Assembly: GCF_028288225.1 (NCBI RefSeq)
Contig: NZ_JAQBOC010000003.1
Location: forward strand, 124,001-188,000
DNA length: 64,000 nt
Direction: 5' to 3'
Source of the DNA: Mucilaginibacter sp.
GTDB lineage: Bacteria > Bacteroidota > Bacteroidia > Sphingobacteriales > Sphingobacteriaceae
The translations under genes and the position numbers were made by a program. This document shows, one piece after another, positions 1 through 64,000 of the stretch. How positions within the stretch are numbered: position 1 is the first letter of the stretch; each line of letters opens with the position of its first letter. The notes under the pieces were generated by a model. That model worked only from the letters and a program-made list of their open reading frames with translations. It did not search any database and was not told the origin of the DNA.

Positions 1-2
1 AC

Positions 3-404
3 CTGTATAAATATATAACCCCGCAGGATTTAAAATCATTTGGCCTGATACCAGAGCTAATTGGCCGTTTACCGGTACTTACTTATTTAAACCCGTTAGA
101 CCGTGAGGCTTTACACAATATTTTAACCGAGCCCAAAAATTCACTGCTTAAACAGTATAAAAAATTGTTTGAATACGAAGGTGTAAAACTTGAATTTGAA
201 ACAGAAGTGCTTGATTTTATTGTTGACAAGGCGGTTGAGTTTAAATTGGGTGCCCGTGGCCTGCGTTCAATTTGTGAAGCCATAATGATAGATGCCATGT
301 TTGAATTTCCATCAAAAAAAGACATAAAGCGCTTAAATGTGACGTTGGATTATGCACATGAAAAATTTGAGAAATCCGATCTTAAAAAATTAAAAGTGGC
401 TTAA
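3..404 (+). CDS. clpX: ATP-dependent protease ATP-binding subunit ClpX, C-terminal part (5'-truncated by window)
   Basis: The open frame enters from the left edge and encodes about 133 residues that end at a TAA. They match the C-terminal third of ClpX, the AAA+ unfoldase that feeds tagged proteins to ClpP in the cytoplasm. Visible family landmarks are GLIPELIGRLPV (sensor/linker region), ILTEPKNSLLKQY, and the sensor-2 motif GARGLRSI with its arginine. The Walker motifs and the zinc-binding N domain lie outside the window. A hairpin that could terminate transcription follows at 445-468. Family assignment is very secure; only the true start is missing. Confidence 0.96.
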   Translation: MYKYITPQDLKSFGLIPELIGRLPVLTYLNPLDREALHNILTEPKNSLLKQYKKLFEYEGVKLEFETEVLDFIVDKAVEFKLGARGLRSICEAIMIDAMFEFPSKKDIKRLNVTLDYAHEKFEKSDLKKLKVA

Positions 405-444
405 CAATAAGCATATAACCGGCACTTATATTTAAAAATACAAT

Positions 445-468
445 AAACCCTGGTTAATGCCGGGGTTT
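445..468 (+). terminator. Hairpin after clpX
   Basis: A 9-bp stem (AAACCCTGG / CCGGGGTTT, one G-T wobble) closes a 6-base loop 41 bases after the clpX stop and is followed by TGTTGT rather than a clean T run. It lies before the AMP nucleosidase gene and is a moderate candidate for a rho-independent terminator. Confidence 0.55.
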
Positions 469-512
469 GTTGTATAAACCCCTGAAGGAGAGACTAATTA
501 TATATTAAAATT

Positions 513-1376
513 ATGAATGAAGAACTAGATGTTAAGAAGGATCAAGAGTCCTTAAAGAATGAAAAGAAAATAAAAGAGATCCACAGTGCCATAACTCCGG
601 GTTTAAAAACTAAAGAAGCAATTGTTACCAACTGGCTCCCGCGCTATACCGGTCGCCCATTGGCAGATTTTGGCAAGTATATTATTCTTACCAATTTTTC
701 AAAATACATTCAGCTGTTTTCGCAATGGAATGATAATGCACCCATATTGGGGATTGACAAGCCTATGCAGAGCGTCACAGCTAACGGGATAACAATAATT
801 AACTTTGGCATGGGAAGCTCGGTAGCGGCTACTATTATGGACCTGCTTTCTGCAGTGCACCCAAAAGCTGTTATCTTTTTAGGTAAATGCGGCGGGCTTA
901 AAAAGAAAAATAAAGTAGGCGACCTTATATTGCCCATTGCAGGTATAAGAGGAGAGGGTACATCCAATGATTATTTACCTGCGGAGGTACCGGCGCTCCC
1001 TGCGTTCGCGCTGCAAAAAGCCATATCAACTACCATACGCGACTATGGCCGCGATTATTTTACCGGGACATGTTACACTACTAACCGCCGTGTTTGGGAA
1101 CATGATAAGGAATTTAAAAAGTATTTGAAGAAATTAAGGGCAATGGCTGTTGATATGGAAACCGCAACCATATTTACAACCGGCTTTGCCAACAAAATTC
1201 CGACAGGTGCATTGTTGTTAGTTTCAGACCAGCCCATGATCCCGGAAGGTGTTAAAACTGCGGAAAGCGACTCGAGCGTTACTGAGCAATATGTTGAAAC
1301 ACATTTACATATAGGTATTGAATCATTAAAGCAATTGATAAATAACGGGTTAACAGTTAAGCATTTGATTTTTTAA
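513..1376 (+). CDS. amn: AMP nucleosidase (short Bacteroidota type)
   Basis: This 287-residue cytoplasmic enzyme belongs to the nucleoside phosphorylase superfamily and is expected to hydrolyse AMP to adenine and ribose 5-phosphate in purine salvage. The phosphorylase-like core spans roughly residues 90-275. It includes the glycine-rich FGMGSS segment, a GKCGGL loop typical of nucleobase-binding folds, and MAVDMETAT, which holds the conserved ribose-binding Met-Glu. The long N-terminal regulatory domain of the E. coli Amn (about 480 residues) is absent; the shorter form is usual in Bacteroidota. An AAGGAGAGA purine stretch lies about 20 bases before the ATG. The activity is assigned by family, and another nucleoside phosphorylase specificity is possible. 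Confidence 0.88.
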   Translation: MNEELDVKKDQESLKNEKKIKEIHSAITPGLKTKEAIVTNWLPRYTGRPLADFGKYIILTNFSKYIQLFSQWNDNAPILGIDKPMQSVTANGITIINFGMGSSVAATIMDLLSAVHPKAVIFLGKCGGLKKKNKVGDLILPIAGIRGEGTSNDYLPAEVPALPAFALQKAISTTIRDYGRDYFTGTCYTTNRRVWEHDKEFKKYLKKLRAMAVDMETATIFTTGFANKIPTGALLLVSDQPMIPEGVKTAESDSSVTEQYVETHLHIGIESLKQLINNGLTVKHLIF

Positions 1377-1421
1377 ATTTTAAATATAACCTTGATTATT
1401 ACAAAGCCCGTACCCTTGATA

Positions 1422-1605
1422 GGAGGGCACTGAAAAAGTCCTTTAGAGTTAAAGAGGTTGTCGTACAAGTAAAATAGAGGCTCTGAGAATCGTCTATACG
1501 AAAGTGCTCTCCACCAACCTATCCGGATACGCTAAAGAAAAAGAGGCTGTTTTCTATGATGGAAACAGCCTCTTTTGATAAATAGCTACTTTTTCAGTGC
1601 CCTCC
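1422..1605. mobile_element. 184-bp MITE-like element (internally deleted IS relic)
   Basis: Perfect 18-bp terminal inverted repeats, GGAGGGCACTGAAAAAGT at 1422-1439 and its complement at 1588-1605, bound the element. The 6-bp sequence TTGATA flanks it on both sides (1416-1421 and 1606-1611) and looks like a target-site duplication. No transposase fits inside. Near the right end, at about 1547-1576, is a strong hairpin built on AGAGGCTGTTT / AAACAGCCTCT, like the transcription stop often found at an IS 3' end. The ends resemble those I associate with IS1182-type elements, but that family call is tentative. Confidence 0.8.
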
Positions 1606-1649
1606 TTGATAGAGCACAGGCTTTGTTTATTGTTACTTGTTTTTACAGT

Positions 1650-2718
1650 TTACTTAAACAAAGGGTTCGGACGAAAATAGGTTCCATCAGCGAAACTTAC
1701 CACATAGTCTGATTTAAAATGTGTGCTTTTTTGATAATAATCAGTAGTGATGATCTGTGCATCAGACGCTATTGCTGCTTCAAATGTTGATTTATCATTA
1801 TCCCTTGCCTCTTCTGTATCACTGTCAGCACGGGTACGGATAATATATCCTTTTTTAACCAGCGCCCGTATTTTATAAAGATCCTTTTTGGGATTATTCA
1901 TGATGTGTATTGCAGATTCCGGTGTACCAGGTTCTGAATCGGTAAAAAGGATGCGGTTTTTTAATGATGGATGGCCTGCTATATACGCTGCTCTTTTTTT
2001 ACCCACTTCATCCAACACAAATATAAATTTACCTTTAGCCTGCTTTACCTTTGGCCAGTTACCATGTAAAACTGCATTTTGCAGGGTTTTATACTTCCCC
2101 CTTACATCGTCCGGAACGATGAGGTTTTCTTTGCCCAGGTTTTCTACAAGTTCCTGGTCTAACTGATCAAAAATTGCACTGGTAAATTTTTCCGGAACCG
2201 TGTAGTACGGTTTTTTCATGCGTTCATCTTTCGCATTCATCGTAACGAAAACCACGTCATGATCTTTATGCTTATTAGACCATTGCCTCAATTCCTGTAA
2301 ACATTGTTTAAAGGTTAAGCAATTACTCCTGAAATCAATATCCTGGATATGCAGAACTTTAAATCCTGGTTCATTCATCACCCCATCCTTGTCAAATGGT
2401 TCCTGTCCGGGCGCCCAGGCAAGGCCTTTAGGATGCGCATATTTACCGCCTTTGGTATCGGCGTAAATATCAATTTCCAAATCCCGTAGCCCAAGATCTA
2501 ATTGTTGCGATAAACTGATATGGCTATAATCTATTTTTTGAACCAACGGAGTCCTTTTGCTTTATAAATTTAAACAGAACCGGATCAATAGATTGCTTAT
2601 AGCTGTTATGTGAGCCTATTACCTGGATTCGGTTGATAGGCAGATCATCAACGTTAGGTATCCCTGCCATAAACGACAGAGATACTATAACTAAAGTGCT
2701 TAAAAATAACCTGATCAT
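1650..2718 (-). pseudogene. PI-PLC-C1-type phospholipase C, interrupted by a one-base frameshift
   Basis: Two adjacent minus-strand frames together encode one secreted phosphoinositide phospholipase C of the Ca2+-dependent bacterial type (PI-PLC-C1 family). The first, 2718-2524, carries a signal peptide and the catalytic segment with GSHNSYK; the second, 2546-1650, has no ATG at its start and carries the rest, including LGLRDLEIDIYAD and VLHIQDIDF. Both share a run of six A residues near 2532-2537 (minus-strand sense). Removing one A joins them as DSVGSKIDYSHISL, the expected family continuity. It could be a recent null mutation, a sequencing error in the homopolymer, or slippage-tolerant expression. 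It sits 11 bases after the SusD gene and probably shares its operon. Confidence 0.85.
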
Positions 2719-2729
2719 ATAAAAATAAA

Positions 2730-4322
2730 TTAATAGCCCGGGTTTTGAACTAATTTAGGATTAAGCTTAATTTCAGTTGCCGGAATCGGGTAAAGCCTTC
2801 TGCTGGCATCTTTATTCATTGAAAGCGGATCATTGGCAAAAGGATAATCTACTTCAAACTGTCCGAAACGGATCAGGTCATTTCTGCGCCAGGCTTCCCA
2901 TGAAAATTCCCTTGCCCGTTCATCAAGCAATGAGGGCAGATCTATTGAACCTGCTAATGCAGCTCCTGCACGTGCCCTGATTTGGTTAACTAAATATAGC
3001 GGGGTTTGCAGCTGTCCATTTACAGTTGTAGCAGTAGCTCCCCTTAGTATGGCTTCGGCTTTCATTAACATCACATCCGCCAATCGGAACACGGGTACAT
3101 CATTGCTATTTAAACGTGTGGCCTGGATAATATTTGGATCAGGATAATATTTTATTGAACGGATCCCTTCAGATTGGCTTGCTATAGTATTACCTACATC
3201 CATTGGTTTTGGTTGTACCAGTATAAGGTCGGGGGTAATAACTATTTGGGTAGTAGTATTAGGGTAATAAGCAGGTTGCGAAGTAAAACCACCGTTACCA
3301 TCAGGTACAAACTGTGGCCCAAGCAGCCAGGTATTTGTTCGCGCGTCGCCCGGTAAATTAAACCTGTTATAAAACTCATGTGTGGTGCTCATGGCAATAC
3401 TCAAGCCCACATTGAATCCATAATATGGTGCTAAATAATAGAAAAATCCAAACCTGGTAAACTGGTTGCCCGGGATTTGCTGATCATAGGGAACTGCAAA
3501 TACGGTCTCCTTTATCTGTGGCCCGTTATTCGGCAAAAACATATCCCTGTATCTTGCGTCAAGGCTGTAATTCTGGTTCTTCATAATGCTATCAGCCATT
3601 TTTACAGCATCATTATAACGCTGGGTGCCGGTATATACTTCTGCATTCAAGTACATTTTTTCCAAAAGGGCAAATGCCATTTCTTTAGTTGGCCGCCCAT
3701 ATTGTAAAGTATTGGTTGCAGCTACACTTGTTTTTGACGGCAGCTGTTGTATAACACTTAACAGATCTGTTTCTATAAATTTAAAGACATTTGCCCTGGA
3801 TTGTGTTGGTGGCAGATCACTTACAGGAAAAGTGTTGATAATAGGTACATTACCATACAGATCCATCATAAAGAAGTAATACAAGTCGCGCATTGCCGTA
3901 ATTTCAGCAACGCCCGACGTTTTTAAAGCTGTGCTTGATCCGGATGCTTTAACAAGGTTAATTAAGCGGTTGCAGTTATTAATACCACCAAAGCCCCATT
4001 GCCATACTCCTGAAACGTTTGGATGGTCAATGGTCCAGGTGTGATAGTGAAGCTGCCTGTATTGGCCGCCATCATCAAAGTTGCCATCCCTTGCCGGAAT
4101 GATCGCCTCATCAGTTGACAGTTCCTGCATCCGCCAGTAGGGAACTGCGTAATTTGAAGACAAGTTAGAGTACATGGTTCCTAATAAGGCAATATAATCT
4201 GCCTGGGTTACCGGGAAATTAGATTTTACATATTGTGATTCAACAGGTACATCTAATTTTTTACAGGAGTTTATGGTGATTGTCACCGCAATCACTGCTA
4301 AATATATTATTATTCTTTTCAT
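2730..4322 (-). CDS. SusD/RagB family nutrient-binding lipoprotein
   Basis: This 530-residue outer-membrane lipoprotein caps a TonB-dependent SusC transporter and captures substrate at the cell surface. The N-terminus is a lipoprotein signal with a lipobox-like INSC and the lipidated cysteine at residue 20. Typical SusD features follow: an N-terminal helical region with WQWGFGGINNCNRLI, TPR-like helices, and the family C-terminus, including REFSWEAWRRNDLIRFG and RRLYPIPATEIKLNP. It lies 21 bases after the SusC gene and just before the phospholipase gene, so the three are probably cotranscribed. The neighbour suggests a phospho-lipid or inositol-type ligand rather than a polysaccharide, but this is inference. 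Confidence 0.95.
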   Translation of the reverse strand: MKRIIIYLAVIAVTITINSCKKLDVPVESQYVKSNFPVTQADYIALLGTMYSNLSSNYAVPYWRMQELSTDEAIIPARDGNFDDGGQYRQLHYHTWTIDHPNVSGVWQWGFGGINNCNRLINLVKASGSSTALKTSGVAEITAMRDLYYFFMMDLYGNVPIINTFPVSDLPPTQSRANVFKFIETDLLSVIQQLPSKTSVAATNTLQYGRPTKEMAFALLEKMYLNAEVYTGTQRYNDAVKMADSIMKNQNYSLDARYRDMFLPNNGPQIKETVFAVPYDQQIPGNQFTRFGFFYYLAPYYGFNVGLSIAMSTTHEFYNRFNLPGDARTNTWLLGPQFVPDGNGGFTSQPAYYPNTTTQIVITPDLILVQPKPMDVGNTIASQSEGIRSIKYYPDPNIIQATRLNSNDVPVFRLADVMLMKAEAILRGATATTVNGQLQTPLYLVNQIRARAGAALAGSIDLPSLLDERAREFSWEAWRRNDLIRFGQFEVDYPFANDPLSMNKDASRRLYPIPATEIKLNPKLVQNPGY

Positions 4323-4343
4323 CTCTGTTGCGTTAAAGTTTTA

Positions 4344-7300
4344 TTAAAATGATGTATTTAAACCAAAAATGAACGTACGTGTACGAGGGTAATAGTTTTG
4401 GTTATCAATACCGGGCGTTAAACCACCGATATTAACTTCAGGATCTATGCCTCTGTATTTGGTGATTATAAAAACATTATTGGCTGATAAATACAGGCGG
4501 ATGCTTTTGATAGCCTGGATCTTTGGTTTAATGGTATAGCCAAGTGTTGCATTATCAAGGCGTAAATATGACCCGCTTTCTAAAAAGCGATCGGATATTA
4601 AATAGCCGTTAATATCATTAAATGATTCGCCAAGGGTAAACCTTGGGATATTTTGTATTTTGGAGTCGGCAGGGTTATTAAGTGAAGCAAGTGTTGCATT
4701 CAAAATTTTGTTACCCCATACACCTCTAACTAAAAAGTTAAGATCGAAGTTTTTATAGAAGAAACTATTGGTCCAGCCATATATAAAGTTTGGCTGGGCA
4801 TTGCCTGCTATTCTTTGATCGGTAGTTAAAGGCTGGGTGGCAATTGTTTGCCCTGCTGCATTTTGATAAGTACTTACTCCGGCCGCATTTTTGCCTAAGT
4901 AATGCCATAAATAAAAAGTTCCCAAAGCATCCCCGGGTTGAACTATCTGGCTATAATTTCCTGATTGCCCTTTACCGCCTAATTGTGCTGTTTGGATATA
5001 CGGAGTTGCAAATAATGTGTTAGACAAGGTTTCTACAACGTTTTTATTGTGCGAGATATTAAATGACGTTTTCCAGGTAAATGCTGAAGTTTTTACCGGT
5101 ACCGCATTTATTGCCACTTCAATACCGCTGTTTTTTATTTTACCAACATTTGCAGTAATTGTAGGCACAAAATATTGGGTTGTTGATACCAGGTATTGAT
5201 CATAGATCAAATCGGAAGTCTTTTTGACGTAGTAATCAACAGAACCTGTAATCCGGTTTTTTAATATACCAAAGTCTAAACCAATATTAGTTGTAGCGGT
5301 GCTTTCCCATTTCAAATTCGGATTATCGTTTCTTACCGGCCCCAGGGCATTGGTTATGTTGCCGTTATATAAGAATTTACTGTTCCCCGGTGGAGTTCCG
5401 TAAATTAATAATGCAGAGAATGCATTAAACCCTAAACTATTACCCGATACCCCATAACCAGCTCTTAACTTTAAATCGCTGATTACCGGGATGGTTTCCA
5501 TGAATTTTTCGTTGATGATCCGCCATCCTGCTGATACTGCAGGGAACAATCCGTAACGTTTATTTATACCAAATGCCGATGAGCCATCGTCCCTTAAGGA
5601 CGCCTGGAACAAATACTTATCGCTAAACTGGTACTGAACACGGCCATAGTAAGATATTAACCTCAATGTTGATATTACATTAGGATTAAAAATTACTTGC
5701 GCAAGTGAGGACGGATTTGACAAAGACAAGTTATTATAGGTTAAATTGTCATTTGAAAAATTTTGAGTCTGCAAACCAAAACCGTCATTGGTTCTATCCT
5801 GCTGATAAGAGTACCCGGCTAATAGCTTAATGGTATGCTGGCCAAAATCCTTGTCGTAATTAAAATACGATTCAAATACCTGGCTGGTATTTAAAAATGC
5901 ACTTCGGTTGGCTACTCCATGAGCATTAACTGCCAGTCCCGAAGCACTATTCTCGTATGCATTAATATTATTCTGATCTTTTTGGGTTGACCCTGTAAGT
6001 GTAAACCTTAAGCCAGGTAAAATATCAAGCTGCGCAATCCCATTAATTAAAGTTTTAGTATCGTTGGTTTTAATACTGTTGTTATTTGCCAGCGACAGCG
6101 GGTTTAACGGCCCGCTTCCAGTCCTGGTATAGTTTTCCTTGTAACTGCCGTCAGGGTTAAAAGGGCTTACCGTTGGCAAATAGAATAACATACCTGATAA
6201 TACATTTCCCTGCGGCATACCATATGGCATATTATTCCCTTGTGGAATGTCATTGCTATTGGTAACACTATTTGTTAAGGTGATGCCCAGTTTTAATTTA
6301 TCATTAAAAAACCGCTGGTTAATATATCCCCTGAAAATAGTGCGTTCTAAATCGGTGTTTATTAAAACCCCATTATTTTTTAAATAGTTAACGCTTGCAC
6401 CGTATTCGGCGCTTTTAGATGCCCCGCTATAAGATAAATTATGATTTTGTGAGTAACCTGTACGTTCAACCAGGTTTTGCCAGTTAGTGTTTGACCCGTC
6501 ATCGTCAATCGGCTTTGCAAGAGGCTTTACGCCGTTGTCGCTTAAATACTTGCGCAGTTCATCAGCGCTTAGCATATCAATTTTTTTTGATACCTTTTCC
6601 ATCGCCACATAAGTGCTATAGTTTAACCTGGTTTGCCCGGGTTTCGCTTTTTTAGTAGTAACTATAATTACACCGTTTGCAGCCCTTGAACCATATATAG
6701 CAGTTGAAGAGGCATCCTTTAATACATCAATGCTCTCAATGTCATCCGGTGCAAGCAGATCAATAGAAGCACCGGGCACACCATCAATAACATAAAAAGG
6801 CTCCTGTGCCCCGCCTTCGCGCAGGGTTGATGGCCCTCTTAAAATAGTAGCCGGCTGTTTATTAGGGTCGCCGCTTTTTGTGACATTCAGGCCGGCCACC
6901 TTACCTTGTAGTAATTCTGCCGGGGTTGTTATTACACCCAGGTTAAAATCTTCGGATTTTAATGAAGTGATGGCACCCGTAACATCTTTCCGGCTTGATG
7001 TGCCGTAACCAATTACCACTACGTCCTTTAATTGCCTTACATCGGGTACTAAATTAACATTCAGGAAATCGCTTGTGCCGGCGGACATCTCTTTTGTTAC
7101 AAATCCTAAAAAAGTAAAACGGATCACATCATCATTTCCGTTGATCTGGATGGAGAATTTTCCATTTACATCACTTGATGTGCTTTTGCCAGAACCCTTT
7201 GCAGATATGGCAACGCCAGGTAGCGGCAAATTCTTGTCATCGGTGATAACTCCGCTGATAACTCTCAGCGATTGCTGCGCTGATGCATTTATTGCAAACA

Positions 7301-7379
7301 GCATAATTAGCAGCAAAAAACGGGCTTTATATTTTAATTTGATAAATGCCCATAAAATCAGGTTGTACGTTTTTTCCAT
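4344..7379 (-). CDS. SusC/RagA family TonB-linked outer membrane transporter
   Basis: This 1011-residue protein is a complete SusC-type importer. A signal peptide (ending near residue 34, ASAQQ) is followed by a carboxypeptidase-regulatory-like domain (about 40-120, GVITDDKNLPLPGV), a TonB-dependent plug (about 125-245, with DVVVIGYG, PFYVIDGVPG and the SusC signature DASSTAIYGSRAANGVIIV) and a 22-strand-type beta barrel that ends in phenylalanine. It works with the SusD lipoprotein downstream, drawing energy through TonB. The N-terminus may be extended, because several basic and hydrophobic residues precede the core signal. No regulator gene (HTCS, SusR or anti-sigma pair) is adjacent. Promoter elements presumably lie in the 418-bp divergent spacer before it. 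Confidence 0.95.
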   Translation of the reverse strand: MEKTYNLILWAFIKLKYKARFLLLIMLFAINASAQQSLRVISGVITDDKNLPLPGVAISAKGSGKSTSSDVNGKFSIQINGNDDVIRFTFLGFVTKEMSAGTSDFLNVNLVPDVRQLKDVVVIGYGTSSRKDVTGAITSLKSEDFNLGVITTPAELLQGKVAGLNVTKSGDPNKQPATILRGPSTLREGGAQEPFYVIDGVPGASIDLLAPDDIESIDVLKDASSTAIYGSRAANGVIIVTTKKAKPGQTRLNYSTYVAMEKVSKKIDMLSADELRKYLSDNGVKPLAKPIDDDGSNTNWQNLVERTGYSQNHNLSYSGASKSAEYGASVNYLKNNGVLINTDLERTIFRGYINQRFFNDKLKLGITLTNSVTNSNDIPQGNNMPYGMPQGNVLSGMLFYLPTVSPFNPDGSYKENYTRTGSGPLNPLSLANNNSIKTNDTKTLINGIAQLDILPGLRFTLTGSTQKDQNNINAYENSASGLAVNAHGVANRSAFLNTSQVFESYFNYDKDFGQHTIKLLAGYSYQQDRTNDGFGLQTQNFSNDNLTYNNLSLSNPSSLAQVIFNPNVISTLRLISYYGRVQYQFSDKYLFQASLRDDGSSAFGINKRYGLFPAVSAGWRIINEKFMETIPVISDLKLRAGYGVSGNSLGFNAFSALLIYGTPPGNSKFLYNGNITNALGPVRNDNPNLKWESTATTNIGLDFGILKNRITGSVDYYVKKTSDLIYDQYLVSTTQYFVPTITANVGKIKNSGIEVAINAVPVKTSAFTWKTSFNISHNKNVVETLSNTLFATPYIQTAQLGGKGQSGNYSQIVQPGDALGTFYLWHYLGKNAAGVSTYQNAAGQTIATQPLTTDQRIAGNAQPNFIYGWTNSFFYKNFDLNFLVRGVWGNKILNATLASLNNPADSKIQNIPRFTLGESFNDINGYLISDRFLESGSYLRLDNATLGYTIKPKIQAIKSIRLYLSANNVFIITKYRGIDPEVNIGGLTPGIDNQNYYPRTRTFIFGLNTSF

Positions 7380-7797
7380 AGTTATGTGTTAAGTTGAACT
7401 GATATTTAATGTCAAAGCAACAGTATAACTATTAAGAAAAAATAAACTGGATGTTATGAATTGAAACGAAAGAAATTAGGCATTAACTATAACAATGAGA
7501 ATAAATTACTAATAATCAATGTTTTATTAAGTTATCTAATATTAATGTATTGAGTGTATATTAAATACAGGTGAACGATTAATTGTTAAATTGTAAAATG
7601 GCACATAAACTTTTAAAAGAACAATCTGTCTATCGTAAATACTAAGTACTATTACCCGAAATGAATACGCCTTTAAAAGTAGCATGAGGCTAAAATAAAT
7701 TGCCATTTTTAAATAGTTTCAGAAGAATATATCAGAATAGAAAGGTAATTTTGAAATACAATCCCGATTGTATACTGGATTGGTAGACATTTAAATT
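7380..7797. other. Divergent AT-rich spacer between the SusC operon and cbs
   Basis: The 418 bases are strongly AT-rich and contain no frame I would call a gene. They must hold two divergent promoters. A short inverted repeat, ACAAT-CCCG-ATTGT, lies about 40 bases upstream of the cbs start. I saw no convincing TTTG/TAnnTTTG pair here and no tRNA-like fold. Confidence 0.5.
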
Positions 7798-9156
7798 ATG
7801 TGGTACAATAATATATTAGAAACCGTGGGCAATACGCCAATGGTTAGATTAAACAAAGTAACAAAGGAGATTCCGGCGACCGTTTTGGCTAAGATTGAAA
7901 CCACCAATCCCGGTAATTCAATTAAGGACCGGATGGCGCTTAAAATGATTGAAGATGCTGAAAAGAACGGGTTGCTTAAACCAGGCGGAACAATAATTGA
8001 AGGCACGTCAGGCAATACGGGTATGGGTTTGGCTATTGCAGCCGTAATAAAAGGATATAAATGTATTTTCACTAGCACGGATAAGCAGTCGAAAGAGAAA
8101 TTTGATGCCTTGCGTGCTTTTGGTGCCGAGGTAATTGTGTGCCCAACAAATGTTGACCCGGAAGATTCACGTTCTTATTATTCTGTTTCATCGCGACTGG
8201 AGCGCGAGGTACCTAACTCATGGAAGCCTAACCAGTATGATAATTTATCAAACTCACAGGCGCATTATGAGACCACCGCGCCTGAGATCTGGGAGCAGAC
8301 TGAAGGCAAAATAACGCACCTGGTAGCAGGAGTAGGTACAGGTGGTACCATATCGGGCATAGCCAAATATTTAAAAGAGAAAAATCCGGCAATACAAATA
8401 TTAGGTATTGATACTTATGGTTCGGTATTTAAAAAATACAAGGAAACCGGGATTATGGATAAAAATGAGATCTATCCATACATAACCGAAGGGATCGGCG
8501 AAGATTTTTTGCCGCAGAACGTCGATTTTAGCCTGATAGATCATTTTGAAAAAGTAACCGATAAGGACGCTGCGTTGATGACCCGTGAAATTGCCAGGAA
8601 GGAAGGCATTTTCGCAGGAAATTCAACCGGATCTGCAGTTGCAGGTGTATTGCAGATGAAAGATAAATTTAAAGAAGGTGATGTTGTGGTGGTTATTTTC
8701 CCCGACCATGGCACACGCTACCTGGGCAAAATGTACAACGATGACTGGCTGCGTGATCGTGGATTCTTAAAAGATGAAAAACTAACTGCACGCAATATCA
8801 TTCAGAAAAAGGAAAATCAGCAGATAGTTACAATTGACTGTGAAAAATCCGTTTTAGAAGCCATCAACACTATCAAATCGCTTAATATATCACAGATCCC
8901 GGTAACTCAAAAAGGCATGGTAATTGGCAAAATTACTGAAAGTGATATATTGAATTCACTAATAGAAAACCCATCCATCAAGTCTCAGCCAATAAAAAAT
9001 ATTACCACCAGTCCATTCCCTTTTGTTGATCTGAATACTTCGATAGAAAAGATCTCGGCAATGATAAATAGGGATAATATTGCTGTATTGGTTGAGGATA
9101 ACGGGCAGATAGAGATCATAACACAGTACGATATTATAAATGCGATATCAGGATAG
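7798..9156 (+). CDS. cbs: Cystathionine beta-synthase (PLP enzyme with CBS domain pair)
   Basis: This 452-residue cytoplasmic enzyme condenses serine (or an activated serine) with homocysteine in transsulfuration. The PLP fold type II catalytic domain occupies residues 1 to about 320. It has the Schiff-base lysine K43 in NSIKDRM, the substrate loop EGTSGNTGMGLA and the phosphate-binding GTGGTISG. Residues from about 340 to the end form two CBS motifs, a regulatory module that often binds adenosyl compounds. Total length matches the catalytic-plus-regulatory architecture. A cysteine synthase with CBS domains is the main alternative. A terminator-like hairpin follows at 9180. Confidence 0.9.
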   Translation: MWYNNILETVGNTPMVRLNKVTKEIPATVLAKIETTNPGNSIKDRMALKMIEDAEKNGLLKPGGTIIEGTSGNTGMGLAIAAVIKGYKCIFTSTDKQSKEKFDALRAFGAEVIVCPTNVDPEDSRSYYSVSSRLEREVPNSWKPNQYDNLSNSQAHYETTAPEIWEQTEGKITHLVAGVGTGGTISGIAKYLKEKNPAIQILGIDTYGSVFKKYKETGIMDKNEIYPYITEGIGEDFLPQNVDFSLIDHFEKVTDKDAALMTREIARKEGIFAGNSTGSAVAGVLQMKDKFKEGDVVVVIFPDHGTRYLGKMYNDDWLRDRGFLKDEKLTARNIIQKKENQQIVTIDCEKSVLEAINTIKSLNISQIPVTQKGMVIGKITESDILNSLIENPSIKSQPIKNITTSPFPFVDLNTSIEKISAMINRDNIAVLVEDNGQIEIITQYDIINAISG

Positions 9157-9179
9157 GGAAGAGGTGAAAGGCGAAAGGT

Positions 9180-9212
9180 AAAAGGTGTTTTGCATTGGCA
9201 TGGCACCTTTTT
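9180..9212 (+). terminator. Terminator-like hairpin after cbs
   Basis: An 8-bp stem AAAAGGTG / CACCTTTT encloses a loop with a smaller TGC-ATTG-GCA hairpin and ends in TTTTT. It begins 24 bases after the cbs stop. The preceding GAAAGGCGAAAGG words resemble the reiterated-word spacers seen elsewhere. Confidence 0.65.
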
Positions 9213-9228
9213 AGTTATTCAAAAAGAT

Positions 9229-9312
9229 CGTAGAGACGCAATGCTTTGCGTCTCCCGCTGTAAAGGTGTAGAATTGATTTGCGTATTTAAGACGCGAAGC
9301 ATTGCGTCTACG
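9229..9312. repeat. REP-like palindrome doublet, copy A
   Basis: Two hairpins face each other. The left has stem GACGCAA / TTGCGTC; the right reads the same on the other strand. The outer ends CGTAGA...TCTACG are also complementary. The same architecture recurs at 31593 and 38875 with changed but still paired stem bases, which argues for selection on structure. It lies between two plus-strand genes. Confidence 0.85.
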
Positions 9313-9344
9313 ATAAAATATCAGGAATACCATGTTTCAAATCT

Positions 9345-9436
9345 CAAAACACCTGCTCCCCGTTTTTTTAATATCACAAATACCGCCAAAGCAAGTAGCC
9401 CAAAGCCAGCCAAATCATTCCATCCTGTTTTTTCTT
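9345..9436 (-). pseudogene. 3'-end fragment of a DUF486 gene
   Basis: Read on the minus strand, this stretch encodes KTGWNDLAGFGLLALAVFVILKK, which aligns with the C-terminus of the intact DUF486 protein at 11603-11974 (KLGWNHLVGFGLIVLAVFVIFKK). DNA identity is plain in the shared stretch ATATCACAAATACCGCCAAA. Upstream of the fragment there is a stop and no recognisable remainder, so it is a decayed partial paralogue beside a REP element. Confidence 0.75.
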
Positions 9437-9632
9437 ACAAGTGTATAATAGTTGTCTTCATGTCATATTTCAAGGTGTTTGCATACGCCATATGTAATCC
9501 GTAAAAAAATCACGTATTTAGTATTTAAAATTAACATTGTATTTATAATTGATTAATATAGTTCTTTCATAGTAAGAGCTTAATTACCATTTGTATAATT
9601 CAATTTACGGATAAATAAAAGCGATATTTTTA

Positions 9633-11564
9633 ATGGGGGATACATTTAGGCTAGTTGAATATAAAGTGCTGTTATACAGAATTTTACTTGGCTATATATT
9701 CTATCTTATAAGCAGATTATTGTTCTTTGTATTTAATACTAATCTTTTTGCTGTTGATCATCTTTATACTTTATTGAAGCTTTGTTATTATGGGCTGGCC
9801 TTTGATACTACTGCTTTACTATATATTAACAGCCTATTCATTATATTAAGTATCCTACCGTTAAAAATTAATACGCAAAGCAATTATCAAAAAGGCTTAA
9901 CCATTTTATATTTCATTACAAATTTCCTGGCTTACGCTACAAATTTTATCGACATAATTTATTATCGTTTTAGCCAGGTTCGCTCAACTAAAGCTACGCT
10001 TAACTTGCTTACTGATGAAAATAACAAGAAGCTATTATTTGCCCATTTTACCTGGGTTTATTGGTATATAATTATCGTATATGTTCTATGCTGCCTTTGC
10101 TGGATCTGGCTATATTACCGTGTGAGGGTTAAACATAATCCAATAAAAAATTTAAGAGCCTATTTTTCCTATTCGGTGCTTTCATTCCTGATTATTATTG
10201 CCTTAGTCATCGGGGGAATAAGAGGTGATTTTAAACACAGTACCAGGCCCATTAACATGGTTGATGCTTACAAACATGTTACAATCCCAAACCAGGGCGA
10301 TATAATATTAAATACACCATTTGCAATTATCAGAACCCTTACCAGCAATAATTTCAGGATTGAACACTGGACAAACGAAAACTATATTAATGCAAACATT
10401 AAGCCCATAAAGCAATATAACGGTAACCCCGCGGTTAAACCGAATGTTGTAATTTTTATATGTGAGAGTATGGCAAGGGAGTTTTGGGGAAGTATGAACA
10501 AGAGCGTTGCCATACCTGATTTTAAATCGTACACACCGTTTTTAGATTCGTTATCTGGTAGCAGCCTGATATTTACAAATGCATATGCCAATGGCCGGCA
10601 ATCTATTCATGCAATGTCATCAATATTAGCGGGGATTCCCTCATTTCAAACGGCATTTACTTCATCACCTTATGCAAAGCAAAAAATCCAATCTATCGTG
10701 TCTGTTTGTGATAGTTTAGGGTATCAAACGTCATTTTTTCATGGCGCTGCAAATGGCTCAATGGGTTTCCAGGGGTTCGGCAGTATTTTGGGAATAAAAA
10801 ATTATTACGGAAGGACAGAATATAATAACGATAGAGATTTTGATGGTATCTGGGGCATTTGGGATGAACCATTTTTTCAGTTTATGGGTAAAACGCTTGG
10901 AACTCAAAAACAACCATTTATGGCTACTTTGTTTACCTTATCCTCACATGATCCTTTTCAGATCCCTGAAAAATATAAAACAAGGTTTAAGGGCGGCCCG
11001 CTTGCCATTGATAAATGCGTGCAATACTCAGACAATGCGTTACGAGTCTTTTTTAACTATGCAAAAACACAGCCCTGGTATAACAATACGATTTTTGTGA
11101 TCACTGCCGATCATACCAATCAAACTTACTATCCTGAATATAGTAAGAATATTAACCGCTTTGCCGTTCCAATATTGTTTTACAGTGCTAATGAGGCTTA
11201 TGCTTTAAAAGGTGTAAGAACAGACCTTGCTTCCCAAATGGATATCTACCCATCGCTGGTTGATCTTACAGGCTATAACAAACCCTTCAGATCATGGGGC
11301 AGGAGCCTGATCAGAAATTTGCCTGCTGAAACACCAAGGGTAATAAATTCAACAGGTAATATATACCAGTTTATGCAGGGTAATTATATTTATTTGTTTG
11401 ATGGAAAAAGAATTACTGGAATATTTTCAATTGCAGATAAAGGCTTGGATAAAAACCTGATGGGCGGAAACCTTAATCCCGAAATGAATAAAGGGGTTGC
11501 TGATTGTAAGGCCTTGATCCAGGATTATACGAGCCGGATAGTGAACAAGACGTTGAACCCCTAA
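9633..11564 (+). CDS. LTA synthase family phosphoglycerol transferase / sulfatase-fold membrane protein
   Basis: This 643-residue inner-membrane protein has about five transmembrane helices in residues 10-215 and an extracytoplasmic alkaline-phosphatase-superfamily domain from about 270 to the end. Metal-site and active-site landmarks are NVVIFICESM (first metal-binding acid), the candidate nucleophile in NGRQSIHAMSS, SSHDPF and ITADHTNQ. Members of this family transfer phosphoglycerol or phosphoethanolamine groups to glycans or lipids in the periplasm. Bacteroidota lack lipoteichoic acid, so the acceptor here is unknown. The upstream spacer is AT-rich; the protein is probably expressed alone. 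Confidence 0.88.
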   Translation: MGDTFRLVEYKVLLYRILLGYIFYLISRLLFFVFNTNLFAVDHLYTLLKLCYYGLAFDTTALLYINSLFIILSILPLKINTQSNYQKGLTILYFITNFLAYATNFIDIIYYRFSQVRSTKATLNLLTDENNKKLLFAHFTWVYWYIIIVYVLCCLCWIWLYYRVRVKHNPIKNLRAYFSYSVLSFLIIIALVIGGIRGDFKHSTRPINMVDAYKHVTIPNQGDIILNTPFAIIRTLTSNNFRIEHWTNENYINANIKPIKQYNGNPAVKPNVVIFICESMAREFWGSMNKSVAIPDFKSYTPFLDSLSGSSLIFTNAYANGRQSIHAMSSILAGIPSFQTAFTSSPYAKQKIQSIVSVCDSLGYQTSFFHGAANGSMGFQGFGSILGIKNYYGRTEYNNDRDFDGIWGIWDEPFFQFMGKTLGTQKQPFMATLFTLSSHDPFQIPEKYKTRFKGGPLAIDKCVQYSDNALRVFFNYAKTQPWYNNTIFVITADHTNQTYYPEYSKNINRFAVPILFYSANEAYALKGVRTDLASQMDIYPSLVDLTGYNKPFRSWGRSLIRNLPAETPRVINSTGNIYQFMQGNYIYLFDGKRITGIFSIADKGLDKNLMGGNLNPEMNKGVADCKALIQDYTSRIVNKTLNP

Positions 11565-11602
11565 ATACAGCTAATTCGCACATCCTCAATCCGCACGTCC
11601 AC

Positions 11603-11974
11603 CTACCACTTTTTAAATATCACAAATACCGCCAAAACTATCAATCCGAAGCCAACAAGGTGGTTCCAACCTAGTTTTTCTGATTTAAAAAATACTATGC
11701 TGAATAACATAAAAACAGTTAGGGTAATTGCTTCCTGTATGGTTTTTAGCTGAACCAGCGTAAATGGCCCTCCATCTCCTTTGTAACCGGCACGATTGGC
11801 GGGTACCTGGAACAGGTATTCAAAAAACGCCAGGCCCCAGCTGATGAGTATTACAGCTATTAAGCCCAGGTTTTTACCCCAGTCGTAATCTTTAAATTTT
11901 AAATGGCCATACCAGGCAAAGGTCATAAAGGTGTTTGAAATAATAAGAAAGATAATGGTTTTTAAACCGCGCAT
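11603..11974 (-). CDS. DMT family protein (DUF486)
   Basis: This 123-residue protein is mostly four hydrophobic helices and matches the DUF486 family of small membrane proteins within the drug/metabolite transporter superfamily; no substrate is established. Recognisable elements are the N-terminal helix, WGLAFFEYLFQVPANR and the C-terminal VLAVFVIFKK. It is convergent with the LTA-synthase-like gene. Short words of the type AATCCGCA/ATCCTCA occur on both sides of it (11570-11600 and 12068-12085). A decayed copy of its 3' end lies at about 9345-9436. Confidence 0.85.
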   Translation of the reverse strand: MRGLKTIIFLIISNTFMTFAWYGHLKFKDYDWGKNLGLIAVILISWGLAFFEYLFQVPANRAGYKGDGGPFTLVQLKTIQEAITLTVFMLFSIVFFKSEKLGWNHLVGFGLIVLAVFVIFKKW

Positions 11975-12082
11975 AAATGAATGTCTTAATTTATCTATAC
12001 TGTAATTGAAGTATTTTGTTTGGATAAAAAATCCTTTACGGGGATGGTTTTCATCTTTAAATTTTTTCTAATCCGCAAATCC

Positions 12083-13642
12083 TCACTCCAGCCTTTTTTT
12101 AGTCAGTTCCTTTTTGTATACCTCGTTTAAACCAGGTTTAGGGCGAACGATCAGAAAGATCCCGGTTCCTTTTTCAACTGCTAACGGATTTTTAACTTCG
12201 CCAAATTTTTGACAGCTCTCAAAAATCGACCTGAATTTTTCAACATTCTTTCCGCCCCGGTCATCAATATAAATAATGTACTGGCCATCAAGGTTGTCCG
12301 GAGCCCAAAGGGTAAAGCTGCTGTTAAGGGAAACCACTTCGGGTAAATTATATTGCTTGCCAAAATGATGAATGGCCCCGGCTTCGCCGTAGTTGTCGGC
12401 ATAAATTTGAGTGTGCTTTTGTTGATCGGGCGTAAGGCTGTTCCATGCTTTGACTACGCTGACTGTCATTTCATCCCAGCCAAACATATCACCATAATCC
12501 TGCGTTGTCGCATGGTGTTTATGATCCTCCCAGGTTGTTGCAAAGCTTAAAAAATGGAGGCTGTTGTTTGCAAAGTTAAATACTGTCAGCGTTTGATTTA
12601 ATGGTAAAACAGGCAGCACCAACGGAAATAATAATAGATTTGGAATGGTAAATAAAGCAATTACCAAACTACGCAAGGTGTAACCTGATGTTTTCAACCA
12701 TCGCTCAAAACCAAAACCACCCGCCGCAAATAACATGGGATAGGCGCCAAATAGGTAATAGCTTTTACCATTCATTATTAGTAAAAAAGAAAATATTAAA
12801 ACAAATGCAACAGCCAGGAATTGAAACTTATGGAGTCTGAATGAAAATAGGAGAAACACAAAACCTGTTAGCCAAACAAATAGCGCTATTCCGTTTACCA
12901 AAAGTTCCTGCTTAATAAAGTCTGATGGTTTAATAAAGTCCAGCTGTTCTTCCCGCAAAGCTTTCATGTGTGTTACTACGGGTAAATGATGTTGCAGCTG
13001 CCAGATCAAATTTGGTAAAAATATAAGCAAGGCTACTAGTGCCGCACCTATCATATGCCTGTTTAATAGTAATTTGCGATTTTTGCTAAACAAAAGGCCT
13101 GCAATTAAAGCAAAAGTGAAAAATACCATGGTATATTTGGTTAGCAAGCCAAAGCCTACCACCGCGCCCAGCATATATAAATATTTGGCAGATGAGGTGT
13201 TGCAATATTTGGTAAGCAGCCAAACAGCCAATACCCACCATAGCTGATCAAAAACTACGGGCTGAAAAAGGTAACCGCTGGCTGCAAAAGCAGGAGAAAA
13301 TATGAGGGCCAGGCAGGTGAGTGCAATAGCAAATCTGCGCCCGCCCAATTCAACGGTAATTAAACCGGTAAACCAAATGATCAGTCCGCTGCAAATAGTT
13401 GGAAAAACACGTGCTGCAAAAACCGAATTACCAAAAGCAACCGAGCTTACTTTAGCAAGCAATGCTATAAATGGGGGGACTTCTTTATAGCCCCAATCCA
13501 AATGGTCGGCTAAAACAAGGTGCAGCAGTTCGTCACGGTGAAAACCAAAGTGCCCTATTGCTAATAAATTTAACCCAATTTTAACAGCAACAAAGATCAA
13601 TATAAAAGCGGCATAGGTTGATCTCCGGTTTTGGTAAGACAT
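12083..13642 (-). CDS. GT39-like (PMT_2/ArnT type) membrane glycosyltransferase
   Basis: This 519-residue inner-membrane enzyme has roughly ten transmembrane helices across residues 8-355 and a soluble C-terminal domain. The N-terminal periplasmic loop holds FHRDELLHL and GYKEVPPF, the acidic motif and partner loop of polyprenyl-phosphate-sugar-using transferases (PMT_2 family). It probably moves a sugar from a lipid carrier to a lipid or protein on the outer face of the inner membrane. The acceptor is not predictable. It lies downstream of murA on the same strand, separated by a reiterated-word palindrome. Confidence 0.85.
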   Translation of the reverse strand: MSYQNRRSTYAAFILIFVAVKIGLNLLAIGHFGFHRDELLHLVLADHLDWGYKEVPPFIALLAKVSSVAFGNSVFAARVFPTICSGLIIWFTGLITVELGGRRFAIALTCLALIFSPAFAASGYLFQPVVFDQLWWVLAVWLLTKYCNTSSAKYLYMLGAVVGFGLLTKYTMVFFTFALIAGLLFSKNRKLLLNRHMIGAALVALLIFLPNLIWQLQHHLPVVTHMKALREEQLDFIKPSDFIKQELLVNGIALFVWLTGFVFLLFSFRLHKFQFLAVAFVLIFSFLLIMNGKSYYLFGAYPMLFAAGGFGFERWLKTSGYTLRSLVIALFTIPNLLLFPLVLPVLPLNQTLTVFNFANNSLHFLSFATTWEDHKHHATTQDYGDMFGWDEMTVSVVKAWNSLTPDQQKHTQIYADNYGEAGAIHHFGKQYNLPEVVSLNSSFTLWAPDNLDGQYIIYIDDRGGKNVEKFRSIFESCQKFGEVKNPLAVEKGTGIFLIVRPKPGLNEVYKKELTKKRLE

Positions 13643-13678
13643 ATCTTATAATTGGGTTTATGATAAAGGTAGAAATTT

Positions 13679-13780
13679 AGTCCGAAAGTCGGTAAAGTCC
13701 GGAAGTCCGAAAGATGATTTTTCGCAGATAGCTTAAATATTCTATCTTTCGGACTTTACCGACTTCCGGTCTTTCGGACT
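13679..13780. repeat. Reiterated-word palindrome P1 (murA-GT39 spacer)
   Basis: Two 37-base arms (13679-13715 and 13744-13780) enclose a 28-base loop. The outer AGTCCGAAAG and inner AGTCCGAAAGAT pair perfectly. The middle of the arms holds the same words (CGGTAAAGTCCG, CCGGAAGT) in a different order, so pairing breaks there. The element nearly fills the spacer downstream of the murA stop. Confidence 0.9.
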
Positions 13781-13783
13781 TCC

Positions 13784-15091
13784 TCAGATCCTCTGAATAT
13801 TTGCTCCCAAAGCTATCAGGCGTTTATCAATATGCTGATAGCCGCGTTCTATTTGCTCAATATTATAAATTGTTGATTTACCTTGTGCTGATAATGCTGC
13901 AATAAGCAGGGACACTCCGGCACGTATATCCGGCGAAGTCATGGAGATGCCGCGCAACTGTACCTGTTTATCAAGACCGATAACTGTAGCACGGTGCGGA
14001 TCGCATAATATTATTTGTGCACCCATGTCCAGCAGTTTATCTACAAAGAACAGGCGGCTTTCAAACATTTTTTGGTGGATCAGCACTGAGCCTTTAGCCT
14101 GAATGGCCACTACAAGGCAAATACTCAATAAATCGGGGGTAAAACCTGGCCATGGTGAATCTGCAATCGTCATTATAGAACCATCGATAAATGTCTCTAT
14201 TTCATAGTGCTTTTGAGCCGGGATATAAATATCATCGCCCCTAAGTTCAAGCTTGATGCCTAATCTCCTGAACACATCCGGGATCATGCCTAACTCCTGG
14301 TAACATACATCTTTAATGGTTATCTCCGATTCTGTCATTGCTGCCAGCCCGATAAATGAACCTATTTCAATCATATCAGGTAATAAACGATGTTCGGTTC
14401 CGCCAAGCTCAATAACACCTTCAATTGTAAGTAAATTGGAACCTATGCCGCTGATTTTTGCGCCCATGCGATTAAGCATTTTGCACAATTGCTGTAAATA
14501 TGGTTCGCAGGCTGCGTTATATATTGTTGTAACACCTTTTGCAAGAACAGCTGCCATTACAATATTAGCCGTTCCCGTTACCGATGCTTCGTCAAGCAAT
14601 ATGTAAGTGCCTTTTAAATTAGAGGCATCTACATTAAAAAAACCATTGGAAGGATCATAATCAAACCGCGCACCGAGTTTTTCAAAGCCAAGGAAGTGGG
14701 TATCAAGGCGCCTGCGACCAATTTTATCGCCACCTGGTTTAGGTATTGAAGCCTTGCCAAAACGGGCCAAAAGCGGACCTACGATCATAATTGAACCGCG
14801 AAGGCCACCTCCTTTTTCTTTAAAAGCATCCGACAGGAAAAAATCCAGGTCAATGTTTTTTGCTTCAAAGCTATAGGTATCGGGTGCCAGTTGTTCAACA
14901 ATCACCCCCATATCACCAAGTAATTCTATCAGTTTATTAACATCTTTAATATCCGGAATATTGCTGATAGTTATTTTTTGGCTTGTTAAAAGTACAGCCG
15001 AAAGAATTTGTAATGCCTCATTCTTTGCTCCCTGTGGTGTTATTTCGCCTTTTAATGGTGTGCCGCCGATTATTTCAAATGCGTTAGTCAT
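13784..15091 (-). CDS. murA: UDP-N-acetylglucosamine 1-carboxyvinyltransferase MurA, Asp-type active site
   Basis: This 435-residue cytoplasmic enzyme transfers enolpyruvate from PEP to UDP-GlcNAc, the first committed step of peptidoglycan synthesis. The EPSP-synthase fold is complete: the N-terminus has IIGGTPLKGEI and GAKNEAL, and the C-terminus DIRAGVSLLIAAL and ERGYQHID. In the active-site loop PGGDKIGRRRLDTH the position normally held by the fosfomycin-reactive cysteine (C115 in E. coli) is aspartate D122. Enzymes with Asp here are known to be active and intrinsically fosfomycin-resistant. Word-palindromes lie on both sides of the gene. Confidence 0.96.
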   Translation of the reverse strand: MTNAFEIIGGTPLKGEITPQGAKNEALQILSAVLLTSQKITISNIPDIKDVNKLIELLGDMGVIVEQLAPDTYSFEAKNIDLDFFLSDAFKEKGGGLRGSIMIVGPLLARFGKASIPKPGGDKIGRRRLDTHFLGFEKLGARFDYDPSNGFFNVDASNLKGTYILLDEASVTGTANIVMAAVLAKGVTTIYNAACEPYLQQLCKMLNRMGAKISGIGSNLLTIEGVIELGGTEHRLLPDMIEIGSFIGLAAMTESEITIKDVCYQELGMIPDVFRRLGIKLELRGDDIYIPAQKHYEIETFIDGSIMTIADSPWPGFTPDLLSICLVVAIQAKGSVLIHQKMFESRLFFVDKLLDMGAQIILCDPHRATVIGLDKQVQLRGISMTSPDIRAGVSLLIAALSAQGKSTIYNIEQIERGYQHIDKRLIALGANIQRI

Positions 15092-15094
15092 AGT

Positions 15095-15196
15095 AGTTCA
15101 TGGTTATGGGTTCATAGTTCATGGTTAGCTGCAATAATGGAATCATTAATTGTTGTTTAATTCCATGAACTATCAACAATGAACCATGAACTAACC
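15095..15196. repeat. Reiterated-word palindrome P2 (upstream of murA)
   Basis: The left half repeats AGTTCATGG, GTTCATAG and GTTCATGG; the right half repeats CCATGAAC and its variants. A further pairing TGGAAT / ATTCCA sits inside. It fills almost the whole 109-base spacer between the DUF4290 gene and murA, so it would be in the murA leader. Confidence 0.9.
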
Positions 15197-15200
15197 CCAA

Positions 15201-15899
15201 TTAGTACTTTTTAGGGCCGTTGTTACGGTTGCGGTTTTGATTATTGTTATTACGCGGATTGTTGTTGGTACGGCCGCGATTATTTTGATTGTTATTGGTA
15301 CGTCCGCGGTTACTGCTGCTGCTGCTGCTATGTGGGTTTGCACGGTATTCAACCCTGTTTAGGTTAATATTTTCTTCCAGCTTTAATTCGCCGCCTGATA
15401 ATTTATAAAGATCATTTAATATACTTTCGTCCGTAACCGAATCTTTGTTCCATTGTACATAAGCCATCTTCATAAAATTGGCAACAGCCTGAACCATGTG
15501 CCGTTTACGATCGGGATCATCAATGCTTTTGGCTTTTTCAATCATTAGCTCAATGGTTTTACCATAGTGCTTGTATTTTATACGCTGATGCGGATATTTT
15601 AATGGCTCGGGCTTTAAATGAATAGCCTCCGGCGACGGTTTGGGATATGGTGAATCCACATCGATCTGGAAATCAGAGATAATGTGCAGGTGATCCCATA
15701 GTTTGTGTTTAAAATCGGCAACATCGCGCAAGTGGGGGTTTAAAAAACCCATCAGGTCAATTACAACCTGTGCATAGCGGTTACGTTCTTCTTTAGTAGG
15801 CAGCGCAACAATATATTTTACCATATTTTGCACGTTGCGGCCATATTCAGACAGGATTAACTTATTCCTGGTTGAGTTATAATCAAATTGTTCGGGCAT
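15201..15899 (-). CDS. DUF4290 domain-containing protein
   Basis: The 232-residue protein matches the Bacteroidota-specific DUF4290 family, of unknown function, over about residues 1-180 (for example YNSTRNKLILSEYGRNVQNMV and the DVADFKHKLWDHL region). The last 45 residues are low-complexity Asn/Arg/Gly sequence with repeated RGRTNNN-type units, resembling nucleic-acid-binding tails. There is no signal peptide, so it is presumably cytoplasmic. It lies upstream of murA and downstream of the M20 peptidase gene on the same strand, separated from each by word-palindromes. Conserved synteny with murA would suggest an envelope or RNA role, but that is speculation. Confidence 0.88.
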   Translation of the reverse strand: MPEQFDYNSTRNKLILSEYGRNVQNMVKYIVALPTKEERNRYAQVVIDLMGFLNPHLRDVADFKHKLWDHLHIISDFQIDVDSPYPKPSPEAIHLKPEPLKYPHQRIKYKHYGKTIELMIEKAKSIDDPDRKRHMVQAVANFMKMAYVQWNKDSVTDESILNDLYKLSGGELKLEENINLNRVEYRANPHSSSSSSNRGRTNNNQNNRGRTNNNPRNNNNQNRNRNNGPKKY

Positions 15900-16060
15900 G
15901 ATTTATTAAGCCAAGTAATTAATTTTTTATGAAGATCTTTAAATTAGCACAGACATATTCCCCGGATAGAACAGGAACATGAGGCTAAAGTTGAATTTTT
16001 ACTATAATGTAGAAACGCAAATATAATGCAATTGTGTGGATTTGCAAATATTTGTTTCAA

Positions 16061-16226
16061 AGATCAGAAACTGGAGGATCAGAGATCAGTAATGCGAAAG
16101 TCGAAATGCCAATTGCGGAATAGATTGGCTTAAATACCTTGACGAGTAGCATAAGTTAACTGATCTGTAACCTATGTTCTCTAATCTTTATTACCAACTA
16201 ATCTCTGGCCTCTAATCTCTGATCAC
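16061..16226. repeat. Reiterated-word palindrome P3 (M20-DUF4290 spacer)
   Basis: The left part repeats GATCAG words (AGATCAGAAACTGG, GGATCAGAGATCAG). The right part, 16158-16226, holds CTGATCTG, TAATCTTT, TAATCTCTGG and TAATCTCTGATCAC. This looser palindrome occupies the second half of the 323-base gap 15900-16222; the first half is plain AT-rich DNA in which I saw nothing else. The right arm runs into the peptidase stop codon. Confidence 0.75.
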
Positions 16227-17599
16227 TGCCCCGCACTCAATTCCGCAAAATATTTATGGAAAAGCGGGATAGTCTCAATGCCTTTATAGTAATTATAAAT
16301 ATCATATTTTTCGTTGGGTGAGTGGAGCGCATCGCTATCCAGCCCAAAGCCCATTAGCACAGTTTTAAGCCCGAGCTCTGCCTCAAATAGTGCAACAATA
16401 GGGATACTACCGCCGCCTCGGGTTGGGATCGGGTCTTTTCCAAACGATTCTTTTATTGCTTTTTGTGCCGCTTTGTAGGCTATACTGTCAGTTGGTGTTA
16501 CAACCGGCTCGCCGCCATGGTGCGGGGTAACCTTAACTTTTACAGATCGCGGAGCTATTTTTTCAAAATGGGTAGTAAATAATTGTGTTATCTCGTCAGA
16601 AACCTGGTTTGGTACCAATCTCATAGAAATTTTTGCAAAGGCCTTTGAAGGCAGTACAGTTTTAGCGCCTTCACCAATATAACCACCCCAAATACCATTT
16701 ACTTCAAGGGTAGGGCGGGTGCCGGTACGCTCAAGTGTGCTAAATCCCGTTTCTCCCCACAGCTCATCAACTTCAAGGTCTTTTTTATACTCATCCTCGT
16801 CGTATGGCGCATCATTTAATGCTTTACGCTCGGCATTAGTTAATTCAATTACCTTATCATAAAAGCCCGGAATGGTAATATGGTTGTTTTCATCATGCAA
16901 TGAGGCAATCATTTTAGCCAATGTAGTTGCAGGATTTGCTACAGCGCCGCCATAAACACCTGAATGAAGATCACGGTTCGGACCTGTTACTTCAACTTCA
17001 AGGTATGATAAGCCGCGTAAGCCTGTCTCCAGCGATGGGTTTTCCATGCTGATCATCGAAGTATCTGAAATTAATACAACATCGGCCTTTAGCCTGTTTT
17101 TATTTTGCTTTACAAATATGCCAAGGTTTGATGATCCTACTTCCTCTTCGCCCTCAATCATAAATTTGATATTGCAGGGTAAGGTATTGGTTTGCATCAT
17201 TAATTCAAACGCTTTTACGTGCATATAAAATTGGCCTTTATCATCACAAGCGCCGCGGGCATAGATCTTACCATCGCGAATTGTAGGTTCAAAAGGAGGG
17301 GTTTTCCAAAGCTCAAGCGGGTCTGGTGGCTGTACATCATAGTGACCGTATACCAGTACCGTAGGTTTTGATGAATCGATTGTTTTTTCACCGTATATAA
17401 TAGGGTAACCTGCAGTTTGGCAAACTTCAACATTGTCTGCTCCTGAATCCCGCAGTTTATCAGCTACAAACTCAGCTGTTTTTAATACTTCGGTTTTATA
17501 TTTGGGATCGGCACTAACGGAAGGAAAACGAAGAAGGGCAAACAGCTCGCTCAATAAACGTTCTTTGTGCTGTTCAACATAGTCTTTTATAAGCTGCAT
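16223..17599 (-). CDS. M20 family dipeptidase
   Basis: This protein of about 458 residues is a zinc metallopeptidase of the M20 (ArgE/DapE/CNDP) family that cleaves small peptides in the cytoplasm. Motifs are YGHYDVQP (metal-binding His and catalytic Asp), ARGACDDKG (bridging Asp), IEGEEEVGS (catalytic Glu pair) and a late conserved DALHSPNE with the final metal-ligand His. I chose the ATG at 17599, because the in-frame TTG nine bases earlier is less likely. There is no signal peptide. It heads a minus-strand run M20-DUF4290-murA-GT39 broken up by word-palindromes. Confidence 0.92.
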   Translation of the reverse strand: MQLIKDYVEQHKERLLSELFALLRFPSVSADPKYKTEVLKTAEFVADKLRDSGADNVEVCQTAGYPIIYGEKTIDSSKPTVLVYGHYDVQPPDPLELWKTPPFEPTIRDGKIYARGACDDKGQFYMHVKAFELMMQTNTLPCNIKFMIEGEEEVGSSNLGIFVKQNKNRLKADVVLISDTSMISMENPSLETGLRGLSYLEVEVTGPNRDLHSGVYGGAVANPATTLAKMIASLHDENNHITIPGFYDKVIELTNAERKALNDAPYDEDEYKKDLEVDELWGETGFSTLERTGTRPTLEVNGIWGGYIGEGAKTVLPSKAFAKISMRLVPNQVSDEITQLFTTHFEKIAPRSVKVKVTPHHGGEPVVTPTDSIAYKAAQKAIKESFGKDPIPTRGGGSIPIVALFEAELGLKTVLMGFGLDSDALHSPNEKYDIYNYYKGIETIPLFHKYFAELSAGQ

Positions 17600-17742
17600 A
17601 ATTATCAATTTGAAGCAAATATAGGGTTTGTTAAACGAGAAAAAATAAGGAAAGCTATAAGTTTAAAATTAGCTGATCTTAATAATTATGGAGGGTTTTA
17701 AAAAAGCTATATAAAGTATATTTAACAATATTCCCAAATGGG

Positions 17743-17762
17743 ACCGCTAATAAATTAGCGGT
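17743..17762. repeat. Perfect short stem-loop in the M20 / repeat-protein spacer
   Basis: ACCGCTAA-TAAA-TTAGCGGT is an 8-bp perfect stem with a 4-base loop and no adjacent T run. It lies in the 306-base gap between the repeat-protein gene and the peptidase gene. It could be an operator or an RNA hairpin; no function is shown. The rest of the gap is AT-rich without a gene. Confidence 0.45.
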
Positions 17763-17853
17763 AAAGGAAAAAACAATATAAATGATTCACCTGGGGGAAT
17801 TGCTGAACCAATCTGCTCGAATAAACAGGGAAAGGGATTGTAAAATAAATTCG

Positions 17854-17888
17854 CATACTCAGCTGAAAACTTTGCTCAGCTGAATATG
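17854..17888 (-). terminator. Hairpin after the 11-residue-repeat protein gene
   Basis: CATACTCAGCTG (17854-17865) pairs with CAGCTGAATATG (17877-17888), 11 of 12 bases. It sits 17 bases beyond the stop of the minus-strand repeat-protein gene and is followed in that direction by a T-rich stretch, so it may terminate that transcript. Confidence 0.5.
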
Positions 17889-17905
17889 TGAATTACTAAT
17901 AATAA

Positions 17906-18415
17906 TTACAGTGTGTTATCAGCAAAGTCACCAGTGCCTACAGTTCTCTTGTCATTCAAGTCACCAGTGCCTACAGTTCTCTTGTCATTCAAGTCGCCAG
18001 TGCCCACAGTTCTCTTGTCATTCAAGTCACCAGTGCCTACAGTTCTTTTGTCATTCAAGTCGCCAGTGCCTACAGTTCTTTTGTCATTCAAGTCACCTGT
18101 GCCTACAGTTCTCTTGTCATACAAGTCACCTGTGCCTACAGTTCTTTTGTCATTCAAGTCACCAGTGCCTACAGTTCTCTTGTCATTCAAGTCACCTGTG
18201 CCTACAGTTCTTTTGTCATTCAAGTCGCCAGTGCCAACAGTTCTTTTGTCATTCAAGTCGCCAGTGCCTACAGTTCTTTTGTCATTCAAGTCACCTGTGC
18301 CTACAGTTCTCTTGTCAGCCAAAGATGTTATTGAATTACCGTTTATAGTTTGGGCGGAACTTGAGAGCGCTACCGAACTTAAAACGATCACTGTGCAAAA
18401 TAGTAATTTTTTCAT
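17906..18415 (-). CDS. Secreted protein of twelve 11-residue tandem repeats
   Basis: The 169-residue product has a clear Sec signal peptide (MKKLLFCTVIVLSSVALSSSAQ), a 12-residue linker, then twelve nearly identical units of consensus NDKRTVGTGDL, ending FADNTL. One unit has Tyr and the first has Ala in place of the leading Asn. At DNA level the unit is 33 bp; differences between units are almost all synonymous third-position changes, so the peptide, not only the DNA, is under constraint. It has no cysteine or membrane anchor beyond the signal. Regular Asp/Gly/Thr turns would suit a repetitive beta structure. I do not recognise the family. Divergent from the TPR sensor gene. Confidence 0.85.
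   Translation of the reverse strand: MKKLLFCTVIVLSSVALSSSAQTINGNSITSLADKRTVGTGDLNDKRTVGTGDLNDKRTVGTGDLNDKRTVGTGDLNDKRTVGTGDLNDKRTVGTGDLYDKRTVGTGDLNDKRTVGTGDLNDKRTVGTGDLNDKRTVGTGDLNDKRTVGTGDLNDKRTVGTGDFADNTL
17933..18317. repeat. 12 x 33-bp coding minisatellite
   Basis: Twelve tandem 33-bp units lie in frame inside the repeat-protein gene. Variant positions (AGT/TGT, TCA/TCG, CTC/CTT on the plus strand) recur in non-adjacent units, the pattern left by unequal exchange or slippage. Copy number may vary between strains. Confidence 0.92.
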
Positions 18416-18975
18416 GTTGAGTGTTAATGATTTACGTATATAAAAAATAGTTGAATTAATTATTCAATTGAATTTTGCAATTAATTAGTGCCGTATGTAT
18501 CCTTTTTTTAAACATTACGTATAAGTGCCTTTAAATACCGCTTTAAGTTTCATTTCAGCTTGTTTTGAGCCAAGTGAAACAACAGCTGCAGGTTAACTGC
18601 TAAAGCTGTGGGGGATTTCTATTTCCTTATATTTTTAAAAAAATTCAACGAAAAATAAGATTAGGTTAAATTATCTTAATCTTTTTTACAGTAATACTTA
18701 AATTGCTTATTGTCAGAAAGTTAAAAATTGATATAAAAATACTGATGATAAAGTTTAAAGCGTTAAAACACACCAAACGAGCAATTAGCTCATCAAAAAA
18801 TCATACGTCAAATTAACTTATTGGTCTTCCAATAATTTATCAGGCTCAAACCTAATAAATAAATTTCAATAAACAAAATAAATTATTAAGTTAGTTAATA
18901 ATATCATATTTAATAAATCAAATTATGCTGAATTTTGTATAACCTTACCGTACGTTTAATCGTAATAATGTATTA
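18416..18975. other. 560-bp divergent spacer
   Basis: AT-rich DNA separates the repeat-protein gene from the TPR sensor gene and must carry both promoters. I found no gene, tRNA or REP copy. A short inverted repeat AAGATTA / TAATCTT lies around 18656-18683. No promoter was clear enough to call. Confidence 0.45.
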
Positions 18976-20400
18976 ATGAAAAAATACTTCATACTTATAT
19001 TGTTTTCCTTAGTTGCAATTTGTGCTTTAACAAATGGTTACGGCCAGGACACCAGCATGGTTATAAAACTAAATAAACTTGGTTTTGATAACCGTATGAA
19101 CAATCCTGACCAAACCGTTGCCAATGCTGCTAAAGCAATGGTTATTGCACAAAGGCTGAACTATAAAGAAGGTATCGGAGAGTCGTACAGGGTAAAAGGG
19201 ATTGGTTATTATTATTTAAACCAAAAAATAAAAGCAATTGACAATTTTTTAAATGCCATTGATTGCTTCCAAAAGCTTAATGATTTGCGGAGTGTGGGGA
19301 AGGTAAATAATAATATTGGGAATTTATACATCGATAATGATTATGACTTATCATTAGAGTATTTTCAAAAGGCACTTGTAATTGCTCAAAAGTTATCTGA
19401 TAAAAAACTGATTGCTACCAGCTATTTGAATATTGGTAACGTTTATTACCGGAAAAATAAATTTAATCAGGCGTTAACTTATTATGATAGGAGTGACGTG
19501 CTTTATGGTGATTTAAAAGATACGGTGAACCAGATCCAGTGTTTGCAAAATAAAGGTGTTATGTATTTTAATCTTCACCAGTATGACCGGGCTGAAAGCT
19601 TATTATTACAAGCAAATAAAGCGGCAAAAAAAATGGATCTGATCGTAACTGTTGCAAGTATCGATCTTACTTTTGCTGATCTGTATATTTCTCAAAAAAA
19701 GTATGCTCAGGCAGAAAAAATAATTGATGAAGGAGTGGCATTTGCGAGGATGGTTAAAAACGATGTAATTGAATCAGATTTTAAATATACAAGCTACCAG
19801 ATGGAGCTAAGGCGCAAAAATTACGAAGCCGCATTGCATTACCTGCAGGATATCAGTAAAAATGACAGCGTTGTATATAAGAACAACTCATCAACACAAT
19901 TAAATGTAAAACTGGAGCAAATTAAGCAGCAGGCCCGTCAAAAAGAAAATGAATTTTTATTGGCGCGCCAGCAATATGATCGTGTAAAGTTTTGGGGAGT
20001 GGCAATAGTTGCGGGTTTACTTATGGTATTAGTAGGCTTGTTAGTTAGTAACGTAAAACGTAAAGCAAAAACTAATGACCAGCTTACAAATCTTAATGCC
20101 GAAGTTTCACGACAAAAAGATAACCTGGACAGGATAAATCATCACCTGGAAGAAATAATTGATGAAAGAACAAAGGATCTGCAGATAAAAAATAAAAAGC
20201 TTTCTGAGTACTCATCTTATCTTTCACACCAGATCCGCGGCCCTATTGCTACACTCAAAGGGTTAATGAACCTTGAAAAAGAAGGTTTGGTTGATCAGCA
20301 GGAGTGTATTAAAATGATGAACAAGTGTGTGGGGGAAATTGATAATAAAATAATTGAGATGAGCGACATGCTGCACGATCCTGTGAAGACTAGTCTATAG
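18976..20400 (+). CDS. TPR-repeat sensor protein with DHp (HisKA) domain but no ATPase domain
   Basis: This 474-residue protein has a signal peptide (cut near NGYGQ), about five to six tetratricopeptide repeats (residues 45-310, for example YFQKALVIAQKL and ALTYYDRSDVLY), a transmembrane helix at about 339-360, a coiled coil, and a terminal dimerisation/phosphotransfer helix pair. The H-box is LSHQIRGPIATLKGL with His418. Bacteroidota TPR sensor kinases usually continue with a HATPase_c domain of about 120 residues; here the frame stops 57 residues after the histidine. It may be a phosphotransfer partner or an inactive dimer. The stop codon lies inside the left arm of palindrome P4. Confidence 0.82.
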   Translation: MKKYFILILFSLVAICALTNGYGQDTSMVIKLNKLGFDNRMNNPDQTVANAAKAMVIAQRLNYKEGIGESYRVKGIGYYYLNQKIKAIDNFLNAIDCFQKLNDLRSVGKVNNNIGNLYIDNDYDLSLEYFQKALVIAQKLSDKKLIATSYLNIGNVYYRKNKFNQALTYYDRSDVLYGDLKDTVNQIQCLQNKGVMYFNLHQYDRAESLLLQANKAAKKMDLIVTVASIDLTFADLYISQKKYAQAEKIIDEGVAFARMVKNDVIESDFKYTSYQMELRRKNYEAALHYLQDISKNDSVVYKNNSSTQLNVKLEQIKQQARQKENEFLLARQQYDRVKFWGVAIVAGLLMVLVGLLVSNVKRKAKTNDQLTNLNAEVSRQKDNLDRINHHLEEIIDERTKDLQIKNKKLSEYSSYLSHQIRGPIATLKGLMNLEKEGLVDQQECIKMMNKCVGEIDNKIIEMSDMLHDPVKTSL

Positions 20401-20476
20401 TCGATAGTCCATGGTTTTTGAGCAGAGCGCGCCGACTTACTTTCCACTATCGTCCATGGACTATGGTCTATCGACT
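20391..20476. repeat. Reiterated-word palindrome P4, overlapping the sensor stop codon
   Basis: The left arm, 20391-20414, and right arm, 20454-20476, share TAGTCCATGG and AGTC ends, while the words between them (TATAGTCGATA against GATAGACCATA) are shuffled. An extra ACTATCGTCCATGG precedes the right arm. The TAG stop of the TPR sensor is part of the left arm, so the element has entered or shaped the gene's 3' end. Confidence 0.88.
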
Positions 20477-20483
20477 TCCTCAC

Positions 20484-20777
20484 CTACATGGCTAATGGCC
20501 AGCTGGTGTGAATTTGAGCTTCAATTAACCCCAGGTATAAACAATACCATGCTATCATTTGAAGGATCAGTAATTCGCGGTGTTGTTTGTATCCTTTTGT
20601 TTCAAAGGCAAGCGTTTCATCACCGGCGGTTACAAAAAATCTTTTCTCTCCTGAGCTTGGGGTAAAGCGCGACCTTAAAAGATCAAATACCTTAATCTTT
20701 AATTTGCTTTTTGGATCATGGATAATTTCATCCTGTAAAGCCTCAGTTTCTGAAATTGATAATAAATAATTTGGCAT
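20484..20777 (-). CDS. Small hypothetical protein
   Basis: A 97-residue frame runs from the ATG at 20777; a GTG 18 bases earlier is also in frame. The first 65 residues look like real coding sequence (MPNYLLSISETEALQDEI, then LLRSRFTPSSGEKRFFVTAGDETLAFETKGYKQ), with a basic middle. The last part (ILQMIAWYCLYLGLIEAQIH) is unlike the start and runs into palindrome P4. A different frame over the same bases reads TPRITDPSNDSMVLFIPGVN and then stops, a more natural ending. A frameshift near 20585 is possible. I do not recognise the family. Confidence 0.5.
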   Translation of the reverse strand: MPNYLLSISETEALQDEIIHDPKSKLKIKVFDLLRSRFTPSSGEKRFFVTAGDETLAFETKGYKQHRELLILQMIAWYCLYLGLIEAQIHTSWPLAM

Positions 20778-20904
20778 GGCAAATGAGTTGTTCACTTGCT
20801 ATAACGCAATTTTTACTCCAAAACAAACCAAAGCGTTAACTCCGGTTGGTTTTTAAGTGTGCTATACGGGGATTATGATTGATTTCTGAAAAAAAGATAA
20901 ATAT

Positions 20905-20941
20905 CACTATTGCCAAACATCCCAATGTTCAGACAATAGTG
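20905..20941 (-). terminator. Terminator-like hairpin after the XRE gene
   Basis: CACTATTG and CAATAGTG form the outer 8-bp stem, and ACAT / ATGT pair inside. It lies 28 bases past the stop of the minus-strand XRE gene, followed in that direction by ATATTTATCTTTTTTTC. A rho-independent terminator is likely. Confidence 0.65.
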
Positions 20942-20969
20942 TCATATTTATTGAACAATAATTATAAAA

Positions 20970-21338
20970 TTAAACCATTGCGTGTGAACTGTTTCTCAGT
21001 TCTTCATAAAGCAGGATAACTTTACGCTGCAAGCTTGCAATTTCTGCTTCGCGATCCAGGATCTTCTTTTGAGCAATAGTTAAATTTGAAACCTGTGGTT
21101 CAATTTCCTCAGCATCCAATGCTAACAGGTTAACAACATTAACCTCATAAATGTTTGCAATTTGTTCCAAACGGGATAAGTTAATATCAGTAACGCCGGT
21201 TTCAATTTTGGAAAAAGCAGGAATTGAAATTCCAAGGCGGTTTGCAACATCTTCCTGGCTCCAGCCACGTTGATGGCGTATAGTCCTGATGTTTTTTCCA
21301 ACTGATTTGTTGGTCTTCTTTTTAAGATGGTCTGTCAT
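20970..21338 (-). CDS. XRE-family transcriptional regulator
   Basis: The 122-residue cytoplasmic protein has a Cro/C1-type helix-turn-helix at residues 13-68 (NIRTIRHQRGWSQEDVANRLGI, with SIPAFSKIETG as recognition segment) and a C-terminal helix rich in heptads (about 85-115, IAQKKILDREAEIASLQRKVILL) that probably forms a dimerising coiled coil. No ligand domain or phage context is present, so it is more likely a stand-alone chromosomal regulator than a phage repressor. Its targets cannot be read from the sequence. It lies downstream of the helicase gene on the same strand, after 161 bases. Confidence 0.9.
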   Translation of the reverse strand: MTDHLKKKTNKSVGKNIRTIRHQRGWSQEDVANRLGISIPAFSKIETGVTDINLSRLEQIANIYEVNVVNLLALDAEEIEPQVSNLTIAQKKILDREAEIASLQRKVILLYEELRNSSHAMV

Positions 21339-21499
21339 AATGGTTTACTAATAGTTTTAAATTATAATAAGGGATTTAATACTATAGACAAACTTTATGC
21401 CATGTTAATTAATGGGCAAAACGCATTTGCTGTAGAATTAATAAATGTATTATCGGGAAATGTGTGGAATGTTTTCTACAGGAATAGGAAAAGATTTTC

Positions 21500-23779
21500 T
21501 TAATTATTAACTATCCGGAGCTTTGCGAACTTTAAAAGCAATTGTTTTTGACCAATCTCTTTAAAAAATATGGTAGCTTTAATATCGGGTTTATTCCCTT
21601 CCAGGCTTAGCACCTTGCCAAATCCAAATCTTTCATGTTCAACTTCCATACCAACCTGCAGGTTCGAGGTATCAGAAGGAGCAAAGCCGGCAGATGGTAC
21701 ATGTGCTTTTGCTAATATCGAAGTGGTTTTTACTACCGGCGCCTTAGGCTTTGAAAAGGTATCGCCACCACTTTTGCTGCTCCATGCACTGCGTTCATCA
21801 TCAAAAAAGGGGTTATTGCTGCTAACCGGTTTTGCTGTAAAATCAAGCTCCAGGTATTGTGCATCAATCTCATCTAAAAAGCGGCTTGGCTCACAGCTTA
21901 TTAAAGTGCCAAATTTAAAGCGGCTGGTAGCATAGCTAATGGTTAATTTATTTTCGGCACGGGTGGTTGCCACATAAAATAAACGGCGTTCCTCTTCAAG
22001 ATCACTCCGTGAGTTTAGCGACATTTGCGAGGGAAATAAATTCTCCTCCAGTCCCACAACATAAACCTGCGGAAACTCCAGTCCCTTTGATGAGTGGATG
22101 GTCATTAACGATACGGTATCGGCATTTTTATCCTTGTCATTATCGTCATTTGTTAACAACGCCACATCCTGCATAAAAACATCCAGCCCTCTTTCTTCGA
22201 TATCCTCCCTTTCAGAAAATTCCTTTATCCCGTTCAGCAGCTCCTGGATATTCTCATAGCGGTTAAGCCCCTCTACAGATTTATCCTCATAAAGATCCTT
22301 CAATAAACCCGAATGCTGGGCAATGTGCAGTGCAGCCTCATACGCCGACAGGTTCTTAGTGATGACCTGGAAGCTTTGGATCAAGGTAGCAAACATGCTA
22401 ACCTTGCCTGCTGTTCGCCCGTCCAGATATTGAGACGCATTGATGATCACTTCGAAAGGTGTGACCTGATTTTTATCTGCACTAACAATAATATGGTCAA
22501 CGGTGGTATCGCCAATGCCCCGGCGCGGGTAATTGATCACACGCTTTAAAGCTTCCTCGTCATTAGGGTTAAAGGTGAGCCTGAAATAGGCTATCAGGTC
22601 CTTTATTTCTTTACGCTGATAAAAAGATAAGCCCCCGTATATTTTATAAGGTGTGCCCAGCTTACGCAAGGCCTCTTCCATTGAGCGCGACTGAGCATTG
22701 GTACGGTAAAGTATGGCGAAGTCGTGCCAGTTTAGCCCCTTGGTGCTGCGTTCCTGCATAATAGCTTCAGCTACCATTTTGCCCTCCTCGTTATCGCTGA
22801 AGGCACGCATCACCTTTATTTTATCGCCGGTTTCTTTTTCGCTGAACACCCGTTTTTTGAGCTGCTCCTTGTTATTGGCAATAATGCTGTTGGCGACATT
22901 TACAATGTTTTGGGTCGACCGGTAGTTTTGCTCCAGCTTAAATACCTTCAGATCAGGGTAGTCTTTTTCAAAATTGAGGATATTCTGGATGTTGGCCCCA
23001 CGGAAGGCATAGATACTTTGTGCATCGTCACCAACCACACAGATGTTCTCATTAACGGCAGCCAGTTTTTTTACAATAAGGTATTGCGAAAAATTAGTAT
23101 CCTGGTACTCATCAACCATCAGGTATTTAAACTTATGCTGGTACTTGTTCAGCACCTCAGGGTGCAGTTTAAGCAGTTCGTTGGTTTTGTAAAGCAAATC
23201 GTCAAAATCCATTGCGCCCGCCCTGTAGCAGCGGGTAGCGTAGTTTTGATAGATAGTCCCTAACATACCTCTTCCGCTCGAAAGATCATCCGCCTGGATC
23301 TGCTCGTTCTTCTGATATTCCATCCACGATACCAGATTGTTTTTAGCAGCCGAAACGCGGTTAAGTACAAAATTCACATTATACAGCTTATCATCGAGGT
23401 TCATTTCTTTTAAAATGGCCCGGAGCACGCTCTTGCTGTCGTCAGTATCATAAATGGTGAAGTTGCTGGGGTAGCCAATTTTATCGGCCTCAATGCGCAG
23501 CAGCTTTGCAAAAACAGAGTGGAAGGTACCCATCCAAATATTTTTGGCATCGGGGCCCACAATTTTGGTGATCCGGTCGCGCATTTCGCGGGCCGCTTTG
23601 TTGGTAAACGTAAGCACAAGTATATTAAAAGCATCAACCCCATTGCGGATCAAATGCGCTACCCTGAAGGTAATAACCCGCGTTTTGCCCGATCCTGCGC
23701 CGGCAACTATCATTACCGGTCCGTTTATTTGTTGTACTGCCGCCTTTTGTTCGGGGTTTAATCCTTGTAAATAATCCAA
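21500..23779 (-). CDS. uvrD: UvrD/PcrA-type superfamily 1 DNA helicase
   Basis: The 759-residue helicase unwinds DNA 3' to 5' in repair and in clearing replication intermediates. Motifs in order are LNPEQKAAV (Q motif), GAGSGKTRVI (Walker A, about residue 27), LTFTNKAAREM (Ia), VDEYQDTN (motif II), GDDAQSIYAFRGA (III), LEQNYRST (IV), MTIHSSKGLEFPQVYVVG (V) and RLFYVATTRA (VI). The C-terminal tail ends in a PcrA-like Tudor fold (VEHERFGFGKVLSLEG). Length and tail fit PcrA/UvrD rather than Rep or RecB. The gene precedes palindrome arm P5. Confidence 0.95.
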   Translation of the reverse strand: MDYLQGLNPEQKAAVQQINGPVMIVAGAGSGKTRVITFRVAHLIRNGVDAFNILVLTFTNKAAREMRDRITKIVGPDAKNIWMGTFHSVFAKLLRIEADKIGYPSNFTIYDTDDSKSVLRAILKEMNLDDKLYNVNFVLNRVSAAKNNLVSWMEYQKNEQIQADDLSSGRGMLGTIYQNYATRCYRAGAMDFDDLLYKTNELLKLHPEVLNKYQHKFKYLMVDEYQDTNFSQYLIVKKLAAVNENICVVGDDAQSIYAFRGANIQNILNFEKDYPDLKVFKLEQNYRSTQNIVNVANSIIANNKEQLKKRVFSEKETGDKIKVMRAFSDNEEGKMVAEAIMQERSTKGLNWHDFAILYRTNAQSRSMEEALRKLGTPYKIYGGLSFYQRKEIKDLIAYFRLTFNPNDEEALKRVINYPRRGIGDTTVDHIIVSADKNQVTPFEVIINASQYLDGRTAGKVSMFATLIQSFQVITKNLSAYEAALHIAQHSGLLKDLYEDKSVEGLNRYENIQELLNGIKEFSEREDIEERGLDVFMQDVALLTNDDNDKDKNADTVSLMTIHSSKGLEFPQVYVVGLEENLFPSQMSLNSRSDLEEERRLFYVATTRAENKLTISYATSRFKFGTLISCEPSRFLDEIDAQYLELDFTAKPVSSNNPFFDDERSAWSSKSGGDTFSKPKAPVVKTTSILAKAHVPSAGFAPSDTSNLQVGMEVEHERFGFGKVLSLEGNKPDIKATIFFKEIGQKQLLLKFAKLRIVNN

Positions 23780-23838
23780 ATTCTGTTCCTCTTTTCTGCA
23801 AATGCGAAATTAAGATTTTGAGGCGAAAGGAGGAAATC

Positions 23839-23872
23839 AATTTCGGAATTCGGATGTTCGATTTTGGATTTA
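23839..23872. repeat. Left arm of split palindrome P5
   Basis: This 34-bp segment (starting AATTTCGGAATTCGGATG) is complementary at 32 of 34 positions to 26055-26088, 2.2 kb away. It is in the leader of the helicase gene. The segment between the arms carries the accessory genes. See the partner entry. Confidence 0.85.
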
Positions 23873-23935
23873 TTAGACTAAAATTTATTGAAATTGTATT
23901 TACAAAATATTCTTTGATATTAAAAATTTATCTTT

Positions 23936-24181
23936 ATGATGTTCATTATTTGCCTGTGCCAGATTAATAAGCCTTTTGACTTTTTGCAGTACGAATTTGT
24001 AAACTATGGTAACGAGCTTGATCACCTTCGCAAATTAAAGGCGCCTGTAAAAAGTGAGCACATGGACGACGTGGTTAACCTGCGCCTGCAAGGCCTTACC
24101 CTGCGCGAAATAGCCGACAAGCTGGGCATAACCCTTGGCAAAGTAGACTGGCTTTTAAAGGCAGCCAATAAAAAGGGATAA
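23936..24181 (+). CDS. Small helix-turn-helix protein or fragment
   Basis: An 81-residue frame whose last 40 residues form a convincing helix-turn-helix: MDDVVNLRLQGLTLREIADK, then LGITLGKVDWLLKAANKK. It resembles resolvase-tail or sigma-region-4-like domains. The first 40 residues have no recognisable fold, and the start is uncertain, since an internal ATG before DDVV is possible. It is on the opposite strand to its neighbours and richer in GC than the accessory genes beside it. It could be a stand-alone regulator or the leftover end of a larger DNA-binding protein. Confidence 0.5.
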   Translation: MMFIICLCQINKPFDFLQYEFVNYGNELDHLRKLKAPVKSEHMDDVVNLRLQGLTLREIADKLGITLGKVDWLLKAANKKG

Positions 24182-24185
24182 GGTT

Positions 24186-24230
24186 TTGTTTGTTTGTTTA
24201 TCCGGGAGGGGGGCGCATACAAACAAACAA
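24186..24230. repeat. 12-bp perfect inverted repeat after the HTH frame
   Basis: TTGTTTGTTTGT (24186-24197) pairs with ACAAACAAACAA (24219-24230) around a G-rich loop. It starts four bases after the HTH stop. There is no T run, so terminator function is uncertain. Confidence 0.55.
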
Positions 24231-24306
24231 CTTTATGGATTTCCACGCCTTCCAACAAAACGCAAGGTTGTGGTGAGGCATTTGCTGTACTTAGCATGCT
24301 GCTGAT

Positions 24307-24843
24307 TTAATGTAAATTCTTGTAAATTACTGAATCTGGCAAACATTTCTTTTTTCCATAAAGCTCTGCTTGTTTTAAAACTTCTGTTTGAAATCTTTTT
24401 TCTACACGTTGGATTTCATTTTTCCCTAGCAAAGTTCTGTTATTAATTAAAGTATCTGCTAGCTTTTTGTTATAAATCGTTCCTATCCAACATGGTTCAG
24501 TAGTAAAGTTAATCATATACCATTCATCAGGTTCATTTTTGAAATGAATTATGCGTTCCTGGTCGTTTAAAATATTTCCTGATAAGAATATGTAATTCAC
24601 CGAATCCGGAACAATCAAATTTTTATTTAAGACGCTATCAATATACATTTTCAAAAAACTGCCGCTTATCCTACTTTCTTTAAAATCTATAAATAAATAA
24701 CTATAAGTTGTCATTTTATAACAACTTATTTGAATAAATAAACAAACAAGTAAAGCTATTTTCTTTTTATTAAACCAGCAGATTCCCTTTTTTTTGAATG
24801 GATTTTTACAAGTTGTAAAAATGTGGTGCAATGGTGTAATCAT
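24307..24843 (-). CDS. Hypothetical protein, possible lipoprotein (accessory)
   Basis: An AT-rich frame encodes about 178 residues from the ATG at 24843; it stays open to 24921, with another ATG at 24894, so the start is unsure. A basic-hydrophobic segment, NKKKIALLVCLFIQISC, looks like a lipoprotein signal with its cysteine. The rest is polar, with DSVNYIFLSGNI, WYMINFTTEPCWIG and a helical basic C-terminus. I do not recognise the family. Base composition and position next to an Imm11-like gene suggest an accessory or orphan immunity-type gene. The upstream edge overlaps a repeat shared with 25818-25845. Confidence 0.55.
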   Translation of the reverse strand: MITPLHHIFTTCKNPFKKKGICWFNKKKIALLVCLFIQISCYKMTTYSYLFIDFKESRISGSFLKMYIDSVLNKNLIVPDSVNYIFLSGNILNDQERIIHFKNEPDEWYMINFTTEPCWIGTIYNKKLADTLINNRTLLGKNEIQRVEKRFQTEVLKQAELYGKKKCLPDSVIYKNLH

Positions 24844-24888
24844 CTTTTGATAAATTATACTTATGAAGTTTTTTGTCTTCGCCTGGTC

Positions 24889-24915
24889 TTTCATAGAGGA
24901 CCCTGTGATGTATAG
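24889..24915. repeat. 27-bp direct repeat, copy 1
   Basis: TTCATAGAGGACCCTG plus GATGTATAGC, differing at one central base, recurs at 25820-25845 in the same orientation. Each copy lies just upstream (minus-strand sense) of one of the two accessory genes, a layout typical of cassettes added by recombination at a shared segment. Confidence 0.7.
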
Positions 24916-25067
24916 CGCCAATGGTGCATAATAACCCGCCGTCCAGTCAGACTTGCCCAGGCTGGTATTAATTTAAACGGCAAGCTCAATATATTTTAGG
25001 ACGAAGTTATAAACTTCGGCCAGTTAGGGGTTGGTGTTTCAGTACCCCTCGCCAGAATGCAAGGGTT

Positions 25068-25730
25068 TTAAATTTCAAATATATTTTGTATGGTTACGTC
25101 ATACCCTGTTATGTTATTCTCAATTAATTCATTTAACAGATTTTGCGAAACAAAAATATCATCATGAATTATTGAAAAAAAAAATAAATCAAGAGCTTTA
25201 AAAGTCTCATTAACTGATAGTTTTTCAGCGTAAATTATATGTCCTAATTCTAATTTTTTTTGTTTTTCGATCAAATCATGAGAAGAAAGTATGTTAATAT
25301 CATTTTCTTTCATTCGAAAAACGTTACCGATACAAAAAGAAGATTTGTTAAAATTTATTTCTGTAAAATCCATATTAACTAATTGCAAATAATAATAAGC
25401 CAGTGTCTGATCCTTTACAATAAGCGAGGCTTTATGAAATTTATGCTCAATTAAATTAAACCTTTCGAAAATCGCTTTAGCCTTTTCACTCATTAAAAAA
25501 CCCGTAGCTGTAATATTACCTGCACTAATTATATCAGTTAATATAGCATCATCTTTAAGCTCCCATATCAAATCCGGGACAAAATCAGGTAAAGAACTAT
25601 CTGTTAAATTTGTCATCGAATTGGGTTCATCGTACCATTTTGAAGTGTAACCTTCAGGCAATCCTGTAGTTTGATGATAACAACCTATTTCGTCTTCTTT
25701 TGTAGATACTGATAAAAAATAATACATCAT
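25068..25730 (-). CDS. Imm11-like (DUF1629) immunity-type protein
   Basis: The 220-residue, AT-rich, cytoplasmic protein has no signal peptide. Its layout resembles the Imm11/DUF1629 family found as immunity proteins next to polymorphic toxins: an N-terminal strand (MMYYFLSVS), PDFVPDLIWELKDDAILTDI, GNITATGFLMSEKAKAIFERF, then HKFHKASLIV and YYYLQLVNMDFTEINFNKSSF. No toxin gene is next to it, so it would be an orphan. Identity to the family is my pattern judgement without a search. The gene lies between two copies of a 27-bp direct repeat inside the P5-bounded patch. Confidence 0.6.
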   Translation of the reverse strand: MMYYFLSVSTKEDEIGCYHQTTGLPEGYTSKWYDEPNSMTNLTDSSLPDFVPDLIWELKDDAILTDIISAGNITATGFLMSEKAKAIFERFNLIEHKFHKASLIVKDQTLAYYYLQLVNMDFTEINFNKSSFCIGNVFRMKENDINILSSHDLIEKQKKLELGHIIYAEKLSVNETFKALDLFFFSIIHDDIFVSQNLLNELIENNITGYDVTIQNIFEI

Positions 25731-25819
25731 AATATGATAAATATAGTACCGCTGTTCAATTATTGTGACTTCGAACTAAAATTAATTATTAAAAGGAAAC
25801 TTTTTGTCCCCGCAAACTT

Positions 25820-25845
25820 CATAGAGGACCCTGCGATGTATAGCA
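25820..25845. repeat. 27-bp direct repeat, copy 2
   Basis: Second copy of the repeat at 24889-24915. On the minus strand both copies can be read as LYI(T/A)GSSMK followed by similar codons, so the repeat may be the leftover end of a coding sequence. The 361-base gap 25731-26091 holds this repeat, the M1 terminator and the right arm of P5, and no gene. Confidence 0.65.
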
Positions 25846-26006
25846 CATTCTGGCACGAGTATGACGGACCGCCTATGCGGAATGGCTACTGACCCCGGAT
25901 GTAAAGTAAAGCCTGTGCTGTTTAGCTAATTTATATTGGAGCCTCATTTACAGCTAAAACTACCGTATTGTTTGTTACTTAGCAATCAGCAAGACAAACA
26001 AATAAA

Positions 26007-26036
26007 AAAGACCCGCCTTTCTCAAAACGGGTCTTT
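26007..26036 (-). terminator. Rho-independent terminator of the M1 peptidase gene
   Basis: AAAGACCCG / CGGGTCTTT form a 9-bp GC-rich stem. Read on the minus strand it is followed by CTTTTTTATT, and it lies 56 bases past the peptidase stop. Confidence 0.85.
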
Positions 26037-26054
26037 CATTAAATATCAAGTTTA

Positions 26055-26088
26055 TAAATCCGAAATCGAACATCCGACTTCCGAAATT
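26055..26088. repeat. Right arm of split palindrome P5
   Basis: Complement of 23839-23872 with two mismatches in 34. It lies between the M1 peptidase stop codon and its terminator, so it would be part of that mRNA's 3' UTR. Confidence 0.85.
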
Positions 26089-26091
26089 ACC

Positions 26092-28056
26092 TTACTTTCC
26101 CCAAACGTTATTCTTCCTGTCAACATCAGGCAGCTGCCTGTCAGGATCTATTTCAATAGATTGAATTGTTACAATTGAAGGATAAACGAATTTCCAAACA
26201 CCACCGCGCTGCCATACGTTTACCGGCAGGTGCAGGATTTCGGTTTTGCCGTTTGTTTGGGTGATCTTCAGATCTACCGGCATCGGCATCTTTTCTTTAT
26301 TAATGAGGGTGATCAGGGCGCCATTGGCGGCATTGTCCTTTACATAAGTAACTGATTGGATGGCCTGGTCAACCTTGTCGGTAGTAAAAAACCAAGGCTT
26401 AAAGAACCAGTTCAAGTCTTCACCTGATGCATCGTTCATAGCGCGGAAAAAATCATAAGGCAGCGGGTGTTTAAATGCCCAGTGCTTAATGTATTCGTTA
26501 AAGGCATAATCAAAACGGTCAGGACCTAATACCACATTACGCAGGATATCCAGCCCTAATGATGTTTTGTTATAATACTGGCCGTAATCATTTAGCCCCA
26601 TGGCTTCAGGAGCAGCCATAAGCGGGTCTGTTGCCTTTGCCATAAAGCGGGCAATACCATTTGAAGGCCGGGTTTTGCTGTTAAAATATTCGCCGTTATT
26701 GAATTTCTCGGTGGAGTATTGGTTAATAAAAGTATTAAAGCCTTCATCCATCCACATGTATTTACGCTCGTTTGAGCCTACAATCATCGGGAACCAGTTG
26801 TGGCCGATCTCATGCGTTACATCGCCCCAAAGCCCACCATTTTTAAGATCGCTTAAACAAAAAATAGCACCAGGGTATTCCATACCTAATGCAACACCTG
26901 ATACGTTTACAGCAGAGGTCCATGGATACTCAAAATATTTGCCTGAATAGATCTCGATGCTGTTTTTAAGATATTCGGTTGAGCGCCCCCATGAATCATT
27001 ACCGGAGCTTTCGGCAGGGTAGGCGCTCATAGCAATACATTTACGACCGGACGGCAGGTTAACTTTTGCCCCATCCCAAATAAAAGCGGTTGAAGCTGCC
27101 CATGCAATATCGCGTGTGTTCTGCATTTTATAGTGCCAGGTTAATGTGCCTTTAAAAGGGTGTGTAGCTGCCTGACCAACCTCCTCAGGTTTAATTATCA
27201 TAACAGTTTTATCGCTTTTGCGCATCTCCTCCATCCTTTTTTGCTGGATGTCACTTAAAACCTGCGATGCATTTAGCAAATCGCCAGATCCTACAACGGT
27301 CATGTTTGCCGGGGCGGTTATGTAATAATCAAAATCGCCGTATTCGCAATAAAATTCACCTAAGCCCATGTAGGGTAGGGTGTTCCAGCCTTCCACATCA
27401 TCATAAACACACATGCGCGGATACCATTCAGCTATCTCGTACACATAACCTGCTTTGAATTTTTTGCGGCCCATGCGGTCTGCACCGTAAAAGGGAACTG
27501 AAAAGCTGTAGTTAACCTTCACCTGGATCTTTTCGCCTTTAGGGCCCATCGGCGTATTTAGCCTGATCTGCATGCGGGCATCAGTTATAACAGGCTCAGT
27601 TTTATAGGTTTGGCCTTTATAAGTTACCGATACCGATTCGATATGATAACCACCGCGACTAAAGCCTTTAACGTCGAAACGATCGCCGCCTATAGGAGTG
27701 GTAGCACCACCGCGGGAATCGGGCTTAAATAAATTCTGATCAAGCTGCAGCCATAGATGGTCGAGGTTATCAGGGCTGTTGTTGGTATATGAAATGGTTA
27801 CTTCGCCGGTAACGGTTGTATCCTGCGGGGTTTCATTTAGCGATGCCTTTATTAAGTAATCGGCACGGTTTTGCCAGTAATGTTCGCCGGGCTGTCCGCT
27901 TGCCGAGCGGGTACCATCACCGGTTACCGGCCAGGTAATAGGGCCAAAGGCATCCAGGTGGTTATATTTTATAGAATCGGTTTGTGCCGATGCTGAGCTT
28001 GCAACAAGGAGCAACCCAAGTGCAGCCAGGTAATTAGTTAGTTTTGTAAAGCGCAT
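26092..28056 (-). CDS. M1 family metallopeptidase, exported
   Basis: The 654-residue protein begins with a Sec signal peptide (ASSASAQ). It has a gluzincin catalytic domain with HEIGH at residues 415-419 and the third zinc ligand E438 in WMDEGFNTF. The upstream GxMEN-type exopeptidase motif is replaced by [13 protein letters not shown], as in several Bacteroidota M1 relatives. An N-terminal beta domain (about 40-250) precedes it. The enzyme probably trims peptides in the periplasm or outside the cell. It is single-gene transcribed, with its own terminator at 26007. Exact peptide specificity is not predictable. Confidence 0.92.
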
Positions 28057-28213
28057 TTCGTATTTGATAATTTCGGGGCGAAAATAGTTAAATAAATTAT
28101 GAATTTGATAATTTGTAAGAGGGATGATACAGAGGGGGAATACAATTGGGAATTATTTTATTCGCATTATGCAGCCTTGAATAATTAGTTATAAAATTCA
28201 TATTTTTGTTGAT

Positions 28214-28423
28214 ATGGAATCTATTCTGATACATCCTGAAAATGCAGAACAATTGAAAACTGTTAAAGCGGTTTTAAAAGCTTTAAAAGTTCAATTCGAG
28301 CCTCAGTCTAATGTTTTACCCCCTCATGTTTTAAAAAGCATTGAAAAAGGTATTAAACAATATGAAGATGGGCAAACAATCTCTCTTCAGGAATTTACTG
28401 AAAAGCACTTTTCTAAAAAATGA
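28214..28423 (+). CDS. Antitoxin of a type II toxin-antitoxin pair (DUF2683-like)
   Basis: The 69-residue protein has the usual small-antitoxin layout: an N-terminal strand-helix (ILIHPENAEQLKTVKAVLKALKV) that probably dimerises and binds DNA, and a polar C-terminal part (IEKGIKQYEDGQTISLQEF) that would wrap the toxin. Its stop overlaps the next start in ATGA, the tight coupling typical of such pairs. It resembles DUF2683-type antitoxins. It presumably represses its own operon, whose promoter lies in the 157-base gap after the divergent M1 peptidase gene. Confidence 0.8.
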   Translation: MESILIHPENAEQLKTVKAVLKALKVQFEPQSNVLPPHVLKSIEKGIKQYEDGQTISLQEFTEKHFSKK

Positions 28424-28710
28424 ACTTTGAATTAAGGTTCACTACGGAAGCAGAAGAAACATTCGATGCACTGGTTATTCAATTGCAACAAAAATGGGGA
28501 GATCATTTTGTAGCCAAGTTTGAAACCAGAGTTTTAAAAGCGCTTAAAACAATAACAATTACACCATTCCTTTATCCTGTAGCCGAAGAAAATACTGGAA
28601 TCAGAAAATGTATTCTCCACAAAAACTGTTCGTTATTCTATAAAATAAACGAGGAAAATATAGTAATTATATGTTTTTGGGATAATCGCCAGGATCCAAT
28701 ATTTTCCTAA
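28420..28710 (+). CDS. RelE/ParE family toxin
   Basis: The 96-residue protein matches the RelE/ParE fold: FELRFTTEAEETFDAL at the N-terminus, a central helix with WGDHFVAKFETRVLKAL, ITPFLYPV, then GIRKCILHKNCSLFYKINEENIVIICFWDNRQDP, where the conserved Arg and the terminal DNRQDP of this subfamily are visible. It would act as an mRNA-cleaving or gyrase-blocking toxin; the two subfamilies cannot be separated by eye. The four-base overlap with the antitoxin gene supports cotranslation. Confidence 0.88.
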   Translation: MNFELRFTTEAEETFDALVIQLQQKWGDHFVAKFETRVLKALKTITITPFLYPVAEENTGIRKCILHKNCSLFYKINEENIVIICFWDNRQDPIFS

Positions 28711-28810
28711 CTTCAATCTTTCTTCCCTTTTTTAAAACTTTTATAAAATCTAATTGATATTAAATTAAGTGCATTTAATATTCGCAATTTAGGCGGCTAA
28801 TAAAACAGCT

Positions 28811-30823
28811 ATGAATCATCTTGCCAATTCCACTTCGCCATACCTGCTGCAGCATGCTAATAACCCGGTTAACTGGTACCCCTGGGGACCGGAAGCTTTA
28901 CAAAAAGCCAAAGCCGAAAACAAGCTGATCCTGGTAAGTATAGGCTACTCCGCCTGCCACTGGTGCCACGTAATGGAGCACGAAAGCTTTGAGGATGAAG
29001 GTGTGGCTGAGGTAATGAACCAATATTTTGTTTGTATTAAGGTCGACAGGGAAGAACGCCCCGATGTTGACCAGGTGTACATGAGCGCAATACAATTAAT
29101 GAGCGGCAGGGGAGGCTGGCCCTTAAACTGTATCTGCCTGCCCGATCAGCGGCCTATTTATGGCGGCACCTATTTTCGCAAAAACGAATGGACAAGCCTG
29201 CTGTTTAACCTTGCCGATTTTTATAAACAAAAGCCGGAAGAAGCTGAAGACTATGCTACGCGGTTGACAGAAGGCATCCAGCAATATGAATCAGTACCCT
29301 TTGTAAAGGAACAGAAAGAATATACCAAAGCCGACCTGGAAACGATCATCAAAAGCTGGAAAAGCTATTTTGATAAAACTGAAGGCGGTATGGGTTCATC
29401 GCCCAAATTCCCTATGCCAAATAACTGGCAGTGCCTGATGCGGTACGCTCATTTAATGCAGGATGATGAGGTGGCTAAGGCTGTGAAGCTAACCCTGCAC
29501 AAAATGGCCTTCGGCGGGATCTATGATCATGTAGGCGGTGGCTTTGCACGTTATTCGGTTGATGGCAGGTGGCATGTGCCACATTTTGAAAAGATGCTTT
29601 ATGATAATGCACAACTCATTAGCTTGTATGCGGAAGCATTTGTATGGAATCCTGATCCGCTTTACACGCAAATAGTAAACGAGATCATTGAATTTTCGCA
29701 AAGGGAATTAATGTCGCCCGATTATGGCTTTTATTCGGCGCTGGATGCAGATAGCGATGGTAAGGAAGGCAAATTCTATATTTTTACAAAAATCGAAATT
29801 GAGGAGATCTTAGGGCAGGATGCTGAAATATTCTGCATTTATTATAATATAACCGAAGACGGCAATTGGGAAGAAGAAAGCTCAAATGTGTTGTTCAGAA
29901 AAGAAAGTGATGATGAACTGGCTAAAAAATTAGGGTTATCCGTTGATGAGCTTCTCAGTAAAATAAATCCATCAAAACAAAAAGTGTTTAATGCCCGCAG
30001 CTACCGCATAAGGCCGGGGCTGGATAACAAAATTCTTGCATCGTGGAACGGCTTAATGTTAAAAGGGCTGTGTGATGCGTACCGTGCATTTAACAAACCG
30101 GAATACCTTAATTTCGCCCTAAAAAATGCCGGCTTTATTTTAAATAATTTGATAAATAAGGCTGACAGGTTGTCACGGATCTTTAAAGCAGAAGATAAAA
30201 GCCAGGTTGCTTTCCTTGATGACTATGCCAACGTAATTGATGGGCTGATAGCCTTATATGAGGTTACCTTTGATGAACAATGGTTAACCTTGTCGCAAAA
30301 ATTGGCCGACCAGGCTATAAAATATTATTACGATGCAGAAAAAGGCATTTTCTATTACACTGCCGATGATGATGAGCAGTTAATAGCCCGCAAATCAGAA
30401 ATTATGGATGGCGTTATCCCTGCGTCAAACTCTGTGATGGCGCGAAACCTTAAAAAACTTGGCCTGTTATTTGACAATCAACTGTACCAGGAGATCTCGG
30501 CGCAATTGTTGCGAAACATTGTACCACACCTTGCCAGGTATGGTTCTTCCTACTCAAACTGGATAATGTTATTGATGGAAGAAGTATTTGGGATTTATGA
30601 AATTGCTATAACCGGCGAGGATTTTGAAAGCAGGCGAAGAGAAATAGAGAATAATTACATCCCGAACAAAATTATGTTGGGTGGTAAAAAAGGAAGTTTA
30701 CCTTTGCTGCAGAACAGGTTTGGCGCCGTAACACAAATATTTGTTTGTAAAGACAAAACCTGCGGGTTGCCAGCCACGGACGTAAAGAGTGCACTGACCG
30801 GAACCGGGATTAATGGATTTTAA
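28811..30823 (+). CDS. DUF255 / thioredoxin-domain protein (YyaL/SSP411 family)
   Basis: The 670-residue cytoplasmic protein has an N-terminal thioredoxin-like domain (residues 1 to about 165) with the family signature [16 protein letters not shown], whose CxxC pair could be redox-active, and LIxVSIGYS before it. The rest is an alpha/alpha barrel like six-hairpin glycosidases ([46 protein letters not shown]). The family is widespread (YyaL, human SPATA20) and its reaction is not established. No signal peptide. It appears to be a single transcription unit. Confidence 0.92.
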
Positions 30824-31025
30824 GGATTTAAGGAGATAAATTCAAATTGGAAAATAAATAAACAAAATAGAGTTAAAATAAATCGGGAGAATTTAGGTAT
30901 AATTTGATAAATCTGCTAAATTCCGATTCAAAATAAGTAATCAATAAAATAACATCATAATAAACCGGAAGTATCCTGATTTAATCCGTTAAATCTGCTG
31001 AATCCCGGTCCAAAACACATTTACA
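30824..31025. repeat. Word-rich spacer between DUF255 gene and slyD
   Basis: Loose direct repeats (AAATCTGCTAAATTCCG near 30910 and AAATCTGCTGAATCCCGG near 30991) and GGATTTAAGGATTTAAGG at the left, with weak complementarity to TAATCCGTTAAATC. It looks like a decayed member of the reiterated-word class. Confidence 0.45.
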
Positions 31026-31523
31026 ATGAAGATCAACCCCCAACACGTAGTGTCATTAACTTACGATCTGTATGTTGACCAGGACGGTGCTGAAGTATTG
31101 CAGGAAAGCGCAACAGAAGAGCAACCGCTTACTTTTTTATATGGAGCAGGACAAATGCTTCCAAGGTTTGAAGAAAACTTAAGTGCCCTTTCAACGGGTG
31201 ATACTTATGACTTCCGTTTAAAAGCTGAAGATGCTTATGGCGAATACGATGAAGAAGCCGTAGCAACACTACCTTTAGAAATGTTTAAGGAAACCGAAAC
31301 GCCTGAAATTGGCAGCATTCTTCCTTTGCAGGATAACAATGGCAACCATTTCCAGGGACAGGTAGTATCTGTTGCCGAAGATTCGGTTATAGTCGACCTT
31401 AACCACCCAATGGCAGGGCAGGAACTTCATTTTAAAGGAAATATTTTGAATGTACGCCCGGCAACACCCGAAGAATTATCACATGGCCACGCGCATGGCG
31501 CCGATGGTCATCACGCACACTAA
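31026..31523 (+). CDS. slyD: FKBP-type peptidyl-prolyl cis-trans isomerase, SlyD-like
   Basis: The 165-residue cytoplasmic foldase has an N-terminal FKBP half (HVVSLTYDLYVDQDGAEVLQ, PLTFLYGAGQMLPRFEENL), an insert-in-flap domain (about 72-125, RLKAEDAYGEYDEEAV) and the closing FKBP strand DLNHPMAGQELHFKGNIL. The C-terminal tail HGHAHGADGHHAH is histidine-rich, as in SlyD proteins that bind nickel. It catalyses proline isomerisation and may act as a chaperone or metal carrier. A strong terminator follows. Confidence 0.95.
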   Translation: MKINPQHVVSLTYDLYVDQDGAEVLQESATEEQPLTFLYGAGQMLPRFEENLSALSTGDTYDFRLKAEDAYGEYDEEAVATLPLEMFKETETPEIGSILPLQDNNGNHFQGQVVSVAEDSVIVDLNHPMAGQELHFKGNILNVRPATPEELSHGHAHGADGHHAH

Positions 31524-31532
31524 TATTTAATT

Positions 31533-31572
31533 GCAAAATGCCCTGATCTGTCGGGGCATTTTTGCTTTTTTT
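31533..31572 (+). terminator. Rho-independent terminator of slyD
   Basis: GCAAAATGCCC pairs with GGGCATTTTTGC and is followed by TTTTTTT. It starts 10 bases after the slyD stop. Confidence 0.9.
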
Positions 31573-31592
31573 GATAAATATTATTGGCCTTT

Positions 31593-31689
31593 CGTAGAGA
31601 CGCGATGCTTCGCGTCTTAACCGAATGACGGTATCCGAAATGCAATTCTTTTATGCATGATTTTAGACGCGATGCATCGCGTCTCTACG
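31593..31689. repeat. REP-like palindrome doublet, copy B
   Basis: Same build as copy A (9229). The left hairpin is GACGCGA-TGCT-TCGCGTC; the right is GACGCGA-TGCA-TCGCGTC, with outer GTAGA / TCTAC ends. Stem bases differ from copy A but remain paired. It lies between the convergent slyD and lacI-type genes. Confidence 0.88.
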
Positions 31690-31712
31690 AACTTCTCATA
31701 AAATCATTTCTA

Positions 31713-32744
31713 TTATCCCTTCTTAGAAGTCGATCCCCTCACAATAAGTTTTGGTTTAATACTGATAATTTTAGGTATTACCGATGCTTCTGCGTTCTCC
31801 ATCTCATCAAAATATAAATTCGCTACAGCCTTGCCCATATCAACGCTGAATTGGTCAATAGTGGTTATTGACGGACTTGTTATTTCTGTGAATGCCTCGT
31901 TGGAGTAACCGCAGATCCCTAATTGTGATGGAACTTTTATTCGCATGTCATTAGCTACTTCAAGCACTCCTAATGCCGAAAAATCAGATGTTGAGGCAAA
32001 TATGGCATCAGGTGCATCAGGAAGCCTTAGTAGTTTTTTTGTAGCTGCAGCGCCTAACTCCCTTGTCCATGCATTTTCTACTACATAGGTATCATTAACC
32101 TGAATGTTGAATTTTTTTAACGCCTTAAGGTAGCCGTTTTTTCGCTGACGGAAGATGTTCAGGTTTTGCGGCCCTTCCAGCAAAGCAATCTTTTTATATC
32201 CCTGCCCAATTAAATGGCACACGGCTTCAAATGAGGCCTGTTCATTATCATTTATAACCTTTAAAGTCTCAAGTTCTTCGGCTACCCGGTCAAACTGGAT
32301 CAATGGGATCCCCTGATCTATCACATTTTGTAAATGATCATAGTTGTAGCTATCTGCCGAAACCGAGATCACAATACAATCAACATGTTGGTTAATCAAC
32401 GTATTAATACATTTTATTTCTTTTTCATGCAACTCATCAGACTGGCAAATGATCAAATTATAACCTTTTTGATACGTAGAGTGTTCAATCCCCGCAATAA
32501 TATTCGCGAAAAAGTTTTGATTAATGCGTGGAACTACCACGCCAATGGTTTTAGTTTGGCCCTTCCTTAAATTTGATGCAAGGGTGTTCCTTTTATAGTT
32601 AAGTTCGGCAGCGGTTTTTAAAACCAACTCCCTTGTAGCGTCATTTACATATCTATTATTACTAAGGGCTCTTGAAACTGTGGATGCAGTTAAATTAAGC
32701 CTTTCAGCTATATCATAAATAGTAACACGTTTCTTTTGCTTCAT
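31713..32744 (-). CDS. LacI-family regulator of the xylose genes
   Basis: This protein of about 343 residues has an N-terminal LacI helix-turn-helix (VTIYDIAERLNLTASTVSRAL, then a hinge helix ending NYKRNTLASNLR) and a periplasmic-binding-like sensor domain (about 65-340). The frame is open to 32789, but the palindromic operator TGCAATCGATTGCA overlaps that upstream start, so I place the start at the ATG at 32744, 12 bases before KKRVTIYD. It is divergent from xylB, so it very probably represses xylB-xylA-symporter and itself until a sugar, likely xylose or a derivative, binds. Confidence 0.9.
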   Translation of the reverse strand: MKQKKRVTIYDIAERLNLTASTVSRALSNNRYVNDATRELVLKTAAELNYKRNTLASNLRKGQTKTIGVVVPRINQNFFANIIAGIEHSTYQKGYNLIICQSDELHEKEIKCINTLINQHVDCIVISVSADSYNYDHLQNVIDQGIPLIQFDRVAEELETLKVINDNEQASFEAVCHLIGQGYKKIALLEGPQNLNIFRQRKNGYLKALKKFNIQVNDTYVVENAWTRELGAAATKKLLRLPDAPDAIFASTSDFSALGVLEVANDMRIKVPSQLGICGYSNEAFTEITSPSITTIDQFSVDMGKAVANLYFDEMENAEASVIPKIISIKPKLIVRGSTSKKG

Positions 32745-32774
32745 AACTTTTGTAAATATGCTGAAATATTTTTC

Positions 32775-32788
32775 TGCAATCGATTGCA
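32775..32788. promoter_or_regulatory. LacI-type operator between regulator and xylB
   Basis: TGCAATCGATTGCA is a perfect 14-bp palindrome centred on CG, the classic form for LacI-family dimers. It lies in the divergent spacer, 31 bases before the chosen regulator start and 83 bases before the xylB ATG. No second copy was seen in the xyl genes. Confidence 0.75.
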
Positions 32789-32870
32789 TATTAAAAAATT
32801 AATTTAAATTCGTTGCTTTAAAACAAATTATAAACAGTCCAATCTTCGGGCTAAGCATATAGAATAGATC

Positions 32871-34352
32871 ATGTTATTGTTAGGGATTGATATAGGTACA
32901 TCTTCTGTAAAAGTTTCTGTTGTTGATGCTGCATCGCAAAAAGTAATGGCATCGGCCCAATACCCTGATCAGGAATCGCCCATAATAGCCTTACAGCCAG
33001 GTTGGGCCGAACAATCACCTGATCTGTGGTGGGAACATGCGCAACACGCTATCCAGCTTTGTAATAAAACGGTGGCCTATGACCCTGCAGATATTGCAGC
33101 GATAGGCATTGCATACCAGATGCATGGTTTGGTTTTGGTTGATAAAGATCAGAAGGTGCTGCGCAACAGCATTATCTGGTGCGATAGCCGCGCCGTTGAA
33201 ATTGGCGATAAAGCTTTTGATGCAATAGGGCAGGAGCAATGCCTTTCGCATTTGTTAAACTCCCCGGGAAATTTTACCGCATCCAAATTAGCCTGGGTAA
33301 AAAAGAATGAACCGGAGATCTATAATAAGATAGATAAAGCCATGCTCCCCGGTGATTTTATTGCCATGAAGCTTACCGGCGAAGTCACCACATCCATATC
33401 GGCTTTGTCCGAAGGGGTGTTTTTTGATTTTAAAACCAACAGTTTATCAAAAGATATTATTGAATACTTTGGCTTTGATGAGGCTTTGTTTCCAACAGTT
33501 AAGGAAGTGTTTTCACCACATGGAAACCTGCAGGCTTCTATCGCACAAAAACTAAATTTAAAACCGGGCATCCCGATTACTTATAAATCAGGCGATCAGC
33601 CTAACAATGCCCTCTCACTAAATGTATTAGATCCCGGTGAGGTTGCCGCAACGGCAGGGACTTCCGGTGTAATATATGGGGTTACTGACCAACTGGGCTA
33701 CGACAAGCAATCACGGGTAAACACATTTGCCCACGTAAATTATACCGAACAGCAAAAACGACTTGGTGTACTTTTATGTATAAACGGAGTGGGAAGTATG
33801 TACCGCTGGCTTAAACAAGCTTTTGGTTCATCAGAAAGCTATTTGCAACTGAATACCAAAGCAAGTGAAGCGCCTTTAGGCAGCGAGGGCTTGCGTATAT
33901 TGCCTTTTGGCAATGGCGCCGAACGGATGCTGAACAATAAAATAGTCGGTGCTCATTTTCATAATATCGACTTGAATATTCATTCGCAGGCCCATGTGAT
34001 CAGGGCCGTGCAGGAGGGCATCGCCTTTTCGTTCCGTTACGGACTTGACATAATGCGCGAAAATGGGATGAACCCAACCATTATCCGGGCAGGAAAGAAT
34101 AACCTGTTTTTAAGCGAATTATTTACCGAAAGCTTTGTAAACATAACAGGTGTACCGGTTGAGCTTTATAAAAATGATGGCAGTGTAGGCGCTGCATTAG
34201 GTGCGGGGATAGGCGCACAGATCTTTTCATCACCTAAACAGGCATTTGAACACATGCACCCGGTGCAATTGGTACAACCAGCAACCAAACAACTTGAACC
34301 CGCCTACCAGGAATGGAAAGCATTACTTGAAAAACAATTAATAAACAAATAG
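32871..34352 (+). CDS. xylB: Xylulokinase
   Basis: The 493-residue cytoplasmic FGGY-family kinase phosphorylates D-xylulose with ATP. Landmarks are the N-terminal phosphate loop LLGIDIGTSSVKVSVVD, the substrate region YQMHGLVLVDK and WCDSRAVEIG, the ATPase segment TAGTSGVIYGV, and the C-terminal nucleotide region RAGKNNLFLSELFTE. Length and MHG motif fit xylulokinase rather than glycerol or gluconate kinases. It opens the xylose operon: xylA follows after 74 bases and the symporter after that. Confidence 0.94.
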   Translation: MLLLGIDIGTSSVKVSVVDAASQKVMASAQYPDQESPIIALQPGWAEQSPDLWWEHAQHAIQLCNKTVAYDPADIAAIGIAYQMHGLVLVDKDQKVLRNSIIWCDSRAVEIGDKAFDAIGQEQCLSHLLNSPGNFTASKLAWVKKNEPEIYNKIDKAMLPGDFIAMKLTGEVTTSISALSEGVFFDFKTNSLSKDIIEYFGFDEALFPTVKEVFSPHGNLQASIAQKLNLKPGIPITYKSGDQPNNALSLNVLDPGEVAATAGTSGVIYGVTDQLGYDKQSRVNTFAHVNYTEQQKRLGVLLCINGVGSMYRWLKQAFGSSESYLQLNTKASEAPLGSEGLRILPFGNGAERMLNNKIVGAHFHNIDLNIHSQAHVIRAVQEGIAFSFRYGLDIMRENGMNPTIIRAGKNNLFLSELFTESFVNITGVPVELYKNDGSVGAALGAGIGAQIFSSPKQAFEHMHPVQLVQPATKQLEPAYQEWKALLEKQLINK

Positions 34353-34426
34353 ATTGGTGAAATCGATAAAAAATCGGTGTAATCCCGGAATAATCGGTGT
34401 AATCAATCAATAAAATCAGTGAAATC
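34353..34426. repeat. Reiterated-word spacer P10 (xylB-xylA)
   Basis: Variants of ATCGGTGTAATC and GGTGAAATCG recur four to five times in direct orientation, with no inverted half. The last word, GTGAAATC, touches the xylA ATG at 34427. Confidence 0.7.
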
Positions 34427-35755
34427 ATGAGCATTATAACAGGCGAAAAAGAGTTTTTTAAAGGAATAGGCCAGGTAAAATACGAAGGGCTGCAATCAGA
34501 TAATCCGCTTGCATTCAGGTGGTACGATGAAAATAAGGTAGTTGCAGGTAAAACGATGAAAGACCATTTACGTTTTGCCTGTGCTTACTGGCATTCATTT
34601 GTGGGCAACGGTGCCGATCCCTTTGGCGAGCCTACGCATATATTCGCATGGAACGAAAAGACCGATGCGGTTGAAAGAGCAAAAGATAAAATGGACGCTG
34701 CATTTGAGTTCATCACCAAAATGGGAATGAATTATTATTGTTTTCATGATGTTGATGTGGTTGATTATGGCAATGATATTAACGAGAACGACCGCCGGTT
34801 ACAGGCACTAGTTGAGTACGCCAAACAAAAACAAGCTGCCAGCGGTGTGAAATTGCTTTGGGGAACGTCAAATTTGTTCAGTAACCGCCGGTATATGAAT
34901 GGTGCAGCTACCAATCCTGATTTTCATGTGCTTAGTCATGCGGCTGCACAGGTAAAAGCGGCGTTGGATGCAACCATAGCCCTTGGCGGCGAGAATTATG
35001 TTTTTTGGGGCGGGAGAGAAGGCTACATGACCTTGCTGAATACCGATATGAAACGCGAACAGGAGCACTTGGCAAAATTTTTACATACAGCCAAAGATTA
35101 TGCCCGTAAGCAAGGTTTTAAAGGCACTTTTTTTATTGAGCCAAAACCCTGCGAGCCAACCAAACACCAGTATGATTATGATGCTGCAACGGTACTGGGC
35201 TTTTTGCAGAAGTATGACCTGCTCAACGATTTTAAACTAAACCTTGAAGTTAACCACGCTACGCTTGCCGGCCATACTTTTCAGCATGAGTTGCGGGTAG
35301 CTGCAGATTCAGGTTTGCTGGGCTCAATAGATGCTAACCGTGGCGACAACCAGAACGGCTGGGATACAGATCAATTCCCGAATGATATAAACGAGGTTAC
35401 CGAAATAATGATGATCATACTGGAAGCAGGCGGTTTCCAGGGCGGGGGCATCAACTTTGACGCCAAGATCCGCCGTAACTCAACCGATCCTGCTGATCTT
35501 TTCTACGCACATATTGGTGGTATGGATGTTTTTGCAAGAGCTTTGATAACCGCTGATAATATCCTCCAAAAATCAGAATATTTAAAATTAAGAAAAGACA
35601 GGTATGCTTCATTTGATACGGGAAAAGGTAAAGAATTTGAAGAAGGTAAATTATCTCTTGAAGACCTTAGGGCATATGCAATTGACAATGGCGCGCCAAA
35701 AACCATCAGTGGTAAACAAGAATATCTTGAAAACTTGATAAATAGATATTTATAG
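34427..35755 (+). CDS. xylA: Xylose isomerase
   Basis: The 442-residue cytoplasmic TIM-barrel enzyme converts D-xylose to D-xylulose. Motifs include [23 protein letters not shown] with the catalytic His, the metal-binding [28 protein letters not shown], and [16 protein letters not shown]. It matches the class II (long) xylose isomerases. The start is fixed by the ATG right after the word-rich spacer. It lies between xylB and the sodium symporter in the operon controlled by the divergent LacI-type protein. Confidence 0.97.
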
Positions 35756-35800
35756 TTTATAATTGTCAAACCAACATATTAAACCTAACTAAATTAAATA

Positions 35801-37492
35801 ATGAACTTGAAAACCCTTTCTTATGGCGATTACGCTGTGTTTCTTGTCTACTTTGTAATCGTATCTCTTTATGGCTGGTGGGTCTACAAGCGTAAAAACA
35901 AAAGTGATGGTACTTCCAAAGGTTATTTTTTAGCTGAAGGTTCATTAACATGGTGGGCGATAGGTGCATCGTTGATCGCTTCGAATATCTCGGCCGAGCA
36001 GATGGTGGGGATGAGCGGTTCGGGTTTTAAGATGGGGCTGGCCATTAGTACCTACGAGTGGATGGCCGCTGCTACATTGGTTATTGTAGCTATATTTTTT
36101 ATACCTGTTTATCTTAAAAATAAAATAGCCACTATGCCGCAGTTTCTTCACCAGCGGTATAATGGTACAGTAGCCATGATCATGGCTATATTCTGGCTGA
36201 TGTTGTATATCGTTGTGAACCTTATGTCGATACTTTATTTGGGCGGGGTGGCAATAGCAGGTATATCGGGATTAGATCTGAAACTGGTAATTTTTTTATT
36301 AGCCGTTTTTTCAATATTTATCACGTTGGGCGGTATGAAGGTTATTGGCTATACCGATGTTATACAAGTGTTTTTCCTTGTATTGGGGGGGCTGGCAGCT
36401 ACTTATATCGCACTTCATTTAATAAGTGAAAAATCTGGCACAACAGGTCTTTGGAATGGGTTTAAATTGCTGCGTACAGAGGCCAGTGATCACTTCCAAA
36501 TGATCTTTAAGAAGGATAATGCAAATTATCTCGACTTGCCTGGCCTTTCGGTACTTATTGGCGGTATGTGGATCACCAATTTAAATTACTGGGGTTGTAA
36601 TCAATACATAACACAAAGGGCGCTTGGTGCAGATCTTAAAACAGCCCGGGCAGGTATTCTTTTCGCAGCTTTCCTGAAGTTGCTTATGCCGGTGATTGTT
36701 GTATTGCCGGGGATAGCAGCTTATGTGCTTTATCAGAAGGGTATGTTTCACCAGGAAATGTTAAGTTCAAAAGGTGTTTTAGATGTTAATAAAGCTTATC
36801 CATCGATTCTTAATTTGCTGCCGAACTACCTGAAAGGGCTTTCATTTGCAGCGCTGACAGCAGCTATTGTGGCATCTTTAGCAGGTAAAGCTAATAGCAT
36901 AGCTACTATATTTACATTAGACATATACAAAAAGGCGATAAATACTAAGGCATCGGAGAAGAATATGGTCAATACAGGTAAAATAGCTGTAGTGGTTGCA
37001 ATGGTATTAGGCGTTTTACTATCTTTTGTAATTGGAGATATGCTGATGGGCGAAGGAAAACAGGGCTTCCAATACATACAGGAGTACACAGGCTTTGTTT
37101 CGCCAGGCATCTTTGCCATGTTTATTTTAGGTTTCTTCTGGAAAAAGGCAACTTCAAACGCTGCATTGTTCGCCACCATTGGCGGTTTAGGGTTCGCTAT
37201 AGTATTTAAGTTTTTGCCCTACTGGACTAACCTTTCCTTCTTACAGCCATTTGGCTTTTCAAAACTGAATGGCGATGGTGTATATGAAATTCCTTTTTTG
37301 GATAGGATGGGCTTTGTTTTTGTCATCTGTATAGTAGGTATGTATATCATATCAATGATTGAAAATGCTAAAGGCTTACGGACAAACGGTTTAGAAGTAG
37401 ACGTGAAAATGTTTAAAACGGACAGAGGCTTCGCAATTGGAGCCATAGTAATCGCTGTTATTCTTACGTTCTTATATACAGTTTTCTGGTAA
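35801..37492 (+). CDS. Sodium/solute symporter (SSS family), probable xylose transporter
   Basis: The 563-residue inner-membrane protein has about 14 transmembrane helices and matches the sodium:sugar cotransporters related to Vibrio vSGLT. Typical segments are YFLAEGSLTWWAIGASLIASNISAEQMVGMSGSG (TM1-2, with sodium-site residues), GGMKVIGYTDVIQV, and MWITNLNYWGCNQYITQRALGA. It is the last gene of the xylB-xylA operon, 45 bases after xylA and followed by a strong terminator. Xylose as substrate is inferred from that context. Confidence 0.92.
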   Translation: MNLKTLSYGDYAVFLVYFVIVSLYGWWVYKRKNKSDGTSKGYFLAEGSLTWWAIGASLIASNISAEQMVGMSGSGFKMGLAISTYEWMAAATLVIVAIFFIPVYLKNKIATMPQFLHQRYNGTVAMIMAIFWLMLYIVVNLMSILYLGGVAIAGISGLDLKLVIFLLAVFSIFITLGGMKVIGYTDVIQVFFLVLGGLAATYIALHLISEKSGTTGLWNGFKLLRTEASDHFQMIFKKDNANYLDLPGLSVLIGGMWITNLNYWGCNQYITQRALGADLKTARAGILFAAFLKLLMPVIVVLPGIAAYVLYQKGMFHQEMLSSKGVLDVNKAYPSILNLLPNYLKGLSFAALTAAIVASLAGKANSIATIFTLDIYKKAINTKASEKNMVNTGKIAVVVAMVLGVLLSFVIGDMLMGEGKQGFQYIQEYTGFVSPGIFAMFILGFFWKKATSNAALFATIGGLGFAIVFKFLPYWTNLSFLQPFGFSKLNGDGVYEIPFLDRMGFVFVICIVGMYIISMIENAKGLRTNGLEVDVKMFKTDRGFAIGAIVIAVILTFLYTVFW

Positions 37493-37507
37493 GAAGCAAA
37501 AATTCGT

Positions 37508-37545
37508 AAAAAAAGCGATGGGTTCCAAACTCATCGCTTTTTTTT
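37508..37545 (+). terminator. Rho-independent terminator of the xylose operon
   Basis: AAAAAAAGCGATG and CATCGCTTTTTTT form a 13-bp stem around an 11-base loop, 16 bases after the symporter stop. The symmetrical A and T runs could let it work in both directions. Confidence 0.92.
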
Positions 37546-37680
37546 ATGAATCAATCCCTCTGGCTCGCAGCCAATAATCATGCAGAGGGGTTGACACCAA
37601 AGGTTAACAGTAAAATCTTCTTCATTTTTTGATCATGTACGCCAAGATAATCCTATTTTTATCGCAAATAATTAAATATA

Positions 37681-38868
37681 ATGTTCAGTAATTTAGAACA
37701 AACTTTTCGCTGGTATGGTCCGTCTGATCCTGTTACGTTAACAGCCATAAGTCAAACCGGTGCAACAGGGGTGGTAAATGCACTTCACCACATCCCAAGT
37801 GGTGAGGTGTGGAGTTTGGATGAGATAGAGACACGTAAAAATATTATTCTTGCTGCCGGCCTTACGTGGTCAGTAGTAGAAAGTGTAAACATTCACGAAA
37901 GCATAAAAACAGCTTCGGCCCGGCGTGATGAATACATTGAGAAATATATAACCACGCTTAAAAACCTGTATAAAGCAAACATTAAAACTGTGTGCTATAA
38001 CTTTATGCCGGTGTTGGACTGGACCCGGACCGATATTGATTACCGCCTGCCAAACGGTGCATCAGCCTTACGCTTTCATGCCCCGGCCCTGGCTGCGTTT
38101 GATCTTTATATCCTTGAACGTGAAGCAGCATTTGATGAGTTTAATGAGAATCAGCAAAAAGCAGCAAAAAACTATTTAGATAGTATTGATGACGATGCCA
38201 AAAAAGCATTGGTTAAAAATGTGATGGCCGGTTTGCCGGGCACCGATAAAGTTTTAACAATTGATGAATTTAAAAGCCACCTTGAAAAATATAAGGATGT
38301 TGATGCTGCAACACTTAAACAAAACCTGGCTTATTTTTTACGAGCAATAATCCCTTGGGCTGAAGAACTCGGCATAAAAATGTGCATCCACCCTGATGAT
38401 CCGCCATTCCCGATCTTTGGTTTGCCTCGCGTTATATCAACAGAAGCTGATTTGGAGTTTGTTGTAAACGCAGCTCCATCTGATAGCAATGGGCTCACTT
38501 TTTGTACCGGCTCACTGGGGGCAAGAGCAGATAATGATCTGCCCGGGATAATTGACCGCTTGGGTAAACATATCCATTTCCTGCATTTGCGTAATGTACA
38601 GCGCGAAGCCGACGGCAGCTTTTATGAAGCCAACCATTTGGGCGGCAGTTCAGATATGTATGCGGTTATGAAAAGCGTGATCCTTGAACAAAAGCGGCGT
38701 GCCGATAGCGGGAGGGAAGATGTAGCCATCCCTATGCGCCCCGACCATGGCCATAAGCTGCTGGACGATTTTAGGTATAACACCTTCCCCGGCTATTCAG
38801 CAATCGGAAGATTGAAGGGTTTGGCAGAGTTGAGGGGGTTGGAAATGGGCATAAAAAGAAGTTTATAG
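37681..38868 (+). CDS. uxuA: Mannonate dehydratase
   Basis: The 395-residue cytoplasmic enzyme dehydrates D-mannonate to 2-keto-3-deoxygluconate in hexuronate catabolism. It matches the UxuA family throughout: FRWYGPSDPVTLTAISQTGATGVV, YNFMPVLDWTRTDIDY, CIHPDDPPFPIFGLPR, FCTGSLGARADNDL, and RPDHGH near the C-terminus with metal-binding residues. Following the xylose operon it suggests use of glucuronoxylan-type material, although uxuB and the uronate isomerase are not in the window. A TTTG-N22-TATTTTTA arrangement upstream is a weak promoter candidate. Confidence 0.96.
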   Translation: MFSNLEQTFRWYGPSDPVTLTAISQTGATGVVNALHHIPSGEVWSLDEIETRKNIILAAGLTWSVVESVNIHESIKTASARRDEYIEKYITTLKNLYKANIKTVCYNFMPVLDWTRTDIDYRLPNGASALRFHAPALAAFDLYILEREAAFDEFNENQQKAAKNYLDSIDDDAKKALVKNVMAGLPGTDKVLTIDEFKSHLEKYKDVDAATLKQNLAYFLRAIIPWAEELGIKMCIHPDDPPFPIFGLPRVISTEADLEFVVNAAPSDSNGLTFCTGSLGARADNDLPGIIDRLGKHIHFLHLRNVQREADGSFYEANHLGGSSDMYAVMKSVILEQKRRADSGREDVAIPMRPDHGHKLLDDFRYNTFPGYSAIGRLKGLAELRGLEMGIKRSL

Positions 38869-38874
38869 ATTCTT

Positions 38875-38944
38875 GTAGAGACACAATACTTTGTGTCTCT
38901 GAATACTATTTTTACGCTGGAGACACAAAGTATTGTGTCTCTAC
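38875..38944. repeat. REP-like palindrome doublet, copy C
   Basis: Two hairpins of stem GACACAA / TTGTGTC in inverted orientation with outer GTAGA / TCTAC. Compared with copies A and B, G-C pairs are replaced by A-T pairs on both strands of the stem. It starts seven bases after the uxuA stop. Confidence 0.9.
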
Positions 38945-39105
38945 GATCCGGATAGGACGTTTCCTTCAAACGCTCCACTAACAGGATATCACATTTTTTT
39001 CAATATGCAGCTGGTGACTTCTATCCGGTTCACTTTGTTTTTGTTATCCGACTCGGGTTGCAGCTACCATGAACTATGATATATCAATCATAAACAAACA
39101 CCCAC

Positions 39106-39843
39106 TCAATAAAAATCCAAACTCCCGTCGTCATTAACCGAGCATCGTATAAAGATCCGGGCCAATATAGGCTGGCGATTTAGGGTTGCGGGGATAAATT
39201 GTTTATCGCTTTCACTAAATAAGCCGACTGAAAGGTTAATTGTTTGGGTATACTGGTATGCTTTTGAAAATAAATGAACCTTATAATCGGCCAGCCTTCC
39301 GCCCGGACTTATCAATAGCTCAACCACTGCGTCAAAATAATCCATATTAATACCGTAGGTATCAAATGGCACTTTAAATATATTTATATAGGGGATAAGT
39401 CCATAATATGTACCCCCAATTTTAAGCGGCCTGGTAAGTCTGTCGGTTGGTGTTATGTTGCCATCAAACTTGAATTGAATATCTGTCGATGTGTCTAATG
39501 GCGCCTCATATAGAAACTCGTTTTTATCAAAATCGTATTTCTCATTCAGTTTGCCTTCTTCGTCATAAAAGGTCCAGATCCCGACTCTTTCACCTTTATT
39601 ATAATCGCCCCGGGCTATTAATGTCCTGCGTTTATAAAATGCCTTGTAAGCTCCAACCCTTGTTTTTTCATCGGTTTTAAGTACCTTATACCGTTCAATA
39701 ACCGAATTGGATAGCCAGTTTTTTTTGTCGACAGTATCCTGGGCAAAACAATTACTTATATATAACAGGCTTATAATTAAAAATGAGCAGTATTTCACAT
39801 CAATTGGTTTCAGCCAATATAAAACATGTGAAATTAAATTCAA
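39106..39843 (-). CDS. Exported hypothetical protein with MORN/YwqK-like segment
   Basis: The 245-residue protein has a hydrophobic N-terminal segment ending SNCFAQ that should act as a signal peptide. A single YwqK/MORN-like unit (RGDYNKGERVGIWTFYDEEGKL, about residues 72-100) follows, then a beta-rich C-terminal half without cysteine pairs that loosely resembles TonB-type energy-transducer ends (SPGGRLADYKV, RIFIRCSVNDDGSL). It lies just downstream of the large outer-membrane barrel gene, 18 bases away, so the two are probably cotranscribed and work at the envelope. Function is unknown. Confidence 0.7.
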   Translation of the reverse strand: MNLISHVLYWLKPIDVKYCSFLIISLLYISNCFAQDTVDKKNWLSNSVIERYKVLKTDEKTRVGAYKAFYKRRTLIARGDYNKGERVGIWTFYDEEGKLNEKYDFDKNEFLYEAPLDTSTDIQFKFDGNITPTDRLTRPLKIGGTYYGLIPYINIFKVPFDTYGINMDYFDAVVELLISPGGRLADYKVHLFSKAYQYTQTINLSVGLFSESDKQFIPATLNRQPILARIFIRCSVNDDGSLDFY

Positions 39844-39861
39844 AAAATAAAATGAAGAAGC

Positions 39862-42678
39862 TTATCCATTACCTCTTCCGCCGCCGCCACCAAAGCCTCC
39901 GCCTCTGCGGCCGCCACCGCCACGGCCTCCCTTTTGCGAACCGGCAAATTTTTGCAGGCGCAGGGTAAACGACAGCATAAAATACCTGCCAAGCCGGTTT
40001 GTACGGGTATCAATTATCTGGTTGCCGCTTACCGTACGGCTCACCCCAGTGTTTTCATTAAAAAGGTCGAACGCCTGGAAACGGAACGAGGCAATGTTCT
40101 TTTTCAAAAACTGGTATTCAACATATGAGCTTAAAAGGGTGGGATTGGCTTTTACCGTACTGCTGAAACCCTGGTTTATAGTTTGGGTAAGGTTATAACC
40201 TAATATCCAGTTATAAAAAAAATAGTTACGTCCGTCTAAGCCAACTGTCCATGTTTTGGCATTGGTATTTATTGACGATGGCAGGCTGTATTTGGTGTTA
40301 TTAATGCTGTAATTGCCGCTTATTTCGGTATCCATCACACTGTCAATATCAACCCGCAGTTTTGCACCCTGGTTTAAAACCCAGTTTTTACCGAGGTTCC
40401 GCTGATCTTCAATGTATGATATGTTGTTGTTATAAGAGGCGCCTCCGTTTAGCGTTACTGTGAATTTGCGGTTATCAAAAGGTTTTGAAAAGGCATAATT
40501 ACCATTCATGGAGTAATAGCCATTGGTGTTTAAATAATGGGTTTCTTGTTTGGTACTTGTTGAAATGGTGCCACCCGTGCCACCGGTTGCTGTATTTGAA
40601 ACTACCGGCGCAGTGTTAGCAACAATTTGATCTTCAATGGTGTTAAAGCTCAGATTGGTGAATAATGAATTTCCGCTGGCTATATCGAACTGGTTATACC
40701 TTAAATTAATACTATTGCTGAAGGATGGCTTCAGATCAGGATTTCCATAAACTACATTTTGCGGGTTCGAATAGTCAGGCTGGATCTGCAACTGTGAAAA
40801 ACTTGGCTGACTGCTGTTACCGCTATAATTAATAGTAAGCGAATGGTTTCTTTCAAAATTATAAACAAACCTTGCTGTCGGCACAAAATTAAAGGTATTG
40901 GTTGATGTATGAAAATCGTGTGATTCGCCGGTTAACGTTGCCGGTTGTGCAGAGATCCCCACCGTATAGTTATATTTAGCCTTTACACCCCGCAGATTAA
41001 CGCCAAAGCGATTGGTAATAAACTGATAATTATATAGGGTGCTCAATGAATCAACATAAGTTTGTGCGCCGGTTTGCGGATCTATCCGGTAGTTATACCG
41101 GTTATTATCGGTATTGGTATAGCTGTAGGTATAGTTAGCTTCAAGATAGGTGGTTTTACCCAGTGGTTCAAGATAAGAAAGGTGAACGTTAAACCTGTTT
41201 GAATTGCTGTTGGTATTTATTTGCTGGTATAAAGCGTCTACTATACTATCCTGAACAGTAGTGTATTTATCATTAAAATCCTGGCCGTTATTGGTATAGG
41301 TGTAACTGGCATTTATACTAAAATTACGCCCCTTTTTCTTAAACTTATGATTGAAAAGAATAGAAGCGCCGCCGCTGGGTGCTGATGAATTGGTTAATGA
41401 ATACTCGGTACCGTTAACTGTTGCTCCGTTCCGCATATTATTGAATATATCGGTATTGTTATCATTTGATGTGCCGTATGAAAAATTGGGATTGAATTTT
41501 AAATAGTTTAAAGTATCTGGCTTATACTCCATATTAAAATCAAAACGATGATTGATGCTGTGGTTCTGATCGGTAGTGTTATCATTATTTATTAGCGAGC
41601 CCGATTGAAAAACATCCTGCTGCAGCGACGTACTGGTTGTTTTGGTGTTTTTATCTGCATAGCTATAGCTTCCGTAAACGGTTATTTTTTTACCCCAGGC
41701 ATCCCGGTAGTTTAGCCCCAATGATTTATTATCTGTTATACCATTAGCCGTACTAACCCCACTTCCGCCGCTGCCACCTCCTCCACCAGAACGCCCCGAT
41801 CTTCCGCCGCTTCCTCCTGCCTGGTTCAGGTTAAATGCATTAGTGTTGTTATTATTAACTGTTCCAAGTAATGATATTTGCTGGTCATTATTAAATTCAT
41901 TAGCAGATAGCTTGGTCTGGTAACGCCCGTCATTCCCGGCGCCTATGGTACCTTGCCCAAACTGGCCCTTCTTTTTGCCTTTTTGTATGGTGATGTTTAA
42001 AATTTTATCCGGATCGCCGGTTTTAATACCTGTTAAATTTGCCTGATCGCCATAGTCGTCAATAACCTGGATGCTTTCAACTATATCTGCAGGCAGGTTT
42101 TGTGTAGCTGTTTGTACATCACCGGTAAAATAATCCTTTCCATCAACCCTTACCTTTGTTACCTGCTTGCCATGTGCCGTAACATTGCCGTTAGCATCAA
42201 CACTAACCCCCGGAAGCTTTTTCAGCAGGTCTTCCACCGGTGACCCTTCCCGTACTTTGTAAGCGCTTGCCTTATATTCAATAGTGTCCTCTTTAATAGT
42301 TATTGGTATTACAGCATTTACTGTAACCATATTAAGCATATTAGTTTGTACTTTTAGCTTAATGGGGTCAAGCTTAATTGGTTTTGTGCCATTGTCCATA
42401 ACGTAACGGCGTGTAAAAGGCTCATAGCCAATGCCGGTGACTGTTATTTTAAAGTTTTTTGAAGTAACTATCGGGAAATCATAAATGCCTTTTAAATTAG
42501 TGGTTACAGTAACACTGTCATTAACTGATGTAAGCTTAACATTAACAGCAGGCACAGTTCCTGTGCTGTCAACAATAGTCCCGAACACCTCTCGTGATGG
42601 TGGTTTGGATGATTGCTGGGCAAAGGCTGCAGTGCAAAGCAGGCATAAAAAAAGAAACGAAAATAGGGGTGTTTTCAT
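39862..42678 (-). CDS. TonB-dependent-receptor-like outer membrane protein (OMP_b-brl_3 type)
   Basis: This protein of about 938 residues has a signal peptide (CTAAFAQQ), a carboxypeptidase-regulatory-like domain (about 28-110, GTIVDSTGTVPAVNV), a plug domain (PVEDLLKKLPGVSVDANG, VRVDGKDYFTGD) and a long barrel with an OMP_b-brl_3 C-terminal part. The last 25 residues are glycine/arginine-rich (for example GGRRGGGFGGGGG), unusual after a barrel. I start at the ATG at 42678, which directly precedes the signal; an ATG eight codons earlier is in frame. Unlike SusC it has no SusD partner, so substrate or role is open. Confidence 0.9.
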   Translation of the reverse strand: MKTPLFSFLFLCLLCTAAFAQQSSKPPSREVFGTIVDSTGTVPAVNVKLTSVNDSVTVTTNLKGIYDFPIVTSKNFKITVTGIGYEPFTRRYVMDNGTKPIKLDPIKLKVQTNMLNMVTVNAVIPITIKEDTIEYKASAYKVREGSPVEDLLKKLPGVSVDANGNVTAHGKQVTKVRVDGKDYFTGDVQTATQNLPADIVESIQVIDDYGDQANLTGIKTGDPDKILNITIQKGKKKGQFGQGTIGAGNDGRYQTKLSANEFNNDQQISLLGTVNNNNTNAFNLNQAGGSGGRSGRSGGGGGSGGSGVSTANGITDNKSLGLNYRDAWGKKITVYGSYSYADKNTKTTSTSLQQDVFQSGSLINNDNTTDQNHSINHRFDFNMEYKPDTLNYLKFNPNFSYGTSNDNNTDIFNNMRNGATVNGTEYSLTNSSAPSGGASILFNHKFKKKGRNFSINASYTYTNNGQDFNDKYTTVQDSIVDALYQQINTNSNSNRFNVHLSYLEPLGKTTYLEANYTYSYTNTDNNRYNYRIDPQTGAQTYVDSLSTLYNYQFITNRFGVNLRGVKAKYNYTVGISAQPATLTGESHDFHTSTNTFNFVPTARFVYNFERNHSLTINYSGNSSQPSFSQLQIQPDYSNPQNVVYGNPDLKPSFSNSINLRYNQFDIASGNSLFTNLSFNTIEDQIVANTAPVVSNTATGGTGGTISTSTKQETHYLNTNGYYSMNGNYAFSKPFDNRKFTVTLNGGASYNNNISYIEDQRNLGKNWVLNQGAKLRVDIDSVMDTEISGNYSINNTKYSLPSSINTNAKTWTVGLDGRNYFFYNWILGYNLTQTINQGFSSTVKANPTLLSSYVEYQFLKKNIASFRFQAFDLFNENTGVSRTVSGNQIIDTRTNRLGRYFMLSFTLRLQKFAGSQKGGRGGGGRRGGGFGGGGGRGNG

Positions 42679-42742
42679 ATCAAAAGCATTTATTAACTGC
42701 ATCGACTATGAAGATAAGCCTATGGTTTAATAGTTATTCTCC

Positions 42743-42790
42743 TGTCATACAAATGTTGCATTATTGGCCCAGTGTCATGCAAATGTTGCA
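42743..42790. promoter_or_regulatory. Two 18-bp direct repeats upstream of the outer membrane barrel gene
   Basis: TGTCATACAAATGTTGCA (42743-42760) and TGTCATGCAAATGTTGCA (42773-42790) are repeated with one mismatch at a 30-bp period, close to three helical turns. They end 65 bases before the minus-strand gene. Spacing and position suit a tandem binding site for a regulator; none is identified. Confidence 0.6.
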
Positions 42791-43090
42791 GCTAATGAAT
42801 TTTAAATTATCGATTTAGTGAATTAGTAATTGAGTATTTTCAGAGTAAAAGCCCTGTTTCCTGCAATCTGAAATCTTTACAACAACTTTAACTCTTTCAA
42901 TATCTCCAATAGTTACAACTTTTCGATAGCTACAATCGTATAATGCCAGGGAGGTTGAAAGCTTATGTTTAATAATCATAAAGTAATTCCAATTTTTTTG
43001 CTGGTTTTTTTCGTTCCGGTTACATGTTTTTTAACCCTTCAAATCCTGCTCTGCAGTTCCGAAAGGCCATTTATGCAGACATTACCATGA
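42791..43090. other. Central part of the 547-bp divergent spacer
   Basis: AT-rich DNA without a plausible gene or RNA fold lies between the tandem 18-bp sites and the inverted repeat before the desaturase gene. I saw nothing further in it. Confidence 0.4.
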
Positions 43091-43131
43091 CAATCACAGA
43101 ATGACTAAATGTTAATTATTCATTGTGATTG
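43091..43131. promoter_or_regulatory. Inverted repeat upstream of the desaturase gene
   Basis: CAATCACA (43091-43098) and TGTGATTG (43124-43131) pair perfectly, and pairing extends loosely inward (GAATGA / TTCAT). It lies 95 bases before the ATG. It could be an operator or a leader hairpin. Confidence 0.45.
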
Positions 43132-43225
43132 TGTTTTAATTACTTTGGTTAATGAAATAATAACTACTTTACGGTGTTCTTACTATATATATAATTATAA
43201 ATTAAATTCTTTCCCTAATTAACTA

Positions 43226-44311
43226 ATGGCTTTTTTAAACACAGTGCTAGAACCACCGGCGTACGGGTGGAAAGATGAATTTGGCGACCTTGTAAAACCT
43301 ACCCAGGGTCAAATAGTAAAAGAATTTTTTTCGAGGCTGAACGTGTTTAAATGCAAAAAAAATTGGCTGTCTTTCCTAAGTTGGATGCTGATAGTGTTTT
43401 TGACGCCCTTTTTAGGCTTGTTCATATTTAAATATTTTTCAATAACCGGACTAATAGTTGCCTTTGTTTACAGTATGATAATCATGGGCACACATGGTAC
43501 AATATGGCATCACAGGTATTGCACTCACGGAGCTTATAAATTCAGCAATAAATTCTGGCGGTTTTTTACTCAAAACCTTACCCTGAAAATAATTCCCGAA
43601 GAGATTTATGCGGTTTCACATCACGTACACCATGCACTGTCTGATCAACCGGGTGATCCATATAATGCCCAGGGCGGCTTTCTCTACTGTTTCCTGGCCG
43701 ATGTAAATCATCAGCCAATAAACCGTAATATGAATGAAAAGGATTATGCAAAGTGTGTTAATTTAATGCAGCACACAGGTGTTACCACCAACACCTATAC
43801 ACAGTATAAAAAATGGGGCACGTTGGTAAGCCCTTTACGGACCATTATTGGTATAATATTAAACTGGGGTTTTTGGTTTACCGCTTTCTATTTAATAGGC
43901 GGCCCGGCTTTGGCCTGTGCTGTTTTTGGAGCTGCAGGCTTTTGGGCCGTTGGGGTGCGTACATTTAATTACGAAGGGCATGGCAAGGGCGAGGACAAAC
44001 GCAGGGATGGTGTAGATTATAATCGTAATGATATGTCGATAAACCAGATTTGGCCGGGCTTTGTTGCCGGCGAATGGCATAACAATCACCATTTATATCC
44101 TAAAAGTGCCCGTTCAGGTTTTAAACCCTACCAGGTTGATCTTGCATTTTATTATATTAAACTTTTAAGCCTTATTGGGGCTGTTAGTTCTTATCGCGAT
44201 TCAAAAAAAGAGTTTTATGCTGATCATTGCAAAGTGATTGTTGATAAAGTGATTGTTGATAATGAAAAAGATTTTGTAACGTCTGAAGAGAGTGTGCTGG
44301 TGACAGAATAG
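43226..44311 (+). CDS. Acyl-CoA / fatty acid desaturase
   Basis: The 361-residue inner-membrane di-iron enzyme introduces a double bond into acyl chains and so tunes membrane fluidity. Four hydrophobic helices and the three histidine boxes are visible: HHRYCTH after GTIW, SHHVHHALSD, and EWHNNHHLYP. This matches delta-9 type (stearoyl-CoA-like) desaturases. The C-terminal 30 residues are acidic and include a small repeat (VIVDKVIVDN). It is transcribed alone, with a strong terminator; an upstream inverted repeat may be its control site. Confidence 0.93.
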   Translation: MAFLNTVLEPPAYGWKDEFGDLVKPTQGQIVKEFFSRLNVFKCKKNWLSFLSWMLIVFLTPFLGLFIFKYFSITGLIVAFVYSMIIMGTHGTIWHHRYCTHGAYKFSNKFWRFFTQNLTLKIIPEEIYAVSHHVHHALSDQPGDPYNAQGGFLYCFLADVNHQPINRNMNEKDYAKCVNLMQHTGVTTNTYTQYKKWGTLVSPLRTIIGIILNWGFWFTAFYLIGGPALACAVFGAAGFWAVGVRTFNYEGHGKGEDKRRDGVDYNRNDMSINQIWPGFVAGEWHNNHHLYPKSARSGFKPYQVDLAFYYIKLLSLIGAVSSYRDSKKEFYADHCKVIVDKVIVDNEKDFVTSEESVLVTE

Positions 44312-44338
44312 TGCAACTCATAATTTAAAGATTTACGT

Positions 44339-44379
44339 AAAACAACAAAAGCCCCAAAATGAGGGGCTTTTGTTGTTTT
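44339..44379 (+). terminator. Rho-independent terminator of the desaturase gene
   Basis: AAAACAACAAAAGCCCC pairs with GGGGCTTTTGTTGTTTT over 17 bp around a short loop, ending in T-rich DNA. Confidence 0.93.
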
Positions 44380-44510
44380 ATAGCATAGTGTGTAACAATA
44401 TTATTTGATTTTATAGGAAAAATGGATTAATGTTAAAAAGTATTATACCATTTACAAATGGATTTTTAACTTAGTAAACCAATTACTAATCGTTAAACAC
44501 TAAATTTAAA

Positions 44511-46046
44511 ATGAAACAAAAAATATTTTATTTTTTTCTTTCCCTTGCAGTCTCGGCTTTTTTTCATCAGCAGGCACATGCTCAAAGTACAGGTTTAGGT
44601 ATTTTTGATGATCAAAGTGATGTTGGGATTGTGAAACACAAAGGCAGCGGCACCTATGATCCTAAGCTGCAGGTATACGGTTTATCAGGCTCCGGCACCA
44701 ATATATGGGCTAAAGCTGATGGCTTTCATTTTGTGTGGAAACGTATAAAAGGCGATTTTATATTACGTACCAATGCAGCTTTTATTGGTAAAGGTGTTGA
44801 AGACCACCGTAAGATCGGGTTGATGGTGCGCACCTCGTTAGACTCAAATTCAAAACATGTAAACGCAGTTGTGCATGGCGATGGGTTAACTTCATTACAA
44901 TTCCGTAAAACAGTTGGCGGCGAAACCGAGGAGAAAAAATCAACTATTACTCATGCCGACGTTATCCAACTTGAAAGGCATGGCAGTAAATATATTATGT
45001 CAGTAGCACGAAAGGGTGATCTTTTTATTGAGGAAGAGGTAAGTGATATTGATTTGGGGGACGATGTATATGTTGGCATATTTATTTGCTCGCACAATGC
45101 AAATGTTACTGAAAAGGCAACATTTAATAATACAAGGATAGTTGTGCCTGCACCAGCCAGTCTTGTAGCCTACAAGCAATACCTGGGAAGCGATATAGAG
45201 ATCCTTGATCTTGAAACACAAAACAGTCGGATTGTTTACCAGTCGCCAAAATCATTACAGGCGCCAAATTGGATGCTTGATGGGAAGAATTTACTTTACA
45301 ATAGCGAGGGTTTGCTTTATACATTCGATCTGAAAACAAATACACCAACTGTATTTAATACCGGAACAGCAAAAAATAACAATAACGATCACGTATTATC
45401 ATTTGATGGAAAATGGCTGGCCATCAGCAGCGCCGACAAAACGGGTAACTCTATTGGTTGGGTTGTTTCAACGAAAGGTGGGGAGCCGCGCAGGGTGAAT
45501 GAAATCGGTCCATCATACATGCATGGCTGGTCGCCAGATGGAAAGTATATTGTTTTTTGCGGATCAAGAAATAAGGAATATGACGTTTACCGCATTCCTT
45601 CTGCCGGTGGTGCCGAAGAACGATTAACAAATTCTCCCGGTTTGGACGATGGCCCGGAATACTCACCGGATGGGAAGTATATTTACTTTAACTCTGTGCG
45701 CAGCGGCTTAATGCAGGTATGGCGCATGAAGGCCGACGGGAGCGAGCAGACCCAATTAACAAACGATGATTATAACAACTGGTTCCCTCATGTTTCGCCT
45801 GATGGAAAATGGATAGAATATATTACCTTCCTTAAAAGCGAGGTAGCCCCTGGCGATCATCCCTTTTACAAACATGTTTACCTTAGGGTAATGCCAGTAG
45901 GCGGAGGCCCGTCTAAAGTTATTGCCTACCTTTATGGAGGGCAGGGAACCATCAATACCCCATCATGGTCTCCTGATAGTAAGCACTTAGCATTTGTAAG
46001 TAATACCAATTTATTATTTCCTGTATTTCCAACCGCAACTAATTAA
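44511..46046 (+). CDS. Secreted TolB-like beta-propeller protein with N-terminal DUF1349-like domain
   Basis: The 511-residue protein has a signal peptide (FFHQQAHAQ), a concanavalin-like N-terminal domain (about 25-205, with DHRKIGLMVRTSLD and VYVGIFICSHN as in DUF1349 proteins), and a TolB/PD40 propeller (about 220-505) with repeats such as YSPDGKYIYFNSVRSG, VSPDGKWIEYITF and WSPDSKHLAFVSN. Such proteins are often found in carbohydrate loci, where they bind or process glycans in the periplasm. It opens the sugar-oxidation cluster and lies 13 bases before an exported TIM-barrel gene, so the two are coexpressed. Confidence 0.88.
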   Translation: MKQKIFYFFLSLAVSAFFHQQAHAQSTGLGIFDDQSDVGIVKHKGSGTYDPKLQVYGLSGSGTNIWAKADGFHFVWKRIKGDFILRTNAAFIGKGVEDHRKIGLMVRTSLDSNSKHVNAVVHGDGLTSLQFRKTVGGETEEKKSTITHADVIQLERHGSKYIMSVARKGDLFIEEEVSDIDLGDDVYVGIFICSHNANVTEKATFNNTRIVVPAPASLVAYKQYLGSDIEILDLETQNSRIVYQSPKSLQAPNWMLDGKNLLYNSEGLLYTFDLKTNTPTVFNTGTAKNNNNDHVLSFDGKWLAISSADKTGNSIGWVVSTKGGEPRRVNEIGPSYMHGWSPDGKYIVFCGSRNKEYDVYRIPSAGGAEERLTNSPGLDDGPEYSPDGKYIYFNSVRSGLMQVWRMKADGSEQTQLTNDDYNNWFPHVSPDGKWIEYITFLKSEVAPGDHPFYKHVYLRVMPVGGGPSKVIAYLYGGQGTINTPSWSPDSKHLAFVSNTNLLFPVFPTATN

Positions 46047-46059
46047 AAACCTAAAAAAA

Positions 46060-46980
46060 ATGAATTCATCACGCAGAGATTTTATAAAAAACAGCGCACT
46101 GGTTGTTGCCGGTGCAGCATTGTTACCCGATGCTTTATTAGCTGAACCCAAAAAACTGGTAAGGGTAGGGGTGCAGCTTTATAGTGTAAGGGATGCAATG
46201 GGGAAAGACCCGATGGGTACGCTAAAAAAACTTAGCGAAGGCGAGATCAGGCACGTTGAGCACGCCAATTATATAAACCGTAAGTTTTATGGATACACAG
46301 CCAAAGAGTTTAAAAAAATATTAAACGATCTTAATATGCAGATGCCGAGCGGCCATACCGTAATGACGGCGCAAGACTGGGACAATGACAAAAAAGGTTT
46401 TACAGATAAATGGAAGTATACCATTGATGATGCTGCTGAGGTCGGCCAAAGATATGTAATAAGCCCCTGGCTGGATGAAAGCCTGCGTACAGATCTGGAT
46501 GGATTGAAACGTTTTATGGAACAGTTTAACAAATGCGGTGAACTGTGTAAGACCCAGGGAATGAGTTTTGGCTATCATAATCACGATTTTGAATTTAGTA
46601 CAAAGGTTGGGGACGGCAACTTATTTGAATTTATCCTTAAAAATACTGACCCCACGCTGGTGCTGCAGCAATTGGATATTGGCAATATGTATGGCGTGCC
46701 GGGAGGCGACGCACTTGAAATTATTAATAAATATCCCGGCAGGTTTGAATTGATGCATGTAAAAGATGAAATTAAAAGCACAGATAAGGGCGAAATGGGG
46801 CATGGTTATGAAAGTACCATCCTTGGGCAGGGAGTAATGCCTGTTAAAGATATTGTAAAAGCAGCCAGGAAAAAGGGCGGAACTTCCCAATTTATTATAG
46901 AACAGGAATCATACCAGGGCAAAGATCCGATTGATTGTGTAAAAATTGACTTACAAATCATGAAAAAGTGGGGATATTAA
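46060..46980 (+). CDS. Exported sugar phosphate isomerase/epimerase-family TIM barrel (1)
   Basis: The 306-residue protein begins with a twin-arginine-type leader (SSRRDFIKNSALVVAGAALL) and has an AP-endonuclease-2-like TIM barrel. Metal-site motifs are visible: FGYHNHDFEF, VLQQLDIGNMY and FELMHVKDE, with a late FIIEQESY. Family members epimerise or isomerise free or keto sugars with a divalent metal. The leader puts it in the periplasm. It directly follows the TolB-like gene. Its closest paralogue here is the protein at 60121. Confidence 0.9.
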   Translation: MNSSRRDFIKNSALVVAGAALLPDALLAEPKKLVRVGVQLYSVRDAMGKDPMGTLKKLSEGEIRHVEHANYINRKFYGYTAKEFKKILNDLNMQMPSGHTVMTAQDWDNDKKGFTDKWKYTIDDAAEVGQRYVISPWLDESLRTDLDGLKRFMEQFNKCGELCKTQGMSFGYHNHDFEFSTKVGDGNLFEFILKNTDPTLVLQQLDIGNMYGVPGGDALEIINKYPGRFELMHVKDEIKSTDKGEMGHGYESTILGQGVMPVKDIVKAARKKGGTSQFIIEQESYQGKDPIDCVKIDLQIMKKWGY

Positions 46981-47157
46981 TAGTATTATTTTAACTTACA
47001 GCTTCTTTTTAAACTTTTAGTTAAAAAGGTGGTAGGAAAAGTACCGTTATAAATACGCAGTGTAATAGACCCTATAATTTTGATCAATGTTATTTGCATT
47101 TTAGATTAATAAATGTTAATTATACATGATTTATCTGCTCAACCAATTTAAGCATAA

Positions 47158-47757
47158 ATGAACAGGCGTACCGTAATAAAAAATCTGGCTTTGATAATTG
47201 GTGGTGCAGTATTGTTGCCATCATGCGTGCATCAGGACGGAACGTCATACGTTCAGCTAAAGCATGTAAATATTGATGCGGAGCAGCAAAAGCTTATTGC
47301 CGATATTGCTGAAACTATCATCCCAAAAACAAATACACCGGGTGCAAAAGATCTGAACCTGCCTGCATTTGTTTTAAAAATGATTGATGATTGTTACGAC
47401 AAAAAAGGGCAGGAAGCGTTCGTTGCCGGTATGAAAGCATTTACCAGTATGGTTAAAGCTAAATACGGCAAAGATTTTAGCGACCTTGATGCTAAACAAC
47501 GTGAAGCTATACTTACCGATATAGAGAAAAATGCCAATGCGGGTAATGCACCCAAAGGACGTGGCCGTAAGCCCAAAGCATCAAAACCTGCAGGCCCGGA
47601 TCCTATAATGGGTTTTTACTGGGGTGTAAAAGGGCAAACCGTATTCGGCTATACAACATCTCAATACTTCATGACCAAGCAAATTGTTTACGAACTGGTA
47701 CCCGGAAGATACACTGTTCACTACCCGGTTAAAAAACTTAATCTTAAGTCTGCATAA
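47158..47757 (+). CDS. Gluconate 2-dehydrogenase subunit 3 family protein (a), Tat-exported
   Basis: The 199-residue small subunit starts MNRRTVIKNLALIIGGAVLL, a twin-arginine leader ending near a possible lipobox (LLPSCV). The mature part matches the gluconate_2-dh3 family (LIADIAETIIPKTNTPGAKDL, FVLKMIDDCYDKKGQ, and FYWGVKGQTVFGYTTSQYF). Such subunits bind a GMC flavoprotein and carry it through the Tat system. The GMC gene follows after two bases, so the pair should be made together. The insert of basic GRGRKPKASKP residues is unusual. Confidence 0.92.
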   Translation: MNRRTVIKNLALIIGGAVLLPSCVHQDGTSYVQLKHVNIDAEQQKLIADIAETIIPKTNTPGAKDLNLPAFVLKMIDDCYDKKGQEAFVAGMKAFTSMVKAKYGKDFSDLDAKQREAILTDIEKNANAGNAPKGRGRKPKASKPAGPDPIMGFYWGVKGQTVFGYTTSQYFMTKQIVYELVPGRYTVHYPVKKLNLKSA

Positions 47758-47759
47758 CT

Positions 47760-49472
47760 ATGGCCAATTTAAATGTTGATAGCGTTAAAGAACGCACCTT
47801 TGATGCCATAGTGATCGGATCGGGCATTAGCGGGGGCTGGGCAGCAAAAGAACTAACCGGCAACGGCTTAAAAACTTTAGTGCTTGAGCGCGGCAGGGAT
47901 GTAAAACATATAAAAGATTATCCTACAACTAATAAATACCCGTGGGAATTTGAGCATCACGGCCAGTTACCCTCTGTAGTAATGGAAGCTAATCCTATAG
48001 TTGGCCGCTGTTATGCTTTTGGTGAAGATTCGGCTCATTTTTTTGTAAAGGATAAGGAGCATCCCTATGTACAGCAAAAGCCGTTCGACTGGATCCGCGG
48101 ATACCAGGTGGGCGGTAAATCATTATTATGGGCTAGGCAAACCCAGCGCTGGAGCGATTTTGATTTTGAAGGCCCCGCCAGGGATGGTTTTGCGGTTGAT
48201 TGGCCAATAAGATATAAAGATATAGCGCCATGGTATAGCTATGTTGAGAAATTTGCGGGCATAGCAGGAAATAAAGATGGAATTCCCGAATTACCGGATG
48301 GTGAATTTTTACCGGGCTTCCCGTTAAATGATGTGGAGCAATATTTTAGCGACCATGTTAAAGCAAATTATAAAAACAGGCATGTAATAAGCGCCCGTTG
48401 CGCACATCTGTCAAAACCTAATCAGATTCATATTGACCAGGGGCGCACCCAATGCCAAAACCGCGACCTTTGCCAGCGTGGCTGTCCGTTCGGTGGTTAT
48501 TTCAGCAGTAATGCTTCAACTATCCCCTGGGCACAAAAGTCGGGTAATATGACTTTACGCCCGTTTTCGGTAGTGCAATCTATCATTTATGATGAAAAAA
48601 AGGGTAAGGCTACAGGCGTACGGATTGTTGATACAAATACAAAAGAAACTATCGAATACTATGCACGCGTAATTTTTGTAAACGCTGCAGCTTTAAATAC
48701 AAACCTCCTGTTGCTAAACTCCACTTCAAGCCGTTTTCCTAATGGTTTTGGTAATGATAGCGGCATTTTGGGCAAGTATGTTGCGTTCCATAATTATTCT
48801 GCCAATATTGGTGCCGAATATGATGGACTGAAAGAATGGACAGTTGACGGCCGCTCGCCAACCAGTGGTTATATTCCCCGTTTCAGGAACGTTTATAAAC
48901 AGGAAACTGACTTTCTGCGTGGCTATGCCTGCACATTTGGCGGCTACAGGTACCAGCAGCATAAATATGAAGGTGTTGGCGCAAGCCTGAAAGAGGGCCT
49001 GGTAAAAGGTGACCTTAGCCCCTGGCATGTTGGCGCACAATTTATGGGCGAAACTATACCGAAGGATACCAACCATGTAAGTCTTGATGCAAAATTGAAA
49101 GACGACTGGGGTGTGCCGTTGTTAAATGTTTCGGTTGATTATGATGATAATGACGAGAAGATGAAGAAGGATTTTATAGAGCAGCTTACGGAGATGCTTA
49201 CATCAGCCGGTTTTAAAAATATCCGCCCGTCAACAGACCACCGCGCACCAGGATTAGATATCCACGAAATGGGAGGCGCCCGCATGGGAAATGACCCTAA
49301 AACGTCAGTCCTGAATAAATGGAACCAGGTGCATGCCTGTAAAAATGTTTTTGTTACCGATGGCGCCTGCATGACATCAACATCATGCCAAAACCCATCA
49401 CTAACTTACATGGCTATAACAGCCCGTGCAGCCGATTATGCGGTAAGTGCAATGAAAAAGGGTGAAATATAA
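47760..49472 (+). CDS. GMC oxidoreductase (a), periplasmic sugar dehydrogenase large subunit
   Basis: The 570-residue FAD enzyme has the Rossmann motif VIGSGISGGWAAKEL near the N-terminus, the substrate region RGYQVGGKSLLWARQTQRW, and the C-terminal GMC domain with GLDIHEMGGARMGNDP and SCQNPSLTYMA, which hold the catalytic His/Asn. Cysteines C232, C238 and C242 (C-x5-C-x3-C) match the spacing of the 3Fe-4S ligands in FAD glucose dehydrogenase complexes. It lacks its own signal peptide and probably leaves the cytoplasm bound to the Tat-carrying subunit just upstream. The sugar is unknown; glucoside 3-dehydrogenase activity is the best guess. Confidence 0.92.
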   Translation: MANLNVDSVKERTFDAIVIGSGISGGWAAKELTGNGLKTLVLERGRDVKHIKDYPTTNKYPWEFEHHGQLPSVVMEANPIVGRCYAFGEDSAHFFVKDKEHPYVQQKPFDWIRGYQVGGKSLLWARQTQRWSDFDFEGPARDGFAVDWPIRYKDIAPWYSYVEKFAGIAGNKDGIPELPDGEFLPGFPLNDVEQYFSDHVKANYKNRHVISARCAHLSKPNQIHIDQGRTQCQNRDLCQRGCPFGGYFSSNASTIPWAQKSGNMTLRPFSVVQSIIYDEKKGKATGVRIVDTNTKETIEYYARVIFVNAAALNTNLLLLNSTSSRFPNGFGNDSGILGKYVAFHNYSANIGAEYDGLKEWTVDGRSPTSGYIPRFRNVYKQETDFLRGYACTFGGYRYQQHKYEGVGASLKEGLVKGDLSPWHVGAQFMGETIPKDTNHVSLDAKLKDDWGVPLLNVSVDYDDNDEKMKKDFIEQLTEMLTSAGFKNIRPSTDHRAPGLDIHEMGGARMGNDPKTSVLNKWNQVHACKNVFVTDGACMTSTSCQNPSLTYMAITARAADYAVSAMKKGEI

Positions 49473-49576
49473 GACAATTGGTAGTTTACGGGTAAAAAAC
49501 ATTTATACAAATTTACCTAAAATCGCCTTTATTACGCTGTAAACCCATTATTGTGTTAAAAAAACACAATGGAATA

Positions 49577-49607
49577 TTTGTTCAATAATTTTTTGTTCAT
49601 ACATTTA
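49577..49607 (+). promoter_or_regulatory. Candidate Bacteroidota promoter before the second GMC gene
   Basis: TTTG at 49577-49580, 19 bases, then TACATTTA at 49600-49607 fit the Bacteroidota -33/-7 pattern (TTTG, TAnnTTTG) with one mismatch. A stem ATTGTGTT / AACACAAT lies just upstream at 49550-49570. The gene may thus have its own start in addition to read-through. Confidence 0.5.
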
Positions 49608-49653
49608 ACAATTAACCAATTTATAAAATTTATTAACCTTTATTTATTAATAT

Positions 49654-51333
49654 ATGTCTGCAAATACTTATGACGCCATTGTCATTGGTTCAGGGATCTC
49701 GGGCGGATGGGCTGCTAAAGAGCTAACCGAAAAGGGTTTAAAAACCATCATGCTGGAGCGTGGCCGGAACATTGAGCACATTAAAGATTACGTGAACGCT
49801 AATAAAGATCCCTGGGAGTTTCCTCACAGGGGCGGCCGTACGCAACAAATGGTTAAGGACTATCCCGTTCTTAAGCGTGATTACCCATTAAATGAAACTA
49901 ATCTCGACTATTGGGCAAGCGATAAAGACAGCCCTTATACTGAGGTTAAGCGTTTTGATTGGTTCAGGGGATACCATGTTGGCGGGCGATCATTAATGTG
50001 GGGCCGGCAATCATACCGCTGGGCCGATCTCGATTTTGAAGCCAATGCCAAAGACGGTATAGGTGTCGACTGGCCTATCCGTTATAAAGATCTTGCTCCA
50101 TGGTATAGCTATGTTGAGCAATTTGCAGGCATCTCAGGTAATAAAGATCACCTTGCTATCCTTCCTGATGGCGATTTTATGCCGCCAATGGAAATGAATG
50201 TTGTGGAGAAGGATGTTTCTAAACGCTTAATGGAACATTATAAAAATCAGCGTGCAATGGTTATAGGCCGTACGGCAAATATCACCCAGCCATTGCAAGC
50301 ACGTACAAATTGTCAATATCGCAATAAATGCTGGTTAGGATGTCCGTTTGGTGCATATTTCAGTACCCAATCATCTACTTTGCCTGCTGCTATGGCCACT
50401 AAAAACTTAACCGTTCGTCCATGGTCAATTGTAACCAAGATCCTTTATGATAAGGACACCAAAAAGGCAAAAGGGGTTGAGGTGCTTGATGCGGAAACAA
50501 ATCAAACTTACGAATACTTTGCAAAGGTTATTTTCCTTAATGCATCTACTTTAAATAGTGCGTGGGTCCTGATGAATTCAGCAACTGATATCTGGCCAGA
50601 TGGTTTAGGAAGCAGCAGCGGCGAGTTAGGTCATAACGTAATGGATCATCACCTGGGTGTGGGCGCATCAGGTACTGTTGAAGGTTATGAGGATAAATAT
50701 TACTTTGGCCGCAGGGCTAACGGCATCTATATTCCGCGTTACAGGAACCTGAATGGCGAAAAACGCGATTACATTCGCGGCTTTGGCTATCAGGGTAGTG
50801 CAGGTCGTGAAAACTGGAGCAGGGATATTGCCGAAATGAATATTGGCGGTGCATTTAAGGATGCATTAACCGAACCAGGTGCCTGGAGCATGGGTATAGG
50901 TGGTTTTGGTGAAACATTGCCATATCACGAAAACAAGATCACACTTGATAAAACTAAAAAAGACAAATGGGGATTAAATATCCTGTCATTTGATGTTGAG
51001 GTTAAAGATAACGAAAAGAAGATGCGCGTTGATATGGCTAACGATGCTAAAGAAATGCTTGAAGCCGCTGGTGTGAAAAATGTTCATACGTTTACCAGCA
51101 ATGGTGTTTTGGGCAGAGGGATCCATGAAATGGGAACTGCCCGGATGGGTCGTGATCCTAAAACTTCGGTATTGAATGAATGGAACCAGGTATGGGATGC
51201 TAAGAATGTGTTTGTTACTGATGGTGCTGCAATGGCTTCATCAGCCTGTCAAAATCCGTCGCTTACTTACATGGCAATGACCGCCCGCGCTGCTAACTAT
51301 GCAGTTGAAGAATTGAAAAAGAACAACATCTAA
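49654..51333 (+). CDS. GMC oxidoreductase (b), periplasmic sugar dehydrogenase large subunit
   Basis: The 559-residue protein is a paralogue of the preceding GMC enzyme: VIGSGISGGWAAKELTEKG, RGYHVGGRSLMWGRQSYRW, HEMGTARMGRDPKTS and SACQNPSLTYMA are shared. The C220-x5-C226-x3-C230 cluster motif is kept. There is no signal peptide. Its likely small subunit, at 52913, is separated from it by a Gfo/Idh/MocA gene, unlike pair (a). A 181-base spacer with a candidate promoter lies upstream, so this enzyme may be regulated separately. Two paralogues suggest two substrates or two anomers. Confidence 0.92.
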   Translation: MSANTYDAIVIGSGISGGWAAKELTEKGLKTIMLERGRNIEHIKDYVNANKDPWEFPHRGGRTQQMVKDYPVLKRDYPLNETNLDYWASDKDSPYTEVKRFDWFRGYHVGGRSLMWGRQSYRWADLDFEANAKDGIGVDWPIRYKDLAPWYSYVEQFAGISGNKDHLAILPDGDFMPPMEMNVVEKDVSKRLMEHYKNQRAMVIGRTANITQPLQARTNCQYRNKCWLGCPFGAYFSTQSSTLPAAMATKNLTVRPWSIVTKILYDKDTKKAKGVEVLDAETNQTYEYFAKVIFLNASTLNSAWVLMNSATDIWPDGLGSSSGELGHNVMDHHLGVGASGTVEGYEDKYYFGRRANGIYIPRYRNLNGEKRDYIRGFGYQGSAGRENWSRDIAEMNIGGAFKDALTEPGAWSMGIGGFGETLPYHENKITLDKTKKDKWGLNILSFDVEVKDNEKKMRVDMANDAKEMLEAAGVKNVHTFTSNGVLGRGIHEMGTARMGRDPKTSVLNEWNQVWDAKNVFVTDGAAMASSACQNPSLTYMAMTARAANYAVEELKKNNI

Positions 51334-51366
51334 AACCTATAAAAAAAAACAATAAAACTAAAAACA

Positions 51367-52794
51367 ATGGCTGAAGAAAAACAAACGGAACAAAAAACAA
51401 ACCCCACCAGGAGAGAGTTTCTGAAAACCGGTACCATAGCTGCTGCAAGCTTTATGATAGTGCCCCGCTTTGTATTAGGCGGAAAAGGCTATACAGCGCC
51501 AAGTGATAAATTGCTTATTGCCGGCATAGGCGCTGGTGGTAAGGGCCAGAGCGATATTGCCAATTTTTATAAAAGCGGTAAAGCCGAGATAGCTTTTTTG
51601 TGCGATGTGGACGACAGAAGATCAGCTAAATCACGGGCAGATTTTCCAAAGGCAAAATACTATAAAGATTGGCGCGAATTGCTTGAAAAGGATTCCAAGC
51701 ATTTTGATGCGGTTTCTGTTTCAACTCCCGATCATAACCACGCCATTATAGCTTACCATGCAATGTCGTTAGGCAAGCACGTTTATGTACAAAAACCTTT
51801 AACCCACGATATTTGGGAAGCCCGTATGTTAACGGATGCCGCGAAAAAATATAAGGTAGTTACCCAAATGGGTAACCAGGGTGCATCAAATGATGGTACC
51901 CGCCAGATGTCTGAGTGGTATGATGCCGGCCTGATAGGTGATGTGCATACCGTTTACTGCTGGACAAACCGACCTGTTTGGCCGCAGGGTATTGCATGGC
52001 CGCCGCCACAGCCCAATATCCCGAAAGAATTGGATTGGGATCTTTGGCTGGGAACAGCGCCTAAAAAAGATTACGTTGATAAATTAGTACCATTCAACTG
52101 GCGCGGCTGGTGGGATTATGGCACCGGAGCCCTTGGCGATATGGGCTGCCACCTTGTTGAAGCCCCTTTCAGGGTATTAGGAATCCAATATGCCAAGGAT
52201 GTACAGGCAAGCGTAGGCAGCGTTTATGTTGATGAGTTTAAAGAAGGGCATTTCCCTGAAAGCTGCCCTCCATCGAGCCATATTACGTTAACGTTCCCTA
52301 AAACCGATAAAACACAAGGTGATGTTACCCTGCACTGGATGGACGGCGGCATTCAGCCTGAAAGGCCTGACGAATTATTGCCAAGTGAAAACTTTGGCGG
52401 AGAGCAGGGAAATGGTACGCTGTTTATAGGTACAAAAGGAAAAATGTATGCCAGTACGTACTCTGATGCAGCTACACTACTGCCAACCGCACTTACCAAA
52501 GATGCAAAGGCCCCTCAAAAATGGGCAAGGGTACCGGGTGGTGCTAATGGACACTATGGCCAGTGGGTTGAAGGTTGTATCGCAGGCTATGGTAAAACCG
52601 AGCTAAGCTCATCGTTTGATAAGGCTGGCCCGCTTACCGAAGCACTGTTAATGGCTAACCTTGCTGTACGCGGTCATGAGCTTCAGGGCGGAAGGATAAA
52701 ACTGGTTTGGGATAACAATGCCATGAAGGTTACAAATTTTGATGCTGTTAACCAATATGTTAAACGCCAGTACCGCGAAGGCTGGAGTATTTAA
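51367..52794 (+). CDS. Gfo/Idh/MocA family oxidoreductase, Tat-exported (1)
   Basis: The 475-residue protein carries a twin-arginine leader at about residues 15-37 (TRREFLKTGTIAAASFMIVP), a Rossmann domain (LLIAGIGAGGKGQSDIANF), the KP motif YVQKPLTHDIWEARM and a long C-terminal alpha/beta domain with MGCHLVEAPFRVLG. Exported members keep tightly bound NAD(P) and act on 3-keto or other oxidised sugars. The gene follows GMC (b) after 33 bases. A role in hydride transfer to or from a keto sugar in the periplasm is inferred. Confidence 0.92.
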   Translation: MAEEKQTEQKTNPTRREFLKTGTIAAASFMIVPRFVLGGKGYTAPSDKLLIAGIGAGGKGQSDIANFYKSGKAEIAFLCDVDDRRSAKSRADFPKAKYYKDWRELLEKDSKHFDAVSVSTPDHNHAIIAYHAMSLGKHVYVQKPLTHDIWEARMLTDAAKKYKVVTQMGNQGASNDGTRQMSEWYDAGLIGDVHTVYCWTNRPVWPQGIAWPPPQPNIPKELDWDLWLGTAPKKDYVDKLVPFNWRGWWDYGTGALGDMGCHLVEAPFRVLGIQYAKDVQASVGSVYVDEFKEGHFPESCPPSSHITLTFPKTDKTQGDVTLHWMDGGIQPERPDELLPSENFGGEQGNGTLFIGTKGKMYASTYSDAATLLPTALTKDAKAPQKWARVPGGANGHYGQWVEGCIAGYGKTELSSSFDKAGPLTEALLMANLAVRGHELQGGRIKLVWDNNAMKVTNFDAVNQYVKRQYREGWSI

Positions 52795-52800
52795 TTATGA

Positions 52801-52909
52801 ATGGGTGAATTAGTGAATTAGTGAATTAGTGATGGAATAAAAATTTCTAATTCGCCAATTCACCCATTAAAACAACTCACTAATTCACTAATTCAATAAA
52901 TCACTAATT
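52801..52909. repeat. Reiterated-word palindrome P6
   Basis: The left half reads ATGGGTGAATTAGTGAATTAG and continues with more GTGAATTAGT words; the right half has CCAATTCACCCAT and several TCACTAATTC words. The inner pairing ATGGGTGAATT / AATTCACCCAT is perfect. The last word ends three bases before the ATG at 52913, so a folded leader could cover the start. Confidence 0.9.
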
Positions 52910-52912
52910 AAA

Positions 52913-53530
52913 ATGAATAGAAGAGACGCCATAGGAAGAGTTGCCCTGTTGATGGGGGGTGCTGTAATAGGTGCCGAATTCTTTATTTCGGGATGTAAAT
53001 CAGGTGCCGGAAAAGTTGAGGACCTGTTTGTTGCGGATAATGTTGCTTTTTTAAATGAAGTGGCAGATACTATTCTTCCAACAACAAGCTCACCAGGTGC
53101 AAAAGCTGCCAATGTTGGCCATTTTATGGCTGTAATGGTACAGGATTGCTATACCCCTGATGATCAAAAAGTATTTTTGGAAGGTATTTCAAAACTAAAC
53201 GACGCAAGCCAGAAGAAATTCAGCAATAAGTTTATGGCCCTTAATCCGCAGCAACGCACTGACCTGCTTGTTGACCTGGATAAGGAACAGAAAGAATATA
53301 CTAAAAAGAATGCTGAAGCTGAAGCGGAGAAAAATAAACACAGAAACGATCCTGATTATAAAGGCCCTGTATTAGAAAATCATTATTTCAGGATGATGAA
53401 GGAACTAACTTTATTGGGTTACTTTACATCAGAAATTGGTGCAACCAAAGCCTTGCGCTACATTGCTGTTCCGGGACATTACGACGGAAACGTACCATAC
53501 AAAAAAGGCGATAAAGCCTGGGCGACCTAG
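52913..53530 (+). CDS. Gluconate 2-dehydrogenase subunit 3 family protein (b), Tat-exported lipoprotein
   Basis: The 205-residue protein begins MNRRDAIGRVALLMGGAV and ends its leader in a lipobox-like ISGC (Cys at residue 26), so it is probably Tat-exported and lipid-anchored. The mature part fits the gluconate_2-dh3 family (FLNEVADTILPTTSSPGAKAANVG, FMAVMVQDCY, and ENHYFRMMKELTLLGYFTSEIGATKAL). It contains a charged helix around 118-145. It is the likely partner of GMC (b), three genes upstream of which lies pair (a). Its leader spacer is palindrome P6. Confidence 0.92.
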   Translation: MNRRDAIGRVALLMGGAVIGAEFFISGCKSGAGKVEDLFVADNVAFLNEVADTILPTTSSPGAKAANVGHFMAVMVQDCYTPDDQKVFLEGISKLNDASQKKFSNKFMALNPQQRTDLLVDLDKEQKEYTKKNAEAEAEKNKHRNDPDYKGPVLENHYFRMMKELTLLGYFTSEIGATKALRYIAVPGHYDGNVPYKKGDKAWAT

Positions 53531-53673
53531 GATGATTTGATGATGTGTTGATTTGAAGATTTGGAAATGTTAAAGGTGATTTAAAAGATCTCTTTTTCTT
53601 TTTGGAAAATTTTCAAATCATCTTATCTTCAAATTTTCAAATCACTAAATCACTAATTCAACAAATCACTAAC
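53531..53673. repeat. Reiterated-word palindrome P7
   Basis: The left half repeats GATGATTTGATGATG and GATTTGAAGATTTGG; the right half repeats CAAATCATC, TCTTCAAATTTTCAAATC and CAAATCACTAA. Its last words, ACTAATTCAACAAATCACTA, nearly equal those ending P6. The element stops eight bases before the ATG at 53682. Confidence 0.88.
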
Positions 53674-53681
53674 TAAACAAC

Positions 53682-54851
53682 ATGGCTCATAGAAAACTCC
53701 GCATGGGGATGATTGGCGGGGGTAAAGACGCATTTATAGGTGCTATTCACAGGATTGCCGCAAATATGGACGGCTTAATTGAACTGGTATGCGGTGCTTT
53801 AAGCGTACATAAAGAAGTGGCTATTGAAAGTGGCCATATCCTGTTTTTACCCGAAGACAGGATCTATACCAGTTACGAAGAAATGATCAGTGCAGAAAGT
53901 AAAATGCCTGCTGATAAACGCATGGATTTTGTAACTATTGTTACACCCAATTTTGCACATTTTGCCCCGGCTATGTTAGCGCTTGATAACGGCTTTAATG
54001 TAGTTATAGAAAAACCTATAACATTTACGCTGGATGAGGCTAAACAGTTGAGAGAAAAACTGGAAGAAACCGGCCTGATGTTATTGCTTACCCATACCTA
54101 TTCGGGCTACCCAATGGTTAAAGAAGCAAAACAGATTGTTAAAGGGGGCTCTTTAGGTAAAGTCAGAAAAATTTATGTTGAATATATCCAGGGCTGGCTG
54201 AGCAAACTTTCTGAAAGGGAAGGCAATGCACAGGCCGCCTGGCGTACAGACCCTTCAAAATCAGGTAAAAGCGGTTGCATGGGCGATATTGGAACGCACG
54301 CTGCACACCTGGCCGAATACATTTCAGGATTAAAAATAATCCAGATGAACGCTTCATTAAATGTAGTTGTTGAAGGCAGGATGCTGGATGATGATGGGGC
54401 TATTTTACTGCGTTTTGAAGATAATGCTACCGGCGTGCTAACTGCATCGCAAATTGCAGCCGGGGAAGAAAACGCACTGAAAATTCGTGTTTATGGTGAA
54501 AATGGCAGCCTTGAATGGGCCCAGCAAGAGCCAAACACCCTTACTTTAAGATGGACTGACAAGCCTGCGCAAACTTTAAGGGCAGGTGGTAATTATGGCG
54601 ACAGGGAATCAATCTACGCTGTACATAACACACGTACACCGGGTGGTCACCCAGAAGGATACCTGGAAGCATTCGGTAACCTGTACCGCAATTTTGCATT
54701 ATCATTACAAGCGAAATTAAATAATGAAGAACCCAAGCCGGAATGGCTTGATTTTCCCGGCATTGAAGATGGTATAAGAGGCATGGCATTTATTGAAAAT
54801 GTTGTTGCGTCAAACCAAAGCAATGAAAAGTGGACAGATTATGTGATTTAA
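53682..54851 (+). CDS. Gfo/Idh/MocA family oxidoreductase, cytoplasmic (2)
   Basis: The 389-residue protein has no signal peptide. The Rossmann segment is RMGMIGGGKDAFIGAIHRIA, followed by FVTIVTPNFAHFAPAM and the catalytic EKP motif VVIEKPITFTLDEAKQL; the C-terminal domain has MGDIGTHAAHLAEYISGL with the family His. It should use NAD(P) to reduce or oxidise a ring hydroxyl/ketone of an imported sugar. With the isomerase/epimerase gene just downstream it probably handles the products of the periplasmic route. It differs from the exported paralogue at 51367 in size and location. Confidence 0.92.
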   Translation: MAHRKLRMGMIGGGKDAFIGAIHRIAANMDGLIELVCGALSVHKEVAIESGHILFLPEDRIYTSYEEMISAESKMPADKRMDFVTIVTPNFAHFAPAMLALDNGFNVVIEKPITFTLDEAKQLREKLEETGLMLLLTHTYSGYPMVKEAKQIVKGGSLGKVRKIYVEYIQGWLSKLSEREGNAQAAWRTDPSKSGKSGCMGDIGTHAAHLAEYISGLKIIQMNASLNVVVEGRMLDDDGAILLRFEDNATGVLTASQIAAGEENALKIRVYGENGSLEWAQQEPNTLTLRWTDKPAQTLRAGGNYGDRESIYAVHNTRTPGGHPEGYLEAFGNLYRNFALSLQAKLNNEEPKPEWLDFPGIEDGIRGMAFIENVVASNQSNEKWTDYVI

Positions 54852-55041
54852 TGTGCGGATTTCGGATGTGCGGATGAGAGGATGATGTGCAGATGTGCGG
54901 ATGATTTGAAGATGTGCCGATGATTTGAAGATGTGCCGATTTGAAAATGGAGATACTTATTAAATACTATCACCATTCACCAATGAATTAATGACATCCC
55001 ACCAATGACCCAATGACAATTCTACCAATGACTAACAAAAG
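54852..55041. repeat. Reiterated-word spacer P8
   Basis: The left part repeats GATGTGCGGAT, GATGTGCAGATG and GATTTGAAGATGTGCC; the right part repeats ACCAATGAC / CCAATGACCCAATGAC. The two vocabularies are not complements of each other, unlike in P6, P7 and P9, so this looks like a mixture of two word families. It runs up to 17 bases before the next ATG. Confidence 0.82.
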
Positions 55042-56094
55042 ATGACTACAATAAAAGGACCGGCAATATTTTTAGCACAATTTATAGGCGATACTGCGCC
55101 GTTTAACAGCCTTGAGGGTATTTGTAAATGGGCTGCAGGCCTTGGATATAAAGGCATCCAGATGCCAACGCTTGATCCCCGCTTTATCGACTTGCAAAAA
55201 GCTGCAGAAAGCAAAACTTATGCAGAAGATCTGAAGGACGAGATCAAATCATACGGACTGGAAATTACCGAGCTTTCAACCCACCTGCAAGGGCAGCTGG
55301 TAGCGGTAAACCCTGTTTATGATGATCTTTTTGATGGCTTTGCCCCTGAGGCATATCGTAAGAATCCTAAATCGCGCCAGGATTGGGCCGTACAGCAATT
55401 AAAATATGCAGCAAAGGCATCACAAAATTTGGGACTAAATGCATCAGTTACATTTAGCGGTGCCTTGCTTTGGCCTATGGTTTATCCCTGGCCGCAAAGA
55501 CCTGCCGGCATAGTTGAAACAGCTTTTACAGAGCTGGCCAAACGTTGGGAACCTATATTAAATGTTTACGAGGATTGCGGCATTGATCTGTGCTATGAAA
55601 TCCATCCAGGCGAAGACCTGCATGATGGTATTACCTATGAAATGTTTTTGGATAAGGTAAATAACCATGCGCGTGCCTGCTTGCTGTATGATCCATCTCA
55701 TTTTGTACTGCAATGCCTTAATTACCTGGAATATATTGATAATTACCACGAACGGATAAAAATGTTCCATGTTAAGGATGCGGAATTTAACCCAACAGGC
55801 AAACAAGGTGTTTACGGCGGCTACCAAAATTGGATTGACCGCGCGGGCCGTTTCCGTTCGTTAGGTGACGGGCAGGTTGATTTTAAAGGTATTTTTAGTA
55901 AACTTACACAATATGATTTTAAAGGCTGGGCAGTGCTGGAATGGGAGTGCGCCCTTAAACATCCTGAAGATGGGGCCCGTGAAGGAGCGGAATTTATTAA
56001 GAACCATATTATACGTGTTACAGAAAAAGCTTTTGATGATTTTGCAGCGTCAGGATCTGACGATGCATTTAACAGGAAAACACTTGGTATTTAA
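55042..56094 (+). CDS. Sugar phosphate isomerase/epimerase-family TIM barrel (2), cytoplasmic
   Basis: The 350-residue protein has no leader and starts directly with IKGPAIFLAQFIGDTAPFNS. The metal-binding TIM-barrel signature is clear: DLCYEIHPGEDLHDG, CLLYDPSHFVLQ, FHVKDAEFNPTG and WAVLEWECA. It is longer than the exported paralogues because of inserts around residues 60-110. It follows Gfo/Idh/MocA (2), and the pair is a common set for cytoplasmic handling of keto sugars or inositols. The ATG follows the word-rich spacer P8. Confidence 0.9.
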   Translation: MTTIKGPAIFLAQFIGDTAPFNSLEGICKWAAGLGYKGIQMPTLDPRFIDLQKAAESKTYAEDLKDEIKSYGLEITELSTHLQGQLVAVNPVYDDLFDGFAPEAYRKNPKSRQDWAVQQLKYAAKASQNLGLNASVTFSGALLWPMVYPWPQRPAGIVETAFTELAKRWEPILNVYEDCGIDLCYEIHPGEDLHDGITYEMFLDKVNNHARACLLYDPSHFVLQCLNYLEYIDNYHERIKMFHVKDAEFNPTGKQGVYGGYQNWIDRAGRFRSLGDGQVDFKGIFSKLTQYDFKGWAVLEWECALKHPEDGAREGAEFIKNHIIRVTEKAFDDFAASGSDDAFNRKTLGI

Positions 56095-56152
56095 TTGATA
56101 TATTACACCCTGTAAACCAATTATTAAACTATTATAACCTTAAATTATTAAA

Positions 56153-57364
56153 ATGCAATCCATTAACCGTACTCAACTGTTCAGGGCAAGCTGCTTGTCG
56201 CTGTTAGTTACCTCATTATCATTCGGTATTCGTGCCGGAATCCTTAACAAACTTGGTGTTGATTTTCAACTTGATAAAGCACAGCTGGCATCTATAACCG
56301 CTACAGCTTTTTATGGTTTTCCAATTGCCGTAGTGATTGGCGGATTTATAGTAGATCTGATAGGCATGAAAAGGTTGCTGGTAATGGCATTTATTTTTCA
56401 CCTTGCCGGTATCCTGCTCACTATATTCGCACAGGGATTCTGGACACTTTATATTTCAACCTTATTAATAGGGTTAGCAAACGGTACTGTGGAAGCGGCT
56501 TGTAACCCGTTGGTAACAACACTTTATCCTGATAGTAAAACAACAAAGCTCAGCCATTTCCATTTATGGTTTCCTGGCGGAATATTTATAGGCACTTTAA
56601 TAGTTATCTTCCTAAATAAATTAGGATTAGGCTGGCAAATTCAGGTAGGGTTAATGCTTATACCAACATTAATCTATGGTTACCTGTTTTCACGCCTTGA
56701 TTTTCCTGTTACTGAGCGTGTTGCTTCAGGGGTATCAACTGCTGGCATGTATAAGGCGCTCTGGAACCCATTATTCATATTTATGTTTATCTGCATGTTT
56801 GGAACAGCCATTACAGAATTATTTACTGGGCAATGGATAGATGTATTATTGAAAAAGGTAAACGATAATGCTTTGCTGCTATTAACCTTAGAAACCGGGG
56901 TAATGGTTGTTGGGCGGGGATTCGCCAAACCTGTACTTAAACGTTTTTCACCACAGGTGGTATTGCTGATATCTACAATACTTGGTGCTTTGGGCTTATT
57001 CTTATTTACAACTTTAACCGGGAATGCTGTATTTTTTGCTGCCATTATATTCGGAATGGGAGTATGTTTCTTTTGGCCAACCATGTTAGGTTTTGTTAAC
57101 GAAAATATACCTAAAACAGGCGCACTGGGTTTAAATCTTATGGGTGGAGCTGGAATGTTTGCTGTGTCACTATACACAATAGTTATGGGTAAATATTACG
57201 ACAACATTGTTAAAGCGGCAAACGGTGATAATACCACTGCCGGTATAAAGGTATTGCAAACAACGTTAGTGATCCCATTAGTGTTGATTGTAGCCTTTGC
57301 TGGCCTGGTAATTTATATGCGATCAAGAAATAAAACAGCACCGTTAAAAACAGCAGTAGTTTAG
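56153..57364 (+). CDS. MFS transporter, probable sugar permease
   Basis: The 403-residue inner-membrane protein has 12 predicted helices, with the MFS loop 2-3 region as GGFIVDLIGMKRLLVM and a basic/polar middle loop around residue 185. A C-terminal basic tail (MRSRNKTAPLK) is cytoplasmic. It is the first transporter in the cluster and lies between the cytoplasmic isomerase gene and the cytochrome gene, so it probably imports the oxidised or cleaved sugar. Substrate cannot be read from sequence; a FucP-like or keto-sugar porter is possible. Confidence 0.88.
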   Translation: MQSINRTQLFRASCLSLLVTSLSFGIRAGILNKLGVDFQLDKAQLASITATAFYGFPIAVVIGGFIVDLIGMKRLLVMAFIFHLAGILLTIFAQGFWTLYISTLLIGLANGTVEAACNPLVTTLYPDSKTTKLSHFHLWFPGGIFIGTLIVIFLNKLGLGWQIQVGLMLIPTLIYGYLFSRLDFPVTERVASGVSTAGMYKALWNPLFIFMFICMFGTAITELFTGQWIDVLLKKVNDNALLLLTLETGVMVVGRGFAKPVLKRFSPQVVLLISTILGALGLFLFTTLTGNAVFFAAIIFGMGVCFFWPTMLGFVNENIPKTGALGLNLMGGAGMFAVSLYTIVMGKYYDNIVKAANGDNTTAGIKVLQTTLVIPLVLIVAFAGLVIYMRSRNKTAPLKTAVV

Positions 57365-57429
57365 AAACAATAAAATAGTATAATTGTAATTTAATAAACC
57401 CCATTTTCTAACAAACAAATACGTCCACG

Positions 57430-57870
57430 ATGAAAAAAGTTTTTGCAATGCTGATTATATGTGCAGCTATAACCGCCTGCGGCGGAGGTTCAAAATCAGG
57501 TAGCGGCGCTGATAGCGCAACAACAACTACCGCTGATCAAACCGCCAAGACCAAGGAACCGAATGTAGATACCAATGCTAATAATACCGGTGCCAGTAAG
57601 GATGCAGGCGCGGCAGCTCCGGCAATAAAGCTTATTGCTGCATCTGATTGCGGTACATGCCATAAAGAGGATGTGAAAGTGGTAGGACCCGCTTTTAAAG
57701 ACATCGCAGCCAAGTATCCGCCTACGGATAAAAATATCAATACTTTAGCAGATAAAGTTATCAAAGGTGGTAAGGGTAACTGGGGCGATATCCCGATGAC
57801 TGCGCATGCCTCGCTTTCTGTTAATGATGCTAAAACAATAGTTAAATATATTTTGTCGCTCCATAAATAA
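57430..57870 (+). CDS. Lipoprotein c-type cytochrome
   Basis: The 146-residue protein has a lipoprotein signal (lipobox TACG, Cys at 17), a low-complexity Ser/Thr/Ala/Asn linker to about residue 60, and a class I cytochrome c domain. The haem motif CGTCH is at C74-C77-H78, followed by VGPAFKDIAAKYP, and the likely axial Met lies in IPMTAHASL. The fold resembles c551-type domains fused to or partnered with quinoprotein and GMC dehydrogenases. It probably takes electrons from the two periplasmic GMC enzymes and passes them to the respiratory chain. Confidence 0.92.
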   Translation: MKKVFAMLIICAAITACGGGSKSGSGADSATTTTADQTAKTKEPNVDTNANNTGASKDAGAAAPAIKLIAASDCGTCHKEDVKVVGPAFKDIAAKYPPTDKNINTLADKVIKGGKGNWGDIPMTAHASLSVNDAKTIVKYILSLHK

Positions 57871-57902
57871 ATATTTAAAACGCACCAGCTAAACTATAGA
57901 CC

Positions 57903-59162
57903 ATGACCTCCACTATCAGAGTCAAGCTTTCTACAATGATGTTCCTTGAGTTTTTTATCTGGGGAGCATGGTTTGTAACTTTAGGTACTTATCTACTCAC
58001 TTATCTTAAAACATCGGGGGTAGAGGTTGGAACCGCGTTTACCACGCAATCCATAGGCGCAATAGTTGCACCATTTATAATTGGGCTAATTGCCGATCGT
58101 TATTTTTCGGCGCAAAAAATATTAGGTGTTCTGCACTTGGCAGGTGGCGCGTTACTTTGGTGGGCGTCAACTTCAAAAGATTTTGGAGCATTTTATCCGG
58201 TGATCTTAATTTACATGATACTATATATGCCAACGTTGGCATTGGTGAATTCTATATCATTCAGACAAATGCAAAACCCAAGTAAAGAATTTGCACCTAT
58301 TCGGGTACTGGGCACCATTGGATGGATTGTAGCAGGCGCATTTGTAAGTTGGCTTAATTGGGATAAGCAGGGCAATGCGGCAGCACTAGTCAATACTTTT
58401 AAGATGGCCGGAATTGCTTCTATATTATTGGGTTTATTTAGTTTTACTCTTCCTAAAACTCCACCAGTTAAACAAGGGCAAAAATCTTCAATAGGCGATA
58501 TATTAGGCTTGGATGCGATCCGTTTACTAAAAAATCCCTCATATCTGGTATTCTTTTTGGCCTCAATTGCTATTTGTATACCACTAGCGTTTTATTATGG
58601 TTTTGCAAACCCGTTTTTTGGCGAAATTGGTATGAAGGCTACAACGGTAACACAATCATTGGGACAAGTTTCTGAAACATTGTTTATGATATTGATACCT
58701 TTCTTTTTTGTAAGGCTAGGTGTGAAAAAAATGCTGGCGATAGGTATGATAGCCTGGGCTTTACGATATATATTTTTTGCCTATGGAGATGCCGGCAACA
58801 ATTATTGGATGCTTATAGCAGGTATTTTATTACATGGGGTTTGCTATGATTTTTTCTTTGTAACCGGACAGATATATACAGATAACCTGGCTGGCGAACA
58901 ATTTAAAAGCGCCGCACAAGGATTTATCACATTAGCCACTTATGGCGTAGGTATGCTCATAGGTTCAATTATTGCTGGAAAAATTGCAGATAAATACAAG
59001 ATTTCTGAAACATCTCATAACTGGCAATCAATTTGGCTTATACCTGCAGGAATAGCTGTTGTGGTTTTAATATTATTTATTATATTCTTCACAGATAAAA
59101 ACCATATGGAAACAAAGCCCGGTTTGGATATAGAAGAGCCTTCACCACAAGTACAAATATAA
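57903..59162 (+). CDS. Nucleoside:H+ symporter-like MFS transporter (NHS family)
   Basis: The 419-residue inner-membrane protein has 12 helices and matches the NupG/XapB-like family: VKLSTMMFLEFFIWGAWFVTLGTYL at the N-terminus, IVAPFIIGLIADRYFSAQKILG, and a conserved DFFFVTGQIYTDN in the second half. NHS members import nucleosides, but Bacteroidota relatives often sit in sugar loci. It starts 32 bases after the cytochrome gene and 14 bases before a TIM-barrel gene, so it is part of the same transcript. Nucleoside or glycoside as cargo is open. Confidence 0.9.
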   Translation: MTSTIRVKLSTMMFLEFFIWGAWFVTLGTYLLTYLKTSGVEVGTAFTTQSIGAIVAPFIIGLIADRYFSAQKILGVLHLAGGALLWWASTSKDFGAFYPVILIYMILYMPTLALVNSISFRQMQNPSKEFAPIRVLGTIGWIVAGAFVSWLNWDKQGNAAALVNTFKMAGIASILLGLFSFTLPKTPPVKQGQKSSIGDILGLDAIRLLKNPSYLVFFLASIAICIPLAFYYGFANPFFGEIGMKATTVTQSLGQVSETLFMILIPFFFVRLGVKKMLAIGMIAWALRYIFFAYGDAGNNYWMLIAGILLHGVCYDFFFVTGQIYTDNLAGEQFKSAAQGFITLATYGVGMLIGSIIAGKIADKYKISETSHNWQSIWLIPAGIAVVVLILFIIFFTDKNHMETKPGLDIEEPSPQVQI

Positions 59163-59176
59163 ACTGAACCAATTAT

Positions 59177-60067
59177 ATGGCATTTAAACAAAACAGGAGA
59201 TCGGCAATAAAGAACATTGTTGCCGGAACCGCAGCTATCACGGCAACGGGTATGCTATCATCATTTAAAAAAGAGGAAATGCAGGAACAGGTATCTGACA
59301 AACTTAAAGGAAATATAAACCATTCAGTTTCGCCATGGTGCTATAGCGGTTATACTCTCGATCAGCTTTGTGTTATATCAAAAGAAATAGGCATAACCGG
59401 CGTTGATCTTTGCGGACCAAAAGACTGGCCTACACTCCAAAAGCATGGCATGTATTCGCCAATGTGCAATGGCGCCGAAATTAACTTAACCGATGGGTTT
59501 GGCGATACACAATTTCACGAAAGATTAATAAAACAATATACTGATATGATCCCGCTGGTAGCCAAAAATGGTTACACCAACTTAATATGTTTCAGCGGCA
59601 GCCGCAGGGGAAAGGATGATGAAACCGGCTGGAAAAATTGCGAAGAAGGCCTAAAGAAATTGCTCCCGCTTGCAGAAAAGCATAAGGTTGTATTATGTAT
59701 GGAATTGCTAAACAGCAAGATCGATCATAGAGACTATCAATGCAACAAGTCGTCGTGGGGCGCTGAGCTGGCTAAAAGATTAGGATCTGAAAATTTTAAA
59801 CTACTTTATGATATCTACCACATGCAGATTGATGAGGGAGATATTATCAGGAACATAACCGATCATCATCAATACATTGCTCATTATCATACCGGGGGGA
59901 TACCGGGCCGTCATGAGATTGACGATACACAAGAGCTTTATTACCCTGCTGTAATGAAAGCAATTGTCGCCACCGGCTTTAAAGGATATGTAGGGCAGGA
60001 GTTTGTTCCTAAACAGGCTGATAAGATAGGATCATTAAAAAAAGCGATCCTGATTTGCGATGTATAA
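59177..60067 (+). CDS. Hydroxypyruvate isomerase-like TIM barrel (3), Tat-leader
   Basis: The 296-residue protein begins KQNRRSAIKNIVAGTAAITA, a twin-arginine-type leader, and continues into a TIM barrel of the hydroxypyruvate isomerase/xylose isomerase-like group: GITGVDLCGPKDW, VVLCMELLNSKIDHRDYQ, KLLYDIYHMQIDEGDI, and YHTGGIPGRHEID. The last two segments are typical of the Hyi branch and supply metal ligands. It lies 14 bases after the NHS transporter gene. With the leader, it should act outside the cytoplasm, which is unusual for the Hyi branch. Confidence 0.88.
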   Translation: MAFKQNRRSAIKNIVAGTAAITATGMLSSFKKEEMQEQVSDKLKGNINHSVSPWCYSGYTLDQLCVISKEIGITGVDLCGPKDWPTLQKHGMYSPMCNGAEINLTDGFGDTQFHERLIKQYTDMIPLVAKNGYTNLICFSGSRRGKDDETGWKNCEEGLKKLLPLAEKHKVVLCMELLNSKIDHRDYQCNKSSWGAELAKRLGSENFKLLYDIYHMQIDEGDIIRNITDHHQYIAHYHTGGIPGRHEIDDTQELYYPAVMKAIVATGFKGYVGQEFVPKQADKIGSLKKAILICDV

Positions 60068-60120
60068 TTGGATATTAAACTAATTACAAAAAAAACACTC
60101 TATACTAAATAAAACTACCA

Positions 60121-60996
60121 ATGACTACGAGGAGAGAATTTTTAACACAGGCAGGGCTTATTTCAGCCGGCTTAATGATAGCGCCGGGGTTATTATCGGC
60201 AAAAGGAACAAATGTAGTGGGTTTGCAGCTTTATAGCTTACGGGACCAACTGCCAAAGGATGTAAAAGGCGTTATTGCTAAAGTAGCAGCTGCCGGTTAC
60301 AAAGAAGTGGAAACATTTGGCTATTCAAAGCAAAATGGTTTTTGGGGACTTGATGCCAAAGCTTTCAGCGGCTTGCTAAAAGCAAACGGGCTTACAACCC
60401 CAAGCGGGCATTTTGGGATGGATGAGTACTTTGTTCATGGTAAAACTACCGACCTGGAAAGCTATATTGAAGCTGCAAACGCTACAGGCATGAAATACGT
60501 AGTTGTGCCATCAATTAATGGCGAGGTATTAAAAAGCGCCGATCAGTTTAAACAGGTAGCTGAGAAGTTAAATAAAGCGGCAGAAATATGTAAAAAGTCA
60601 GGTTTGCAATTGGGCTATCACAACCACAACTTTGAGTGGAAACCAATTGACGGCACTACATTTTACGATACCATTTTAAAAGAAACCGATCCAAAGCTGG
60701 TTCATATGGAAATGGATATTTTTTGGGTAGTCCGTGCAGGACAGGATCCTGTTAAATTATTTCAGCAGCACCCGGGCAGGTTTGCGCTATGTCATATAAA
60801 AGACAGGGATAAAAAACAGACTGACCTTAACACCGAAATAGGTAAAGGCAGCATCGACTTTAAAACAATTTTGAGCCATGCTAAACTGGCGGGCTTAAAA
60901 CATTTTATTGTTGAGCAGGAAAACTATATAAATATCGACCCTTTTGTAAGCATCGCAGAAAGCGCAGCTTATGTGAAGAACACGTTACACGTGTAA
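60121..60996 (+). CDS. Exported sugar phosphate isomerase/epimerase-family TIM barrel (4)
   Basis: The 291-residue protein starts TTRREFLTQAGLISAGLMIAP, a twin-arginine leader, then a TIM barrel with VGLQLYSLRDQLPKD, LGYHNHNFEW, VHMEMDIFWVVRAGQDP, ALCHIKDRD and FIVEQENY. It resembles the protein at 46060, so the cluster has two exported copies of this type. It probably epimerises or tautomerises a keto sugar in the periplasm. It is followed by palindrome P9 and then the DUF1080 gene. Confidence 0.92.
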   Translation: MTTRREFLTQAGLISAGLMIAPGLLSAKGTNVVGLQLYSLRDQLPKDVKGVIAKVAAAGYKEVETFGYSKQNGFWGLDAKAFSGLLKANGLTTPSGHFGMDEYFVHGKTTDLESYIEAANATGMKYVVVPSINGEVLKSADQFKQVAEKLNKAAEICKKSGLQLGYHNHNFEWKPIDGTTFYDTILKETDPKLVHMEMDIFWVVRAGQDPVKLFQQHPGRFALCHIKDRDKKQTDLNTEIGKGSIDFKTILSHAKLAGLKHFIVEQENYINIDPFVSIAESAAYVKNTLHV

Positions 60997-61142
60997 GTAG
61001 TTAATTGGGTTGATTAAGTTGGATTGAGTTGATTAAGTTAGGAATGAAAGGTATATACTTATCGTTCGCTTAATCTCCATAGTTAAACTTAATCAACCTA
61101 ATCAACTCAATCCAACTTAATCAACTTCTACTTTAATTAACT
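60996..61142. repeat. Reiterated-word palindrome P9
   Basis: The clearest member of the class. A 27-bp perfect pairing joins 61009-61035 (starting GTTGATTAAGTTGGATTGAG) to 61099-61125, with further word copies on both sides, such as AGTAGTTAATT against AATTAACT at the far right. The right arm ends about six bases before the ATG at 61149. Confidence 0.93.
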
Positions 61143-61148
61143 AAACAA

Positions 61149-61913
61149 ATGAAATATTCACTTCTATTTACTGCAGTATTAACCGGAAGCTTTTTTATGG
61201 CAAATGCACAGCAGGCAAAACCAGAAGATACGGAAACATGGGAGCCAATTCCCAAAGTTGTAACACCTGGTACTTCTTTTAAAGATGCACCATCTGATGC
61301 TATAATATTGTTTGATGGCAAAGGCCTTGATAAATGGGTACAGGCTGACGATCAATCTGACGCTAAGTGGGATGTTAAAGGCGATGTGCTTACCGTAAAC
61401 AAAAAATACGGCAATATCGAAACCAAACAAAAATTTACCAATTATCAACTACACCTTGAATGGAAGGTGCCTGCAAATATCGAAGGATCCGGCCAGGCAA
61501 GGGGTAATAGTGGTGTTTTTTTAGCGTCACTGGGTAAGGGCGATGCCGGGTATGAGCTACAGGTTTTGGACTCATATAATAATAAAACCTACGTTAACGG
61601 AATGGCCGGAAGTATCTACAAACAGGCTATTCCTTTAGCCAACCCCGGCAGAAAACCCGGCGAATGGCAAACTTATGATATAATATGGACCGCCCCAACA
61701 TTTAACGAAGACGGCTCTGTAAAAACAACTGCAAAAGTAACTGTGTTTTTTAACGGTGTACTGGTTGAAAATAACTTCGAATTAAAAGGCCCGACATTAT
61801 ATATAGGAAAGCCTGAATACCAGAAACATGGCCCGGCACCTATTAAGTTGCAGGCACATGGCGATAAAAGCGAACCCCTTAGCTACCGCAATATCTGGGT
61901 TAGAGAATTGTAA
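61149..61913 (+). CDS. DUF1080 protein (3-keto-disaccharide hydrolase family)
   Basis: The 254-residue exported protein (signal ending FMANAQQ) matches DUF1080 over residues 50-250: ILFDGKGLDKWVQ, the LamG-like core TNYQLHLEWKVP, RGNSGVFLASLGKGDAGYELQVLDSY, and TYDIIWTAPTF followed by a VTVFFNGVLVENN strand. The family is now associated with eliminative or hydrolytic cleavage of 3-keto glycosides, and that would make it the glycoside-breaking step of this cluster. It is the gene that best links the GMC oxidases to glycoside use. Activity here is inferred. Confidence 0.9.
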   Translation: MKYSLLFTAVLTGSFFMANAQQAKPEDTETWEPIPKVVTPGTSFKDAPSDAIILFDGKGLDKWVQADDQSDAKWDVKGDVLTVNKKYGNIETKQKFTNYQLHLEWKVPANIEGSGQARGNSGVFLASLGKGDAGYELQVLDSYNNKTYVNGMAGSIYKQAIPLANPGRKPGEWQTYDIIWTAPTFNEDGSVKTTAKVTVFFNGVLVENNFELKGPTLYIGKPEYQKHGPAPIKLQAHGDKSEPLSYRNIWVREL

Positions 61914-62007
61914 TAATGAATACATAGTTAACGGTTCACAGTTTATATTTGTGAGCTGTTGGCTATGTTTTTTTTATTATATCCTGCATAAACATTATCT
62001 GCATATC

Positions 62008-64000
62008 ATGAATAAAAAAATTTCCATAGCATTATTGCTGTTGGCTCTTGCCTGTAATTTAGTTGATGCCCAGGTTAAAAAAGCCCCGGCTTATCCTCTA
62101 ATTACGCATAATACTTATTTCAGCATCTGGTCAATGACTGACAGCTTAAACGCTCATCCAACAAGACATTGGACAGGTAAAGATCAGTCATTAATTGGTA
62201 TGATAAAGGTTGATAATACGATATACCGTTTTTTAGGAAAAGATGTGCCTGCCTACAATACAGTTTTATCGGCGTCGGATGAAGTGGCTTACCAATGCCA
62301 GTACACTGAAGTTGAACCCGCAAAGGACTGGCAGGATGTGAAATTTGATGATAGTAAATGGAAAACAGGTTCGGCCCCGTTCTCTGATGATAAAACACAG
62401 GCCAAAACCTTGTGGACAAGCAAAAATATTTGGGTAAGACGGACTTTTACACTTAACGACCTGAACATTGACAGGCTGTTTTTAAAGCTTTATCACGATG
62501 ATAATGTGGACGTATATTTGAATGGCGAAAAGATCTATAATACAGTTGGATGGACAAGTGATTTTAAAATGATCCCGCTAAAGGATAAGTTTAAAGATCT
62601 GCTGGTTAAAGGAAAAAATGTACTGGCTATCCATTGCGCAAATACTGCTGGTGGGGCATGGCTTGATGCCGGCCTGGTTAACGAGCCCAAAGCAAAATCT
62701 ACAGGTATCTTGCTCGCCAAACAAAAAGATGTTACAGTAAATGCTACTCAAACCATTTATGATTTTGAATGCGTGGGTGTTGATCTTAAGGTTACATTTA
62801 CTTCGCCATTGTTAATGAATGACCTTAATATTTTCTCCAGGCCTGTTTCATACATAAGCTATAAAGTAAAATCAAACGACGGTAAAAACCATAAAGTAAA
62901 AGTGTTTTTCGGCGCATCAACATCAGTTGCGGTTAATACGCCAACGCAGGCTGTAACTACACAAAAATACCTTACACAAAGCTTATCTATATTAAAAGCA
63001 GGCACAGTTGCACAACCCGTTTTGCAGAAAAAAGGCGATGACTTGCGAATTGACTGGGGCTATATGTATGTGGCTGTACCAAATTCAGTAGGTGCGGTTC
63101 AGTATATAACGCCGCAAAGTGAAGCGGTAAATTCATTTATAGGTCAGGAAACAAACAGCACGATAATCAAAGGACACCAGTTAGCTTTAAATACCGTGTT
63201 TGATTTTGGAAGCATTGGAGCTGCTGCTAAAGAAAAATTTGTTGAGTTGGGTTATGATGATCTGTATTCGGTTCAATACTTCAAACAAAACTTGAAGCCA
63301 TGGTGGAAAACAACGGGTGCTACCATTGAAAAGGAGCTGACCACTGCTGCTACAGATTATGCATCGGTAATGCAGAAATGTGATGCCTTTAATAAAAGCA
63401 TGTACAATGCTGCCGTTAAAGCTGGAGGTAAAAACTATGCTGATCTGTGTGTATTGGGCTATCGCCAAAGTATTGCAGCACACCAGCTGTTAAAAAGCTC
63501 GCAAGGAACTGTTCTGTTTTTATCGAAAGAGAATTTTAGTAATGGATCAATTAACACGGTTGATGTTACTTATCCATCGGCGCCATTATACCTCATCTAC
63601 AACCCTGCCTTGTTGGAGGGTATGCTGAACGGAATCTTTTTTTATTGTGAAGGTAAAGATTGGGGCCATGATTTTGCAGCGCATGATCTGGGTACTTACC
63701 CGCTGGCAAACGGACAAACCTATGGCGAGAATATGCCGGTAGAAGAATCCGGCAATATGATAATTCTTACAGCTGCTATTGCCAAAGCCGAAGGAAATGC
63801 CGCATATGCACAAAAGCATTGGAAAACATTAAGCACCTGGGCTAATTATTTAAGCGAAAATGGTTTTGACCCCGGTAACCAACTATGCACCGATGATTTT
63901 GCCGGGCATTTAGCGCGTAATGCAAACTTATCAGTTAAGGCCATTGTTGCCTTAGGTGCCTATGCCGATCTGGCAGATAAATTAGGCCAGAAGGCTGTGG
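62008..64000 (+). CDS. Glutaminase/DUF4965-family glycosidase-like protein (3'-truncated by window)
   Basis: An open frame from the ATG at 62008 runs to the right edge (about 664 residues). It has a signal peptide (LALACNLVDAQ), the DUF4964-like start (PAYPLITHNTYFSIWSMTD) and, at about residues 110-230, a beta-galactosidase-like jelly roll (WTSKNIWVRRTFTL, VYLNGEKIYNTVGW, GKNVLAIHCAN). Then come DUF5127-like and DUF4965/DUF1793-like parts: YADLCVLGYRQSIAAHQLL, YNPALLEGMLNGIFFY, HDLGTYPLANGQTYGENMPVEESGNMIILTAAI. The family resembles (alpha/alpha)6 glycosidases and is often labelled glutaminase; substrate unknown. Confidence 0.88.
   Translation, partial: MNKKISIALLLLALACNLVDAQVKKAPAYPLITHNTYFSIWSMTDSLNAHPTRHWTGKDQSLIGMIKVDNTIYRFLGKDVPAYNTVLSASDEVAYQCQYTEVEPAKDWQDVKFDDSKWKTGSAPFSDDKTQAKTLWTSKNIWVRRTFTLNDLNIDRLFLKLYHDDNVDVYLNGEKIYNTVGWTSDFKMIPLKDKFKDLLVKGKNVLAIHCANTAGGAWLDAGLVNEPKAKSTGILLAKQKDVTVNATQTIYDFECVGVDLKVTFTSPLLMNDLNIFSRPVSYISYKVKSNDGKNHKVKVFFGASTSVAVNTPTQAVTTQKYLTQSLSILKAGTVAQPVLQKKGDDLRIDWGYMYVAVPNSVGAVQYITPQSEAVNSFIGQETNSTIIKGHQLALNTVFDFGSIGAAAKEKFVELGYDDLYSVQYFKQNLKPWWKTTGATIEKELTTAATDYASVMQKCDAFNKSMYNAAVKAGGKNYADLCVLGYRQSIAAHQLLKSSQGTVLFLSKENFSNGSINTVDVTYPSAPLYLIYNPALLEGMLNGIFFYCEGKDWGHDFAAHDLGTYPLANGQTYGENMPVEESGNMIILTAAIAKAEGNAAYAQKHWKTLSTWANYLSENGFDPGNQLCTDDFAGHLARNANLSVKAIVALGAYADLADKLGQKAV

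Follow-up and report, generated by a model that had tools for sequence, protein, structure and literature searches.

The window analysed here, a stretch of 64,000 nucleotides from Mucilaginibacter sp. (Bacteroidota), contains a series of spacers (P1–P10; Table 1) in which short words are repeated and, at most sites, their reverse complements are repeated in a second array. The question is what such paired arrays are, and how their two arms come to be written in the same words. A sequence-only reading had held that these spacers share one design without being copies of one mobile element, which our results support, and that each locus has its own vocabulary, which they do not.

Table 1. Word-array sites and the adjoining murA gene in the window
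Feature	Position	Strand	Words	Setting
P1	13679..13783		AGTCNGNA arms, ~13679-13713 and 13746-13783	directly 3' of murA
murA (EPSP_synthase family)	13784-15091	-		
P2	15092..15200		GTTNATR arms	occupies entire spacer, DUF4290 gene to murA
P3	16055..16226		AGAGATC / CTCTAATC arms	
P4	20391..20478		GTCNATR arms	at end of gene 18976-20400
P5 left (G) arm	~23839..23872		TTTCGGATGTTCG words	
P5 right (C) arm	~26055..26090		reverse-complement words	
P10	34353..34426		AATCGGTGT words, direct only	
P6	52800..52905		GTGAATTA arms	
P7	53531..53660		GATTTGAA arms	
P8	54852..55041		GGATGTGC/GATTTGAA words (G array) followed by CCAATGAC words (C array)	arrays unmatched
P9	60997..61125		GTTGATTRR / GTTRGATTRR arms	

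The coverage of individual sites by reused 7-mers was compared with that of 500 dinucleotide shuffles each. At P1, P2, P6 and P9, none of the 500 shuffles matched the observed coverage by direct words or by reverse-complement words; direct and reverse-complement coverage was matched by 0 and 5 shuffles at P7, by 4 and 9 at P3, and by 11 and 0 at P4, confirming words with reverse-complement counterparts at these seven sites. P8 and P10 hold direct words only, as had been claimed, with a reverse-complement coverage of 0 at both and a direct coverage matched by 0 and 5 of 500 shuffles, respectively. The 'G array' of P3 is weak and of low complexity. P5 is indeed split, two ORFs without a Pfam match lying between its arms, and the order of words differs between the two arms of a site.

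Across 0.86 Mb sampled, 48 of 446 spacers show reuse of 8-mers in direct as well as reverse-complement form (250-base windows, z>=2 on both measures) against 0.12 among shuffles, so that equal word reuse in shuffled spacers, named in advance as grounds for rejecting the idea, is not observed. Some of the 48 appear by eye to be ordinary palindromes or terminators rather than word stems. A statistic based on 7-mer coverage in spacers of up to 1200 bases barely separated the signal from shuffles and was superseded by the 8-mer statistic. Elsewhere, both measures reached z>=2 in 11 of 184 spacers of other Mucilaginibacter (20 genomes, 400 kb), 2 of 94 from Pedobacter/Sphingobacterium-type loci, 7 of 191 from other Bacteroidota loci and 3 of 116 from loci of 20 other families. 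Many of the positive spacers in other taxa are, by eye, ordinary dispersed palindromes and not word arrays.

The proposed privacy of the vocabularies is refuted, since the genome reuses the words of P1, P2, P3, P4, P6, P7 and P9 elsewhere and some patterns recur across the genus. GTTGATTRRGTTRGATTRRG occurs 97 times in the genome; of the 149 genomes of the genus, 78 contain it and none contains its backwards control. With the own genome included, a P1 pattern and a P9 pattern are found in 55 and 78 of the 149 genus genomes, respectively, and a P2 pattern in 22 of 100 genomes searched, all 22 within the genus. GTTSATR repeated three times is present in 30 of 395 phylum genomes (own genus included); the backwards control of this count fails for pure GTTGATA arrays, since these are unchanged by reversal. 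Among 2.9 million viral contigs, 20 stretches match a P2 pattern. A single dispersed repeat family does not lie behind all loci either: there are many mutually unrelated vocabularies, each of them dispersed and with shuffled word order. The cleanest words combine a fixed core with free positions, as in the tandem heptamers GTTNATR (n=136) and AGTCNNN (n=97), and in the heptamer vocabularies the free positions differ through substitutions and not in length; AAAGCNN is much less clean than GTTNATR. Other vocabularies have periods of 8 to 10 (the period test covered 313 segments, with a chance pass rate of about 1 in 21).

The arrays are also ordered. Where a spacer of the genome holds an array of each kind, the G-rich one precedes the C-rich one, in 32 of 32 cases. 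This count is the same with two ORF callers, including the stricter one, and is independent of orientation labels; the crude caller labelled P9 convergent, an open-ended frame having displaced the gene at 61149. With regions of five relatives and 20 other species added, the order holds in 43 of 43 spacers, a set that counts orthologs of several species more than once, and it holds too where the two arrays carry different words. Outside the genus, G came first in four cases and C in two, counts that do not establish a rule. In tandem spacers, G arrays lie 58 times on the left and 13 on the right, and C arrays 25 times on the left and 52 on the right; in own spacers with both arrays, the G array is a median of 2 nt from the left gene. 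Divergent spacers hold just 1 of 41 hits though they make up 66 of the 328 spacers of up to 250 bases.

The statement of the sequence-only reading that no named family fits stands in part: an Rfam search of the window gave no match at the gathering score, whereas the GGGNATC repeats, so far as the parts of the report used here describe them, share placement and polarity with the present arrays (Rehm et al., 2015; PMC4692102). These GGGNATC and GGGGA(C/T)T heptamer repeats of Xanthomonas and Nostoc, tied in that report to G-quadruplexes, are the nearest known system. Like the heptamer vocabularies here, they consist of a heptamer word with a free position located between genes, with the G strand after stop codons or antisense before ORFs, an arrangement that the tandem-spacer counts fit. 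The same parts of the report describe under-representation between divergent ORFs, with 70 and 75 convergent pairs in two Xanthomonas genomes, and a preference for four units (PMC4692102). Here, that preference is clear for GTTNATN only (33, 24, 32, 8 and 1 runs of 2, 3, 4, 5 and 6 units), the other counted vocabularies showing no peak at four, and the peak at four in the pooled array count is partly due to the 24-base length cut-off. Unlike the GGGNATC repeats, which are described in those parts as one G-quadruplex-forming word (PMC4692102), the present arrays draw on many vocabularies with periods of 7 to 10, carry a G-quadruplex motif in 0 of 147 cases and have their vocabulary replaced at orthologous sites. 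Direct TAACTGA repeats, reported from Beggiatoaceae, Cyanobacteria and five Bacteroidetes, are likewise intergenic heptamer arrays close to start codons, occur in distantly related groups and have no evident mechanism, but in the sections of that study drawn on they are nearly all direct (169 sets versus one inverted) and use a single word, and related-heptamer repeats are rare in the genome concerned (MacGregor, 2015; PMC4679880). REP/REPIN sequences with RAYT transposases are, in the excerpted account (PMC3116915), similarly intergenic, present in many copies and arranged as inverted pairs that give hairpins, but the arrays described here have no fixed palindrome, many vocabularies and tandem words in each arm. 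A minisatellite-bearing MITE of Porphyromonas gingivalis, also from Bacteroidota, combines tandem units with inverted repeats and differs, as described there in brief, in being a defined mobile element of one sequence (PMC4596501). In a literature search mostly outside subscription papers, no published description of paired swappable word arrays was found, and a search for the words themselves returned only the 8-letter GTTCATGG, in unrelated fields, among the matches listed.

Seven of the nine sites folded (P1, P2, P3, P4, P6, P7 and P9) give predicted RNA folds with z of -3.4 to -9.5 on both strands; folding at P8 (z +1.3 and +2.2) and P10 (z -1.2 and +0.4) is no better than in shuffles. In the reading that we favour, to which we assign a probability of roughly 0.4, the arrays are exchangeable RNA stems at gene borders, whose arms would be selected to match and supplied by a genome-wide pool of words. 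A G-rich array beside one gene and a C-rich array beside the other are predicted to yield a long imperfect RNA stem which, if formed in the cell, would probably separate the transcripts of the neighbouring genes via processing or protection of 3' ends. RNase III or another duplex-reading enzyme may act on this stem; the long duplexes predicted at seven of nine sites and the RNase III gene of the genome (one Ribonucleas_3_3 match, a 249-codon frame) are what an intercistronic stem processed by RNase III would call for. Selection would hold both arms in one vocabulary rather than preserve a given sequence, and arms may be copied between loci one at a time from the genome-wide pool. In favour of this reading are the G-first order, the folds predicted at seven of nine sites, the scarcity of hits in divergent spacers and, as set out below, the excess of shared vocabularies over permuted ones, the matched arms at many orthologous P1 and P2 spacers, the conservation of the P1 arms relative to their loop and a G111/G153 spacer in which one arm alone differs. 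Against the stem reading count P8 and the other two-vocabulary spacers, which cannot form a long stem, and the G-first order, which is unexplained by a duplex-reading enzyme.

Stable predicted stems, G arrays so close to the left gene and the scarcity of hits in divergent spacers would also suit ordinary intrinsic terminators with unusual stems. This account is very unlikely, given that 3 of 28 spacers carry a T-run 3' of their C array, against a background of 200 of 714, and that P6–P9 lie within a run of co-directional genes in which a canonical terminator-like site with a T-run, at 61922-61968, follows the gene at 61149-61913 (the scan covering loops of 3-8 only). A promoter in the loop was considered and dropped: a TAnnTTTG-like box, which we take to be the promoter consensus, occurs in 0 of 20 own tandem loops (0.76 expected) and in 34 of 182 array-free tandem spacers (19.1 expected). 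By eye, such a box is present in the loop of some P2 orthologs, for example, L132.

How the two arms come to match was approached through the 43 two-array spacers. In 25 of them the arrays share one vocabulary, compared with a mean of 5.1 and a maximum of 12 when C arrays are permuted; the 18 calls of 'different vocabulary' come from clustering, and at least two of these spacers (L002:14464 and L016:5155) share words by eye, while a few, P3 among them, hold weak, low-complexity arrays. Within a vocabulary, own arms pair like arms from other loci (mean ranks 0.50, 0.54, 0.45 and 0.65 for four vocabularies and 36 hairpins, 0.5 being random), where the vocabulary patterns for this and for the ortholog tests were picked after the sequences had been read. 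This counts against the stem reading, and it argues against a local hairpin in which template switching or slippage yields one arm as a copy of its partner, the origin offered by the sequence-only reading; unmatched arrays in the same G-first order point the same way, since a fold-back copy cannot produce them. The orthologous P2 set goes in the other direction: own arms are mildly favoured (rank 0.38 across 30 species), in a comparison where the arms of other species belong partly to another vocabulary. Local hairpin copying is largely refuted and the least credible of the explanations weighed here.

At orthologous spacers the vocabulary can change, usually in both arms. Among the 33 loci supplied to a survey of the genus, P1 was definable in 27, with matched arms in 19 (in five vocabularies), unmatched arms in one, a single arm in three and none in four; at P2, the corresponding numbers were 17, 1, 10 and 5 of 33, the one-armed and armless cases at P2 being a further point against the stem reading. 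Of 38 spacers, 29 were located in genome G045, and 12 carried words in one or both genomes. P1, P2, P4, P6, P8 and P9 have the same or overlapping words in G045. Between G000 and G045, whose murA is 87.6% identical, the 78 positions of the P1 arms show about one difference, while the loop differs in both length and sequence. The G045 orthologs of P3 and P7 carry AGTCCGAA and GTTGATTRR words, respectively; both arms had changed together by eye, and the two genomes share no repeated 7-mer at P7 and two (of 23 and 20) at P3.

Such joint change is what would be expected if whole hairpins were mobile elements, MITE- or REPIN-like, landing downstream of stop codons and displacing each other; insertion of this kind could be an alternative source of matching arms, and arms nested within a loop at L016:5155 are consistent with it. 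Nevertheless, this is improbable: loops are not common to loci of one vocabulary (by eye), arrays of different words are paired in one spacer, and a single arm differs in one G111/G153 spacer (by eye). An intact RAYT (Y1 transposase) gene was not found in the genome (a draft of 96 contigs), and the two partial Y1_Tnp frames present, of 138 codons with an internal stop and of 112 codons, are remnants only and give no support to a REP/RAYT engine.

Neutral or selfish word arrays are a more serious alternative, if still a doubtful one. Slippage would lengthen such arrays, ectopic gene conversion would carry them to new sites, and those orientated so as to do harm close to a start or stop codon would be purged; the stems would be a by-product. 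Arms that resemble draws from a genome-wide pool, the patchy distribution in the genus, the occurrence of one-armed and unmatched spacers and a weak skew of array-free spacer edges in the same direction as the arrays all agree with this possibility. However, fixed cores with free positions are not expected from slippage alone, matched vocabularies exceed the permuted mean, and the P1 arms are far better conserved than the P1 loop.

The fixed core with free positions and the G strand running inward at both borders could also be the work of a dedicated, telomerase-like enzyme that, guided by an internal or trans template, adds words to DNA ends within spacers so that the G strand points inward on either side. 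We consider this distinctly improbable, as the free positions of the heptamers vary by substitution, not length, and as the search for a candidate enzyme, which covered Y1 transposases, gave two remnant frames; the unknown enzyme acting at such sites that had been suggested earlier is neither shown nor excluded.

Roughly one sampled spacer in ten is touched, some ordinary palindromes included. A wider generalization, which we advance tentatively and regard as open to considerable doubt, is that these spacers belong to a cross-phylum class of gene-border element, made of arrays of a few words of 7-10 nt that combine a fixed core with free positions, the G-rich strand running inward from both spacer ends. 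Active copying machinery would exchange entire vocabularies, one arm after the other, drawing on a genome-wide pool; each of the two published repeats, that with G-quadruplexes in Xanthomonas and TAACTGA, would then be a single dialect, and the dialect shared by both ends would covary as base pairs do. The rule of placement and polarity becomes separable from G-quadruplexes, to which it is linked in Xanthomonas and Nostoc. The covariation is of an unusual kind, in that whole vocabularies, and not single base pairs, change together, and it is at this level that both the function of the arrays and the route by which they are copied become testable.

Spacers built from short reiterated words were surveyed in the genome of the window (6.77 Mb in 96 contigs), with about 0.80 Mb beyond the window also sampled. 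Assignment to Mucilaginibacter follows from G023, a genome of the same genus whose murA is identical to that of M. frigoritolerans. Among 446 spacers 60 bases or longer, the reuse of 8-mers, direct and reverse-complement alike, reached a z of at least 2 in 48 cases against 0.12 in dinucleotide shuffles, and at least 3 in 23 against 0.0; by eye, ordinary palindromes or terminators account for some of the 48. The spacer sites P1–P10 picked out by the sequence-only reading stood up, among them P8 and P10, where all words are direct; its further claim, that each locus has a private vocabulary, did not, the same words being found at many loci of this genome and of the genus. Hairpins in the sampled genome and in regions of five relatives used GTTGATTRR/GTTRGATTRR (14), AGTCNGNA (9), GTTNATR (8) and AGAGNNN (5). 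The exact long patterns GTTGATTRRGTTRGATTRRG and AGTCCGAAAGTCNGNAAAGTCCG occur 97 and 23 times in this genome, and in 78 and 55 of 149 genus genomes, this one included, unevenly, with dozens in some relatives and zero in others; read backwards, both were absent from all 149. Three other species (G020, G030, G033) carry long pure GTTCATG arrays of up to about 20 units, in which the P2 word is repeated in tandem without interruption. Vocabularies can also be nested, and palindromes of another kind, similar to those in sampled regions L016 and L011, lie in the window (see table).

Features noted in the window and in sampled region L016
Feature	Region	Positions	Description
Split P5 arms	window	23839-26090	bracket a variable gene block with uvrD and peptidase M1 genes on either side; neither of its two ORFs matches Pfam
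ORF	window	28420-28710	weak, above-cut-off ParE toxin match
Near-perfect palindromes	window	31524-31712; 38869-39105	AGACGCGATGCTTCGCGTCT and AGAGACACAATACTTTGTGTCTC, two copies each per spacer
Nested vocabularies	L016	5155-5284	AGTCCGAA C array inside the loop of an AGAGATT hairpin
Spacer	window	60068-60120	53 bases, without words
Canonical terminator-like stem	window	61922-61968	T-run; arms contain word-like GTTAACGGTTCACAGTT

Within the genus, the arrays keep to one order. When detected from direct repeats alone, the G-rich array preceded the C-rich one in all 43 Mucilaginibacter spacers holding both kinds (shuffled control, 1.0 such spacers), of which clustering assigned 25 to the same vocabulary and 18 to different ones; in the window's own genome the order held in 32/32 with two ORF callers. 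The G array starts a median of 2 nt from the left gene and the C array ends a median of 11 nt from the right gene; edges of array-free spacers are skewed the same way, though weakly (−0.17 to +0.21). Considered by gene, G words tend to lie 3′ of stop codons, including those of each of two convergent genes (19 left, 1 right), and C words 5′ of start codons.

Within GTTNATR units flanked on both sides by intact GTTNAT, the tallied unit itself being unconditioned (n = 136), positions 1–3 are G 0.93, T 0.88 and T 0.94, and positions 5 and 6 A 0.91 and T 0.95, with variation at position 4 (C 0.59, G 0.29, A 0.09) and position 7 (G 0.49, A 0.44). AGTCNNN (n = 97) keeps AGTC at 0.75–0.86 beside three free places; AAAGCNN and some other vocabularies have much less clean cores. 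Simple slippage ought to treat every position the same, so either a constraint on the word core or a generator leaving positions free is needed. Periodicity exceeded 20 shuffles each in 147 of 313 word segments, where chance alone would give about 15; the periods were 7 or 14 (55), 8 (42), 9 (20), 15 (14), 10 (8) and others (8).

The vocabulary common to both arrays in 25/43 spacers compares with a mean of 5.1 and a maximum of 12 in 2000 permutations of the C arrays. Within a vocabulary, pairing is no better with the C arm of the same locus than with one from elsewhere (mean ranks 0.50, 0.54, 0.45 and 0.65), with a mild own-arm advantage at P2 among 30 species (rank 0.38). The two arms look as if each had been drawn separately from one shared pool, agreeing in dialect alone.

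Orthologous sites were compared with relative G045 (murA identity 87.6%). The same or overlapping words are retained at P1, P2, P4, P6, P8 and P9; at P3, AGAGATC words stand opposite AGTCCGAA words in G045, at P7 GATTTGAA opposite GTTGATTRR words, and the wordless 53-base spacer has a counterpart with two different arrays. At P1, directly 3′ of murA, about 1 of the 78 arm positions differs, and the loop varies in both length and sequence. With the window included, 27 P1 spacers comprise 19 matched in five vocabularies, 1 unmatched, 3 one-armed and 4 without arrays, and 33 P2 spacers (between the DUF4290 gene and murA) 17, 1, 10 and 5, respectively. Between G111 and G153 (93.7%), one spacer differs mainly in its left arm. 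The P5 block between uvrD and peptidase M1 is about 11 kb in both G045, with six other ORFs, and G153; the P5 arms are degraded in the former, and other words occupy their place in the latter. Ectopic copying would be the preferred candidate route of arm travel; Y1 transposase remnants are scarce in the genome, and loops appear, by eye, unshared.

GGGNATC repeats of Xanthomonas and Nostoc, for which G-quadruplexes were proposed, share the placement and polarity of the word arrays and form convergent pairs in Xanthomonas (Rehm et al., 2015; PMC4692102). A G4 motif was found in 0/147 arrays of the window's genome, and therefore the G-quadruplex property does not unite the class. TAACTGA direct repeats are described from Beggiatoaceae, Cyanobacteria and five Bacteroidetes, their mechanism being not evident (MacGregor, 2015; PMC4679880). 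We file the word stems as a further variant of the kind formed by the two repeats. Membership of the G4 repeats, of REPINs and of intrinsic terminators was ruled out by the tests made; a T-run lies 3′ of the stem in 3/28 spacers, against 200/714 in the background.

An RNA stem was predicted at 7/9 sites folded. Stems are few between divergent genes, and P6–P9 are set among co-directional genes, after which comes the terminator-like site. A predicted stem read by shape rather than sequence would fit the exchangeable vocabularies and would leave the G-first order unaccounted for. RNase III, the gene for which is present in the genome, would be the natural candidate reader; alternatively to such processing, the stem may protect 3′ ends. 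The word stems would act in the manner of intercistronic stems.
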